The translations under genes and the position numbers were made by a program. Shown piece by piece: positions 1-64,000 of a stretch of 64,000 bases of DNA. This DNA comes from Axinella damicornis (Eukaryota; Porifera; Demospongiae; Axinellida; Axinellidae), in contig OZ007511.1 of NCBI GenBank assembly GCA_963931865.1, forward strand, positions 9,538,603 to 9,602,602. The letters run 5' to 3'. The notes beneath the pieces were generated by a model that was given only the letters and a program-made list of their open reading frames with translations, had not been told where the DNA came from and searched no databases. Each line of letters starts with the position of its first letter. The stretch's first letter is position 1.

Positions 1-1844
1 CAACTTGATTCTGGCGGTGGAGGTGCGTTGTCACAAGGTGCAGGGCACGACAAAAGCTTTTACAAATACGCTGCATAGCCGTGCAAGAACGAGCAGTTCA
101 GTTCGCCATAAAGCGGCATTTACCACTTTTTCGAGTGAGACAGCAGATAAATTTTCCAAGGATTATGCTATCAAAAAAAGTTTCCATCATGCCCTCTATA
201 ATATGCCCTTGATGACAATTTTAACACCTTTGACCAAGTCCAATTCGAGTTCCACGATTTTATTCTTGGCTAGAAAATTCAGCATGCATTTTCAATACAC
301 TTCGCGTGGCACGCGCACAAGCAGAAATGCTTTTAAGTAATTCCTATAAAGCTGAAAAAAGTAGACAAAGATGTAACGGTGGAGAGGCCATTCCATAGAG
401 TCGAAGTGTTGTTCGCCTGCATTGTTTATTCCCTATAATTATATGCTCATACAAAGCTGAGCGAGCGAAGCGAGCGAAGCTACTTATAGCACAGCGAGAC
501 ACGGCTGAAATGTCCTGTCTACTACGACTTGAACAGTTGGAACAAATTAATAGCACGACTGCTCATGGAATTTATGCCAGTTACTCGTGCTATTCATTCC
601 AATTTGCACTCACAGCCATTCTGCTAATTAATTAGCCCGAAACGGAGCATAGCTAATAATAGCTTCACGCCCGGTACGAGGCAAAGCTATAAGCGATCAT
701 TTTAGTGTAGATGGTCTTACGCTGAATAATTATTGTGTATAGCTTTTCAGTGAGACCCGCAACATACGAATGGAGCCTGCTGTATGTGCATGCACAAGCT
801 AGCTATAATTTTTATGGTTAGCAAAAATTAATACAGAAATATTGCACGCTCTTTGCACGCATATTATTATCCATTTGCTATGCCTTACCTCCTGTCTTAG
901 ACAGCGAAATACGGCAGACTGTCTTCGCCCTCGGCGTGTACGTCTGTACTTGCTCCATAATCAGCAAAGCTCTCCTATGCAGTAATCACTTGCGCTGCGC
1001 TCTCGGACACAAACTGAGTGTATTGGTACAAGATCAAAAACCCTTCTTATAGTAAATCGGGTGTTACTAATTATCAACCTACTAAATATAGAACTACTAC
1101 AATCATGTAGATTCTACCTTGATACTAGACTACTGCAACAATTGAAATCGCTAGCTTTAGTTAGAACAGAGCAAATTAATGAGTGCTGCAGTTCACATGA
1201 CAAGGTTCCTTGTAAGGGAACAATGCACTTTTGCTGTATCTATGTGGTCAAAACAAACTTCAGCCCTTGTAGCAATCTCAATTTACATTGTACTGCCCTT
1301 AGCTGGCTGTCATGAGGGACTATTCTAGTATCATCAATATCATCAGTTACAATTCTGGTGACAATTGTAATTGTCCAAAAAAAAACCCTTTTTGAGGTGA
1401 TGTCAAGTCTCTTGCCAGCTGAATTGGACTTGTAGGAATAGTTCTGCTGCTAGTTAGAGCATAAGTGTGTAGTATAACGATTGGCATGCCGCATGCTAAT
1501 ACCTTGCTGTAATTAGCAGGTATACTCTGAAATGCAGGTCAAGACAAGTATGGAGGTCCAAGTACATGTAGTTCTTTTGTGGATTCATACAGTGTTCCAA
1601 GTGTATTATTTGTGAAGCTCTAGAGAAGGCACTCACCTGACAAGCATTCAAGTGACCTATCAATGACCATCTGCTCTTAACCAAGTAAGTGTTCAACCAA
1701 GCACTATAGTCACCTACTTTGCTCAATTGGGTGAAAAGAAAACAAACTCTGGCTCATAGGAATTCTCATTCTCTATCCTGTACATGCGCAATATTCTTGT
1801 TTGAGAAGCAAACCAGTGTATAATTAGCTAGCTACATCTGTCCG

Positions 1845-1847
<3 letters not shown>
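1..1847. other. No recognisable gene; AT-rich non-coding DNA
   Basis: Only short open frames without recognisable domains or convincing splice sites are present on either strand. The stretch contains scattered GCTAGC/AGCTAGCT-like words that recur across the whole window. I see no RNA gene or clear mobile element in it. Confidence 0.5.

Positions 1848-1880
<33 letters not shown>
1848..1880. repeat. Poly(G) tract, 33 G
   Basis: An uninterrupted run of about 33 G, preceded by GTCCGGGAG and followed by GAATTC. It is one of four G runs longer than 30 in the window. The exact length is likely to be unreliable in any assembly. Confidence 0.85.
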
Positions 1881-1881
<1 letters not shown>

Positions 1882-2562
1882 ATTCACTGTTATGGTGTGT
1901 TTGTCTTGTGTGGAGCTACAAACTGAAAGGAACACTATACTTCCTTGATGAATTTCAAGGTATGTGTGGTAATCCAATAACAAGCAGCAGCTTCTTCCTG
2001 TCCTAAATATCACCACACCTTGTTCTAAGTCTACTGGATAACAGGGGGAGGAAAGTACTGTGACCTGCAAGCAATAGGTTGTTCAACCAGTTCTTCAAGC
2101 CATGCAGTTAGCTACAACTAGCTTCTTACATGTGTAGCTAATAACGCACATTGTGCAGTCCACTCAAGTTTATAACAAGTAGCTAGCTACACAGCAATTG
2201 TAGTAAATTATTACTGTCAAAGTGATTAACAACTCAAGGCTGCTGGTCTATGATACAACGGAGGATTTCTCACTGCAAAAAGAATTTGTGTGTGCAATAT
2301 GTGTGCAGTTTGTGGAATGACCACAAAAAATAAGCCTAGGCCAATGGCTATAGTGGTAACAGTGAATGCAAACGTTGACACGGTTCTATGGGATGATACT
2401 CCCTCGTGACATCCAGCTATGGGCAAACGCAAGCATGATCGAAGTACGTACAGCAACAATTGACAAGAGCTTGGGAGTGATTACCTTGGTCGCAGACAAC
2501 TGAGGAGGCAGTGGGTTTATTTATTAGAATCTGATAAGACAACTTTTGAGGCAATTGCCCAT
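1881..2562. other. No recognisable gene
   Basis: Short frames only. A minus-strand frame at 2226-2459 has a hydrophobic stretch but no family resemblance and no supporting splice signals. Confidence 0.4.
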
Positions 2563-3187
2563 CTCCTCGCCGTCTCAGGCCCGAGACGGCGAGGAGAAAA
2601 GGGCCTGGTTTTCACTGTTTGCGCATGCACTAAAATTAATAGCGGTGGAATTCCAGCGGTGGAGTTCCACCGGCACCATGGACATTCGATTATGTTTGTA
2701 CACTTCTGACGTCGTTTGTACACTTCTGACGTCGAAGTGGATAACGTGATCTGTACAGTTAACTAGCTAGCGAGTACTTAGTAGTGGCATGCGTTACAAC
2801 AGCACTCGATCGTGCTCTCCTATGTCCTCAGGCGGCAAGGCGCTCCTGAATTGAGCTAGAACAGCGACCTGCGATTGAACAATGGGATGTTTTTGTGTGG
2901 CTACCGTCGCACCGACCGGGTGGAGTCAGTATGCTACCAGACTCTTCCGTTTGTTTTGTATAAAGAATTTCCAGTAAGTCTGCTGCTGGTGGCAGTGCAG
3001 TTGTGGTTGTGTCACCCCTCATCTCGCAGATCGAGGACCAGTGTAGCAAACTAGGCGTCACACCCTCAACCACGTGACTACGAAGACGTCATTTGCACCC
3101 TCCCCCTTATGAATACCCGTCATGTTATGGTTACAGATAATTAGGCGCATGCGCAAACAGTGGAAACCAGGCCCTTTTCTCCTCCCT
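2563..3187. mobile_element. Inverted-repeat (MITE-like) element
   Basis: The segment GAGAAAAGGGCCTGG...ACTGTTTGCGCATGC at about 2593-2628 recurs inverted at about 3146-3185, giving roughly 40-bp imperfect terminal inverted repeats around a 500-bp core with no coding capacity. Just outside or inside the left end is a perfect hairpin: 14-bp arms at 2563-2576 and 2583-2596 around a 6-bp loop. The core also contains a tandem pair of a 19-bp word ending TTCTGACGTCG near 2699-2734. I could not define a target-site duplication, so the borders are approximate. Confidence 0.5.
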
Positions 3188-3667
3188 CTCTCGGGCTGGG
3201 GTACGAGGCTACTAACTGGCCTACTATGGTGTGTCGTTGGGTAGCTAAATGGCTTGTTATTTCATTGAGTGACAAAATCATCTAATTGAGCAATAAAATC
3301 ATTGCATCGAGCGATGAGTTTACATCGAGTGATAAAATCCTGTCTGAGTTGAGCAATGACACATCGACCTAGTGCTATTATCGCATTATTGTGATATCGA
3401 GCACCAGCAGCGTCCCCACCAGCAGACTGGTTGGCAGCCAGATGCAAGCTTCAAGATCAACGCAAAGATGGCGGCGAATCGCATCTCTTCTAGTCTTCCC
3501 AATGACTGTTGTGTTCTTCCAAAGTGAACTTTGGGGAAGCCCCTTTCTAAAGATGCATGTTGCACTTTCATTTCGTTCCAATTGAATGGTTGACACACGC
3601 AACTAAAGTCAAACCCTCTACATTCTGTGAGCGCTGAGTGAGACATTCACTGTAGCATGCAAGCAAT

Positions 3668-3998
3668 CAGGAGCGCATGAGCTGCCGAAGGTGGCGAAGG
3701 AGCGTTGAACTAGTAAAGACAAGTTGTATTACCTCACACCTTTTGGTATATGGAAGACCTTTGCGGTACCGAGCAAGTCAGCTCGCTCTAGTACAACTAT
3801 GGCTGCACAAAGGCCAATTTGTATTTCACACCTACATGTACTTAGCTGGGTTTCACACAAATCCTCACAACTGTGTACTTAGTGGCCTCTTGCCGTATAA
3901 GGTTTAATTTTGGAGGTGTGAGGTAATACAACATGTCCTAGGGCGGGCATTGGGAGTTCAACGCTCCTTCGCCGCCTTCGGCGGCTCATGTGCTCCTG
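3668..3998. mobile_element. Non-autonomous DNA transposon, hAT-like ends
   Basis: The left end CAGGAGCGCATGAGC and the right end (inverted CAGGAGCACATGAGC) are part of imperfect terminal inverted repeats of about 70 bp. The element is flanked on both sides by AAGCAAT (3661-3667 and 3999-4005), a 7-bp direct repeat that fits a target-site duplication. No transposase is encoded. Short palindromes with the same CAGGAGCGCAT end occur near 20850, 50346-50391 and 59518-59541, so this is a family. Confidence 0.75.
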
Positions 3999-4081
3999 AA
4001 GCAATACAGCTAAGTTATAGCAGTGGGTGATCCAACTCTTACCATAAATGATCTCAGAAGGTCTGAATCAGAAATCTTCGT

Positions 4082-4117
<36 letters not shown>
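4082..4117. repeat. Poly(G) tract, 36 G (left flank of fold-back element)
   Basis: A run of 36 G lies directly left of an inverted-repeat element. A run of the same length and strand lies at its right edge (4664-4699). Confidence 0.85.
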
Positions 4118-4118
<1 letters not shown>

Positions 4119-4660
4119 TAGCCTTGGTCCCAGGCTCTCTCCTCTAAAAACGGGGGAGGAGAGCCTGGTAACATTCGCGTGAAAAGCTGTCGACTTCCGG
4201 TGCCTGGATCTGGTGGAACCAATCAGATTGTATTTTGTAGGTGTTTACCTAATTCACTGCCGTGCTAATGGTTCGCGAAAGGTAGTTGACAGGGTGTGCG
4301 AGAGGCCACTGGTCTGATCTCGCTGTTCACTGCAGTTTGTTTGCCGGACCAGCTCGTTCATCGTTTGTTGCCACTTACAGGATTGACGGTTCACAAGGTG
4401 AGCTCTCCTGGTTAGCTATAGAATCGTCTCGGACTTCTGTGAAGCTGGGGATGCCTTAAAAACGAAGAGCGATATTTTCAATAGCGTGTGACTGATTTGT
4501 AACTCACGCGACATTTACCACCAAAGTAGGAGTGTCCTTCGTTTATCACATGGATGATGACGTGCCGGAAGTCGACAGCTTTTCTAGTGAATGTTACCAG
4601 GCTCTCTCCTCCCCCCGTTATTAGAGGAGAGAGCCTGGTAATGAGGCTGGTGGGTGGGTG
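4118..4660. mobile_element. Fold-back element inserted between two poly(G) runs
   Basis: The segment 4118-4205 (ATAGCCTTGGTCCCAGGCTC ... AAAAGCTGTCGACTTCCGG) recurs inverted at 4565-4652, giving terminal inverted repeats of about 85 bp. Each arm is itself a hairpin (CCAGGCTCTCTCCTC paired with GAGGAGAGAGCCTGG). The outer word GCCT[CT]G[GT]TCCCAGGC links it to the short fold-back family seen at 20971, 38038, 38950, 42651 and 44770. The central 360 bp has no recognisable coding sequence. Confidence 0.7.
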
Positions 4661-4663
4661 GGT

Positions 4664-4699
<36 letters not shown>
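4664..4699. repeat. Poly(G) tract, 36 G (right flank of fold-back element)
   Basis: A run of 36 G, preceded by three TGGG units. It matches the left-flank run in length and strand. Confidence 0.85.
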
Positions 4700-4702
<3 letters not shown>

Positions 4703-5364
4703 TGCCAGCAAATCCAATGCTGCTCAACCTCACCACTTCCACAAAAATGTCATGGCTACAGCCCTGACACACACACACAAGCATTCAAGGCTGTTGTCAA
4801 CCTTGTCAGTGCCATGTGGATGGGCTTACAGTCTCGGACTCTGCTGATGATAACCCATAGCCACCACTACACAAAGAGGGTCGAAATCAGTCTAGGCTGC
4901 TTGTAGGGAGAGCTAGAGTGGCCTTTAGGATGGTGGAACTCATTGAGGTAATGTTGGGCTATTGACAGGAAATCCTCAATGAAGTGGGTATAGTCTCAAT
5001 ACATCACTACCGTAACAGGAAGTACCTACTAACATTTCTGGTGGTGGGCGTGGTTTCAGCTTCCTCATCGTAGCCTCCCTCCCTTTAATCTGCTGACGGA
5101 GCTCTGGGATAGACACAATAGCTGCCTCATGAAGCACCTTACAAAGCATGCCTATGGATAGGAGAGGGAAGAAATAGCTGTGGGTATAGACCCATTGCAC
5201 TTATGACATTATTACGTGGCATTTCCATACACTGAAGCTTGTGCCATCATCTTGTGTACCATAATACATTGGCAGCATACGCAGTATCAATCAAAACATG
5301 CCCTCCATTACTGGCAAGCATTAATATAGCAGGTGTCATTAGCAACAGTGCTTTCAATTGTTTC
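4700..5364. other. No recognisable gene
   Basis: Only short frames. The word GGTGTCATTAGCAACAGTGCTTTCA near 5332 resembles sequence at 7647-7675 and inside the 40.5 and 41.3 kb repeats, so the stretch may hold old element debris. Confidence 0.35.
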
Positions 5365-5440
5365 CAGGCACATAGCCACACCTAGCCACACCTAGCCTTG
5401 TTCCCAGGCACAAGGTTGTTGCCACACCTAGCTATACAGA
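5365..5440. repeat. Minisatellite remnant, 36-bp family
   Basis: About two degenerate units (CACACCTAGCC... TTCCCAGGCAC...) of the family that forms the large array at 8082-9650. It borders the left duplicated block in the same way that 10639-10760 borders the right one. Confidence 0.75.
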
Positions 5441-6780
5441 AGTGGAATGCGTTCCTGGCACCATCTTATTCATCACTTCATGAAGTGATTGTCATGGCCA
5501 CTATACAAATGTGGTGCGTTTTGGAATAAGGCATGGCATCTGCATGGGAACGAGGTCAGAGTTGCTGTTGATAGCCAGGCCAGCTTCTCCGGGTATACTA
5601 GGATTATTTCCCTAGCTTACTCTCTGCAAGGGAGAGTATGTATGTCAAACTATGGTCACATCCCTCACTCCCTGCACGGGAGAGTACATGGTTGCCGTTT
5701 TATTTTATTTGTGTATCAATTTGGGGAACATATAGTGTAGCTACTAAGTATAGTAGGTAGTGGTTGCCATTTGATAGTGTATCAATGTACATGTATATGG
5801 CATGGACATAATTAAAGCCCTTACCTCATCAGACAACATTCGTATTTCCTGGAGAATGTGGACTCTATCGGGTGGCTCCTCTCACGTCCACAGGTAAAGG
5901 GAACAATGCAGAAGAAAGGTGGAGAAAAAAGTACATATCATTACAGGATACTCCCCTTCCTCCGCCCTTCCCTCCTCTCTTCGGCTCTGTTCCCCTCCCT
6001 CCTCCCTTCCATCCTCTCCATATATTTCCTTACTTCCTTCTCTCTCCCCCACCTTCCCATCTCCCTCTCTCCCTCCCTCCCGACCTCCCAATCACTCTCC
6101 CTCCTCTCCCACCCACCCAATGCACCCAACTCACCCCCTCCCTCTCTCCCAACTCACACGTATGCACTTGTTTATGCGCACAGGCCAGCGACAGCTGGAC
6201 GTTCACTGAGGATGGAGGACACGGAGCAGTGTTGTGCTGGTTGATTCACAAATACTCTTTGTAGTATAGTGTTTATAAACTAACCAACTACTGTAACAGT
6301 TGTCACCTCACCCAGACATCTGAAATCGCCGGTTTTGGATTATTCCTTTCAGTTAACTCATTCAGTGGCGTAGCCAGAAATGTAGTATTGGCAGGGCACA
6401 TGCAATAGGGGCGGATACGCACGCGCTGCCGAAGACAGTGCATAGAGATGTGTAGTGGCGATCAGTCCGTGACCTGTCGACAGACGTGCTGTCCATAGAC
6501 GGTGACTAACCTTCACCAGAACGTCTCACACAAGTGAATGCAACCTGTTCTACATAGGGTGTCAAAGGTATTTATAGCCTTCAAGTAGATCCTCAAAAGT
6601 GATTATGGGTTTTGCTTGGCTGCTCATGAATCCACTTACCAAGACTGTGGTAAATCAATCACTATGCATAATCAGGACTATGAATATGTAAGATAGGCTT
6701 CCGCTGTCTAGCTGTGTTCGCTGTGTGGCTTCCCACTATGCGTGCGATCAAAGAACCAGATAGGATTGGCCGGGCACGTG
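5413..6780. repeat. Duplicated block, copy 1
   Basis: This segment is repeated in the same orientation at 10741-12380 with high similarity, including the flanking minisatellite word, a CTCCCT-rich pyrimidine tract (5945-6150) and a decayed hAT-like element. Copy 2 has extra internal sequence (for example 11244-11290 and 11806-12060). A more diverged third relative lies at 14110-14830. Confidence 0.85.
6184..6264 (+). pseudogene. Candidate terminal exon, unrecognised (copy 1)
   Basis: A pyrimidine-rich tract followed by CACAG precedes an open frame of 26 codons ending in TAG. The peptide starts ASDSWTFTEDGGHGAVLCWL. The same frame, identical in sequence, is present at 11561-11641, and a diverged version at about 14679-14765. 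Upstream, 5896-5930 could be another exon, but its reading frame is disturbed by a roughly 19-nt insertion compared with the third copy at 14140. I do not recognise the family; an old exon carried by the repeat is as likely as a live gene. Confidence 0.3.
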
Positions 6781-6790
6781 CCCGGCCAGG
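6363..6790. mobile_element. hAT-like element with left end only
   Basis: It begins CAGTGGCGTAGCCAGAAAT, the type of end common on hAT-like elements in animals (recall). The matching right end (GGCTACGCCAC) is missing here but present in the sister copy at 12382-12393. The sister lacks the left end. The inner right part contains the palindrome GCCGGGCACGTGCCCGGC (6768-6785). Confidence 0.6.
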
Positions 6791-6796
6791 CCCAAC

Positions 6797-6862
6797 CTGC
6801 ATGAGGCTAGAGCCACACCTAGCCTCCTTCCCAGGCACGACGCTGTAGCCACACCTGGCATT
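6797..6862. repeat. Minisatellite remnant, 36-bp family
   Basis: About two units, starting CTGCATGAGGCTAGAGCCAC, the same start as the array segment at 9943. It abuts the decayed hAT-like element. Confidence 0.7.
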
Positions 6863-7675
6863 AGCAGCAGTTCCTTCCGCATCAGATTTGATGATCTCCT
6901 CCTTGATGATCTATAGGTCACAATCTGAGCCATGTCTTTAAGGTCTTCACACGTGTGTGGATGTGTACATAGACAATGAGATAACATTATTCATAGCAGA
7001 AGGGTACAATCATGTAAAGTTGTAAACTTGTTACAAACTCAATTAACCACACACTAATGAGGCCTTATACTTTGCATCAAAGGGAAATTGTTTCTCAGTG
7101 TTTTGACTTGTTGGGTAGCCTGGTGTATTTTGCAGGGCGGCATGAAAAGAAATCACGAAATTTGTGCACAAAATGAAGATTATGCACGCCTAGAGCATGT
7201 TCATCTTGGATGATCAGGTAAGTTTTTGTGCAGATAGCTAAAAATATACACAGATCACCGAATATCTCTTCATCACGACCTAGCAAACACTGCGTAGTAG
7301 TGCCAGAATTTTTTAGGGTTGGGCTCCCGTCTGCCTCCTAGTAATTTGACGCAAAAGTGCTTGAGCAGTGAGTCTAATTGCCTAGGTCCAAATACCCTAG
7401 GGCATTTACTTTCCTGTTCCAGGAGTTCTCTGTAATGTTGGAATGCAACTTGTTTCAGATTAATATCTGTTATAGTTCCTGAGATACTTGTATAAAGCAG
7501 CAAAGTTACCAGCAAATAACTAAATGGAATATAGTCATCGTAACCTATTATAGCTTGACACTACTCACCACTGTGGTCTATGTGACTCCAGTAAAACTAT
7601 GCTAGAACTTCTTGCAGGTTGGCTAAACCCGAGAAACGCCCCATGCAGGCGTCATTAGCAATAATGCTTTCACAG
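6863..7675. other. No recognisable gene
   Basis: Short frames only on both strands; nothing matched a known domain by eye. Confidence 0.4.
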
Positions 7676-8041
7676 TTTATCTAGACAGGAAAGAGTGGGA
7701 TGAACTGGGCGGGCAGAAATACAAAGTGAGTTGTGTGCGGGTGACATTTGAGACATTGAGTGAATATGCTGAAGTCCATTGCTGCTTACTAGTAACAGTA
7801 CAAAATATTGGGCTACTACACACACCCACTTCCTCAGTCATAAAGAGCTCTCTATTGGATAGAAGGCTCATCCATGCACTCCTCACTACCTACACCACCT
7901 CTCCCTCCCACACAACACTATAGTCTCAATCTTCTCTATAATATATTCAAGGAGACCATCTCCACAGCAATTGTCAAATCCCTCAAATCTTTCTCATGTC
8001 TTCTCCTTCTAACGACAAATGAGAAAGTGGTGGAGCAGCAC
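7676..8041 (+). CDS. Two candidate exons of an unrecognised gene
   Basis: At 7676-7725 a frame (YLDRKEWDELGGQKYK) is preceded by TTTCACAG and followed by the donor GTGAGT. At 7922-8041 a second frame (starting LNLLYNIFKETISTAIVKSL) is preceded by ACTATAG and followed by the donor GTAAGT. The phases of the two do not join directly, so an exon in between would be needed and I did not find one. The minisatellite array begins 40 bp further on and may have destroyed the rest of the gene. Family not recognised. Confidence 0.25.
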
Positions 8042-8081
8042 CGTAAGTGGATGCTCAGGCACCCAATTTTAAACTGTAACC

Positions 8082-9650
8082 ACACGTTCCCAGGCACAAG
8101 GCTATAGCCACACCTAGCCTCCTTCCCAGGCACAAGGCTGTAGCCACACCTAGCCTCCTTCCCAGGCACAAGGCTGTAGCCACACCTAGCCTCGTTCCCA
8201 GGCACGAGGCTGTAGCCACACCTAGCCTCGTTCCCAGGCACGTAGCCACACCTAGCCTCGCTCCCAGGCACGAGGTTGTAGCCACACCTAGCCTCGTTGC
8301 TAGGCACAAGGCTGTAGCCACACCTAGCCTCGTTCCCAGGCACGAGGCTGTAGCCATACCTAGCCTCGTTCCCAGGCACGAGGCTATAGCCACACCTAGC
8401 CTCCTTCCCAGGCACAAGGCTGTAGCCACACCTAGCCTCCTTCCCAGGCACAAGGCTGTAGCCACACCTAGCCTCGTTCCCAGGCACGAGGCTGTAGCCA
8501 CACCTAGCCTCGTTCCCAGGCACGTAGCCACACCTAGCCTCGCTCCCAGGCACGAGGTTGTAGCCACACCTAGCCTCGTTGCTAGGCACAAGGCTGTAGC
8601 CACACCTAGCCTCGTTCCCAGGCACGAGGCTGTAGCCACACCTAGCCTCGTTCCCAGGCACGAGGCTATAGCCACACCTAGCCTCCTTCCCAAGCACAAG
8701 GCTGTAGCCACACCTAGCCTCCTTCCCAGGCACAAGGCTGTAGCCACACCTAGCCTCCTTCCCAGGCACGAGGTTGTAGCCACACCTAGCCTTGTTCCCA
8801 GGCACGTAGCCACACCTAGCCTCGCTCCCAGGCACGAGGTTGTAGCCACACCTAGCCTCGTTCCCAGGCACAAGGCTGTAACCACACCTAGCCTCGTTCC
8901 CAGGCACGAGGTTGTAGCCACACCTAGCCTCGTTCCCAGGCACAAGGCTGTAACCACACCTAGCCACGTTCCCAGGCACGAGGTTGTAGCCGCACCTAGC
9001 CTCGTTCCCAGGCACAAGGCTGTAACCACACCTAGCCTCGTTCCCAGGCACGAGGTTGTAGCCACACCTAGCCTCGTTGCTAGGCACAAGGCTGTAGCCA
9101 CACCTAGCCACGTTCCCAGGCACGAGGTTGTAGCCACACCTAGCCACGTTCCCAGGCACGAGGTTGTAGCCACACCTAGCCTCGTTCCCAGGCACAAGGC
9201 TGTAACCACACCTAGCCACGTTCCCAGGCACGAGGTTGTAGCCGCACCTAGCCTCGTTCCCAGGCACAAGGCTGTAACCACACCTAGCCTCGTTCCCAGG
9301 CACGAGGTTGTAGCCACACCTAGCCTCGTTGCTAGGCACAAGGCTGTAGCCACACCTAGCCACGTTCCCAGGCACGAGGTTGTAGCCACACCTAGCCTCG
9401 TTCCCAGGCACGAGGCTGTAACCACACCTACAGGCATGAGGTTGTAGCCACACCTAGCCACGTTCCCAGGCACGAGGTTGTAGCCACACCTAGCCACGTT
9501 CCCAGGCACGAGGTTGTAGCCACACCTAGCCACGTTCCCAGGCACGAGGTTGTAGCCACACCTAGCCACGTTCCCAGGCACGAGGTTGTAGCCACACCTA
9601 GCCTCGTTCCCAGGCACGAGGCTGTAACCACACCTAGCCTTGTTCCCATA
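8082..9650. repeat. 36-bp minisatellite array with higher-order structure
   Basis: About 43 tandem units of 36 bp, core CCTAGCCTCGTTCCCAGGC followed by ACGAGGCTGTAGCCACA. Some units are 30 bp because AGG[CT]TG is missing. A higher-order period of 282 bp (seven 36-bp units plus one 30-bp unit) is seen from the short units at about 8239, 8521 and 8803. A second higher-order period of 252 bp (seven units) lies between about 8990 and 9241. The unit contains the terminal sequence of the short fold-back element family found elsewhere in the window. Because all unit lengths are multiples of three, two minus-strand frames stay open for about 500 codons, but this is a by-product of the repeat. Confidence 0.95.
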
Positions 9651-9652
9651 CC

Positions 9653-9939
9653 TAGGGCGTAGCTAGCAATGAGGCAAGGGAGGCAGTTGCCTCCTCGCTT
9701 TTCTGGATAATGACGCGCGTGTCTGGAGTCTCGCACACTCCGCGTATGATGTGCGTTCAATCTGATGACAGAGACAGGAGCTAGGCTGACCATGAGCCGG
9801 CGTATACTCTTAACGCTGATAGTGCTGCAAGTCTGGGACAGTCAGGGCACCGGCATATTGCTGTAGCATTTCGAGAGCAACTTCGCGCACGCTGAGAACT
9901 CCATGCCTCCTCAGTCTCCAAAACCTAGCTACGCCCCTG
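9653..9939. mobile_element. MITE with GGGCGTAGCTAG ends inserted in the minisatellite
   Basis: The left end TAGGGCGTAGCTAG and the right end (inverted CAGGGGCGTAGCTAGG) form terminal inverted repeats of the hAT-like GGCGTAGC type. The 290-bp element interrupts the minisatellite, whose units continue from 9943. No coding sequence is visible inside. Confidence 0.65.
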
Positions 9940-9942
9940 TAC

Positions 9943-10315
9943 CTGCATGAGGCTAGAGCCACACCTAGCCTCCTTCCCAGGCACGATGCTGTAGCCACAC
10001 CTAGCCTCCTTCCCAGGCACGACGCTGTAGCCACACCTAGCCTCCTTCCCAGGCACGAGGCTGTAGTCACACCTAGCCTTGTTCCCAGGCACGAGGTTGT
10101 AGCCACACCTAGCCTCGTTCCCAGGCACGAGGCTGTAGCCACACCTAGCCACGCTCCCAGGCACGAGGTTGTAGCCACACCTAGCCTCGTTCCCAGGCAC
10201 GAGGTTGTAGCCACACCTAGCCTTGTTCCCAGGCACGAGGCTGTAGCCACACCTAGCCTCGCTCCCAGGCACGAGGTTGTAGCCACACCTAGCCTCGTTC
10301 CCAGGCACGAGGCTG
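9943..10315. repeat. 36-bp minisatellite, continued
   Basis: About ten further units of the same family, beginning with a variant (CTGCATGAGGCTAGAGCC) and ending at the TA where the next MITE is inserted. Confidence 0.9.
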
Positions 10316-10317
10316 TA

Positions 10318-10638
10318 CAGGAAATTGCAACGTCCTTGCACAATCCGAGCGCCAAGCGCTACTGCTAAATCAGCACTGACCATATACGGGTACAGACTCT
10401 AAATTCAAATTTGCCCCGCGTAGACCGACCCAGCAATACCTGCACGGTCACAGAACTCCGGCCAGAACGGTTCAGTGATCCAGACGCTGTAGCAACCTGT
10501 GTCACGGGGTGGATAAACACATTCTGAGGTTGTTCCATGATGACTCAGCGCGCGCTTTCTGTGTAAGCAGCGTATCTACGCATGCGCAAATCTCGGACTT
10601 CAAAATGTCAGATTTGGCAAGAACGTCGCAATTTCCTG
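10318..10638. mobile_element. Tc1/mariner-like MITE inserted in the minisatellite
   Basis: 321 bp with terminal inverted repeats of about 24 bp beginning CAGGAAATTGC, flanked by TA on both sides (10316-10317 and 10639-10640). The minisatellite reads CTG-TA before and TA-GCCACACC after, exactly restoring a unit if the element and one TA are removed. That supports a clean insertion with a TA target duplication. No transposase is encoded. Confidence 0.8.
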
Positions 10639-10760
10639 TAGCCACACCTAGCCTTGTTCCCAGGCACGAGGCTGTAGCCACACCTAGCCTCGCTCCCAGG
10701 CACGACGCTGTAGCCACACCTAGCCACGTTCCCAGGCACGAGGTTGTAGCCACACCTAGC
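10639..10760. repeat. 36-bp minisatellite, right end
   Basis: About three units, then the junction CACACCTAGCTATACAGAAG shared with 5428-5447 at the start of the duplicated block. Confidence 0.85.
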
Positions 10761-12380
10761 TATACAGAAGTGGAATGCGTTCCTGGCACCATCTTACTGA
10801 AGTGATTGTCATGGCCACTATACAAATGTGGTGCGTTTTGGAATAAGGCATGGCATCTGCATGGGAACGAGGTCAAAGTTGCTGTTGATAGCCAGGCTAG
10901 CTTCTCCGGGTATACTAGGATTACTTCCCTAGCCTACTCCCTGCAAGGGAGAGTACATATGTCAAACTATGGTCACATCCCTCACTCCCTGCACAGGAGA
11001 GTATATACGTCAAAACTCCCTTACTCCCTGCACGTGAGAGTCCATGCTTGCCGTTTTTTTTTATTTGTGTATCAATTTGGGGCACATATAGTGTAGCTAC
11101 TAAGTATAGTAGGTAGTGGTTGCCATTTGATAGTGTGGTCATAATTTAAGCCCATACCTCATCAGACAACATTCGTATTTCCTGGAGAATGTGGACTCTA
11201 TCGGGTGGCTCCTCTCACGTCCACAGGTAAAGGGAACAATGCAGAAGCTGCACATGTTATCACAACCACATATGATGGAACTGTGGTGGAAGAAGGTGGG
11301 GAAAAATGTACATATCATTACAGGATACTCCTCTTCCTCCGCCCTTCCCTCCTCTCTTCGGCTCTGTTCCCCTCCCTCCTCCCTTCCATCCTCTCCATAT
11401 ATTTCCTTACTTCCTTCTCTCTCCCCCACCTTCCCTTCTCCCTCTCTCCCTCCCTCCCGACCTCCCAATCACTCTCCCTCCTCTCCCACCCACCCAATGC
11501 ACCCAACTCACCCCCTCCCTCTCTCCCAAATCACATGTATGCACTTGTTTATGCGCACAGGCCAGCGACAGCTGGACGTTCACTGAGGATGGAGGACACG
11601 GAGCAGTGTTGTGCTGGTTGATTCACAAATACTCTTTGTAGTATAGTGTTTATAAACTAACCAACTACTGTAACAGTTGCCACCTCACCCAGACATCTGA
11701 AATCGCCGGTTTTGGATTATTCCTTTCAGTTAACTCATTCAGGGCACATGCAACAGGGGCTAATACGCACGCGCTGCCGAAGACAGTGCATAGAGGTGTG
11801 TAGTGGCAATCAGTCCATGCGAATTGTGGAAAAAAAATTTCACCTTCATTTTTCAGTTGTCAGGATGGACACCTTCGTGCTTTGCACTGCGCGTTCCAGA
11901 TGTTTAAGGATCGATGCTGCAGAGACCAAAACTAAAGCCCATAACAGTTTTGTAGAGCAAACTCAGCGCTATCAATGAGGCTTCTCAGGATCGGAATTCA
12001 CCAAAGGATCAGTTACATCTATGGCTACACAATACTACAACTGCAGAAGGCACTGACCTGTGGACAGACGTCCTGGCGATAGACGGTGACTAACCTTCAC
12101 CAGAATGTCTCGCGCAAGTGAATGCAACCTGTTCTACATAGGGTGTCAAAGGTATTTATAGCCTTCAAGTATGGGTTTTGCTTGGCTGCTCATGAATCCA
12201 CTTACCAAGACTGTGGTAAATCAGGGTGCTTCAATCACTATGCATAATCAGGATTATGAATATGTAAGATAGGCTTCTGCTGTCTAGTGTCTGTACTAGT
12301 GTTCACTGTGTAGCTTCCCACTACGCGTGTGATTGAAGAACCAGAAAGGATTGGCCGGGCACGTGCCCGGCCAGGCCCAC
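10741..12380. repeat. Duplicated block, copy 2
   Basis: Second copy of 5413-6780 in the same orientation. It includes the CTCCCT tract (11325-11530), the candidate exon at 11561-11641 and the decayed hAT-like element. Confidence 0.85.
11561..11641 (+). pseudogene. Candidate terminal exon, unrecognised (copy 2)
   Basis: Same sequence as 6184-6264, again preceded by GCGCACAG and ending in TAG. Identity between two non-coding-looking blocks is explained by recent duplication and is not by itself evidence of constraint. Confidence 0.3.
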
Positions 12381-12395
12381 CCTTGGCTACGCCAC
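11742..12395. mobile_element. hAT-like element with right end only
   Basis: Sister of the element at 6363-6790. The left CAGTGGCGTAGCC end is deleted, but the right end GGCTACGCCACCAG is retained at 12382-12395. Together the two copies reconstruct an element with GGCGTAGCC-type inverted termini. Confidence 0.55.
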
Positions 12396-12471
12396 CAGCT
12401 GAACTCGTTATCCATTGTTCTCTGGATGTCACTTTAAGCCTATAGTAACATACTTTCAGTTATCTACTTAC

Positions 12472-12735
12472 CCCCGAATGTAATTGCACCTGCAGCTTGA
12501 CCAGACTCCAACATCCTCGGCAGGTCAAGGAAAGCATCTGCATGAGGAGAAAACGTTACTTTAGTGGAAGCTTACCCGAACTCGACTAATAATTATTATA
12601 AACCATATTCCATGAACATACACTATTACAGCCAGACCTCAAAACGATGTCTAAGTTAGCGCTTTTGAAACTCACCAGGGCCTTCCACTAAATCCACCAT
12701 TTTGTCCGTTTCCAACAGTCTTTCTGCCATGCAGC
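12472..12735 (-). CDS. Two exons of an unrecognised minus-strand gene (paralogue 1)
   Basis: Exon at 12735-12676: acceptor ATGCAG, frame MAERLLETDKMVDLVEGPG, donor GTGAGT, ending in phase 1. Exon at 12537-12472: acceptor ATGCAG, frame DAFLDLPRMLESGQAAGAI, donor GTAAGT. The two join in frame through a split GAT codon, which is good evidence of real coding exons. A paralogous pair lies at 15163-15107 and 14995-14939. I do not recognise the protein. No continuation was found to the left. Confidence 0.45.
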
Positions 12736-12946
12736 CTGCATTAAGATACAAGGTCATGTACCTGCAATAAGATGTAAGGTCATGTGATGAAGCCTGTAAT
12801 AGGCTATATAAATGATGTCATGTGATTTAGCCAGCAATAAGATGTGATGCAGTCTGCAATAAGAAATGAGGGCTCTTTTCAAAGATGGAAAGGTTGGCAC
12901 AACCTAATTTTCCATGCACCGAGCAGTCCCATTGAGAGGAGAACAG

Positions 12947-13057
12947 TCATGAGATCACTGGTCTTTGAGGATCCGGAAGTAGTCCAGTCATGATCGACCA
13001 CACTTTCTTTTCTGCATTGTCTCGGATGGCACAGGTCACAGCCAGAATCACATCTGC
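12947..13057 (-). CDS. Terminal exon of an unrecognised gene
   Basis: The acceptor TTTTACAG is followed by 36 codons and TGA. The peptide starts ADVILAVTCAIRDNAEKKVW and ends PDPQRPVIS. The start phase is 0, so it does not join directly to the phase-1 exons of the neighbouring paralogue pairs. Upstream exons should lie to the right and may fall in or near the assembly gap. Family not recognised. Confidence 0.4.
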   Translation of the reverse strand, partial: ADVILAVTCAIRDNAEKKVWSIMTGLLPDPQRPVIS

Positions 13058-14110
13058 CTGTAAAATCAGAATGCTAACTGGGCAAAGATGGGACCAATAA
13101 TGAAAAAAATAGATTAATGGGTAATTATTGTGGAATCGCAATTGGAATCTGAATTAGTTGGACAGCTGTTTCATAGGAGGCTCAAGGTATGACCAAAATG
13201 ACTCCATAGATACAGCCTTCATTTGTTACCACGAATGGTTACCACAATGGTGGCTCACGAGGGCATACAGCCCTGGTCCCCCAAGACTGACAATCTAAAT
13301 ATGTCCCGTCCAAATAGCAGGAGCCCATTTGCAAGCCCCTTAAATAGTAATGAATTCTTACATAGCAAAGAGAATAGAAAAAAGTGGTATCATGCATTGA
13401 TGTCAATATGCAGAACATACACAACGTACATGTAGTATGTATGCCACCTCAAACGTCTAGCAGGAAATGTGCAAAGTTTCTATACCGTCAACGGTTCCTC
13501 CAACATGCTTCCCCTTCTGTAGAATTTATGCACTTGTTACCACCTGTTACCATCCTAATGAGGCTATTGCATGAGGCACCATTGAATGTATCAAGACCAT
13601 GCACACACCACTCCACGGGGAGCGATCTGTTCCTTGACCCAGATCATGTGAGCTAGGGCATCGTTAGGTCAGTGCAGGCTATGGTTTCAGAAACTTTTTG
13701 AAATGCTGTGGGGGCAGTAAAGAGCGATGTACAGGAACTCATTCATAGCTGCTAGAACTAGAATGATACCAATCATTGTAATCAGGAAGTGCTAGCAGTT
13801 ATTACTATGAGCTGAACAAGATCTACAATATGGCTTCATGTTGGAGACAGGGGCACAACCGACCCTTTCCTTCCTTGTCCTGCAATATATCCTCATCTCT
13901 GAGGCATGGCACACTCCCTCCTCCCTCAACCACGCCTGTCACCGGGCTCTGCACACCCACGGAGGCAAGGAAGCAATGAAGTCTTTCAGCCCTGGTCAAT
14001 CCTGCAGGTGAGAGTGATCCTGGTGTATCAATCCAGTTCCCATGTAGCTACGCACCAAGTACAGTACGTAGTGGTTGCCGTTTGCTAGTGCTAGTGTATC
14101 AATGTGGTAT
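13058..14110. other. No recognisable gene
   Basis: Short frames only; no repeat family identified by eye. Confidence 0.35.
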
Positions 14111-14830
14111 GGCATGGTCATACGTAATCTAAGCCCATACCTCATCGGACCACATTCAGATCTCCTGGGTGCCTCCTCTCTCGTTCACGGGTAGAGGGAA
14201 CAATGCAGAAGCTGCACATTTTATCACAACCACGCATGATGGAACTGTGGTGGAAGAAGTTTGACAAAAAATGTATGCACTATTACCCTATCTCAGCCCT
14301 TCCCTAGCTCCTCTCTTTCACTCTGTTCCCCTCCCTCCTTCCTTTCCCTCCATGGTTCCTTCATCCCTTGTCCTCTCCATATCTTTCTCCCTTCCTTCTA
14401 CTTCCTTACTTCTTTCTCTCCCTCCCTCCCTCTCTCTCTCTCCCTCCCCCCTCCCTCTCTCCCTCCCTCCTTCCTTCCTTCCTTCCTTCCTTCCTTCATT
14501 CCTTCCTTCCTTCCTTCCCTCCTTCCTTCCTTCCTTCCTTCCTTCCTTCCCTCCCTCCGTCCCTCCCTCCCTCCCTCCCTCCCTCCCTCCCTCCCTCCCT
14601 CCCTCCCTCCCTCCCTCCCTCCCAACCTCTCAATTACACTCCCTCCTCTCCCACCCACCCACCCCACCCACACACAGTAGAACATTCACTGAGGGTGGAG
14701 GACACGCAGCAGTGTTGTGCTGGTTGACTTACAAAACACTTTGCAGTATAGGGTTTGGAAACTAACTAACTGCAGTTGTTACCTCACCCGGATGTCTGAA
14801 ACTGCCAGTTTTGGTCTATTATTTCATACC
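14110..14830. repeat. Diverged third relative of the duplicated block, with (CCTT/CCCT)n tract
   Basis: Resembles 11150-11720: the pre-exon segment at 14150-14250, a very long pyrimidine microsatellite at 14411-14622 (CCTTCC and CCCTCC units), then the GGTGGAGGACACGCAGCAGT segment. In the first part the frame [20 protein letters not shown] is open, faintly like the start of a fibronectin type III domain. Confidence 0.65.
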
Positions 14831-14938
14831 ATTATCCATTGTTATTTGGAGGTCACTTCACCATGGCACCTCAACATCCCCTCCCTTCCTTTCACTCCAC
14901 ACTCTCCATCATTTCACACAGTTGGAATGCAATTATAC

Positions 14939-15163
14939 CTGCAGCTTGTCCAGACTCAGTGATGGCTAACATTCTCGGCAGGTCATGGTAAGCATCTGCA
15001 TGAGGAGAAAACGTGTGGAAGCACACCAGAACTCCCTTCCTAAACCCAATACACAATTACAGCCAGTCATCAAAATGATATCTAAGTTAGTGCATTTGAA
15101 GGTCACCTGGGCTTGCCACTAAATCCACCATTTTGTCCGCTTCCAACAGCTTTGTCACCAGTT
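14939..15163 (-). CDS. Two exons of the unrecognised gene (paralogue 2), entering the gap
   Basis: Exon from the gap edge (15163) to 15107: frame VTKLLEADKMVDLVASPG, donor GTGACC. Exon at 14995-14939: acceptor ATGCAG, frame DAYHDLPRMLAITESGQAAG, donor GTATAA (weak). The pair matches 12735-12676 and 12537-12472 in sequence, order, phase and spacing, with a 3-codon insertion in the second exon. Confidence 0.4.
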
Positions 15164-15363
15164 NNNNNNNNNNNNNNNNNNNNNNNNNNNNNNNNNNNNN
15201 NNNNNNNNNNNNNNNNNNNNNNNNNNNNNNNNNNNNNNNNNNNNNNNNNNNNNNNNNNNNNNNNNNNNNNNNNNNNNNNNNNNNNNNNNNNNNNNNNNNN
15301 NNNNNNNNNNNNNNNNNNNNNNNNNNNNNNNNNNNNNNNNNNNNNNNNNNNNNNNNNNNNNNN
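15164..15363. other. Assembly gap (200 N)
   Basis: Exactly 200 N, the usual placeholder for a scaffold gap. True distance is unknown. Confidence 1.
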
Positions 15364-16946
15364 AATAATATGACTGTATAGTGTCTGCTCAGATTCCATA
15401 AGTTATGGGCCAGTATAGTCATAGTGTGTCACCACAAATGATCAGAATTCTAAACATTATGTAGTATGCTTATAGTGGATTTAGTAGGTCTGAAGTCACC
15501 GGAGCTATAGCTTGAAGTTGTACCCTGGCCAAGTTCATTAGAGAATTCCTATAGCTGACTTGTGAACGGTATTCCCCCAAGATTCTAAAAGTGGAACACA
15601 TGACTACTGTATACAACCAATCAGCACTACCCACATCATGGATAGCACGCGTACGTGTAATCATTCTCACTTAAGCTGGGGAATCCCCAAGCATTCTACA
15701 TGGCCCATTAAATACAATGGGAATTCCCTGGTGTGTTTGTCCTGAGGTTATTCATCTGTAACTGTTTTTTTTGCTGTATTTAAACAATGTACATCACTTG
15801 CTGGTGTCAGTTTTTGATGTCGATCATGTGCAACGATTGGAGTGCGTATGTTTTGAAGCCTGCAGTTGTTACTCTTAGCTGAAGTGAGTCTAATGCTGTT
15901 TCCATTAGTTGTTCGCTGTCTCAGTACAGCATTCATGTTCATTATTCTCACAGTGCTGTTTGGTCAACTATACTGTAGAAATATGTGCATGTAGTATAAT
16001 ATTATACAGTTAAAATTGTACCTGCATGGCTGGATTATAAACAGTGTATAGCCATGCATGCACCATCCAATAAATTGAGGTCTGCATGGAAAGTGCAATT
16101 AATTTACATGTAAAATTATAGTTCTATAGCACATGCAGCCTAGAACATAATTTATTATGCATGGCTCCATTGAAAATATAATATAATTATCACTAAACGT
16201 GCATTTCCTATTAGTATCAACCTTCAGTTATTAAACTACAATTTTTGTTGAAATCCACAGAAACAATCCATTTCATCAAACAGCAAACAAACAATCACTG
16301 GAGGTAAGAAATGACATGCTTGTTATTATCTATTTTGATATTGTATACGTACTATGATTGTTATGAGTGCACATATGCATGTTCCTGCATGTGCATGCAG
16401 GAATATTGGATTATTGTTCAAACCAGACGCTTGCCATCTAGAATTATGGCTGTCAAAATGGCCATGAAAATTAATTATTGTATGGCTATACAATGACTCT
16501 GGGTATGAGCTGCTACAAGTATAATAGGTGGATTCCCTGGGGATGAACCTTAATTCACACACAACACTTCACATGCACACATGCACACATTCCACCTTAT
16601 ACATTGCGCAACTTTAATTTGTATTGTGCAATCTTCCAGCCAATGCATAATAATTGGTGCATGATTATAATTACTGCCAGTACTAATGAGACAGTACATA
16701 TCATTTTAACTCGTGAATATGGCAACATACTCTATTTGGACATTCAAGTTGTTTGCATGCGTGTTAAAACCTTCAAGTGGACAGACTATTATAATTATTA
16801 TGCTCTTCACTGTGCCTTAATGAAACTGTGTATATATTCTCTCAATTGGGAAGAGCTTTACTCGAGCATAAAGGGGGTGTGTGTCAACATAATTACGGTA
16901 CATGACACATTCGTAACATTATATTACTTTCTTTGCTGCCAGAACT
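15364..16946. other. Intergenic, upstream region of the plus-strand membrane-protein gene
   Basis: AT-rich with only short frames. A 5' untranslated exon is possible (a CTTTGCTGCCAG acceptor-like site lies 6 bp before the ATG at 16947). The inverted repeat CCTGCATG/CATGCAGG is at 16384-16401. Confidence 0.4.
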
Positions 16947-18264
16947 ATGGCAACAGGTCTCATGGTCATCCTGCTCCTACTTCTGTTTGCTGTCCGCGTT
17001 TGTAGCACATCTCAGCAAGCATCAGAGTCCGCGCTATGTCAGGACGTGTGTGGATCACTTGAAAGGAGCCTTTGTGTTGCTCTTTTGCACAATCCAGACA
17101 ACATAGAACAAGTTTCCAGGTACTTTTCCAGCCCTCACATTCTGCTGAATGTGACCTTCCTGGTGGATGTTGCTTCACAGAATATCCGCGTCAAACGAAA
17201 CCATGGTATTATGAGCGGAGGGAAACGATCATACAGCTTCTTGGTCACCGCATTCCCGGAACTTCTAAATGCAAATTACGCGCATCTTTGCCAACTACAA
17301 CCAAAACTACCAATCATAATTCAATACGTTGGGTGCCAACTCGTCACTAATTATTGTGAAAGAATTGATGAACTGCTTGAAGGTGGGTGTGTTTTCGATC
17401 AACACAGTATTGAACTTTCACTACATGTGGGACACCTATCATCACCGACATCCTATGAAAATGTGGAAACAGCTCTGGAGAAGTTTATACTTCCAAAGGT
17501 AAGAAGCACATTTAGTTATGTTGTGGTGACGGCCATATTCTGCCATAAGTGTATTCATTTGCTGTGTATTACTCACACACACTCATCATCAGCTATCTAC
17601 AGTTGCAAGCACTCCTGAGAGCGATCCAAAGCAGTGGCAATACAGTATTGTGGCTGAACCACAGGCACATCAAAACAACTTCATATTGCAAGCAGTGGTG
17701 TTTCTTGAAACTTTCTTTCTTGTCTTGCTTGTTGTACCGTCAGCCTGCTTTCTCTTCAGAGTAAGTGACACTTTGACAAGAGAAGGCAGCTTATTCAGAT
17801 CAGCAAACTATGTTCTTGGAGCTTGGAATATTGCCTTTACTGCAGGAGACCTGTACATGTGCCAAGGCATTTCAAACGTCACTGCTTTCAAGTTATTGAT
17901 GTATGGTTTGGGGCTTTTGATCACTTGCACGATATCACAATGCTTCTTGCAGGGGAGAGGCATACGGAAGATTGCAAATATTTTGTCTGTTTGGAATTTC
18001 CTCGTATTTGTACAAATCTTTATGTTTTCGTTCGTGGCATTTCTTCCACAGATGATTGTAACACCTATCCTACCAAGTGTTATACTGTTTGTCAGGTATC
18101 TTCTTGTCATTATAAGCATTTTAATACATTATAAGTTCGTCCAATCATATTCATATGATCCCTACTGTACAATGTGTCTCCTCAATACAGCAGAGACTGC
18201 TTCATTTCTTTTTCTGCTTTATATTCTAATAGTACTAGCGTCATTACTTGAGTTTGTATTCTGA
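16947..18264 (+). CDS. Two-exon Cys-rich multi-pass membrane protein (copy A, intact)
   Basis: Exon 1 is 16947-17498 (184 codons); intron 17499-17592 has GTAAGA/CAG ends. Exon 2 is 17593-18264 (223 codons plus stop), joined in phase 0, giving 407 aa. Residues 1-20 form a signal peptide (hydrophobic LMVILLLLLFAV). Residues 30-183 are an ectodomain with about seven Cys and one NVT sequon. Exon 2 carries about six hydrophobic segments at roughly 213-239, 255-274, 284-303, 310-334, 340-363 and 385-406. The last one reaches the C-terminus, so almost no cytosolic tail remains. The architecture recalls small receptors with an N-terminal Cys domain, but no Frizzled or GPCR signature motif is visible and I assign no function. 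The duplicate at 47759-48340 is broken, so this is the only complete copy here. Confidence 0.7.
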
Positions 18265-18632
18265 TCTCTATGTAAAATATTAATCTGTTGAAACTGCATT
18301 GTTGTGTGATGTGAATCATTACAATACCCGGAAACATTAAATCTGATCTGCACATCATAATAATTATGCCAACGTTTATCAAACGATTGTGCAAGCAATA
18401 TGCATGCCCTAATTGAATTATAGCATGTACCATTTAATTCGCAATTGGATGCAGCTGATTGAGTTAAGGAATCCTGTACATAGTCCCGTGCCCAGACCAC
18501 ACCTTCTCGCGAGAGGGTCTGGTCTGGGAACGAGACTAAGACATACGTATATGATGCATGATTGCCAGCAAGCCTCGATCAATCGCTTCATGAGATCTAT
18601 CAGAGCATATCATGTATAAACAATCAGCACAG
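18265..18632. other. Intergenic with a short hairpin element
   Basis: Convergent gap between the plus-strand membrane gene and the GT61 gene. At 18482-18537 an inverted repeat (AGTCCCGTGCCCAGACC / GGTCTGGGAACGAGACT) resembles the fold-back family. The same hairpin is in copy B at 48406-48461, so it predates the duplication. Confidence 0.6.
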
Positions 18633-20024
18633 TTACGGCATTGAATCAGAAATATTCGTTAACCTCTCTATTACTTCCTTCAGATTAGCCGTAACCCTAT
18701 CTTTACCTCCAGGGATTGTGATGCCATGGTGCCGCCTTCCTGCCAGGTTGGCTAATATCTCGAGAGTAGGTGTATCCAGCTTGAATTCAGGGATAAGTTC
18801 AAAGATAAACGCTTCATCTCTTAGCCACCATAAATGGATCAAACCCGCTCCATGGACCCCCAATAAAATATCAGCCTCATGTCCATAGCGTATCTGCGAA
18901 CAAATGGGCAAGTTCTCCATGTGTACAACAGTCAGTTGCAAGGAAGGAAAAGATTTGTTCAACAACTGTATAAGTTCATCCTCGTTAGTCAGCACTCTCT
19001 GAAATCTGAATTGACTGTCTCCACGATAACGAACATATGGCTTCCTAGATACAACAATTAGTTGCTTTGCCGATGATTTCCTTTCAAAGTCCTTTAGGGA
19101 ACAGGCTTTCAAAACTCTCGATCGAAATGACATGAAGCTGGTTCCAGGTAGATCAGTACCATCACACTTCAAACAGTCATATCTTAGACTGCCTTCTATC
19201 CTGCATCGGAACAAGACACAAGCATAAGCCCACGGAACTAATACTACCTTCCGAAAGCAAGTGATACTGTTGGAGAAGTTCTTCAGAGTAAGCATCTCTG
19301 GAAAAAGTGCCCTCTCAAAATCCTCAAACTTGTAGCCATTTGAATCTGAGATTCTAATGATGACAGAGTCTTCATCAACTGCACTGTTATCAATGAGGCT
19401 CTTGTGGACGTTGTAGTACGCCAAGAACCGGAAATATATGTGGTGGGGTTGACTAACCATGAAGAAATAGGCGGTCTTATTGACCCACTCTTCACATGCA
19501 GAGGGTGGCTTTTGTTCCGAGTTGATAACTTCACGTACAAAGTTTTGCATATAGTCAACATGCTCAGTTGCCTTGAACAGGTTCGTCATCATAGGTGCTG
19601 GACACTGTGTTTCATTGCTTTCCAATAGCCACACTGACATGGTTCCACAAATGTCACAAGTGTTACAGTTAGACATTGCATTTTTCAGTCGCTTTGGATG
19701 AATTGCTAAGTTTTGAATAGTGCAGGTTGCCATGACGCTAGATCTTGGCGTCCGAAAACAGCTGATTGAATGGTTAGGCCACATAACAGAGTCACACATA
19801 GGAACAGGGCTCTGAAATGGATGTTCGATAAACGTGTCACAGAACGTCTTTGACTTCCATGTGGCAGGAGTAGGCGGGGGAAATAGAGTCACAGGAACTA
19901 GATCCTGCTCTCTGCCATTCCTGTGCATGGAGGAACCTAAGTGCATATGCCAGAGGTAAAAGATCCATACACAGAGCACCACAAGTCCCAGACAAGCAGC
20001 CAACGTCCTGATTCTGGGAACCAT
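18633..20024 (-). CDS. GT61-family (EOGT/POMGNT2-like) glycosyltransferase, copy A
   Basis: 463 aa in one exon. Residues 9-27 are a membrane anchor (CLGLVVLCVWIFYLWHM) after a short basic N-terminus, as in type II Golgi/ER enzymes; a Cys-containing lumenal stem follows. The C-terminal half has hallmarks of the DUF563/GT61 fold: VSRKPYVRYRG, and near 390-401 VHGAGLIHLWWL, the most conserved family motif, followed by FELIPEF. Known members transfer GlcNAc or xylose to protein O-glycans or N-glycan cores; the acceptor here cannot be told from sequence. NVS/NKT-type sequons are present. About a dozen residues differ from copy B (48567-49958), and both are intact. The start is chosen because it gives the anchor directly and is conserved in both copies. 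Confidence 0.85.
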   Translation of the reverse strand: MVPRIRTLAACLGLVVLCVWIFYLWHMHLGSSMHRNGREQDLVPVTLFPPPTPATWKSKTFCDTFIEHPFQSPVPMCDSVMWPNHSISCFRTPRSSVMATCTIQNLAIHPKRLKNAMSNCNTCDICGTMSVWLLESNETQCPAPMMTNLFKATEHVDYMQNFVREVINSEQKPPSACEEWVNKTAYFFMVSQPHHIYFRFLAYYNVHKSLIDNSAVDEDSVIIRISDSNGYKFEDFERALFPEMLTLKNFSNSITCFRKVVLVPWAYACVLFRCRIEGSLRYDCLKCDGTDLPGTSFMSFRSRVLKACSLKDFERKSSAKQLIVVSRKPYVRYRGDSQFRFQRVLTNEDELIQLLNKSFPSLQLTVVHMENLPICSQIRYGHEADILLGVHGAGLIHLWWLRDEAFIFELIPEFKLDTPTLEILANLAGRRHHGITIPGGKDRVTANLKEVIERLTNISDSMP

Positions 20025-20436
20025 GTTCTGTCCACGCGTTCAAACTATAGCTAATTGGAGGTGGGGCACAAAGTCACGACATCTGCGCTCTATCATATCA
20101 ACTTGGCAACTCGCGGCCCACACACTCACCAGCTAAGTGGTAGGCCCTAGTCACCAACCGACCTGCTCCAGGCGTTAGCAGATCTCAACTTCACTTGGCG
20201 ACTTGCAGTGCAATACTCATGATTCAGCCTGAGTACAGTTGATTGCTAACATGCTGGTGATTCCGCATCACCCATGCTGGAACCCGATTCTCAAATTTGG
20301 CTGTAGCTATTACGGTAATCGGAAAGTTCCGTATCGCTGGTTGTAGAGCGCGCGCGCGCGGTATGCACATGTCAACAGTTCATAATTTGATTACTACAGT
20401 GTTTACACAGCCTATGTACATGAGAGAGCGGATTCA

Positions 20437-20838
20437 TAGGCCTGAGGATATTATTCTCCAAAAATAGCCCATTATCCTATTCTTGTACAAAATACGAGTA
20501 TTATTCTTTCTCAAGCAACAGTTATTCTCAACAAAACGTGTATTATTCTCAATTCTTCAACTTCCGTGGTCTCGATATATCGGCAGGATCAGCTGCCCGA
20601 AGGCGACTCAGAAACGTAGGGGGCGCAGCGTCTGGCTCTTGGTCAACAGGCACAACACTAGCCGCACTCGTTTCACTACTGTCCGCCATTTTGATCTCAC
20701 CACATGGCCACGTGTTAGACTTCCAGAAGAGAAATTAGATTATTCCTCTAAAACTTCCGGATTATTCCCAAATTATTCTCAATTCTTCCGTCAGCCTATT
20801 ATGCTCAAATTATTCCCAGCATAAAATCCTCAGGCCTA
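20437..20838. mobile_element. MITE present only in copy A, ends TAGGCCTGAGGAT
   Basis: Perfect 13-bp terminal inverted repeats TAGGCCTGAGGAT / ATCCTCAGGCCTA, with repeated TTATTCTC and TTATTCCC words inside. Copy B has no such sequence between the corresponding flanks (near 50355), which makes this an insertion after the duplication. If TA is the target duplication the ends start GGCCTGAGG, but the flanks are not clean enough to prove it. Confidence 0.65.
20549..20689 (-). pseudogene. Short open frame inside the MITE (46 codons)
   Basis: Starts AAAATGGCGG, a good initiation context, and reads MADSSETSAASVVPVDQEPD, ending SRLRAADPADISRPRKLKN then TGA. The composition (acidic start, then SRLR...RKRK-like end) resembles the first exon of transposase-type proteins. 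It may be a relic of the autonomous parent, or a captured host first exon. Inference only. Confidence 0.3.
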
Positions 20839-20970
20839 GAGCGGAACCTCATTGTGCGCTCCTGACATGTAGCTATAGCTAGCTAGGCCACACTGATTTG
20901 CTATGTCATGGTGTAGTGGCAACAGGAGCGCATAGCTTATGAAGTTGCACACTCTTATTGAACTCTTGAT

Positions 20971-21027
20971 CTAGCCTTGTTCCCATGCAGGCGCTCGGTA
21001 ATTACCGAGCGCCTGGGAACGAGGCTA
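20971..21027. mobile_element. 57-bp fold-back element with 8-bp target duplication
   Basis: CTAGCCTTGTTCCCATGCAG ... GCCTGGGAACGAGGCTA folds almost completely on itself. Flanks are CTCTTGAT on both sides (20963-20970 and 21028-21035). Copy B lacks the element. Same family as 38038-38110, 38950-39343, 42651-42697 and 44770-44854. Confidence 0.8.
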
Positions 21028-21244
21028 CTCTTGATCATAATTAGCTATACCATCATCATTCGCAATGCCAGGTAGCTAGCTAGTGTTTTGGGAACAGCAA
21101 TGCTGCATCCTTCACCTTATGATCTTCTGGTGCTATATAGATCTTCATGGGCAATTACCCGTGCACATTCATCAGTGAAGCCTTTTAATCTGAATTTAGA
21201 ACTCAACAACAACATGAAAAAAAATTAGCTACTGGCCAGCAACA

Positions 21245-22807
21245 TTAAAGTTTTGTATGTACAATGTCTGAATGTTCATTCATGAACTTTGCCATGATCT
21301 TTGCAGGATGGCGAGGTGGAGCAAAATGGGCGATGAAATCCCCTGGTCTCCAAAAACACTTACCGTCACTAAAACCACAGAGAGCCTGGAGGGTACGATC
21401 ACCTTCAAACATATGGATTGTATGCCTCCAAATGCTACGAACTGGACGCACAAGATCCCACATGGCAGACTGTTCAAATCCCCATATGAAACGCCAATCT
21501 CTAAACCATGATTGCTGATCCATTGAGGCTAGTAAGAGTGCATGTGAATTTTCAGTGTTCCGCATCAGTATAGCTCCAGTGTTGATAAATCCATCATAGG
21601 ATGGTATAACTATTAACATGTCTTTGTCCTTGGCTTCGGGAAGAGCAAAGAAAGATTCCAATTTGATAGAAAAGTTTGTAAATATGGCATCCGAGTCTAC
21701 AAAGAATAGTAACTTGCAGTCATCCAAGTGGTTTAAAATACTATCGAACTTCCCCCAGTTTGCACCACTATAACCACTGTTCTTCCTTTCAAAATATGGT
21801 CGGCCTTCTTCTATGAAGTGGTAACCATGCGTGGCTGCATACCTCTTCTTGTTTCGTCTCAGTGCTGATGCCACTCGCAATTGCTTCATATCATGAGACT
21901 GGCTGCCAGTTAGAATACAGGCGGGTTTACGTGGGCATATGTTGTTCTAATTTGAAAGGTAGAATTTCTGCAATGTTTCATATCCATGTACTTTCTGGCT
22001 GACAATGTACTGGCAACTTTCATTGGACTGTGGTACCAGTAAGTTCAATGTGTGGTCAGCCCAGTTCACTGTCACTTTACCACATGAAGCTTTGGCCATT
22101 GTGGATGAATATGTACAATTACTGATTATCACATCTTGTAACGTTAATTGGCTCCATTTCTTCAGAATATTGTAAGCATTTATATTTCCCTTTCGAATTC
22201 CAACTACTCTACTGCTACAATAATTGGAGTTATGCCTGAAACCCAGTGAGTGAACGGCTGCAAATCCATTCTGCTCAACTGCTGCAAAAATATCAGAGAG
22301 GTGGTTGTTGAGTTGTAGTTCTGGATCGAGCCACAAGGCAGCACCAAATTCATCTACAACTTTCTGGATGGCCACAGGTTTCCAGATCCCCTTGATCGAC
22401 CTGAAGTACAGTGGGTAGAACGTAAAAGGAAATTCTCTGACCTGGAGTTGAATTCCCAATGGTTGGGATCTGTTGAGAAGGAACATGACCTGACAAGCCC
22501 TAAGTCCAAGATCCCACACGACTAACTGGTGACTGGATTTTGGTTCAAGCATTGCAAAGGATTCCACAAGACGCAGCAGATTCGGAAACTCTTTGCTGCT
22601 TGCACCTGTTGTAAATGTGACGTTCATCCGTCTGCGTAGTCTTGACGATCCGTTTGTCATCTTGGTGTTTGTGGGGATCCAACTGTAGGGGCTAGTATCA
22701 TGTATGCCGATGATTCCATGAGACAACAAGAGGAACAGAGACGGCAAGGCTAGTATTAACAGAATGAGGTACCCACGGCTACGTATACAGTCTTGTCCTA
22801 TCATCAT
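21245..22807 (-). pseudogene. Two-domain glycosyltransferase (DUF1647-like + GT34), copy A, interrupted by TAG
   Basis: Homologous along its length to the intact gene at 50676-52226. The first part (22807-21947) has the anchor and the N-terminal domain and ends after FYLSN at a TAG (plus-strand CTA at 21947-21949). Copy B has CAG (Gln) at this position. The frame then continues without other breaks to TAA at 21245, keeping the GT34 motifs: ATHGYHF, the acidic metal site VDSDAIF and GDFIAHFAPP. One substitution therefore separates it from an intact gene. It could be a recent pseudogene, a polymorphic null allele, a sequencing error, or a read-through or reinitiation case. A downstream ATG at 21889 could start a soluble GT34 domain, but it would lack a signal or anchor. 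Confidence 0.8.
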
Positions 22808-24700
22808 CCCGCTGCTCCGACGCCCACACTGATCTATCTTCTTGCGTGGCCATGCAGACCCATTGGCTGATTCCAAAATCAACATAGCCTCGAACCCCTC
22901 CTCCGCGCCTGAGTTCGCGAGGAATGCAATGTGGGGTCACGAGGTCGAAAATTGGGTAGCATGCAGCGTGTAATCGGCAATCGTCACGTAAATTATCCAT
23001 GCGTTATAAATCATAGATCGAGCGTTTACGTTTTCTATAATCTGTGCATAAATTATAGTAGGCTAGCTATCTATGGTGCAATTGCATACAGTCAGTCAGT
23101 CAGTCAGTCAGTCAAAATTTTAATAATGTCCCCTGCCAATGTCACAAAACACTGATTGGCACCCCCATTTTCCAGCACCCCCACTCCATGAATCTTAGGA
23201 TATTCAGCACCCCCATTCCAATTTTCCTAGGATAACGTGACCCCACCCTTGACCTCCATAAAGACAATTACAACCCCTGCGTTTACTAATACATCACCAT
23301 ACTTAGAGTGTTCGTCAGGATTTATTTACCATATCGGGAGGGTTTTCCAGGTGATATAAAAGGCCGTGTTGTCAAGATGAGTTTACAGACCACTGATTAC
23401 AAAGGAAGAAGATGTAATCCTTTAGCAATATTCTATAGAAATTGATTCTTAGACTTTGACGGTAGTTCAAACAAATTTTATTTTGCTTTGCCGTTCTCTT
23501 TGAAGAAGATCACAAGACGGTGATTGAAACATTGCAAAATATAAATTTGTATGAACTACCGTCAAAGTCCAAGAATCGATTTCTATAGAATAAGGAGGAA
23601 GATGGTGAAGGAGTGGATGCATACCTCAATGTGCACATTCCTCCTGTGGCAGATTTGCTTAGCTAATATAATTGCCTCGCCAACAGACAGCTTCCTCAAT
23701 GGAAGTGCAGTTTCACTGCAGCCACTCCCCCCATTGAGTATGCTTCCCCTCCGGTGTTTAATTTTTTTTATGTTCTAGGATTGAAGCAGCATGCAATTGC
23801 GCTCACTGAGCTAACAGGACTGCCGTTGTTGCTGCCATTTGCATGACACATTATTAGCTAAGTGTGTGAGACTCTGGCCCGGTACCGGTTTAACAATGTT
23901 CCAGCATGAACTACTGCAGGCTAGGGCCATCAGATTGATAGTATTAAATGATGTGGGAGAAAAGTATAACCTGATTGTACACAGACTGTATGTAATCACT
24001 GATTACGTCACTGCATGTAGCTATAATATTATGGTTGTGCGTATGCAACCAAACTGTGGGCTTCCGTACATAAGCTTAAGGAACAACTTTGAAGTCCAAC
24101 ACAGTTCAAACCAATGAAACCATTCGACGCACATCACCATATGATTCTGGCATCTTGTATCACTGTGGAAACTATACATTGTTGAAGTAGTTAGCTAGTA
24201 TCTCTGTCATCCCATGACTTGCCTGCAGTTGTGATTTGTGATTATCACAAAGGACACGTATGCATGTTGTTATACTGTAACCATTGATGGTATAGTAGTG
24301 CAATCTATATGCTTCTTTACGGTGGAAACTACATTGTTGAAAAATTTTCTTCCCATGACTTGCCTGCAGCTGTGAGTTGCGAGTATTGCCGTGGCACATG
24401 TAATGGTTATGATCAGCAGGTGCATCCCATGACCATAATTATTGTGAGCTGCAACTGAGGTGACCATCCATGATGCTTTGCAGTGGCATATTCTACTGTG
24501 GAGGGGGACACTGAGATGCATGCAATTATGGTGGTGACCCAGAGCCTGTATGGTTAAAACAAACCTTCCCTTTTGCATGCATGCGTGTAGTGTAAAAGGG
24601 GGAAGGGCTTTTAACAACACCCCCTGCACTGTGGAACATGCCACTGCAAAGCATCATGGATGGTCATGTACGTCAACAACAGCTTTTGGTTAATTTTCTC
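22808..24700. other. Intergenic, shared with copy B; no clear gene
   Basis: Contains a (GTCA)n run (23091-23114) and a fold-back element at 23431-23590. A plus-strand frame at 23602 (MVKEWMHTSMCTFLLWQICL, signal-like) is also in copy B, but its C-terminal part differs by frameshift between copies, so I do not call it a gene. Confidence 0.45.
23431..23590. mobile_element. Fold-back element, 57-bp arms (copy A)
   Basis: Arms begin TTCTATAGAAAT[TC]GATTCTT and run through CTTTGACGGTAGTTCA, inverted at the right end, with a spacer of about 45 bp. The copy B counterpart is at 52786-52953, so the insertion predates the duplication. Confidence 0.7.
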
Positions 24701-24719
24701 TATATAGCTAGAAATGTGA

Positions 24720-25040
24720 GACTGATGATGGCAGCTGTGCCTATAGCATGGCATAAGAGGCCCAGGATTGCTTCTCAGTGAATGTTTCCGGCTCAGAATT
24801 GAACTATCTGTTGAATAGAGTCCAAACTGCAAAGCCAACCAGGTTGTAGAGGTAGCTAGGTAGCTTGCATTTGTTGCATAGAATATTAGCCCATTGATCG
24901 TTCCAGTTGCTACTGTTAAATTCAATACAGTTAACAACATACACCACCAGTAGAACTCCAGCCATGCAAAAGCATGAAGAAACATGTCTGTGCAAGGGGC
25001 ACACCTTGACAAACATAGTGTAATGCTGAATCCGACCTCC
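24720..25040 (-). pseudogene. Internally deleted fragment of the beta-helix receptor gene
   Basis: On the minus strand the first-helix region (around SSNWNDQWANIL in a shifted frame) is joined directly to the eighth-helix region (YLYNLVGFAVWTLFN) and on to the SWASYAML segment. Roughly 250 codons between them are missing. Counterpart in copy B is 54010-54420. Non-functional. Confidence 0.75.
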
Positions 25041-25680
25041 GCTATACAGTAGGTAAAACGGGCAAAGCTGTATATAATTATATGATGGTTACCAAGGCAA
25101 CACCGGGAGAGAGAGAGACTTTCCAATGTGCTACCTAGGTAGTAGCTAAACACCCACAGTCCCTTCAGAATTTTCTGTTTAACACCGAAATCAATCCCCT
25201 ACGTATGCAATATGCTATTGGTTAAGCAAGTCAATTGCAACTAGCTATATACATGTATAGTAGCCTCATGACCATCCATTTATTAATGGACTTATTGAGA
25301 TGGATAGCCTATATTATACCTCTCAACTGATTGGGAAGTCTTACCAGTGAAAGCGCTTTGCTTGCTTGGTCTGCACTGGAGGGGTATTATACCTCTGATG
25401 CAACAGCTTAACAACATGCTCATACAAAAGGAATTATGATTTAGAGTTCGGAGATAGCAGGTATATATACTATGACAATTGGTACCAAATTTCCATCCCT
25501 CATAGCAGAGCTATCAATTTAATATATAGCTGCAATCAACAAGGTTAAAAGCAACCCTTCAGTTTCTACAGCATACACTTAGTGTATTGTTTGCACTAGA
25601 TAAACCAAAAACAAACCCAAATAATATAAATCACCACAATTTTGATAAACAGCAAACGTTATCATTACAATGTCATGTGC
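25041..25680. other. 3' flanking repeat of the receptor genes
   Basis: Contains words that recur behind most receptor copies: TTACCAAGGCAACACCGGGA, GACTTTCCAATGTGCTACC, and a CTCATGACCATCCAT segment. Relatives are at 27620, 34845, 36095, 54470, 60430 and 62475. No gene seen. Confidence 0.6.
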
Positions 25681-26440
25681 CACCACTAGCTAAACAGTTT
25701 CATCAAGAAGTGGTTCTCGAATACTAACGTACGAAACTGTGGGTGGTGTGACTCTTACAGGTGTTGTCTCATCCCCATCACTGCCGGACTTTTGTTGCCT
25801 TTTTCTCTGTATCCACTTGAAAAAAGTCAAAAAGATTTCAGTTTTGTTCAGTTTCTGGTAGGCATGAAACAGAAGTGTGAAACCGAAAATGATGGCAGCT
25901 AGCTGTGCCTAGCATGGCATAGGAGGCCCAGGATTGCTTCTCAGTGAATGTTTCTGGCTCAGAATTGTACTGATATCTGTTGAATAGAGTCCAAACAGCA
26001 AAGCCAACCAGGTTGTAGAGGTAGAAGCTATCCAGCGATAAGTTTTTGTAGACACCACCAGATTTGAACAAACCAGCTACCACAGTGAAAGATGTGACCA
26101 GAATAATCACGAGGAGGTTGATACCAGGATCACTGGAGACGTTCAGTGCAATGGAAATGAGAAGCGTGCTAATGTCGGAGTTTCTGCAAGCATGATTCTG
26201 ACAGGAGCAGCAGCATCAGCGGAAGAATGAAAGTCACCGTGAACAGAACTGAGGTCAAAAACAAGGGGATGTGTTTCCCACTGAGAAACCTCAAGTTTCC
26301 ATCAAATATCCAAACTGCAAAAGAATCACCGCGTTCTTCGTGAATGACTGCACGTTGAATTTTAGCATACGAGAGGAGGAAGTAAGGACCGGGACTGAAT
26401 TGTTGCCAGTGAGGCAAGCTATGGTGGTGGAATAGTGGCT

Positions 26441-26988
26441 AGAAACAATGTGGTGTACAAGGTCCCTGCAGTGACTGCCAAGCCACATACATGGGAGAAC
26501 TCTTCTCCAATGCCTCAAGGAGCACAAGAGGGCCCTGACCACAGCCAGCCCCATGAATTCTGCACTTGCAGAACATGCCATGGACACTGGGCATGAAATC
26601 AAATGGTCAGATGCCACCATCATTGATGCCAACCCCCTCCTACATCAGCGTTGCAACCTGGAGAGCTGGCATATCCGCGAACAACCCCTCCCTCTCAACA
26701 GGGAGAGAGGCACACTGCCACCAGTCTATAACCAGCTGAACGTCCTCACCACGCCATCAACGGGCTGAGTCATCCCCCATCCCGTTAAAATTCTTTTAAC
26801 TTTTAACGTTTTGTAACACCTGCATCCTTTTTCCCGCCCTTTTGCCGCCTTTACCCCACCCCTTTCCGTTACTGTATTTAGACTTGTGTTGTCCGCATTG
26901 TGGGTATTTTCACTGATGAGGGCCACTGTATAGTGGCCGAAACGTCTGTTTCAAACTTCTTGAAATATTTATTCGGTTGGTGCGTGAG
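26441..26988 (+). mobile_element. 3' fragment of a Penelope-like retroelement
   Basis: The plus strand encodes, with one or two frameshifts near 26465-26495, a C-terminal GIY-YIG-type endonuclease region: CSDCQATYMGE, LKEHKRAL, SALAEHAMDTGHEIKW, then an E-x-x-HIRE and N-R-E-R-G-T-L segment, with TGA at 26766-26768. About 145 bp downstream is a hammerhead-ribozyme-like motif in the same sense. Both features are established for Penelope-like elements. It replaces about 18 bp of the receptor pseudogene compared with copies at 55860 and 61800. Confidence 0.75.
26913..26943 (+). ncRNA. Hammerhead-ribozyme-like core in the Penelope-like element
   Basis: CTGATGAG (26913-26920), a perfect 7-bp stem GGCCACT/AGTGGCC closed by GTAT (26921-26938), then GAAAC (26939-26943). 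Compared with the consensus (CUGAUGA, stem II starting G:C, GAAA), one G at 26920 is extra or bulged. A possible upstream strand for stem III and the cleavage site is TTGTC at 26889-26893, but I could not fold a good stem I by eye. It may be a decayed copy. Confidence 0.5.
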
Positions 26989-27050
26989 CTAATACACTGG
27001 GCAAATGTAAACTGGGAAAATAAACTGGAAAAATGTTTTGGCGTAGATAT

Positions 27051-27886
27051 CAGCTTATTAGCTTGAGTCAGTTTTATCATTAGCATGGCACAAAATTTTG
27101 TTATAAAAAATGCAATTCCACACAGCATAATTTGTTTTAGGATTGTTCATTGAACAAAGTAGTGGAGAAACATCATCTGTTCATACCATTGTGTTACGTT
27201 TCTGGCACTGCATGGAGTGCCAATCAAATGTGCATCATTGATCTATTACAGATCCCTGTGGATGTATAATTCCCAACAGAATTGCATTCAGGTTAGCTTT
27301 TTATGAGGCTGCTTGAATTAATGTTTACCAATAGCACAATCAGGTGGCCTCCCCAGCTATGTGCATCATCTGTAATGTATGTAGATACTTCAGTTGTGCT
27401 ACATGTATATGGTGCATGGCATATTCTTCAGCATGAAATCCCCAAATGAAAGTGCATCTCCATGCATGTTCCCAAGTCACACTTCTTAAAGTGCAGGAAA
27501 TAAAATAGAGTGCTCCCTTGCATATAGCCAGGGACATGTGCCATTGACTTGAATGCCTAATGTTTTATATCATGCCAAAAACACTGCTCCACTAAAGTAG
27601 GTGAAGTGAGCAAAGCTATATATATTTACGTCCAGTTACCAAGGCAACACCGGGAGAGAGATAGGTAGGTGACTTTGACTTTCCAATGTGCTGCCTAGGT
27701 AGCTAATATACACCATGGTAATATTATGTGAAGTAACTGGCATTATATTTTCATGAGGACAGATCTGTCCCTTCAGATCTTCTGTTGAAAATGGAAATCA
27801 TCCTTCATGCTTGTTTAGCTACCTATTGGTTAAGCAAGTCAACTAGTAGTCTCATGACCATATGTCAGTGGAATGGACGTATGCCT
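27051..27886. repeat. Intergenic segment repeated at 61.87-62.72 kb
   Basis: Nearly identical to 61865-62719 and also related to 34.1-34.9 and 35.6-36.1 kb. No gene is visible. It includes the recurring ACCAAGGCAACACCGGGA word at about 27638. Confidence 0.8.
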
Positions 27887-28172
27887 CAATGTTATCTAAA
27901 ACTGAAAGAGTTTAGTTTTTGGTTTTAATTAGGTAGAAGTCGCATTGTTTAGTTTAGTTTTAGTTTTAATTACTAAATCTCAAAAGGGTTAGTAAAGGCT
28001 CTTTTAGTTTTAGTAACCACCATTTTTGGGTGATTTTCATTCTAGTTTAGTTGTAGTTTTAATCAACAGGCTGAGACAGTCCTCATTTTAGTTTTAGTTT
28101 TAATTACTAAAGTGAAATATGCCATACTAAAATGCATTATAGTTTTAGTTTTAGTTAACTAAAACAACATTG
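27887..28172. mobile_element. 286-bp MITE with 8-bp target duplication
   Basis: Rich in TTTTAGTTTTAGTTTTAAT words, with short inverted ends CAATGTT/AACATTG. Flanked by GTATGCCT on both sides (27879-27886 and 28173-28180). The duplicate at 62720-63005 has the same flanks, so insertion predates that duplication. An 8-bp duplication fits hAT-type transposition. Confidence 0.8.
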
Positions 28173-28439
28173 GTATGCCTAGCTTGACTGAAGTCGAGGT
28201 ACATTGCATCCACACAGCAATCATTCACCTAGATAATAGCTTTCCTAGTGTACTAGCTATAGCTATCTAGTGTAGCTATCCCAGCTGTTGTGTCATGCCC
28301 AATTGTCCATGGGTGCAATTCAGTTGACAGAGTTTTGTTAATTAATGCTGTACAATTTGGTGACCGTTCATCATTCACACCACATGCAGCTTATACACTA
28401 TGAAGCATTGACAGGGCTTCTAGTTGCAAAGCTCAAATA

Positions 28440-29054
28440 ATGGCCAAACAATGTGTTAGCTTTAGAAGCGAAATCATGCAACAACATGTTAAGGTAGTAA
28501 ACATGGGTACCGCGATCTCCGAAACCAAGTTGATGGATAAATGGGCAGCATCAAAGCGTACACAAGTTTCAGCAATACTTTGCATCAAACTGCTCCCTCT
28601 GCTTAAAAATGCCCTAAAACTCAATTTTAAGGCCCTCTACGAAACTGAAAATTTGGACCCTCTCCAAGGCCCCACCCACACTCTGACCCCATCATCAAAT
28701 ACACACACAAAACAGGCCCCAAACTACGGATGGATTTACCACCTGCTCTCCTCACTTGCAGGCTACAGCCCAAAACTCACTGCCACCCTCAAAAACAGAG
28801 GTTTGGCTACCCTAGGCTTTCAAAAAAAATTCCACGCACACCAACTAAAACCGACTGAAGCCAAGGGCACTCTTCAAAAGGTCAACCTACCCCCTGCAAA
28901 ACTAGGGATGCTTTTCCACGTTCACCTCTCGGTTACAGAGTTTTGGCCACACATCTACTCCCTCTCACCAGCCCACTCCAGCTACCAAACCAGCCAAATT
29001 CGGCCTAACACGAAAATGGGCGGGGCCTGTAATGCCGAAAGGTCAACTCTCTAG
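28440..29054 (+). CDS. Hypothetical 204-aa open frame, duplicated at 63273
   Basis: A Lys/Thr/Pro-rich protein starting MAKQCVSFRSEIMQQHVKVV, with no signal peptide, membrane segment or motif I recognise. The duplicate at 63273-63887 has the same amino-acid sequence, but the whole surrounding 2 kb is almost identical, so this does not prove selection. A second frame follows after the stop (29061-29294) and contains a poly(A) run read as poly-Lys. This is possibly a remnant of a mobile element or a real orphan gene. Confidence 0.3.
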   Translation: MAKQCVSFRSEIMQQHVKVVNMGTAISETKLMDKWAASKRTQVSAILCIKLLPLLKNALKLNFKALYETENLDPLQGPTHTLTPSSNTHTKQAPNYGWIYHLLSSLAGYSPKLTATLKNRGLATLGFQKKFHAHQLKPTEAKGTLQKVNLPPAKLGMLFHVHLSVTEFWPHIYSLSPAHSSYQTSQIRPNTKMGGACNAERSTL

Positions 29055-29207
29055 AGTACCTTGGCCAGGGAGCTGTCGGATGCTGTTCACTTTCCAGGCT
29101 GTTCTTCGGCCACTTCGGCAGACCCACAAACATTCCTGCTCACTCCACCTAGCTATTCACACTCAGATAGCCCATCGCTACATTCAATAAGCCAGAATAG
29201 CTCTTTA

Positions 29208-29211
<4 letters not shown>

Positions 29212-29238
<27 letters not shown>
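29212..29238. repeat. Poly(A) run
   Basis: About 27 A in a row, following TCTTTACTT. It could be a retroposed tail or a simple homopolymer. No target duplication was identified. Confidence 0.7.
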
Positions 29239-29720
29239 TAGTGTTCAAACAAATCTTCAAGGTACCGCACGGCCACATCAGAGTACCGATTTGAAACTCG
29301 AAAGGGCCGCTAGCCGCATCAAAGAGAGAAGCCCCCCTTGTTTATTCCGGTTGCCGCCATGGGAAAACGTAAACAGATGAATAACTCAAAATAACCGTAT
29401 GCGAGTGACGTCATCTCATTAATTATTCATGAGCAAAATTGTGCGATTTCGCCGATGCCGTGCTTCCTACCTTAACATGAGCATGCACATGATGATATCA
29501 TCGTCATGATGATATGACTATGCATCAATGACATCATCATGTGCTCTTGCAACTGGATCTGGGTCAATACGTGCTTTAGCTATAATAATATATCAATAAC
29601 CAGAATAATGAATACAGGTGCATGCAAGAAAGCTGGGGAAATCTAGATCCATAAACACCAAACGCTAGCTACCAAACTAAAACTGTATAAATTATAGCAG
29701 GCATCAGTAGCTACAAAATT

Positions 29721-32700
29721 CTAATCAGTTTCATCTAGAAGTAGTTCCCGAAGGCTCACGTGTGTATACGAAACTGGTGAGGGTGCAACTCTTAAAGGTA
29801 CTGTCTCATCTCCATCGCCGTCGTGCTTCCTTTGCTGCTTTCGTTGTATCCGTATGACACAATCTGAAATGACTTCAGATTTCCTCAGTTTCTGGTAGGC
29901 ATGAAACAGAAGTGTGAGACTGAAAATGATGGCAGCTGTGCCTAGCATGGCATAGGAGGCCCAGGATTGCTTCTCAGTGAATGTTTCTGGCTCAGAATTG
30001 TACTGATATCTGTTGAATAGAGTCCAAACTGCAAAGCCAACCAGGTTGTAGAGGTAGAAGCTATCCAGAATGTTTAGTGGTAAGTTTTTGTAGACACCAC
30101 CAGATTTGAACAAACCAGCTAGCACAGTGAGAGATGTGACCAGAATAATTACGAGGAGGTTGATACCAGGATCACCGGAGACGTTCAGTGCAATGGAAAC
30201 GAGAAGCATGCTGCGTATAACCAGCATGAAACCAGTCCAAAAGCGAAAACTGACCTTATAAGGACCTTGATACGCATCCAGCAATGGCTTCAGCCAGGTC
30301 ATGATCCTCACAACACAATAATGTCGGAGTTTCTGCAAGCACGATTCTGACAGGAGCAGCAGTGTCAGCGGAAGAATGAACGCCACCGTGAACAGAACTG
30401 AGGTCACAAACAGGGGGATGTGTTTCCCACTGAGAAACCTCAAGTTTCCATCGAATATCCAAACTGCAAAAGAATCACCGCGTTCCTCGTGAATGAAGGT
30501 GAAGGACAATGCAGCAATGACTGCGCGTTGAATTTTAGCATACGAGAGGAGGAAGAGGGTTGCAAGGACCGGGACTGAATTGTTGCCAGTGAGGCGAGCT
30601 ATGGTGGTGGAATAGTGGCTAGAAACTATGATGCCCGTCACCAGAACCCAAATGTAAACTGGGAAAATAAACTGGAGAAATGTTTTTGTGTAGATATCAA
30701 GTTTACTTGAGAAGCAAACTTCCAGGCCCAAGTCAAGATTTACCCATGCTATGAATATGGACATAATTCTGCTACTATTTGCTGTGAGTACAAAAGTTTC
30801 TCGAGCAGCTTGAATTATGTTGGAGTAGAATATTAGCCCATTGATCGTTCCAGTTGCTACTGTTAAATTCAGTACAGTTAAAAACACCACCAGCAGAATT
30901 CCAGCCAATGCGAAAGCAGGAATGAGTCCAAGAAACTTGTCGGTACAAGGGGCACACCTTGACGAGCCTAGTGTAATGCTGAACCCTGCCTTGCAACTTC
31001 CGCAAAGAACTCCAGAGTGATTGAAGTCACATTGATTGTCAGGGGTGCTTGCGTTGAGATGCACTCCTGCAGCTTTGCAGTATTCAGATGGACAGTGCTC
31101 GTAGTACAGAATCGAATCGTTGGTGAAGGATATCCATACCGTTCCAGAACGATAAAACGATTGGTTGTTTATATTGCATTGGACAGAAAGCTGACTTAGC
31201 AGAGGTGAGCATATGCACCTATTCTCCTCCCAGTTGAATCCTACTGGGCAAAACATTGTAGCTACTCTGAGGAGTTTTGAATAAGACAACGGAAGTACAC
31301 TGCCTTCAGCGGTTAACCGGATCGATATATCGGAAATATTTTCAGGTGCTTCAACTTGAAATGTCAAATCTCCACATGTTGTACCCAAGCTTTGTGGCTC
31401 TGCTGTCTTGAGGGTTAAAGTTGTGTCATTCGCAACAGTAGATCTCTCAAAAGCCTGCCTAATAACTGCGGGAGTTGTCCCCCAATAATACCCTATCCCT
31501 ACTGCTCGAAGCATAAACGTTTGACCGGGGTACACGGAAATGTCTTTTGCAGAGATCGTACAGTTTTTGGAATCATGTGTGCAGTAGCAAAGACCAACTG
31601 CAGCAGATGACAGCTCAGAATCATCGGGTGGGGTTGACTCCAGTCTAAATGTTGTTACAAAGATTTTCTCTGCTGTCACACGCTGGGATTCATGAACCAG
31701 CTTCTGGGCATTCTGAGAGCAACTCAATAAGTCCCCACCATATATGGCATGACCAGCAATTCCTGCACTGTTGCCCTTCATAACAACTTTTGCTTTAGAT
31801 GAAAGAATGTCTCCTTTTGGAAGCAGTTGGTAAGAACATGGAGTCCCGTAATTTCTGACCTGTCCTTGATTGATTGAAATGCCACCACCAAAGCTTGTGG
31901 CATTGTTGCTGCTTATTCTGAGAACAGAGTTTGGATGAAGGTACATGAAACTGTACGGATCAAGTGACATTGCTCCCCCAATTATGCCTGAATTATTTTG
32001 TAATGTATTATTGCCAATCATATTCATGTTGCTTGAAAGGGCAGATATTCCCACAGCCATGTTTCCTTCTATAATGGAGTCATGAAAGTATACAAACGAG
32101 GCATCAGCAACAAGTATAGTAGAGATTTTCGGATAATCGATTAACTGCTGGCTATTATCCATGTGTTCTACATGGCAGTTTGATATTGTTAGGCTAGAGA
32201 GAGATACATTCAGAAGTGGTTCCTTCGATTCCTTTGACTCTTGGATCAACAGAGCAAGAGAGCTCCTGAAGTCACTGTCAGTGTAGTAATAGATGTAACT
32301 CCCATCAATAAGCGTATTCAAAATTTGCACTTGAAAGCAGCAAGGTACTGTCCAGTATCCACTATCTGAAAGGAACACTTTCATTCCGCCTCCCAAATTG
32401 CTCTTCATCGTAACATTGCTCAGAGATATGCTTGTGTGGGTAACTTTGTGGTGACGATTGCAAGTCATTAAGGAACCATTCATGATCACATTTTCTGAAT
32501 CTATATCAATGGAAATACCCGGAGCTTGGCCCCAATATGCCATGTATTGGGGATCAATGAACGGCCTGTTGCCATAATTCAGGGAAGTGTTGACAATTTG
32601 TAGAGAAGAATTGGAAACAAAATTCATTATTCTGCAGTAAATATTTGCTCCAGCATCGCCCACATTGTCATGAATGTTAGAATTCTCAATATGAAAATGA

Positions 32701-33554
32701 ATATCAAATGAGGTTTGTGAGAAGGTTATTCCTAACCCTGCAGCATACCTTGGACCCCATAGGCGATCGTTGAGATTGATTCCAAATGATATTTCTGTCT
32801 TGTGTATTGTAAAAAAATGGACAGGATTTGATTTAGTTTCTTGGCTGCAGTCCATGTCAACAAATAGTATCCAAATGTTCCCTCCTTCACACCCCACTGT
32901 CATATTCTTGCAGTTGATGGAACCAGATCTTTGTTTTGAAATAAGATCGTAGTTGGTGTAAGCTATCACAGAGTTCTGGATGTGTGATCGTCCCAGAGGA
33001 TTGACCCAGAAAAGACCGTTACCTTTGCTGTTGGTGATGTTGACGTTGTCAATCGCTGAATGAAACGAGAGGATGATCTGGAGTGCAGCGGATAAGGAGT
33101 TTGTTAAAAACTTCTGACTGTGATTAAAAGTGGTTCTCGTGGCTAGCTCTGTTTTATTGATTGGAAACCCACAAGATATCAGATGAAGGTTTTGAATTCG
33201 GAAGAATGATACATTGATAAAAGCAAATCCTGCTGCTGGTTGACAGTGGACAGTTGCAGTATACCTGGACTGGCTGCAGTTAACCACACAGAGTGAAAGG
33301 TTGTGTATATCTCTCACAACTATTGGATTCTCCAGTTGGTATTCCTCTGGTTGAAACAGCAGGGTTGTGTCAGATTGGAAGCACTGATCTGGTTCAGAGC
33401 TGCAATTGGAGAAAGATATGCAGTTTCGTGAATTGCACGTTTCAGTCACGCTTTTGGTATCTGGCAGAACATTGTGAATAATCTCTCCCTCTGCTGTGAG
33501 TGACTGGATAGCAGATAAGTTTATGATGACAACCAGCAACAACAATCGACTCAT
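29721..33554 (-). CDS. Beta-helix ectodomain multi-pass receptor-like protein (intact, 1277 aa)
   Basis: Single exon. Residues 1-21 are a signal peptide (LLLLVVIINLSAIQS). Residues 25-760 are a sequon-rich ectodomain with repeated short strands (INVSFF, LHLISCG, VNITNSKGNGLFWVN, SALSSNMNMIGNN, GGAMSLDP, GGGISINQG) typical of right-handed parallel beta-helix (PbH1) coils. Residues 769-872 are Cys-rich, including CGSCKAGFSITLGSSRCAPC, an EGF/ephrin-receptor-like motif. About nine hydrophobic helices follow at roughly 876-898, 930-948, 959-979, 993-1018, 1046-1068, 1105-1123, 1130-1149, 1166-1180 and 1197-1220. The 57-residue cytosolic tail is basic then acidic and ends RELLLDETD. Topology suggests a surface receptor or transporter; ligand and function are unknown. 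It is about 90 percent identical by eye to 54956-58786. A conserved TATA-like box lies 67 bp upstream. Confidence 0.85.
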   Translation of the reverse strand: MSRLLLLVVIINLSAIQSLTAEGEIIHNVLPDTKSVTETCNSRNCISFSNCSSEPDQCFQSDTTLLFQPEEYQLENPIVVRDIHNLSLCVVNCSQSRYTATVHCQPAAGFAFINVSFFRIQNLHLISCGFPINKTELATRTTFNHSQKFLTNSLSAALQIILSFHSAIDNVNITNSKGNGLFWVNPLGRSHIQNSVIAYTNYDLISKQRSGSINCKNMTVGCEGGNIWILFVDMDCSQETKSNPVHFFTIHKTEISFGINLNDRLWGPRYAAGLGITFSQTSFDIHFHIENSNIHDNVGDAGANIYCRIMNFVSNSSLQIVNTSLNYGNRPFIDPQYMAYWGQAPGISIDIDSENVIMNGSLMTCNRHHKVTHTSISLSNVTMKSNLGGGMKVFLSDSGYWTVPCCFQVQILNTLIDGSYIYYYTDSDFRSSLALLIQESKESKEPLLNVSLSSLTISNCHVEHMDNSQQLIDYPKISTILVADASFVYFHDSIIEGNMAVGISALSSNMNMIGNNTLQNNSGIIGGAMSLDPYSFMYLHPNSVLRISSNNATSFGGGISINQGQVRNYGTPCSYQLLPKGDILSSKAKVVMKGNSAGIAGHAIYGGDLLSCSQNAQKLVHESQRVTAEKIFVTTFRLESTPPDDSELSSAAVGLCYCTHDSKNCTISAKDISVYPGQTFMLRAVGIGYYWGTTPAVIRQAFERSTVANDTTLTLKTAEPQSLGTTCGDLTFQVEAPENISDISIRLTAEGSVLPLSYSKLLRVATMFCPVGFNWEENRCICSPLLSQLSVQCNINNQSFYRSGTVWISFTNDSILYYEHCPSEYCKAAGVHLNASTPDNQCDFNHSGVLCGSCKAGFSITLGSSRCAPCTDKFLGLIPAFALAGILLVVFLTVLNLTVATGTINGLIFYSNIIQAARETFVLTANSSRIMSIFIAWVNLDLGLEVCFSSKLDIYTKTFLQFIFPVYIWVLVTGIIVSSHYSTTIARLTGNNSVPVLATLFLLSYAKIQRAVIAALSFTFIHEERGDSFAVWIFDGNLRFLSGKHIPLFVTSVLFTVAFILPLTLLLLSESCLQKLRHYCVVRIMTWLKPLLDAYQGPYKVSFRFWTGFMLVIRSMLLVSIALNVSGDPGINLLVIILVTSLTVLAGLFKSGGVYKNLPLNILDSFYLYNLVGFAVWTLFNRYQYNSEPETFTEKQSWASYAMLGTAAIIFSLTLLFHAYQKLRKSEVISDCVIRIQRKQQRKHDGDGDETVPLRVAPSPVSYTHVSLRELLLDETD

Positions 33555-33620
33555 TCTCAGGACTTGATTCAGTGCACTTCAGGCCACACAAGATCCCAGA
33601 AAACTATTTTCTACGGTCTC

Positions 33621-33628
33621 AATTTATA
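33621..33628 (-). promoter_or_regulatory. TATA-like box upstream of the 29.7-33.6 kb receptor gene
   Basis: The minus strand reads CATAGTATAAATTGAG about 67 bp before the ATG at 33554. The related gene at 54956-58786 has CCATAGTATAAATGGAG about 87 bp before its start. The match is conserved while much of the flanking sequence differs, which supports a core promoter. Confidence 0.45.
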
Positions 33629-33639
33629 CTATGCAGCTT

Positions 33640-36335
33640 CCGGCACATGCAAAGGGATTTCAAAAATACGCAAGTCAGAACTGAAATGCCTTATGGTTAA
33701 TTGAGTGGAAAATAATCAAAATAATCTAGAACTAAACAAGTTTAGCAAACTGTTCATAAAATAGGAACTCAACAACCCAATTATATTACTGTAAAACCAA
33801 AAGTTATGGTTGTTGTTTTTCTTTCACAGTTAGCCAAAATGCAGTAGTAATAGTGGACTTTACACCAACGAGGTAAATAACATTCTCGTTTCATCCTATC
33901 TCTTCAGTGTAACTGAAATGAGCACTTGGCAACTGTTAAATGCTCTACACTGATAGTGTCAATCACATAACAAGTTTTATACATACACATGTAGGTACAT
34001 TATGACTCAATATGACCTCAAATCCCAAACCAAGGCTGCCGAGCAGTTCAAAAAAATATACTTGCAGGTGTACCCTAGTAAACCACTGATTTCATCTTCT
34101 TCTTTTTTCATACAAAACGTTTCGTCCATGAGTTTGTAGTGAGAGTGGAGCTAATAGCTCAAGTTAGTTTTGCCTTGACTGCTCATGAGCTTATATTCAT
34201 TGATCAAAGTGATGGGGAAACATGTTCATCATGTTCTGTTCAATGAACCATACTGTTGTGTTGTATAAGTTTCTGGCACTGCATGGGGTCATTGATCTAT
34301 TCCAGATCCCTGCAGAGGTGCACTCCCCTTTTCCATGTGACGTGAGATGATGCTTAGCTAATTCCCAGCAGAATTACACTTTTATGAGGCCAATAGCACA
34401 ATCAGGTGGCCTCCCCAGTTATGTGCATCATCTGTAATGTATGTAGATACTTCAGTTATGCTACATGTATATGGTGCATGGCATATTCTTCAGCATGAAA
34501 TCCCCAAATGAAAGTGCATCTCCATGCATGTTCACAGGAAATAGAGTGCTCCCTTTCGTAGCTAGGGACATGTGCTCAAACACCATGTTGACTTGAATAT
34601 CTATATCCTGTAGCTATAGCAACTATGATCTGAAACTATAGTTAGATCCCTGCTTGGTGAATTATACGATAGTTCGTAATGGAAATCGTACTTTCATGCC
34701 CCAGCATGCATGGACGCAATGATATTCAAGAACCAGAGAAGGCTTTTTGTGGTGCCATCTCAGCACTGTAATTAGTGGCTGCTCATGCCACAACACTCCT
34801 CTACAGTAGCAGAAGTGAGCAAAGCTATCTGTATCCAGTTACCTAAGGCAACACCCAGAGAGAGAGAGATGTGAGTGACTTTCGAATGTGCTGCCTACCA
34901 CAGATGAAGTAACTGGCACCTTATACCATCAGATCATTTTTCATGTTGTAGTGGGAACAGATTTGGCCCTTCAGAATTTCTGTTTTACATGGAAATCAAT
35001 CTTCACGGACGTAACATTATGTGCACTCAATTCACGGCTTTTACTTCAGAGTGGAACATGCCTCATAATCTAAGTTTAGCAAACTGTTCATAAATACAAA
35101 CTCAACAACTCAGCAACAAAAGCAAACTAGTTCTTTAGGCTACACAAATTTTGTTTTCTCGGTTAGCTAAAATGCAGTTGCAGTAGTAATGGTGGACATT
35201 ACAGTCATATTTGCAACTGAGCTAAAGAAACAAACCATCATTAATTTCATTGTTGCTTCGTCCCATCTTTAGTTACAGTTAGTTACATTTGGAACTGAAA
35301 TGAGAGCACTTAGCAACTGTTAAAGTGACAGTTTTGTTCTACACTGATAGTGTCAATCTCATAAAATGTTTTAGGTACATTATGACCTAAAAACAAGGCT
35401 ACTTAGCAGTTCAAAAAATATACCTGCAGATGTACCCTAGAAATCGAGTCAAGAAACTAGAAAGTGTGATATCATCATCTTCTTTTTTTTTCTTTTTCGT
35501 ACAAAATTCTCCGTCCATCACTACCATTTCATACCGGCGTGCATAATTATACATGTACCAGCTGCCATATTGATTGCGTTTATAGAGAGCTTATTAGCTC
35601 AAGTCAGTTTTGCCTCGACTGCTCATGAGCTTATATTCATTGATCAAAGTGATGGGGAAACATGTTCATCATGTTCTGTTCAATGAACCATACTGTTGTG
35701 TTGTATAAGTTTCTGGCACTGCATGGGGTCATATTGATCTATTCCAGATACCTGCAGAGGTGCACTCCCCTTTTCCATGTGACGTAAGATGATGCTTAGC
35801 TATATAATTCCCAGCAGAATTACATTCACAGGTAAGCTTTCTTGAATGTTTACCAATAGCACAATCAGGTGGCCTCCCCAGTTAGCTATGTGCATGATCT
35901 GTATAATGTAGGTAGCTACTTCTGTTGAGCAACATGGTGCATGACACATTCTTCAGCATGAAATCCCCAAAGTAGGAGTACGCATCTCCATGGAGTGCAG
36001 GAAATGAATAGAGTGCTCCCTTGGATAGCTCAAACATAAAGTTCTATGTCATGTCACAACAGTAGGTGAAATGAGCAAAGCTTTATACATGTCCGGCTAC
36101 CAAGGCAACACCGGGAGAGGGAGAGACTTTCCAATGTGCTACCTATAGGTAGTATAGCTACACTAGTAATGTGAAGCAACCGGCACCATATACCATCACT
36201 TAGATTTTCTGTTTAACATGGAAATCAATCCTCTATGGTTTAGCCATTGGTCAAGCAAGTCAATTGAAACTAGCTAGTAGCCTCATGACCATCCATTAAT
36301 AACTTTGTTACATGTGCCACCACTAGCTAAACAGT
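33640..36335. repeat. Tandem pair of receptor 3'-flank segments, no gene
   Basis: About 33725-35060 and 35061-36330 are direct, diverged duplicates: both have TTTAGCAAACTGTTCATAAA, the GTGATGGGGAAACATGTTCA segment, the GGTGGCCTCCCCAGTTA segment and the GGCAACACC word. Both are also related to 27.05-27.8 and 61.9-62.7 kb. Confidence 0.7.
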
Positions 36336-36735
36336 TTCACTGCACTTCTGTTTCATGCCTACCAGAAACTGAATAGAACTTAAATATTTTCAAGTGGATA
36401 CAGAGAAAAAAGCAACAAAAGTCCGGCAGTGATGGGGATGAGACAACACCTGTAAGAGCCTCACCACCCACAGTTTCATACGTTAGTATTCGAGAAACAC
36501 TTCTTGATGAAACTGAAAATGATGGCAGCTGTGCCTAGCATGGCATAGGAGGCCCAGGATTGCTTCTCAGTGAATGTTTCCGGCTCAGAATTGTACTGAT
36601 ATCTGTTGAATAGAGTCCAAACGGCAAAGCCAACCAGGTTGTAGAGGTAGAAGCTATCAAGAATGTTTAGTGGTAAGTGTTTGTAGACACCACCAGATTT
36701 GAACAAACCAGCTAGCACAGTGAAAGCTGTCCCCA
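36336..36735. pseudogene. Rearranged receptor fragment with an internal inversion
   Basis: 36513-36735 on the minus strand encodes the receptor helices 8-9 region (FTVLAGLFKSGGVYK, YLYNLVGFAVWTLFN, SWASYAMLGTAAII). The adjoining 36336-36512 encodes the following tail, but on the plus strand (from TTCATGCCTACCAGAAACTG to a CTTCTTGATGAAACTG end). The tail has thus been inverted in place relative to the helices. The fragment is cut at 36735 by unrelated sequence. Confidence 0.8.
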
Positions 36736-36854
36736 AGCTTTGTCTGGGATCCCTACACACTACTACTACTGCAGCCGTGACCTTTGAACCGCGGAGGCGC
36801 GCGCAACCGGAAGCGGGTTTAAATACTGTATTTGTGGCAAGTTTTGGCGGGAAG

Positions 36855-37095
36855 TCGGGATGGCACACTCGCTAAGCACTTGCTTTGCAGCCTGGGGGTT
36901 GAGTGTTCGTCTCCCCAATAACCGAGTACGAGTCTGGGCCACTCCGTACACACCGGTTCCTGACTTCCCCGCCTAGCAGCCGGAGTACGCCGGTTCCCAT
37001 CTGACCACCGAAGCTAAAGAAAGGTGTTCTGGTTGAAAGCAGGTTAGCCTCCTGTGATTCCAGTCACCGACGCCTATCCAGCGCTCCTGAGGCTT
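36855..37095 (+). mobile_element. SINE candidate: tRNA-like head and 5S-rRNA-like segment (copy 1)
   Basis: TGGCACACTCG (36861-36871) matches the pol III A box at about 10 of 11 positions, and GTGTTCGTCTCC (36903-36914) resembles a B box; the spacing of about 42 bp is right. Downstream, 36971-37095 starts GCCTAGCAG and ends CTGAGGCTT. In the middle it contains CATCTGACCACCGAAGCTAA and CTGGTTG, in the order and spacing of the central and internal-promoter part of 5S rRNA. The order tRNA-like then 5S-like is unusual. T-rich sequence follows. Copy 2 is at about 43353-43594. Confidence 0.45.
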
Positions 37096-37149
37096 ACACT
37101 TCGGTGTCTGACCTGTCACGGAGGGGTAGGTGTGTTGCTAGGTTGTATT

Positions 37150-37485
37150 TTTTCCCTTTTTTTCCCCCTTCTTTTTTTCTTTTGGTTGAGTGTTCATTCA
37201 GGGCTGCTATATATAGTATAAGTATAGCTTATTCTTTTTTTTCTTTTCCTTTTTTCCCACCTTTCTTTTTTTGTTCTTTTGGGTGTGTTCAATCGGGGCT
37301 GCTAGACTATATAGGCTTATTCTTTTTTTTTTTCCTTTTCTTTTTTCCCCCCTTTCTTTTTTTTCTTTTGGGTGTGTTCATTCAGGGCTGCTACAAGTAG
37401 ACTATAATATATAGGCTTATTTTTCCCCCCTTTCTTTTGGGTGTGTTCATTCGGGGCTGCAACAAGTATAGGCTTATTCTCCCTT
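37150..37485. repeat. T-rich minisatellite with TTTTGGGTGTGTTCA core
   Basis: Four to five degenerate units of roughly 60-110 bp, each with a (T/C)n block, TTTTGG[TG]TG[TA]GTGTTCA, GGGCTGC and TAGGCTTATT. Same array in the duplicate at 43640-43975. Confidence 0.75.
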
Positions 37486-38037
37486 CAGCTGAGTTTGCTG
37501 TTCCTCTATATACATTGCAATATTGTTTCCTTTCACATGACTTATAGTTATCGACACATGCGTATCCCCGCCCCCACTGATAGACAGCTGTTCACACTAG
37601 ATTTTCTATTCGGCTATAGCACGTTTACTCACACAATCATAACAATGTAGCCATGCACAGATCGATCGTGCTTTTACGTTGCAAAGTCATAAACCTGGCC
37701 GGCCGGCCCCTAGTAACAGTATTGTCTGGCCCATGGGGAATAAACACAGGACCTAATCATCACTGCAGCGCCGTCATCGCCTGAAGTACATTCTGATAAG
37801 AGTTAGCATGCAACTAATAATTTCAGGGTGCAGGGGGGTCTTGTCAGGTAAATTGTCTGATGCCATTGTACGACCTCAGTTTCATCTGAAGATTATGTGC
37901 AGTCCATATCGATCATTATGCAGAATTTAAGTATAGGCTGTGCCAAAAGCCCTTTCGGTTCTGAAAGTGGTATTATGTATCACCTCATTAATCGGATACA
38001 ACTATCCATGCACGCAAATTATCGATGTTGTGACCAT

Positions 38038-38110
38038 CTAGCCTCGTTCCCAGGCTCCCCCGTGCGTGCAGTGAAGGAAAAATACGGGGAGGAGCCTGGG
38101 AACGAGGCTA
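38038..38110. mobile_element. Fold-back element, 8-bp target duplication GTGACCAT
   Basis: CTAGCCTCGTTCCCAGGCTC ... GAGCCTGGGAACGAGGCTA, flanked by GTGACCAT at 38030-38037 and 38111-38118. Its duplicate at 44770-44854 has the same flanks. Confidence 0.9.
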
Positions 38111-38440
38111 GTGACCATCCACTTGAACCACTTTTCATCATGCACCCAAAGTTACCATATATGGTTGACCCAGACATTTATGTAGTGGAAGTCATGTGAT
38201 ATGCATGATTGAAGTTTGTGGTGTCAGTTGCTGGCTGGGGTGATATGATCAGAGATCTCTTTGAATCTGCTACTGCAAACGGTCAGGAGTTGATGACTAC
38301 CCCTCAGCAGAACCGCCAGCCTGGGAGAGAGGCAGATCAGAGCAGTCAATGTGGTTCACATCAACTCAGCATTCAATTGGTGCCTAATATGCTAGGTGTC
38401 TTGGGATAGGAGAGCTAGGAGTGAGATACGAAGCTGGGAT

Positions 38441-38949
38441 TAGCACACTTGTGATCAGCATGAATGGAGCATTCCAATGATGTCCATTTTGCTGTCGGTT
38501 GAATTTATCACAAAAATCCATGGATTATATATAGCCTTTGGCCGACCTTGATTTTTGACAGAAATGTGACCGAGATTTTAAGGACATCATTGGAAAGCTC
38601 TTTTATGTTGACCACAATGGCACAATCCTCAGCTTCAAATTTCATTCACATACCGAGTGCAACGTTCTCTTCTAAGTCTATTCCCAGTGACCAATAATTA
38701 TTGTGGTTCATTGTTGGCAGTGCACTTCAGCTTTGCAAGCAGGGTGGACATGGGACTGCACTTTTAGTGCTTCTTAGAGCCCTTACAAGACAGACCACTT
38801 GGAACTGATTGCATTGCTAATTGGTCCAGGGCAAGCCTGAGGCATTGACACTGCCCAAGTATTCCAAGGGGTAAAGTGTGACTGGGGAGGGAGGGGTCTA
38901 GACAATACCAGATAGCTATGGCAAACATTGATTGTATAAGGGCTTCAAC
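38441..38949. other. Intergenic, no gene seen
   Basis: Short frames only; no recognised repeat until the fold-back element at 38950. Confidence 0.4.
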
Positions 38950-39343
38950 CTAGCCTTGTACCCAGGCCCACACGCGGAACGCGGAAGAGGCCTGGTGGCA
39001 CTTGGCAAATTCCCATACGTGCACAGTCAGCATAACTGCATTAGCGATTAACTTGGATGCATTCGAAATCACACGGAAGGTGGCTGTTGGTGATGGCTAA
39101 GTAGAGAGTCCTTGCCAAGGAGCGACCAGAGGTGAGTCTTGAAGGCTAGAACAGCAGTTTTATCAAACAGCTATATACACTTTCACAGGATAAAGAATGT
39201 AATTACTACGCAATAATTGGCAATGGACGAACGTGATTCGCCTACCCGAAATCAAGACTGCTGAGCTCAGCACATACGGGAATTTTGCCAAGTGTCACCA
39301 GGCCCACTTTCGTGTTTCGCGTGTGGGCCTGGGAATGAGGCTA
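38950..39343. mobile_element. 394-bp longer member of the fold-back family
   Basis: Terminal inverted repeats of about 75 bp starting CTAGCCTTGTACCCAGGCCC, flanked by GCTTCAAC at 38942-38949 and 39344-39351 (8 bp). The core of about 240 bp has no coding sequence. It has the same ends and target-duplication length as the 47-85 bp members, so those are probably internal deletion products of such elements. Confidence 0.85.
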
Positions 39344-39484
39344 GCTTCAACCACCGTGTGGAAGTCTGTCAACATCACCTAATGAATTATTCATGATTGG
39401 TCTTACCAGTTTCCAGTCCAGTATGTCCAGCTTCTGACTCACTGCTAGCAAACATGAAGAACGTACGATAGGACGTTATCAGTC

Positions 39485-39639
39485 TGGGGAGGGAGGGAGG
39501 GAGGGAGCATGTGATAGGGGAGGGAGGGAGGGAGGGAGGGAGGGAGGGAGGGAGGGAGGGAGGGAGAGAGGGAGGGAGGGAGGGAGGGAGGGAGGGAAGG
39601 AGGAAGGGAGGGAGGGAGGGAGGGAGGGAGGGATGGAAA

Positions 39640-39671
<32 letters not shown>
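39485..39671. repeat. (GGGA)n tract ending in poly(G), inside an intron
   Basis: GGGAGGGA-type purine repeat at 39485-39630, followed by a run of 32 G (39640-39671). It lies on the plus strand just 50 bp from the SH2 exon, so the minus-strand pre-mRNA of that gene has a long pyrimidine tract here. Confidence 0.9.
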
Positions 39672-39672
<1 letters not shown>

Positions 39673-39977
39673 ATGGAGGCAGCTATGCTACTTGCATGTT
39701 GATGTAGTGCCATATATACCTGAGTCTCCACTGATAATAGGCTGGTTGTCAAAATGTTCCATGAGAGTATCAGCGTCCGGAAACTTCCCAAGACCAAAAC
39801 AGAAGTGGCGTCCGTCCCAGATGACACGATAGTGCTTCACAGAATTCTTACATCTGTAAGTAGAAGGGAAGGAGACATTAAGGTGGGAGGGAGAGGTGGG
39901 GCAAGGTGGGAGGGAGAAGGTGAGGAAGGGGAGAAATAGAAGGAAGGAGGGGGGACAAAATGGGTGTCAAATGAAGA

Positions 39978-40480
39978 GCTGATCACATGAGCTACACATC
40001 TCATAATGTCAGTGAGTCAGCTGATCACATGAGCTACACATCTCATAATGTCAGTGAGTCAGCTGATCACATGACCTACCTTACAGATTGTCAGTGAGTC
40101 AGTTGATCACATGACATACACACCTCACAGTGTCAGTGAGTCAGCTGATCCCATGACGACCTACCTTACAGATTGTCAGTGAGTCGGCTGATCACATGAC
40201 CTAGTTCACAGAGTGTCAGGCGGTCAGTTGATCACATGACCTGCCTCAAAGAGAGTGTCAGGTGGTCAGTTGATCACATGACCTACCTCACAGAGAGTGT
40301 CAGGTGGTCAGTTGATCACATGACCTACCTCACAGAGAGTGTCAGGTGGTCAGTTGATCACATTTCCTACCTCACAGAGAGTGTCAGGTGGTCAGTTGAT
40401 CATATGACCTACCTCACAGAGAGTGTCAGGTGGTCAGTTGATCACACGACCTACCTCACAGAGAGTGTCAGGCGGTCATC
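39978..40480. repeat. 42-bp minisatellite made of SH2-exon splice-donor copies
   Basis: Regular 42-bp units at 40259, 40301, 40343, 40385 and 40427, with more degenerate units to the left. On the minus strand each unit carries ACACTCTCTGTGAGGTAGGT, the same as the last bases of the SH2 exon at 41788 plus its donor site. The array lies in the intron that this donor opens. A 110-codon plus-strand frame through it is a by-product of the period being a multiple of three. Confidence 0.9.
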
Positions 40481-40486
40481 TGATGA

Positions 40487-40932
40487 TAATTTCTGTTCCC
40501 TGGCATTGCTGGGCTCGAAACTGCTCACACAGGTAATTTCAGCTATACTGAGCATATACGTGACTTAACCACACCCACCAATTAACGAGCTTGCAATCAA
40601 GCCTCCCGAGAAATGCCAACCTGCCATACTAGCTGAAAAACGGGCGATGTATGCTGGAAATGGAGGCCTTACAAGGCAAGACAGCTACTTTCTAAGTCCA
40701 TTTATGCCAAAAACGGCGGAAATGGTCCTCCCAGTGCCGACCAAGACCTTTCTATCGCGAAGCCCAGACACGGCCATGCTGTTTGCACCCTCCGGGTGCA
40801 CCCACCCACCTCCCCCTCTCCCGCCCTTTCTGCTGTCGCAGAACCTATCTCCCAAGGACATTGCCGGATGTGACATCATGAAGCTGAAAGTCTCATGACA
40901 CCTTAAGGCGTCATTAGCAGGGAAAGGGTTAA
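40487..40932. mobile_element. piggyBac-like end element, copy 1
   Basis: The right end reads inverted TTAACCCTTTCCCTGCTAATG, i.e. a TTAA followed by CCCTTT, as in piggyBac-type ends. The left boundary (TAATTTCTGTTCCC) is defined only by where similarity with copy 2 begins. No transposase. A 446-bp repeat with 432-bp partner at 41334-41765; both lie in the same intron. Confidence 0.5.
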
Positions 40933-41333
40933 TTAATGGGGATGCAAATAAAATTAAAACGGAGCTATTTAATGATATTCATGAGGATTCTGGCAGCCAT
41001 TTGGGTCAGACCATGTCAAGTGTCAGCATACAACCAAAGTTAGCTACAGTTGGCTTCACAGGTACCAACGGCACAGGCACACCCTCCAACACACAGGAAA
41101 AATACTAAGTAGGCTGTTAATGATATTCATGATCTACAAAATAAGACAGATTACGTCCCTTGTTGCAGTCACAGTCTGGGCATGGTTGGACAGAGGTTCA
41201 GTGCTCAGTTCAGCTACAGCTTGCTTATCTCTGAACTTTTGTCCCACATTTCGGATCTTTCTCTTGTCTCCTCATTAGGGGCCAAATTCTTTCTCTAGGT
41301 CATTTTCAGTCTATAGAACACTTAAACATACCC
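40933..41333. other. Intron sequence, no feature recognised
   Basis: AT-rich spacer between the two piggyBac-like copies; no open frame of note. Confidence 0.4.
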
Positions 41334-41765
41334 TAATTTCTGTTCCCTGGCATTGCTGGGCTCGAAACTGCTCACACAGGTAATTTCAGCTATACTGAGC
41401 ATATACATGACTTAACCACACCCACCAATTAACGAGCTTGCAATCAAGCCTCCCGAGAAATGCCAACCTGCCGTAGCTGAAAAATGGGCGATGTATGCGG
41501 AAATGGAGGCCCTGCAAGGCAAGACAGCTACTTTCTAAGTCCATTTATGCCAAAAACGGCAGAAATGGCCCTCCCAGTGCCGACCAAGACCTTTCTATCG
41601 AGGAGCCCAGACACGGCCATGCTGTTTGCACCCTCCGGGTGCACCCACCAACCTCCCCTTGTCCCGCCCTTTCTGCTGTCACAGAACCTATCTCCCAAGG
41701 ATGTGACATCATGAAACTGAAAGTCTCATGACACCTTAAGGCGTCATTAGCAGGGAAAGGGTTAA
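41334..41765. mobile_element. piggyBac-like end element, copy 2
   Basis: Same sequence as 40487-40932 with small deletions; the TTAA end is at 41762-41765. It ends 22 bp before the SH2 exon. Confidence 0.5.
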
Positions 41766-41903
41766 GCTGACTGATCACATGACCTACCTCACAGAGAGTG
41801 TCAGTGAGTCAGTGTTGGTCAAGCTATCTCGCAGGAGGTAGGTTCCATATCTCTGGACATGAACATGCTCTCAGCGATGTGTCGCGATATGCCAGGATGG
41901 TAC

Positions 41904-41907
<4 letters not shown>

Positions 41908-41935
<28 letters not shown>

Positions 41936-42126
41936 CATGTGTGTGTGTGTGTGTGTGGGTGTGGGTGGGTGTGTGTGGGTGTGCGTGTGTGGGTGTAGGT
42001 GATAGGTAGAACATTGTGTGTTTGTGAGATGCACGTTAGGGTACATGTATGACGAATGTGTGTGTGTGTGTGTGTGTGTAGGTGTGTGTTGGTGTGTGTG
42101 TGTGTGTGTGTGTGTAGGTGTGTGTT

Positions 42127-42160
<34 letters not shown>
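41908..42160. repeat. (GT)n microsatellite adjoining the SH2 exon acceptor
   Basis: Two blocks of (GT)n with GGTGTGG and TAGGTG interruptions (41908-41997 and 42057-42160). On the minus strand the (CA)n block runs straight into the acceptor CACACAG of the SH2 exon, leaving no ordinary polypyrimidine tract. Confidence 0.9.
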
Positions 42161-42161
<1 letters not shown>

Positions 42162-42650
42162 CCATGTGCAGATGGTGAGCTCCCGTTTCGCGTGTACAAT
42201 GCGAACACTCTGGCCCCCAGACCTCGACAGATATAACAAACAAGATTCTTGATTGTCCACCATCTGTCTACCAGACGTCACCGCGCGTGACCATGCAGAT
42301 CTCCCAGGCCTTCGAATTCCCCTTTTGTATCTGCATACTGCAAGCGATCAAAGACTGGAGGTGGGAACTGCCTAGGAACGAGGCTACGTGCACAAAAACA
42401 AACAATATGACAACAGGCAGGAGTGGAATGTCTCTTTGCCATGTGTCTCATTGTTTTATGCAAGCTGAGTGTGTCAAGTTTTACAGAGGTATGCAAGCTG
42501 AGTGCATCAAGAATACTGAGTTTTACACCACTGAGGTAAACCTTTGATGGTGCCAGTGTGAAGTGTCAGCTCGTCAAGATCCATGATCCATGCAACAGTG
42601 TAGCTACAAAGTCCCCAATGCTGGTGAGGGATAGGACTTCAAGGGGTGGT
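42161..42650. other. Intron/intergenic, no gene recognised
   Basis: Short frames only. A half palindrome of the fold-back family (CCTAGGAACGAGGCTACG) lies near 42370-42387. Confidence 0.4.
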
Positions 42651-42697
42651 GTAGCCTCGGTCCCAGGCTCTCTCCTCAGAGCCTGGGACCGAGGCTA
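42651..42697. mobile_element. 47-bp fold-back element (near-perfect hairpin)
   Basis: GTAGCCTCGGTCCCAGGCTC ... GAGCCTGGGACCGAGGCTA, flanked by GGGGTGGT (42643-42650) and GGGGTGAT (42698-42705), an 8-bp target duplication with one mismatch. This is the smallest member of the family in the window. Confidence 0.8.
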
Positions 42698-42763
42698 GGG
42701 GTGATGGTGGGAGGGAAGTAAATGACCCCACACCTTCTAGCTATGTTATGACCACACTGACTA

Positions 42764-42989
42764 AGGTAACGGAGGGGGTTTCTGGACAGTAGGGGATTTC
42801 CGGACACTGCCCCAGCTTTCGTTCTCTTGCAGCAGTTTTTGCAACAACTGCACAGCGTTGGAAAGTTCGAAGGTAGGGTATGCATGCGCACTTACCATAA
42901 TTCGGAAGAACTGCTAATGGAGCGAATGTGAGGGGCATGAATGCCGTGTCCGGAATTAAAAGACTGTCCGGAAACCCCCTCCGTTACCT
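42764..42989. mobile_element. TA-flanked MITE, ends AGGTAACGGAGG
   Basis: 27-bp terminal inverted repeats (AGGTAACGGAGGGGGTTTC then [CT]GGACAGT) with one mismatch, flanked by TA (42762-42763 and 42990-42991), as for Tc1/mariner-type insertions. No coding capacity. Confidence 0.75.
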
Positions 42990-43265
42990 TACTGGGCATC
43001 CACCACATTAATGTCTAACCCTCAAGTAGTGGGTAGAATACCTCCAAAAGCTTACTATGCTATGCATGACTTCAAAATAATCTAAGTCACTACACTCGAC
43101 TCTGTCTAGTCTATTTGCAACAGTTCTACACGTAATGGCGGAATACTGACCTCACCCTCATTCCAAAGCTTCAGAAGGAGCATGCCAATTTCACAGAATA
43201 GCCTGTCGCCTCTTCACTACAGCAAGTCCGCTACCACAGTACCAGTCTCGCAACCCGTTTACTTG

Positions 43266-45188
43266 ACTGCAGCCGTGACCTTTGAACCGCGGAGGCGCGC
43301 GCAACCGGAAGCGGGTTTAAAAGCCGAATTTGTAGCAAGTTTTGGCGGGAAGTCGGGATGGCACACTCGCTAAGCACTTGCTTTGCAGCCTGGGGGCTGA
43401 GTGTTCGTCTCCCCAATAACCGAGTACGAGTCTGGGCCACTCCGTACATACCGGTTCCTGACTTCCCCGCCTAGCAGCCGGAGTACGCCGGTTCCCATCT
43501 GACCACCGAAGCTAAAGAAAGGTGTTCTGGTTGAAAGCAGGTTAGCCTCCTGTGATTCCAGTCACCGACGCCTATCCAGCGCTCCTGAGGCTTACACTTC
43601 GGTGTCTGACCTGTCACGGAGGGGTAGGTGTGTTGCTAGGTTGTATTTTTTTCTTTTTTTCCCCCTTCTTTTTTTTCTTTTGGTTGAGTGTTCAATCAGG
43701 GCTGCTATAGTGTAAGTATAGCTTATTCTTTTTTTTTTTCTTTTCTTTTTTCCCCCCCTTTCTTTTTTTGTTCTTTTGGGTGTGTTCAATCGGGGCTGCT
43801 AGACTATATAGGCTTATTCTTTTTTTTTTCCTTTTCTTTTTCCCCCCTTTCTTTTTTTTCTTTTGGGTGTGTTCATTCAGGGCTGCTACAAGTAGACTAT
43901 ATAATTATAGGCTTATTTTTCCCCCCTTTCTTTTGGGTGTGTTCATTCGGGGAAGCAGCAAGTATAGGCTTATTCTCCCTTCAGCTGATTTTGCTGTTCG
44001 TCAATATACATGCATTGCAATATTGTTTCCATTCACATGACTTATAGTTATTGACACATGCATATCCCTGCCCCCACTGATAGACAGCTGTTCACACTAG
44101 ATTTTCTATTCGGCTACTCACACAATCATAACATAGCCATGCACAGATCGTGCTTTACGTTGCAAAGTCATAAAACCTGGCCGGCCCCTAGTATATAACA
44201 GTATTGCCGGATCGAGGCCCGAGCTGGGGACTCTCCATGTGTGTGGGCTCAACTATGTCTGGCCCATGGGGAGTAAACGCAGGACCTAATTATCACTGCA
44301 GCGCCGTCATCGCCTGAAGTACATTCAGATAAGAGTTAGCATGCAACTAATAATTTCAGGGTGCAAGGGGGTCTTGTCAGGTAAATTGTCTGATGCCATT
44401 GTACGACCTCAGTTTCAGCTGAAGATTATATTGTCAAAAACATGCAACCGTCCAAATGGGTCATCCTGTGCAGCTATAATATTATATGGAGTTAGGTAAG
44501 AGAAAGGTAACATTTATAGTTTGTGAATGATGTATGACTTGCAACTTTGGGGTGCCTGCAAATGAATTTTAACTGCATGCCTGTATTACTATGATGAAAA
44601 GACTACCATGCACCTCCACTTAAACCCAGTCCATATAGATCGATCATTATGCAGATAATATAGCTGCGCCAAAAGCCCTTTCAGTTCTGAAAGTGGGTAT
44701 ATATATGTATTGCCTCATTAATCAGATACAACTACGCACATGCATGTAAATTAATGATGTTGTGACCATCTAGCCTCGTTCCCATGCTCCCCCTTGTGTG
44801 TGCGGTGAAGAAAAATACGGCGTGTGCAGGGGGAGGAGCCTGGGAATGAGGCTAGTGACCATCCACTTGAACCACTTTTCATCATGCACCCAAAGTTACC
44901 ATATATGGTTGACCCAGACATTTATGTAGTGGAAGTCATGTGATATGCATGATTGAAGTTTGTGGTGTCAGTTGCTGGCTGGGGTGATATGATCAGAGAT
45001 CTCTTTGAATCTGCTACTGCAAACGGTCAGGAGTTGATGACTACCCCTCAGCAGAACCGCCAGCCTGGGAGAGAGGCAGATCAGAGCAGTCAATGTGGTT
45101 CACATCAACTCAGCATTCAATTGGTGCCTAATATGCTAGGTGTCTTGGGATAGGAGAGCTAGGAGTGAGATACGAAGCTGGGATTAGC
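43266..45188. repeat. Direct duplication, copy 2 (partner 36768-38440)
   Basis: Same content as copy 1: SINE candidate (43353-43594), T-rich minisatellite (43640-43975), fold-back element (44770-44854) and the identical 66-codon frame (44953-45153). It has extra sequence at about 44190-44260 and 44430-44620. Confidence 0.9.
44770..44854. mobile_element. Fold-back element in duplication copy 2
   Basis: Flanked by GTGACCAT at 44762-44769 and 44855-44862. Its loop is 12 bp longer than that of the copy at 38038-38110 and contains a TGTGTGCGG/CGTGTGCAGG direct repeat. Confidence 0.85.
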
Positions 45189-45658
45189 AACCCACCCACA
45201 CACCCACTCAACCACCCACGCACCCACCCATGCACCCACCCATTCACACACTCACTTGAGAGAGCTAGGTTCAGAGTGGTTATCCTTGGCAGCAGTACTC
45301 ATCATGAACTGCCAGTAAAAGCGACTCAAGTCAAACTTTATCTCCCATCCTCTTCCTCCTGAGACACAGGGAACAGTTATTCTGCGAGGGATCATGGGGT
45401 TCTGGTAGTTTGAGGAGAGGGTAGCAGGTGGAAGAGAGGGGAGAAGATGGGGGAGGGGAGGAGAGGAGACGGAGAGGGGGGGGGGGGGAGGAGGAGGGGA
45501 TGAGATGCATGGCAGACTTGCACTAACTCCCATATTTCTGCTACCCAATCAGGGCATAAGAGTCATGCAAACCTTACTGCAATGTCGTGGGTAGGAGGAC
45601 TTGGAGGGAAGGTTTTCATGTCTGCCTCCATCCCATTCACCAGCCATGCAGCCCCCAC

Positions 45659-46044
45659 CTGTTAATACAGGATTATTTTTGTTGGGGGCAAGAATTATAA
45701 GTAACCATAGTAACACTGCTCCTAGGGGTCTGGCAGTACATATGCCCTAGGAATTTGTTTTCAAATGCAGGCCTCTAACATTCCTTTGGGACATTTGCTT
45801 TTTAAAGGGTGGAGTATGACATGCTGGGCCATCACTAAATCCGGTGGATCTGGGGTACCACACATGGTAGGCCTCCACAGGCTAAACTTGCAGGATGCGG
45901 TAGGCTTCCACAGGCTAAGCAGGATGTGTAACCTTCATTAATATCTACTTGCTTTTCACAGACTTAACCTCATGGTCTATATTATACACAGCATCATCAA
46001 AGTGGGAGGGGCGGGTTGCCAAAAGTTACGGTTATATAAGTCAA
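45659..46044. other. Upstream of the SH2 gene exons; further exons possible but not identified
   Basis: No clear exon. Includes a short direct repeat (TAGGC[CT]TCCACAGGCTAA) at about 45869 and 45902. Confidence 0.35.
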
Positions 46045-46279
46045 CATTAGTACAATGTATAAGGCAATGAGCCCCACCCATACACTATAGCATTAGTACA
46101 ATGTATAAGGCAATGAGCCCCACCCATACACTATAGCATTAGTACAATGTATAAGGCAATGAGCCCCACCCATACACTATAGCATTAGTACAGTGTATGA
46201 GGCAATCAGCCCCACCCATACACTATAGCATTAGTACAATGTATGTATAAGGCAATGAGCCCCACCCATACACTATAGC
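46045..46279. repeat. 46-bp minisatellite, five units
   Basis: Units begin CATTAGTACAATGTATAAGG and end CACCCATACACTATAG, at 46045, 46091, 46137, 46183 and 46229. The last has a 4-bp insertion (TATG). Confidence 0.95.
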
Positions 46280-46287
46280 CTGAGATA

Positions 46288-46468
46288 TGTTGCAATGAGA
46301 GTGGATCTCAGTGAGAAGAAGAACTTGACATCTGTAAGTTGACATTTCTTTGTGTGACATTCAAGAACCTGACACTAGTAAGTCGATGCGATGACCTTCA
46401 TCACACAGAGAAATGTCAACTTACAGAAGCCAGGTTCTTCTCACTGACTAAGATTCACTCTCATTGCA
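46288..46468. mobile_element. Fold-back element, about 70-bp arms
   Basis: Arms contain GCAATGAGAGTG and CTGTAAGTTGACATTTCT and recur inverted at 46405-46468, with a spacer of about 45 bp. No clear target duplication. Confidence 0.65.
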
Positions 46469-46483
46469 CAGCACCTGACTAGG

Positions 46484-46553
46484 GGTCAGAATCCTCCTTT
46501 CCCTCCTCGCCTCCACATCCACCACCAAAGCCACCACCACGCCCACCTGTGGA
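46484..46553 (-). CDS. Candidate Gly-rich terminal exon
   Basis: The acceptor TTTCCACAG precedes a frame GRGGGFGGGCGGEEGKEDSD, then Pro and TAG. Composition is like the Gly-rich acidic end of RNA-binding or chaperone proteins, but it is too short to classify. Upstream exons are not identified. An alternative frame is open and hydrophobic, so the assignment is weak. Confidence 0.2.
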
Positions 46554-46559
46554 AACATA

Positions 46560-47129
46560 GTGATATTAAACACATGCCAGCCAAACACACACCAAGAACA
46601 GTGTTCTCAACCAGAAAGGAGCAGAATGAGATTCAATAGCTCTGTGAAGCCTTGCCTAGCACAAGGACAAAGGCTATATATATATACACTGTTATTGAAC
46701 TTTGAACTCATTATTGTCATTTCCTTATGTATCACACGTTAGTCGTGTGAGCGAGCACGTTGCATTCATTGACAGAAATTTGTGAAAGGGGACTCTGAGT
46801 TTGGTCTAGATAATCTGCATGAATCTCCTTCGATAGCCGAGCAAAACAGCCTAAGTGCCATAGGACAGCTAGTACGAAGCCGAATTGACTTTATTACATA
46901 CACTCCCATAATGGTTCTAAGTGACATGTGAAACCGCTGCAGTAGTGTGTGACAGTAGAATTGGGTGATATTTAGAATGGCAATATTACCAAACCAGCAA
47001 TATACAGTAATACTGCACTATATCTTGCAGTGAAAGGTTTGTACTCTCCTTACATTTCTGGTATAACAACAACTCAGTTTTCTTTATTGTTGATGTAGCT
47101 ACGGAATTCAGAATTTGTGTAACATTATG
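46560..47129. other. Intergenic, no gene recognised
   Basis: Short frames only. Confidence 0.4.
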
Positions 47130-47362
47130 TCTGCCCCTGAATGGCACACCATTGGAGATGGCTATTAAACACCTTGGTCTCGTTGTTTCCTCTTGGTCAC
47201 GCCATATCACCTCCAACGATCTGTGCTAGGCTAAAAATGGTTCTGGGCTTGCTCTATCAACAGTACTATAACCATGTTGAAGGTGATGTCCTCAAACAAA
47301 TTTATATCCCACTTGTCAGACCACACCTTGAATACGGATGTGCTGTTTGTACTACATTTGCA
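47095..47362 (+). mobile_element. LINE-type reverse transcriptase fragment
   Basis: With one frameshift near 47205 the plus strand reads L-x-L-NGTPLEMAIKHLGL, SSWSRHI, then ICARLKMVLGLLYQQYYNHV and YIPLVRPHLEYGCAV. This is the thumb-region signature of non-LTR (CR1/jockey-like) retrotransposons. Both ends are truncated; the 3' side abuts a receptor fragment. Confidence 0.75.
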
Positions 47363-47475
47363 ACAGTAGAACTTTTGTCTAATAACCGCGGGAGATATCC
47401 CCCCATAATATCCGGTCCCCATTGCTCTCAGAATAAAATTCTGACCAGGATATATACAGAAATGTCTCAAAAATT
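47363..47475 (-). pseudogene. Small receptor-gene fragment
   Basis: Matches 56645-56770 of the intact receptor gene (segment around SVYPGQNFILRAVGIGYYGG), in minus orientation. It starts exactly where the LINE fragment ends. Confidence 0.75.
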
Positions 47476-47758
47476 TTAAATACTCATTAATTTTTGCGCA
47501 TGCGTGCCATTGGCCTATATAAATTATGTATTGTTTACCGTCAGAAAATATAGTTCCCTTCAAAATATCTAAATTCTGGATCTTTGCGAGGCATGGACAG
47601 ATTTTAACGAAACAAGCACTGACGGTTAGTGATGCCGAGAGAGAGAGAAATTAAGTCCAACAGAAAAAATTCTGGGACCAGCTGGATGTGCTCTTTCCAT
47701 TGGTTAGGTCATCGATCGAAGGTCTGTAGTGAAGTTTAAATTTCACTCTAACATGCCT

Positions 47759-48340
47759 ACTGTTTGCTGTCCGAGTTTGTAGCGCATCTCAGCAAGCATC
47801 AGAGTCCATGCTGTGTCAGGACGTGTGTGGATTACTTGAAAGGAGCCTTTGTGTTGCTCTTTTGCACAATCCGGACAACAAAGAACACATTTTCAGGTAC
47901 GTTTCCTGCCCTCACATTCTGCTGAATGTGACCTTCCTGGTGGATGTTGCTCCACAGAATGTCCGCGTCAAACGAAACCATGATATGAGCGGAGGGAAAC
48001 AATCATACAGCTTCTTGGTCACCGCATTCCCGGCACTTCTAAATGCAAATATTACGCACATTTTCGCCAATTACAACTGAAGCTGCCAATCATAATTCAA
48101 TATGTTGGGTGCCAACTTGTCAGTTTTCCTAATTATTGTGAAAGACCTGATGAACTGCTTGGAGGTGGGTGTGTGTTCTATCAACACAGTTACTGTATTG
48201 AACTTTCACTATATGTGGGACACCTATCATCACCGACATCCTATGAACATGTGCAAACAGCTAAGCTATTTACAGTTGCAAGCACTCCTGAGAGCAATCC
48301 AAAGCAGTGGCAATACATGTACAGTATTGTTATTATAGCA
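47759..48340 (+). pseudogene. Cys-rich membrane-protein gene, copy B, decayed
   Basis: Corresponds to 16985-17640 and 18412 onward of copy A. The signal peptide start is missing (the duplication border falls inside it). The ectodomain frame breaks near 48077 (IFANYN then stop). The exon-1 donor and intron are deleted, and nearly all of exon 2 is gone: the sequence jumps from CAATACATGTACAGTATTG to the downstream flank TATAGCATGTACCATTTAAT. No membrane segment remains. Confidence 0.85.
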
Positions 48341-48566
48341 TGTACCATTTAATTCGCAATTGGATGCAGCTGGTTGAGTTAAAGAATCCTGGCCAGGCAT
48401 ACATAGTCCTGTGCCCAGACCACACCTTCTGGCGAGAGGGTCTGGTCTGGGAACGAGACTAAGACATACGTATATGACGCATGATTTGCCAGCAACCCTC
48501 GATCAATCGCTGCATGAGATCTATCAGAGCATATCATGTATTAACAGTGTAAGACAATCAGCACAG

Positions 48567-49958
48567 TTATGGCATTGAATCAGAAATATTCGTTAACCTC
48601 TCCATTACTTCCCTCAGATTAGCCGTAACCCTATCTTTACCTCCAGGGATTGTGATGCCATGGTGCCGCCTTCCTGCCAGGTTGGCTAATATCTCGAGAG
48701 TAGGTGTATCCAGCTTGAATTCAGGGATAAGTTCAAAGATAAACGCTTCATCTCTTAGCCACCATAAATGGATCAAACCCGCTCCATGAACCCCCAATAA
48801 AATATCAGCCTCCTGTCCATAGCGTATTTGCGAACAAATGGGCAAGTTTTCCATGTGTACAACAGTCAGTTGCAAGGAAGGAAAAGATTTGTTCAACGAC
48901 TGTATAAGTTCATCCTCATTAGTCAGCACTCTCTGAAATCTAAATTGACTGTCTCCACGATAACGAACATATGGCTTCCTAGATACAACAATTAGTTGCT
49001 TTGCCGACGATTTCCTTTCAAAGTCCTTTAGGGAACAGGCTTTCAAAACTCTCGATCGAAATGACATGAAGCTGGTTCCAGGTAGATCAGTACCATCACA
49101 CTTCAAACAGTCATATCTTAGACCGTCTTCTATCCTGCATCGGAACAAGACACAAGCATAAGCCCACGGAACTAATACTACCTTCCGAAAGCAAGTGATA
49201 CTGTTGGAGAAGTTCTTCAGAGTAAGCATCTCTGGAAAAAGTGCCCTCTCAAAATCCTCAAACTTGTAGCCATTTGAATCTGAGATTCTAATGATGACAG
49301 AGTCTTCATCAACTGCACTGTTATCAATGAGGCTCTTGTGGACGTTGTAGTACGCCAAGAACCGGAAATATATGTGGTGGGGTTGACTAACCATGAAGAA
49401 ATAGGCGGTCTTATTGACCCACTCTTCACATGCAGAGGGTGGCTTTTGTTCAGAGTTGATAACTTCACGTACAAAGTTTTGCATATAGTCAACAGGCTCA
49501 GTTGCCTTGAACAGGTTCGTCATCATGGGTACTGGACACTGTGTTTCATTGCTTTCCAATAGCCACACTGACATGGTTCCAAGAATGTTACAAGTGTTAC
49601 AATTAGACATTGCACTTTTCAGTCGCTTTGGATGAATTGCTAAGTTTTGAATAGTGCAGGTTGCCATGACGCTAGATCTTGGTGTCCGAAAACAGCTGAT
49701 TGAATGGTTAGGCCACATAACAGAGTCACACATAGGAACAGGGCTCTGAAATGGATGTTCGATAAACGTGTCACAAAACGTCTTTGACTTCCATGTGGCG
49801 GGAGTGGGCGGGGGAAATAGAGTCACAGGAACTAGATCCTGCTCTCTGCCATTCCTGTGCATGGAGGAACCTAAGTGCATATGCCAGAGGTAAAAGATCC
49901 ATACACAGAGCACCACAAGCCCCAGGCAAGCAGCCAACGTCCTGATTCTGGGAACCAT
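48567..49958 (-). CDS. GT61-family glycosyltransferase, copy B
   Basis: 463 aa, the same length as copy A, with the same anchor, the VSRKPYVRYRG segment and the VHGAGLIHLWWL motif. Differences from copy A are conservative and scattered (for example G[HQ]EAD, E[HP]VDY, EVI/EVM). Both copies keep an open frame, whereas the three other genes of the unit have each lost one copy, so retention of both may reflect dosage, divergence or simply chance. It sits about 720 bp downstream of the fused glycosyltransferase gene on the same strand. Confidence 0.85.
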   Translation of the reverse strand: MVPRIRTLAACLGLVVLCVWIFYLWHMHLGSSMHRNGREQDLVPVTLFPPPTPATWKSKTFCDTFIEHPFQSPVPMCDSVMWPNHSISCFRTPRSSVMATCTIQNLAIHPKRLKSAMSNCNTCNILGTMSVWLLESNETQCPVPMMTNLFKATEPVDYMQNFVREVINSEQKPPSACEEWVNKTAYFFMVSQPHHIYFRFLAYYNVHKSLIDNSAVDEDSVIIRISDSNGYKFEDFERALFPEMLTLKNFSNSITCFRKVVLVPWAYACVLFRCRIEDGLRYDCLKCDGTDLPGTSFMSFRSRVLKACSLKDFERKSSAKQLIVVSRKPYVRYRGDSQFRFQRVLTNEDELIQSLNKSFPSLQLTVVHMENLPICSQIRYGQEADILLGVHGAGLIHLWWLRDEAFIFELIPEFKLDTPTLEILANLAGRRHHGITIPGGKDRVTANLREVMERLTNISDSMP

Positions 49959-50675
49959 ATTCTGTCCACGCGTTCAATAGCTAGCTAATTGGAGGTGGGG
50001 CACAAACTGTCACGACATCTGCGCTCGATCATATCAACACGCGGCCCACACACTCACCAGCTAAGTGGTAGGCCCTAGTCACCAACCGACCTGCTCCAGG
50101 CTTTAGCAGATCTCAACTTCACTTGGCGACTTGCAGTGCAATATTCATGATTCAGCCTGATTGCTAACATGCTGCTGATTCCGCATCACCCATGCTGGAA
50201 CCCGATTCTCAAATTTGGCCGTAGCTTTTACGGAAATCGGAAACTTCCGTATCGCTGGTAGTAGAGCGCGCGCGGTATATTATGCACATGTCAACAGTTC
50301 ATAGTTTAATTACTACAGTGTTTACACAGCCTATGTACATGTCAGGAGCGCATACTGACGTAGAGAGCGGAACCTCATTATGCGCTCCTGACATGTATAT
50401 AGCTAGGCCACACTGATTGCCTATGTCATGGTGGTAGTGGCAACAGGAGCTCATAATGAAGTTGCACACTCTTAATACCATCATCATTCGTAATGCTACT
50501 GGTTAGCAGGTAGCTAGCTAGTAGTGTTTTTGGGAACAGCATCCTTCGCCTTATGATCTTCTGGTGCTATATAGATCTTCACGCAATATTATTACCCGTG
50601 CACATTCATCAGTGAAGCCTTTTAATCTGAATTTAGAACTCAACAACAATATGAAAAAATTACTGGCCAGCAACA
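49959..50675. other. Intergenic between copy B glycosyltransferases
   Basis: Includes the palindromic hAT-like mini-element at 50344-50391 (CAGGAGCGCAT ... ATGCGCTCCTG, flanked by ACATGT). Lacks the MITE and fold-back insertion of copy A. Confidence 0.6.
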
Positions 50676-52226
50676 TTAAAGTTTTGTATGTACAATGTCT
50701 GAATGTTCATTCATGAACTTTGCCATGATCTTTTCAGGACGGCGAGGTGGAGCAAAATGGGCGATGAAATCTCCTGGTCTCCAAAAACACTTACCGTCAC
50801 TAAAACCACAGAGAGCCTGGAGGGTACGATCACCTTCAAACATATGGATTGAATGCCTCCAAATGCTGTGAACTGGACGCACAAGATCCCACATGGCAGA
50901 CTGTTCAAATCCCCATATGAAACGCCAATCTCTATTCCATGATTGCTGATCCATTGAAGCTAGTAAGAGCGCATGGGAATTTTCAGTGTTCCGCATAAGT
51001 ATAGCTCCAGTGTTGATAAATCCATCATAGGATGGTATAACTATTAACATGTCTTTATCCTTGGCTTCAGGAACAGCAAAGAAAGATTCCAATTTGATAG
51101 AAAAGTTTGTAAAGATGGCATCAGTGTCTACAAAGAATAGTAACCTGCAGTCATCCAAGTGGTTTAAAATACTATCGAACTTCCCCCAGTTTGCACCACT
51201 ATAACCACTGTTCTTCCTTTCAAAATATGGCCGGCCTTCTTCTATGAAGTGGTAACCATGCGTGGATGCATACCTCTTCTTGTTTCGTCTCAGTGCTGAT
51301 GCCACTCGCAATTGCTTCATATCATGAGACTGGCTGCCAGTTAGAATACAGGCGGGTTTACGTGGGCATATATTGTTCTGATTTGAAAGGTAGAATTTCT
51401 GCAATGTTTCATATCCATGCACTTTCTGGCTGACAGTGTACTGGCAACTTTCATTGGACGGTGGTACCAGTAAGTTCAACGTGTGGTCTGCCCAGTACAC
51501 TGTCACTTTACCACACGAAGCTTTGACCATTGTGGATGAATATGTACAATTACTGATTATCACGTCTTGTAACGTTAATTGGCTCCATTTCTTCAGAATA
51601 TTGTAAGCATTTCTATTTCCCTTTCGAAATCCAACTACTCTACTGCTACAATGATTGGAGTTATGCCTGAAACCCAGTGAGTGAACGGCTGCAAATCCAT
51701 TCTGCTCAACTGCTGCAAAAATATCAGAGAGGTGGTTGTTGAGTTGTAGTTCTGGATCGAGCCACAAGGCAGCGCCAAATTCATCCACAACTTTCTGGAT
51801 GGCCACAGGTTTCCAGATCCCTTTGATCGACCTGAAGTACAGTGGGTAGAACGTAAAAGGAAATTCTCTGACCTGGAGTTGAATTCCCAATGATTGGGAT
51901 CTGTTGAGAAGGAACATGACCTGACAAGCCCTAAGTCCAAGATCCCACACGACTAACTGGTGACTGGATTTTGGTTCAAGCATTGCAAAGGATTCCACAA
52001 GACGCAGCAAATTCGGAAACTCTTTGCTGCTTGTACCTGTTGTAAATGTGACGTTCATCTGTCCGCGTAGTCTTGACGATCCGTTTGTCATCTTGGTTCT
52101 TGTGGCGATCCAACTGTAGGGGCGAGGATCATGTATGCCGATGATTCCATGAGACAACAAGAGGAACAGAGACGGCACGGCTAGTATTAACGGAATGAGG
52201 TACCCACGGCTACGTCCTATCATCAT
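50676..52226 (-). CDS. Fused glycosyltransferase: DUF1647-like domain plus GT34 domain (intact, copy B)
   Basis: 516 aa from the MMIG start, chosen because copies A and B agree only from there; longer N-terminal extensions differ in frame. Residues 6-28 are a type II anchor (YLIPLILAVPSLFLLLSHG). Residues about 60-270 resemble the DUF1647 type of GT-A-like domain: KEFPNLLRLVESFAMLEP, VVWDLGL, WKPVAIQKVV, ALWLDPELQL. Residues about 300-505 are a GT34 (GMA12/MNN10-type) domain: KKRYASTHGYHFI, ANWGKFDSIL, the metal-binding VDTDAIFTNF (DxD at 367-369), WGFEQSAMWD, GDFIAHFAPP. GT34 enzymes transfer galactose or xylose from nucleotide sugars in the Golgi. The N-terminal domain may be a second catalytic or a structural domain. 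The order, two GT-like domains in one chain, is uncommon to my knowledge. Confidence 0.8.
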   Translation of the reverse strand: MMIGRSRGYLIPLILAVPSLFLLLSHGIIGIHDPRPYSWIATRTKMTNGSSRLRGQMNVTFTTGTSSKEFPNLLRLVESFAMLEPKSSHQLVVWDLGLRACQVMFLLNRSQSLGIQLQVREFPFTFYPLYFRSIKGIWKPVAIQKVVDEFGAALWLDPELQLNNHLSDIFAAVEQNGFAAVHSLGFRHNSNHCSSRVVGFRKGNRNAYNILKKWSQLTLQDVIISNCTYSSTMVKASCGKVTVYWADHTLNLLVPPSNESCQYTVSQKVHGYETLQKFYLSNQNNICPRKPACILTGSQSHDMKQLRVASALRRNKKRYASTHGYHFIEEGRPYFERKNSGYSGANWGKFDSILNHLDDCRLLFFVDTDAIFTNFSIKLESFFAVPEAKDKDMLIVIPSYDGFINTGAILMRNTENSHALLLASMDQQSWNRDWRFIWGFEQSAMWDLVRPVHSIWRHSIHMFEGDRTLQALCGFSDGKCFWRPGDFIAHFAPPRRPEKIMAKFMNEHSDIVHTKL

Positions 52227-53951
52227 CCCGCTGCTCCGACGCCCATACTGATCTAGTCCATCAGACCCACCCCATGCATTGGCTGATTCATAGCCTCGAA
52301 CCCCTCCTCCGCGCCTGAATACCCGAGGAATGCAATATTCCACGAGGTTGGGTAGCAGCGTGTAGCTAATTGGCAATCACACGTGATAAATCATAGTTTA
52401 CGTTTTCTGTAATCTGTGCATAAATTATAGTAGGCTAGCTATCTATGCTGCAATTGATACAGTCAGTCAGTCAGGCAAAATTTAATGTCCCCTGCCAATG
52501 TCACAAAACACTGATTGGCACCCCCATTTTCCGGCACCCCCACTCCATGAATCTTAGGATATTCAGCACCCCCATTCCAATTTTCCTAGGATTACGTTAC
52601 CCCACCCTTGACCTTCATAAAGATAATTACAACCCCTGCGATTACTAATACATCACCGTACCTAGAGTGTTGGTCAGGATTGATTTACCATATCAGGAGG
52701 GTTTTCCAGGTGATATAAGTCGTGTGTCAAGATGAGTTTACAGACCACTGATTACATAGGAGGAAGATGTAATCCTTTAGCAATATTCTATAGAAATTGA
52801 TTCCTATAGACTTTGACGGTAGTTCAAACAAATTTTATTTTGCCATTCTCTTTGAAGAAGATCACAAGACGGTGATTCAAAAAAACATTGCAAAATAAAA
52901 TTTGTTTGAACTAGCTACCGTCAATAAAAGTCCAAGAATCGATTTCTATAGAATAACGGGAGGAAGATGGTGAAGGAGTGGATGCATATCTCGATGTGCA
53001 CATTCCTCCTGTGGCAGATTTGCTTAGCTATAATAATTGTCTCACCAACAGACAGCTTCTTCCACGGTTTCAAACTCATGCAGCCACTCCCCCCATTGAG
53101 TATGCTTCCCCTCCGGTATTTATTGCCTGTTCTAGGATTGAAGCAGCATGCAATTGCACTCACTGAGCTAACAGGACTGCCGTCGTTGCTGCCATTTGCG
53201 TGACACATTATTAATTGTGTGAGACTCTGGCCCGGTACCGGTTTAACAATCTTTTATGTTCCAGCTTGAACTACTGCAGGCTAGGGCCATAAGATGGATA
53301 GGCTATTAAAAGATGTGGGAGATAAGTATAACCTGATTGTACAAAGAGTGTCAAAGACTGTATGTAATCACTGATTACGTCACTGCATGTATGTGGTTGT
53401 GCGTATGCAACCAAACTAGCTTCCGTACATAAGGAACAAGTTTGAAGTCCAACACAGTTCACACTAGTGAAACCATTCGAAGCACATCACCATACGATTC
53501 TGGCATCATATATCACTGTACATTGTTGAAGTAGTTAGCTATCTCTGTCATCCCATGACTTGCCTGCATGCAGTTGTGATTTGTGATTATCACAAAGGAC
53601 ACGTATGCTTGTTGTTACCGGTATACTGTAACTATAGTAGCTAGTGCAATCTATATGCTTCTTTACGGTGGAAACTACATTGTTGAAAAATTTTCATCCC
53701 ATGACTTGCTTGCAGCTGTGAGTTGCGAGTATTGCCGTGGCACATGTAATGGTTATGATCAGCAGGACCATAATTGTGAGCTGCAACTGAGGTGACCATC
53801 CATGATGCTTTGATGCATGCAATTATGGTGGTGACCCAGAGCCTGTATGGTTAAAACAAACCTTCCTTTTGCATGCATGCGTGTAGTGTAAAAGGGGGAA
53901 TTCGGGGCTTTTAACAACACCCCCTGCATGCCACTGCAAAGCATCATGGAT
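52227..53951. other. Intergenic, shared with copy A
   Basis: Matches 22808-24660 with small indels. Holds the fold-back element at 52786-52953. The plus-strand 78-codon frame at 52967-53203 (signal-like start) is not conserved in frame in copy A. Confidence 0.5.
52786..52953. mobile_element. Fold-back element, 57-bp arms (copy B)
   Basis: Counterpart of 23431-23590, with the same TTCTATAGAAAT[TC]GATTC ends. Confidence 0.7.
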
Positions 53952-54236
53952 GGTCATGTACGTCAACAACAGCTTTTTTGGTTAATTTTCTCTATACCTA
54001 GAAAGCTAGAAACTTGAGTAGCATGGCATAGGAGGCCCAGGATTGCTTCTCAGTGAATGTTTCCGGCTCAGAATTGAAATATCTGTTGAATAGAGTCCAA
54101 ACTGCAAAGCCAACCAGGTTGTAGAGGTAGGGCAGCTTAGAGCAATCCTGGGCCTCCTATGCCATGCTACTCAAGTTTCTAGCTTTCTAGGTATAGAGAA
54201 AATTAACCAAAAAAGCTGTTGTTGACGTACATGACC
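53952..54236. repeat. Perfect 96-bp inverted duplication (copy B only)
   Basis: Arms 53952-54047 and 54141-54236 are exact reverse complements, with a 93-bp spacer holding receptor-fragment sequence. Copy A has only the left arm (24663 onward), continuing directly into GCTTGCATTTGTTGC. The right arm is therefore a later inverted insertion, and exactness implies recency or gene conversion. Confidence 0.95.
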
Positions 54237-54420
54237 GCCGCAGCTTGCATTTTGTTGCGTAGAATATTAGCCCATTGATCGTTCCAGTTGCTACGGTTAA
54301 ATTCAATACAGTTAACAGCACCACCATTAGAACTCCAGCCATACGAAAGCATGAAGAAACATGTCTGTCAGTGTGCAAGGGGCACACCTTGACAAACCTA
54401 GTGTAGTGCTGAATCCTACC
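54010..54420 (-). pseudogene. Internally deleted receptor fragment (copy B), disrupted by the inverted duplication
   Basis: Counterpart of 24720-25040: last-helix region (54030-54130) and first-helix region (54240-54400), here separated by the inverted arm. Confidence 0.7.
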
Positions 54421-54955
54421 TCTGCTATACAGTAGGTGAAACGAGCAAAGCTGTATATACTAGTGTCCGGTTACCAAGGGAACACCAGGAGAGAGAGAGA
54501 CTTTCCAATGTGCTACCTACGGGTAGGTAGTAGCTAGCTATACACCCACAGTCCCTTCAGAATTTTCTGTTTAACACCGAAATCAATCCCTTATGTATGC
54601 AATATGCTATTGGTTATAATCAAGTTAATTGCAACTAGCTATAGTAGCCTCATGACCATCCATTTATACAAAAGGAATTAGTGCTGCAGTATTGATGACA
54701 GCACACCCTATGCACTTACATGATATAGAGTTCGGAGACAATTGGTACCAAATATCAACTCGATCCTCATAGCAGAGCTATCAATGTAATATATAGCTAT
54801 AGCTGCAATCAACAAGGTTAAACGCAACCCTTGAGTTTCTACAGCATACACTTAGTGTATTGTCTGCACCAGCTAAAACAAAAACAAACCCTATAATCAC
54901 CACAATTTTGATAAACAGCAAACTTTATCATTACAATGTCATGTGCCACCACTAG
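54421..54955. other. 3' flanking region of the copy B receptor gene
   Basis: Counterpart of 25041-25680, with the recurring GTTACCAAGGGAACACCAGG and CTTTCCAATGTGCTACC words. Confidence 0.6.
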
Positions 54956-57900
54956 CTAAACAGTTTCATCAAGAAGTGGTTCTCGAATACTAACGTACGA
55001 AAATGTGGGTGGTGTGGCTCTTACAGGTGTTGTCTCATCCCCATCACTGCCGGACTTTTGTTGCTTTTTACTTTGTATCCACTTGAAAAAAGTCGAAAAG
55101 ATTTCAGTTCTATTCAGTTTCTGGTAGGCATGAAACAGAAGTGTGAGACTGAAGATGATGGCAGCTGTGCCTAGCATGGCATAGGAGGCCCAGGATTGCT
55201 TCTCAGTGAATGTTTCCGGCTCAGAATTGTACTGATATCTGTTGAATAGAGTCCAAACAGCAAAGCCAACCAGGTTGTAGAGGTAGAAGCTATCCAGAAT
55301 GTTCAGCGGTAAGTTTTTGTAGACGCCGCCAGATTTGAACAAACCAGCTAGCACAGTGAAAGATGTAACCAGAATAATCACGAGGAGGTTGATACCAGAA
55401 TCACCAGAGACGTTCAGTGCAATGGAAACGAGAAGCATGCTGCGTATAACCAGCATGAAACCAGTCCAAAAGCGAAAACTGACCTTATAAGGACCTTGAT
55501 ACGCATCCAGCAATGGCTTCAGCCAGGTCATGATCCTTACAACACGATAATGTCTGAATTTCCGCAAGCACGATTCTGACAGGAGCAGCAGTGTCAGTGG
55601 AAGAATGAACGCCACTGTGAACAGAACTGAGGTCAAAAACAAGGGGATGTGTTTCCCACTGAGAAACCTCAAGTTTCCATCGAATATCCAAACTGCAAAA
55701 GAATCACCGCGTTCCTCGTGAATGAAGGTGAAGGACAATGCAGCAATGACAGCACGTTGAATTTTAGCATACGAGAGGAGGAAGAGGGTTGCAAGGACCG
55801 GGACTGAATTGTTGCCAGTGAGGCGAGCTATGGTGGTGGAATAGTGGCTAGAAACAATAATCCCCATCACCAGAACCCAAATGTAAACTGGGAAAATAAA
55901 CTGGAGAAATGTTTTGGCATAGATATCGAGTTTACTAGAGAAGCAAACTTCCAGGCCCAAGTCAAGATTTACCCATGCTATGAATACGGACATAATTCTG
56001 CTACTATTTGCAGTGAGTACAAAAGTTTCTCGGGCAGCTTGAAGTATGTTGGCGTAGAATATTAGCCCATTGATCGTTCCAGTTGCTACAGTTAAATTGA
56101 GTACAGTTAAAAATGTCACCAGCAGAATTCCAGCCAAAGCAAAAGCAGGAATGAGTCCAAGAAACTTGTCTGTGCAAGGGGCACACCTTGATGAGCCTAG
56201 TGTAATGCTGAACCCTGCCTTGCAACTTCCGCAGAGAACTCCGGAGTGATTGAAGTCACATTGGTTGTCAGGGGTGCTTGCATTGAGATGCACTCCTGCA
56301 GCTTTGCAGTATTCAGATGGACAGTGCTCGTAGTATAGAATGGAATCGTTGGTGAAGGATATCCATACCGTTCCAGAACGATAAAATGATTGGTTGTTTA
56401 TGTTGCATTGGACAGAAAGCTGACTTAGCACAGATGAGCATATGCACCTATTCTCCTCCCAGTTGAATCCTACTGGGCAAAACATTGTATCTACTCTGAG
56501 GAGTTTTGAAAAAGACAACGGAAATACGCTGCCTTCAGCTGTTAGCTGGATTGAGATATCAGAAATGTTTTCGGGGGCCTCAACTTCAAATGTCAAATCT
56601 CCACAAGCTGTTCCCAAGCTTTGTGGTTCTGCTGTCTTGAGGGTTACATTTGCAATGGTAGAACTTTGTCTAATAACTGCAGGAGATATCCCCCCAAAAT
56701 ATCCAATCCCCCCATAATATCCAATCCCCACTGCTCTCAGAATAAAATTCTGACCAGGATACACGGAAATGTCTATTGCAGAGATCCTACAATTTTTGGA
56801 ATCGTGTGTGCAGTAGCAAAGACCAATTGCAACAGATGACAGCTCAGAACTAGTGGACGGGGTTGGTTCCAGTTTAAACGTGGTTAAAAAGATTTCCACT
56901 GCTGTCTTACGCTTGGATTCATGAACGAGTTTCTGGGCGTTCTGAGAACAACCCAATAGTTCCCCACCATATATGGCATGACCAGCAATTCCTGCACTGT
57001 TGCCCTTCATAACAACTTGTGCTTTAGATGAGAGAACGTCTGGAAGCAGCTGGTAAGAACATGGAGTTTCATAATTCCTGATCAGCCCTTGATTGATTGA
57101 AATTCCACCGCCAAAGTTTGAAGAATTGTTGTTGACAATTCTGAGAATGGAGTGTTGATGAAGGTAAATGATACTGTAAGCATCAAGGGACATCGCTCCC
57201 CCATATATGCCCGAATTATTTCGAACTGTATTAATGCCATCCATGTTCATGTTGCTTGACAGGGCAGATATTCCCACAGCCATGTTTCCTTCTATAATAG
57301 TGTTATGAAAATATACAGATGAGGCATCACCGACTAGTATAGTAGAGATTTTCGGATAATCGGCTAACAGCCAGCTGTCATCAGTGTGCTCTACATAACA
57401 GTTTGATATTGTCAGGTTAGAGAGAGATACATTCAGTAGAGGTGCCTTCGATTCCTTTGACTCTTGGATCAACAGAGCAAGAGAGCTCCTGAAGTCACTG
57501 TCAGTGTAGTAATAGATGTAGCTCCCATCAATAAGTGTATTTGAAATTTGCACTTGAAAGCAGCAAGGTACTGTCCAGTATCCACTATCTGAAAGGAACA
57601 CTTTCATTCCGCCTCCCAAATTGCTCTTCATCGTTACATTGCTCAGCGATATGTTTGTGTGGGTAGCTTTGTGGTGGAGATTGCAAGTAACTAAAGAACG
57701 ATTCATGTAATCAATCACATTTTCCGAATCTATGTCAATAAAAATGCCTGGAGCCTGGTCCCAATATGCCATGTATTGGGGGTCGATGAATGGCCTGTTA
57801 CCATAACTCATGGAAGTGTTGACAATTTGTAGAGAAGAATTGGAAACAAAATTCATTATTCTGCAGTAAACATTTGCTCCAGCATCGCCCACGTTGTCAT

Positions 57901-58786
57901 GAATATTAGAATTCTCAATGTGAAATTGAATGTCAAATGAGGTTTGTGAGAAGGTTACTCCTAACCCTGCAGCATACCTTGGACCCCATAGGCGATTGTT
58001 GAGATTAATTCCAAACGATATTTCTGTATTGTGTATTGCAAAGAAGTTGAAAGGGACAGAATTTGTCTTTTGGTTGCAGTCCATGTCAACAAATAGTATC
58101 CAAATGTTCCCTCCTTCACACCCCACTGTCATATTCTTGCAGTTGATGGAGCCAGACATTTGTTTTGAAATAAGATCATAGTTGGTGTAAGCTATCACAG
58201 AGTTCTGGATGTGTGATCGTCCCAGAGGATTGACCCAGAAAAGACCGTTACCTTTGCTGTTGGTGATGTTGACATTGTCAATTGTTGAATGAAACGAGAG
58301 GATAATCTGGAGTGCAGCGGATAAGGAGTTCGTTAAGTACACCTGATGAGAAAAATTGGATCTTGCGGCTAACTCAGTTTTGTTGGTGGGAAACCCACAA
58401 GATATCAGATGAATGTTTTGAATTTGGAAGAATGACACATTGATAAATGCAAATCCTGCTGCTGTTTGACAATGGATAGTTGCAGTATACCATGACTGGG
58501 TGCAGTTAACCACACAGATTGAAAGATTATGTATATCTCTCACAACTATTGGTTTCTCCAATTGGTATTCCTCTGGTTGGAACAGCAGGGTTGTGTCAGA
58601 TCGGAAGCACTGATCTGGTTCAGTGCTGCAATTGGATAAAGTTACGCAATTGTTTTCTGCATTGCAAGTCTCACTTACATTTTTGGCATCAGGCAGGACA
58701 GTGTGAATAATCTCTCCCTCTGCTATGAGTGACTGGAAGGTGAGGGCTTTTACGCAGACGAGGACCAGCAACAGCGATCGAATCAT
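54956..58786 (-). CDS. Beta-helix ectodomain multi-pass receptor-like protein (intact, copy B)
   Basis: A frame opens at 58807 (1283 aa), but the ATG at 58786 (MIRSLLLVLVCVKALTFQS) aligns with the start of the 29.7-33.6 kb paralogue and begins the signal peptide directly, so I prefer it (1276 aa). Domain order is the same as in the paralogue: sequon-rich PbH1-type ectodomain to about residue 760, Cys-rich segment with CGSCKAGFSITLGSSRCAPC, about nine membrane helices, and a cytosolic tail ending REPLLDETV. Compared with the paralogue it has a short GIGYFG repeat insertion (56690-56715) and lacks a few residues near 57045. The tail differs most (KKQQKSGSDGDETTPVRATP), the helices least, which fits a conserved membrane core. 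Function unknown. Confidence 0.85.
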   Translation of the reverse strand: MIRSLLLVLVCVKALTFQSLIAEGEIIHTVLPDAKNVSETCNAENNCVTLSNCSTEPDQCFRSDTTLLFQPEEYQLEKPIVVRDIHNLSICVVNCTQSWYTATIHCQTAAGFAFINVSFFQIQNIHLISCGFPTNKTELAARSNFSHQVYLTNSLSAALQIILSFHSTIDNVNITNSKGNGLFWVNPLGRSHIQNSVIAYTNYDLISKQMSGSINCKNMTVGCEGGNIWILFVDMDCNQKTNSVPFNFFAIHNTEISFGINLNNRLWGPRYAAGLGVTFSQTSFDIQFHIENSNIHDNVGDAGANVYCRIMNFVSNSSLQIVNTSMSYGNRPFIDPQYMAYWDQAPGIFIDIDSENVIDYMNRSLVTCNLHHKATHTNISLSNVTMKSNLGGGMKVFLSDSGYWTVPCCFQVQISNTLIDGSYIYYYTDSDFRSSLALLIQESKESKAPLLNVSLSNLTISNCYVEHTDDSWLLADYPKISTILVGDASSVYFHNTIIEGNMAVGISALSSNMNMDGINTVRNNSGIYGGAMSLDAYSIIYLHQHSILRIVNNNSSNFGGGISINQGLIRNYETPCSYQLLPDVLSSKAQVVMKGNSAGIAGHAIYGGELLGCSQNAQKLVHESKRKTAVEIFLTTFKLEPTPSTSSELSSVAIGLCYCTHDSKNCRISAIDISVYPGQNFILRAVGIGYYGGIGYFGGISPAVIRQSSTIANVTLKTAEPQSLGTACGDLTFEVEAPENISDISIQLTAEGSVFPLSFSKLLRVDTMFCPVGFNWEENRCICSSVLSQLSVQCNINNQSFYRSGTVWISFTNDSILYYEHCPSEYCKAAGVHLNASTPDNQCDFNHSGVLCGSCKAGFSITLGSSRCAPCTDKFLGLIPAFALAGILLVTFLTVLNLTVATGTINGLIFYANILQAARETFVLTANSSRIMSVFIAWVNLDLGLEVCFSSKLDIYAKTFLQFIFPVYIWVLVMGIIVSSHYSTTIARLTGNNSVPVLATLFLLSYAKIQRAVIAALSFTFIHEERGDSFAVWIFDGNLRFLSGKHIPLFLTSVLFTVAFILPLTLLLLSESCLRKFRHYRVVRIMTWLKPLLDAYQGPYKVSFRFWTGFMLVIRSMLLVSIALNVSGDSGINLLVIILVTSFTVLAGLFKSGGVYKNLPLNILDSFYLYNLVGFAVWTLFNRYQYNSEPETFTEKQSWASYAMLGTAAIIFSLTLLFHAYQKLNRTEIFSTFFKWIQSKKQQKSGSDGDETTPVRATPPTFSYVSIREPLLDETV

Positions 58787-58872
58787 TCCGGTCTGAAGTT
58801 GGTTCATATGCAGTGCACTTCAGGCCGCACCACATCAATTAGCTAAACCTATCACTGGATCGATGCGGTCTC

Positions 58873-58880
58873 CATTTATA
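58873..58880 (-). promoter_or_regulatory. TATA-like box upstream of the copy B receptor gene
   Basis: TATAAATG on the minus strand, 87 bp before the ATG at 58786, in the context CCATAGTATAAATGGAG, shared with the paralogue's box at 33621-33628. Confidence 0.45.
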
Positions 58881-58889
58881 CTATGGACT

Positions 58890-60335
58890 TTGTAAGGGGA
58901 TTTTGAACTACAATGCAATTACAAATACAACATGGAAATTACTGTACAGTTTATATTTTCTGAAAAAGTAACTGAAGTTTTGTAAACTTCAGTAGCTGGG
59001 AATTTTGATCTTGTAGCTACTACAATGACTATTTCCATCATGTATTTACTTAAATCCTGCAAGTCCCCATGGAATCACATGCATGGACTCCCAACCTGCA
59101 TGGTTGCAACCCTGGGGCATTGCATGCTGTTATGTCACCAACATGCAATGTGAATTAGGTCATCATCATACATACACAGCAACTTGAAACACCAACATGA
59201 GAAAGTTATTGCTACATACAAACCTCAGTTACGATTTACAATCCCAGATGCTATAATTTCTAGTCACATGTGGATATGTAGTCCCAATGTTCGTGTGATG
59301 TAATGTATAAATCCCAAGCTATAGCTACATTGTAGCTAATTGTAAAGTTTCTAAGAGGGAATCTAAACACCATGCTTCACTGTAATCAACCTCTGTCTCA
59401 TGAGTGTCTATACACACCCAGTGAAAAGCTTCTTCAGGGGTGTGATGGTCCGGAAATTGTTTAGCACTGTCCCAACCATGCATGTTCCATGCAACTGGGT
59501 TAGCTAGCTATAGAAGCAGGAGCGCATTATGCGCTCCTGGTTGAACTCACTATGTTCCACACTAGTGCTGCATATGGCCTTACACTAGTCTCATCCCCCA
59601 ATGCATGCTCTGGGAACAAGGCTTTGGGACACACATTGAGGTGACCAAGCCCATGACAGTCAGTGTAGCTATGAGCTCAATGGTCCACTGAAAGTTCAAG
59701 CCCTAGAGATTGCCAACGGTTGCTTAAAGTTAGCTACTAGCTAATTCCTCATGCACATTTTGGTTAGTGAAGTGTCCCCACCATTGCAGGTTTAATTTGT
59801 TGATTGCATGGCTGAAATCTGTGCCCTCCACTCACAAACCCACCCACCCACATGGGTACCAACAACACCAACCATTGGTAATCACTAAATTTCTTGAAGA
59901 AACTAGCTAGCTAGCTAGCTAGCTACCAAGGGTCATTCAGTATGAAAAATGTGTAACGGGGCTAGCGCTAGCTACACGGCTTTGAAGATGCAAAAGTCAC
60001 CGTTTCTACCTCCAGATTTAGCTATATGCTGCTCCCAACTGCATGCTGCAACAAATATAGCTAGCTACATGATGAAGGCGTAAGATAACTTTTCTACTGG
60101 GAAATCCAATTAGCTAGTGCTATTATGTGTTAACATGTTATGGGGAGTACACTGCAGCTATAGGGTCTTTCCTTTCGTATAGCTACAGTCGCAGGGTAAC
60201 TGTGATGCTGTATGCTGAACATCGGCCGAATTCCACAACTGATTGTTCAGTTCAGATGACCCCGCCAGTTGATAAGGACATCCCAGTATGGCTAACAAGT
60301 TATCTAGACTGTGATAGACAGTTAACCATCCCCTC
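58890..60335. other. Intergenic, no gene recognised
   Basis: AT-rich. Contains the 24-bp palindrome with CAGGAGCGCATTATGCGCTC at 59518-59541 (minimal hAT-like end pair) and a (GCTA)n run at about 59905-59925. Confidence 0.5.
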
Positions 60336-60945
60336 TGAAGCACAAACCTTGACAAACCTAGTGTAATGCTGAATCCTATAGCTGCCTCCGCTATACAGTA
60401 GGTGACACGGGCAAAGCTGTATATATGTCCGGTTACCAAGGCAACACCGGGAGAGAGAGAGACTTTCCAATGTGCTACCTAGGTAGTAGCTATACACCCA
60501 CAGTTCCTTCAGAATTTTCTGTTTAACACAGAAATCAATCCCCTACGTATGCAATATGCTATTGGTTAAGCAAGTCACTTGCAACTAGCTAGTAGCCTCA
60601 TGACCATCCATATATTAATGGACTTATTGAGAGGTGTTAATGGATAGCCTATATTATACCTCTCAACTGCTTGGGAAGTCTTACCAGTGAAAGTGCTTTG
60701 CTTGGTCTGCACTGGAGGGATACCTCCGATGCAATAGCTTAATAACATGCTCATACAAAAGGAATTATAGTGCTGCAGTATTGCTGTCAGCACACCCTAT
60801 GCATTTACATGATATAGAGTTCGGAGACATTTGGTACCAAATTTCCATCCTTTCCAACTCCTCATAGCAGAGCTATCAATGTAATATATACAGCTGCAAT
60901 CAACAAGGTTAAAGCAACCTTTCAGTTTTTACAGCATGCATACAC
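60336..60945. repeat. Receptor-gene debris and 3' flank repeat
   Basis: 60336-60370 matches the receptor Cys-rich region (ACCTTGACAAACCTAGTGTA). It is followed by the flank repeat (GTTACCAAGGCAACACCGGG) and a segment shared with 25.2-25.6 kb. Confidence 0.65.
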
Positions 60946-60949
60946 TTGT

Positions 60950-61865
60950 TGTGTGGCTCTTACAGGTGTTGTCTCATCCCCATCACTGCCGGACTTTAGC
61001 TGCTTTCTTCTCTGCATCCACTTGAAAAAGTCGAAAAGATTTCAGTTCTATTCAGTTTCTGGTAGGCATGAAACAGAAGTGTGACACTGAAAATGATGGC
61101 AGCTGTGCCTAGCATGGCATAGGAGGCTCAGAATTGCTTCTCAGTGAAGGTTTCTGGCTCAGAATTGTACTGATATCTGTTGAATAGAGTCCAAACTGCA
61201 AAGCCAACCAGGTTGTAGAGGTAGAAGCTATCCAGAATGTTTAGCGGTAAGTTTTTGTAGACACCACCAGATTTGAACAAACCAGTTAGCACAGTGAAAG
61301 ATGTGACCAGAATAATCACGAGGAGGTTGATACCAGGATCACCGGAGACGTTCAGTGCAATGGAAATGAGAAGCATGCTGCGTATAACCAGCATGAAACC
61401 AGTCCAAAAGCGAAAACTGACCTTATAAGGACCTTGGTACGCATCCAGCAATGGCTTCAGCCAGGTCATGATCCTTACAACACGATAATGTCGGAGTTTC
61501 TGCAAGCACGATTCTGACAGGAGCAGCAGCGTCAGCGGAAGAATGAACGCCACTGTGAACAGAACTGAGGTCACAAACAAGGGGATGTGTTTCCCACTGA
61601 GAAACCTCAAGTTTCCATCGAATATCCAAACTTTAAAAGAATCACCACGTTCCTCGTGAATGAAGGTGAAGGACAATGCAGCAATGACTGCACGTTGAAT
61701 TTAGCATACGAGAGGAGGAAGAGGGTTGCAAGGCCGGGACTGAATTGTTGCCAGTGAGGCGAGCTATGGTGGTGGAATAGTGGCTAGCAACTATGATGCC
61801 CGTCACCAGAATCCAAATGTTAACTGGGAAAATAAACTGGAGAAATGTTTTGGCGTAGATATCAG
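60950..61865 (-). pseudogene. Truncated receptor gene (fifth copy)
   Basis: Covers the tail and helices 4-9 of the receptor, with an open frame of 182 codons in the middle (61128-61676). A TGA-creating change near 61130 (QF then stop, where intact copies have QSW), a one-base deletion near 61700 and another near 61733 break it. It ends at the same point as copy A (GTTTTGGCGTAGATATCAGC), followed by the same intergenic DNA, so it shares its truncation event with 25.7-27.05 kb. Confidence 0.85.
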
Positions 61866-64000
61866 CTTATATGCTTGAGTCAGTTTTATCATTAGCATGG
61901 CACAAAATTTTGTTATAAAAATATGCAATTCCACAACATGGTTAAACGGCCATAATTTGTTATAGGATTGTTAATAAATTCATTGAACAAAATAGTGGAG
62001 AAACATCATCTGTTCATACCATTGTGTTACGTTTCTGGCACTGCATGGAGTGCCAATCAGATGTGTGTCATTGATCTATTACAGATCCCTGTGGATGTAT
62101 AATTCCCAACAGAATTGCATTCAGGTTAGCTTTTTATGAGGCTGCTTGAATTAATGTTTACCAATAGCACAATCAGGTGGCCTCCCCACTTATGTGCATC
62201 ATCTGTAATGTATGTAGATACTTCAGTTGTGCTGCATGTATATGGTGCATGGCATATTCTTCAGCATGAAATCCCCAAATGAAAGTGCATCTCCATGCAT
62301 GTTCCCAAGTCACACTTCTTAAAGTGCAGGAAATAAAATAGAGTGCTCCCTTGCATATAGCCAGGGACATGTGCCATTGACTTGAATGCCTAATGTTTTA
62401 TATCATGCCAAAAACACTGCTCCACTAAAGTAGGTGAAGTGAGCAAAGCTATATATATTTACGTCCAGTTACCAAGGCAACACCGGGAGAGAGATAGGTA
62501 GGTGACTTTGACTTTCCAATGTGCTGCCTAGGTAGCTAATATACACCATGGTAATATTATGTGAAGTAACTGGCATTATATTTTCATGAGGACAGATCTG
62601 TCCCTTCAGATCTTCTGTTGAAAATGGAAATCATCCTTCATGCTTGTTTAGCTACCTATTGGTTAAGCAAGTCAACTAGTAGTCTCATGACCATATGTCA
62701 GTGGAATGGACGTATGCCTCAATGTTATCTAAAACTGAAAGAGTTTAGTTTTTGGTTTTAATTAGGTAGAAGTCGCATTGTTTAGTTTAGTTTTAGTTTT
62801 AATTACTAAATCTCAAAAGGGTTAGTAAAGGCTCTTTTAGTTTTAGTAACCACCATTTTTGGGTGATTTTCATTCTAGTTTAGTTGTAGTTTTAATCAAC
62901 AGGCTGAGACAGTCCTCATTTTAGTTTTAGTTTTAATTACTAAAGTGAAATATGCCATACTAAAATGCATTATAGTTTTAGTTTTAGTTAACTAAAACAA
63001 CATTGGTATGCCTAGCTTGACTGAAGTCGAGGTACATTGCATCCACACAGCAATCATTCACCTAGATAATAGCTTTCCTAGAGTACTAGCTATAGCTATC
63101 TAGTGTAGCTATCCCAGCTGTTGTGTCATGCCCAATTGTCCATGGGTGCAATTCAGTTGACAGAGTTTTGTTAATTAATGCTGTACAATTTGGTGACCGT
63201 TCATCATTCACACCACATGCAGCTTATACACTATGAAGCATTGACAGGGCTTCTAGTTGCAAAGCTCAAATAATGGCCAAACAATGTGTTAGCTTTAGAA
63301 GCGAAATCATGCAACAACATGTTAAGGTAGTAAACATGGGTACCGCGATCTCCGAAACCAAGTTGATGGATAAATGGGCAGCATCAAAGCGTACACAAGT
63401 TTCAGCAATACTTTGCATCAAACTGCTCCCTCTGCTTAAAAATGCTCTAAAACTCAATTTTAAGGCCCTCTACGAAACTGAAAATTTGGACCCTCTCCAA
63501 GGCCCCACCCACACTCTGACCCCATCATCAAATACACACACAAAACAGGCCCCAAACTACGGATGGATTTACCACCTGCTCTCCTCACTTGCAGGCTACA
63601 GCCCAAAACTCACTGCCACCCTCAAAAACAGAGGTTTGGCTACCCTAGGCTTTCAAAAAAAATTCCACGCACACCAACTAAAACCGACTGAAGCCAAGGG
63701 CACTCTTCAAAAGGTCAACCTACCCCCTGCAAAACTAGGGATGCTTTTCCACGTTCACCTCTCGGTTACAGAGTTTTGGCCACACATCTACTCCCTCTCA
63801 CCAGCCCACTCCAGCTACCAAACCAGCCAAATTCGGCCTAACACGAAAATGGGCGGGGCCTGTAATGCCGAAAGGTCAACTCTCTAGAGTACCTTGGCCA
63901 GGGAGCTGTCGGATGCTGTTCACTTTCCAGGCTGTTCTTCGGCCACTTCGGCAGACCCACAAACATTCCTGCTCACTCCACCTAGCTATTCACACTCAGA
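61866..64000. repeat. Near-identical duplicate of 27051-29180
   Basis: Few differences by eye over more than 2 kb, including the MITE at 62720-63005 with its GTATGCCT flanks (62712-62719 and 63006-63013). It runs off the window end. Confidence 0.95.
63273..63887 (+). CDS. Hypothetical 204-aa open frame, second copy
   Basis: Same amino-acid sequence as 28440-29054; one silent difference was noted (AATGCTCTAAAAC against AATGCCCTAAAAC). See the first copy for its features; no function assigned. Confidence 0.3.
   Translation: MAKQCVSFRSEIMQQHVKVVNMGTAISETKLMDKWAASKRTQVSAILCIKLLPLLKNALKLNFKALYETENLDPLQGPTHTLTPSSNTHTKQAPNYGWIYHLLSSLAGYSPKLTATLKNRGLATLGFQKKFHAHQLKPTEAKGTLQKVNLPPAKLGMLFHVHLSVTEFWPHIYSLSPAHSSYQTSQIRPNTKMGGACNAERSTL

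Follow-up and report, generated by a model that had tools for sequence, protein, structure and literature searches.

The locus raises a question that any tandem duplication with broken members raises: when a block of several genes is present twice and different genes are broken in the two copies, has each copy kept what the other lost, with consequences for inheritance, or is this what gene-family turnover ordinarily leaves behind? The window analyzed here is a stretch of 64,000 nucleotides from the sponge Axinella damicornis (C7:9538603-9602602), and it was compared with and searched against a genome of 226.5 Mb in 120 contigs. The first-pass annotation had described a unit of four genes (a Cys-rich membrane protein, a GT61 glycosyltransferase, a fused GT34 glycosyltransferase and a beta-helix receptor) that occurs twice with reciprocal losses, and had proposed that the two loci, together retaining one functional copy of each gene, could matter for crosses.

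The same multi-gene unit is indeed present twice. Numbered on the window, unit A occupies 16980-26450 and unit B 47757-58807. A BLAST self-comparison matches the two beyond chance (E 0) in blocks at 83-95% identity, pairing 16980-26450 with 47757-55858, from where the B receptor extends to 58807; within this, 16980-24855 and 47757-54130 form collinear blocks at 88-95% identity that run on into receptor sequence. Aligned base by base, 16980-24860 and 47757-54140 differ by substitution at 293 of 6268 ungapped columns, or 4.7%. Several genes thus recur in collinear order and with unchanged orientation, as in a tandem segmental duplication. The array also continues past the window: the segment 27002-36302, which carries receptor R1, is repeated at 61814-71103, and the segment 54669-59850, which carries receptor R2, is repeated at 71259-76469.

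Features of the duplicated locus, in window numbering (positions above 64,000 lie past the window).
Feature	Position	Strand	Remarks
Unit A membrane protein, intact	16947..18264	+	exons 16947-17498 and 17593-18264; 407 aa
Unit A GT61, open	18633..20024	-	463 aa; PF04577 59.2 bits, cut-off 27
Unit A fused DUF1647-like/GT34	21245..22807	-	one in-frame stop, 21947-21949
Unit A R2-type receptor, C-terminal fragment	25690..26450	-	from sequence comparison
Dispersed repeat, ~990 bp	28489..29475	.	same place in second receptor module
Receptor R1, intact	29721..33554	-	open frame, 1277 aa; outside the bounds first drawn for copy A
Unit B membrane-gene remnant	47757..48331	+	from sequence comparison with A
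Unit B GT61, open	48567..49958	-	463 aa; PF04577 58 bits, cut-off 27
Unit B fused DUF1647-like/GT34, open	50676..52226	-	516 aa from likely ATG
Unit B receptor R2, intact	54956..58807	-	1283 aa; 99% identical to R2' past the window
Additional truncated receptor fragment	60948..61869	-	from sequence comparison
Start of second receptor module	61814..64000	.	copy of 27002-36302; continues past the window
Broken R1 copy	64557-68316		two frameshifting deletions
Receptor R2', open	71576-75427		open frame

Units A and B lie about 30 kb apart within a single N-free stretch of 69,052 bases, which is bounded by runs of 200 Ns at 15164-15363 and 84416-84615 that we take to be scaffold joins. As read from the assembly, the two units thus appear to be in cis on one chromosome. 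The alternative is that A and B represent alleles of a single locus that were joined end to end during assembly, in which case the reciprocal loss would be an allelic polymorphism. The cis linkage does rest on the assembly, and alleles of a highly polymorphic species could differ by as much as 4.7%. In addition, a short piece between N runs past the window resembles a diverged copy of the sequence to the left of the window: positions -20840 to -12657 match 84654 to 96122 in five blocks that are 5-12% diverged, and the right-hand copy sits in an 11.7-kb piece enclosed by two 200-N runs. This copy may represent an alternative haplotype that was retained in the scaffold and, because of the resemblance, alternative haplotypes may have escaped purging in this part of the assembly. 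However, the flank that recurs is found on the right-hand side of B rather than in the interval separating the two units, A and B share their N-free stretch with a spacer of about 11 kb between them (36302-47757), and the array alternates between blocks of 0.1% and up to 9% divergence and includes a second receptor module, neither of which is expected from a plain merger of haplotypes. Nor is the stretch a spare haplotig of a locus elsewhere in the assembly, since beyond A and B none of the five GT61 rows of the genome search exceeds 40% identity, and the three rows for the membrane gene include no other locus. We regard the allelic reading as improbable, and treat A and B below as linked copies.

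The two units have decayed in different places. The membrane-protein gene is kept in A and lost from B, as first described. In A it is an open two-exon gene with a GT-AG intron, and its protein has a hydrophobic N-terminus followed by five more hydrophobic segments above threshold; at E up to 1, the spliced product matched neither a Pfam family nor any relative in PDB. The remnant in B is broken in several places: the 5' end is gone, a frameshift interrupts the reading frame, the end of exon 1 is deleted together with the intron, and almost all of exon 2 is deleted as well. Searching the whole genome with the exon-1 frame gives three rows, one for A itself and two for separate pieces of the remnant in B. 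Over the 163 exon-1 codons that can be compared, B differs from A by 12 synonymous and 24 non-synonymous changes, which is indistinguishable from neutral (p 0.16). The accumulation of several lesions suggests that this loss is an older one, the neutral-like p value alone giving no date.

For the fused glycosyltransferase the loss is on the other side, and the reported contrast between a stop in A and an open frame in B also holds. The stop is the only one in the 520 codons of the A frame. It falls at codon 287, corresponding to residue 283 of the B protein, in the linker that joins the two domains. The frame in B is read from the likely ATG, upstream of which the mechanical open reading frame begins at a TTG (52376). 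In the B protein the GT34 domain (GMA12/MNN10, PF05637) scores 48 bits against a cut-off of 23, with its best stretch at residues 293-389 of 516, so that this domain, like GT61 (PF04577), stands above the Pfam cut-off. Unlike the usual GT34 it is fused behind a DUF1647-like region, and the match to DUF1647 itself (PF07801, residues 43-140) is below threshold in the B protein, at 18.2 bits against 25.7; seven of 15 aligned family members match DUF1647 at E up to 0.01. The protein search gave 15 proteins, including those of the window, among 7160 candidates, and a comparison with PDB gave no matches. The GT61 and fused GT34 proteins have one N-terminal hydrophobic segment each, and a search for literature combining sponge, GT34 and GT61 found none. 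Besides A and B, the 16 rows of the genome search contain eight long stop-free loci at 54-72% identity, one degenerate locus and weak matches.

The two sides of the stop have evolved differently. Before it, dN/dS between A and B is 0.56 (p 0.16), i.e., without significant constraint; this value is counted from the likely ATG and is the one used, adding the codons upstream of the ATG giving 0.68. After it, 12 synonymous and 10 non-synonymous differences give a dN/dS of 0.205 (p 3e-4). Polarizing the latter with an outgroup assigns 8 synonymous and 3 non-synonymous changes to the A branch and 4 and 3 to the B branch, with 4 non-synonymous changes unplaced, so that only 3 of 11 polarized changes on the A branch are non-synonymous (p 3e-4 under neutrality). 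Because the sequence after the stop is constrained, the stop may be recent, it may be polymorphic or otherwise not fixed, it may be an error, or the part behind it may still be used. Were it an error of sequencing or an allele at low frequency, the A copy would work, and the losses would be confined to the membrane gene and some receptors. A lone stop in an otherwise open frame and the constraint behind it are both consistent with this, but a recently fixed stop would give the same pattern, and the lack of significant constraint before the stop speaks against a simple reading of the A copy as fully functional. We consider an error or rare allele possible, though doubtful. Since the stop sits in the linker, the gene could alternatively have been split rather than killed, the DUF1647-like part being made alone and the GT34 part either by readthrough of the stop or from an ATG some 20 codons beyond it; this we find very unlikely.

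GT61 is intact in both units, as the open frames already indicate, and the two proteins are 98% identical. The dN/dS that had been proposed as a check is 0.20 (p 4e-5 against neutrality), so the gene is constrained. Besides A and B, the remaining three of the five rows in the genome search for GT61 are C3 loci at 40% identity, and none of the five is another match above that value. Gene conversion was also considered as a cause of the low divergence. The lower divergence of GT61 fits purifying selection, its dS (0.055) being close to that of the fused GT34 gene (0.066, counted from the likely ATG), and we set conversion over GT61 aside. Conversion may nevertheless have acted there: a tract of 509 columns inside GT61 beat every one of 2000 shuffles of the whole A/B alignment, and 9 of 2000 shuffles reached the best tract when the GT61 region was taken alone, with a shuffle that ignores constraint.

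The receptors complicate the original picture. The receptor of unit A is truncated and that of unit B is kept, in agreement with the annotation. The A side nonetheless does not lack an intact receptor, as R1 is open, and GT61 is thus not alone in being intact on both sides: there is an intact receptor on each, R1 beside A and R2 in B. By a simple hydropathy scan, both R1 and R2 begin with a hydrophobic N-terminus and have seven hydrophobic segments within their last third, i.e., several potential membrane segments. Beta-helix families are matched by some of the 37 aligned receptor relatives (PF13229 by nine, PF02415 by seven) while R2 itself is without such a match; comparison of the receptor with PDB gave no matches, and in a search of the Amphimedon literature on the right-handed beta-helix the term beta-helix was absent among the matches listed. 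Receptors of this kind are abundant. An E value of 0.001 is passed by 5050 of 8000 scored candidates, and the sponge's own genome contains 843 candidates, the best 36 of 843 having been scored. Small receptor fragments also lie around both units, at 24744-25039, 36359-36736, 47372-47455 and 54019-54129; these scattered pieces may be the remains of further dead copies.

The repeated receptor modules are not uniformly diverged. The R1 module pair has 113 mismatches in 9184 columns, of which only 9 fall in one tract of 5312 columns, the remainder being 2.7% diverged. The R2 pair has 48 mismatches in 5162 columns, with a single one in a tract of 2706 columns and 1.9% divergence outside it. In both pairs, tracts this extreme were reached in 0 of 2000 shuffles, under a null without selection or rate variation. 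Both tracts extend past the coding sequence and lie within more diverged homologous flanks, as in an array undergoing gene conversion. Conversion or recent re-copying would explain them.

Both modules also carry the dispersed repeat listed in the table. Of its 49 match rows, 39 come from other places in the genome, where the copies are near-full-length and 93-98% identical, and both copies in the array share 13-base inverted ends, as read by eye; it resembles a short DNA transposon with recent activity. Because it occupies the same place in both modules, the repeat would predate the copying of the module, unless conversion carried it. Two 204-aa open reading frames (28440-29054 and 63273-63887) were rejected as genes because they overlap this repeat. 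Similarly, some long minus-strand open reading frames are probably not genes because they overlap a tandem array of 62.6 copies of a 36-base unit at 8085-10317.

Two observations concern cox1 elsewhere in the assembly. On the chromosome-size contig C4, an unbroken COX1 frame (L046, C4:14811759-14813060) adjoins a frame that we take to be cytochrome c-like with a bacterial look, and the pair could stem from symbiont DNA that was built into the scaffold, or from a transfer. On contig C120 (L045, L047), which we read as mitochondrial, cox1 is in pieces, TGA occurs inside frames, and the intron frames presumably resemble LAGLIDADG and reverse-transcriptase proteins. Introns of both groups have been reported in cox1 of sponges, and such introns also in Placozoa, Annelida and corals, in an excerpt of PMC4676843; an excerpt of PMC9240083 also names Bryozoa.

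Complementary loss between the units is thus supported, and it extends to a fourth gene type, since R1 is intact beside A and broken in its B-side copy. Counted over four gene types, the losses come to two per side, with A losing GT34 and R2 and B losing the membrane protein and R1, a count that assigns the additional receptor module to B. But if losses strike at random and the sides are equally likely, both sides will be hit with a probability of 0.875 for four losses and 0.75 for three. The proposal that the reciprocal pattern is a balanced outcome keeping one copy of each gene is therefore unsupported: chance would usually produce it, the losses seem to be of different ages, and there are copies of the receptor and the fused GT34 gene elsewhere.

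The suggested relevance to crosses fares no better. Incompatibility between duplicate genes arises where genotypes differ in the copy that they have lost, and duplicates silenced differently between genotypes can be incompatible, as set out for Arabidopsis in an excerpt of PMC8042742. The present locus resembles those cases in its complementary loss of function in two copies, but differs from what the excerpt describes in that both losses lie in one assembled chromosome, in closely linked copies and in a single genotype. As far as the assembly is right, copies in cis at this distance and in one gap-free stretch do not segregate apart; they are expected to be inherited together, so consequences for crosses are unsupported. 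The other open copies of the receptor and the fused GT34 gene in the genome also argue against such an effect, and we give hybrid or cross incompatibility at this locus almost no credence.

Birth-and-death evolution of tandem gene families, accompanied by gene conversion, is an established concept. The locus shares with such families its tandem copies, its fragments, its broken members beside intact ones and its tract-wise homogenization, but differs from them in that the block carries several unrelated genes rather than one family. We consider it highly probable that this is a local tandem array on one chromosome undergoing birth-and-death turnover. Support comes from distinct classes of dS, namely 0.26 between R1 and R2, 0.055-0.066 between the A and B copies of GT61 and GT34, and 0.014 between R2 and R2', as well as from the receptor shards around both units and the dispersed repeat in both modules. 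In this scenario, with unequal crossing-over and gene conversion as the presumed mechanism, a block of membrane protein, GT61, fused GT34 and receptor would have been duplicated in cis, a receptor module would later have been copied again and homogenized in parts, and single genes would then have decayed on either side. This order of events is not unique, and other orders are possible. The presence of one working set would be a by-product and not a selected outcome.

The locus thus has the appearance of routine turnover in a gene family. Finding complementary breaks in a single assembly argues only weakly for reciprocal silencing, as chance usually produces them and linked copies do not segregate. 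If the array is correctly interpreted, a compact mixed block of receptors and glycosyltransferases is turning over within one chromosome of this sponge, with at least three event ages recorded in about 70 kb. The fused DUF1647-like/GT34 protein and the membrane protein may also interest researchers working on animal glycans and the cell surface.
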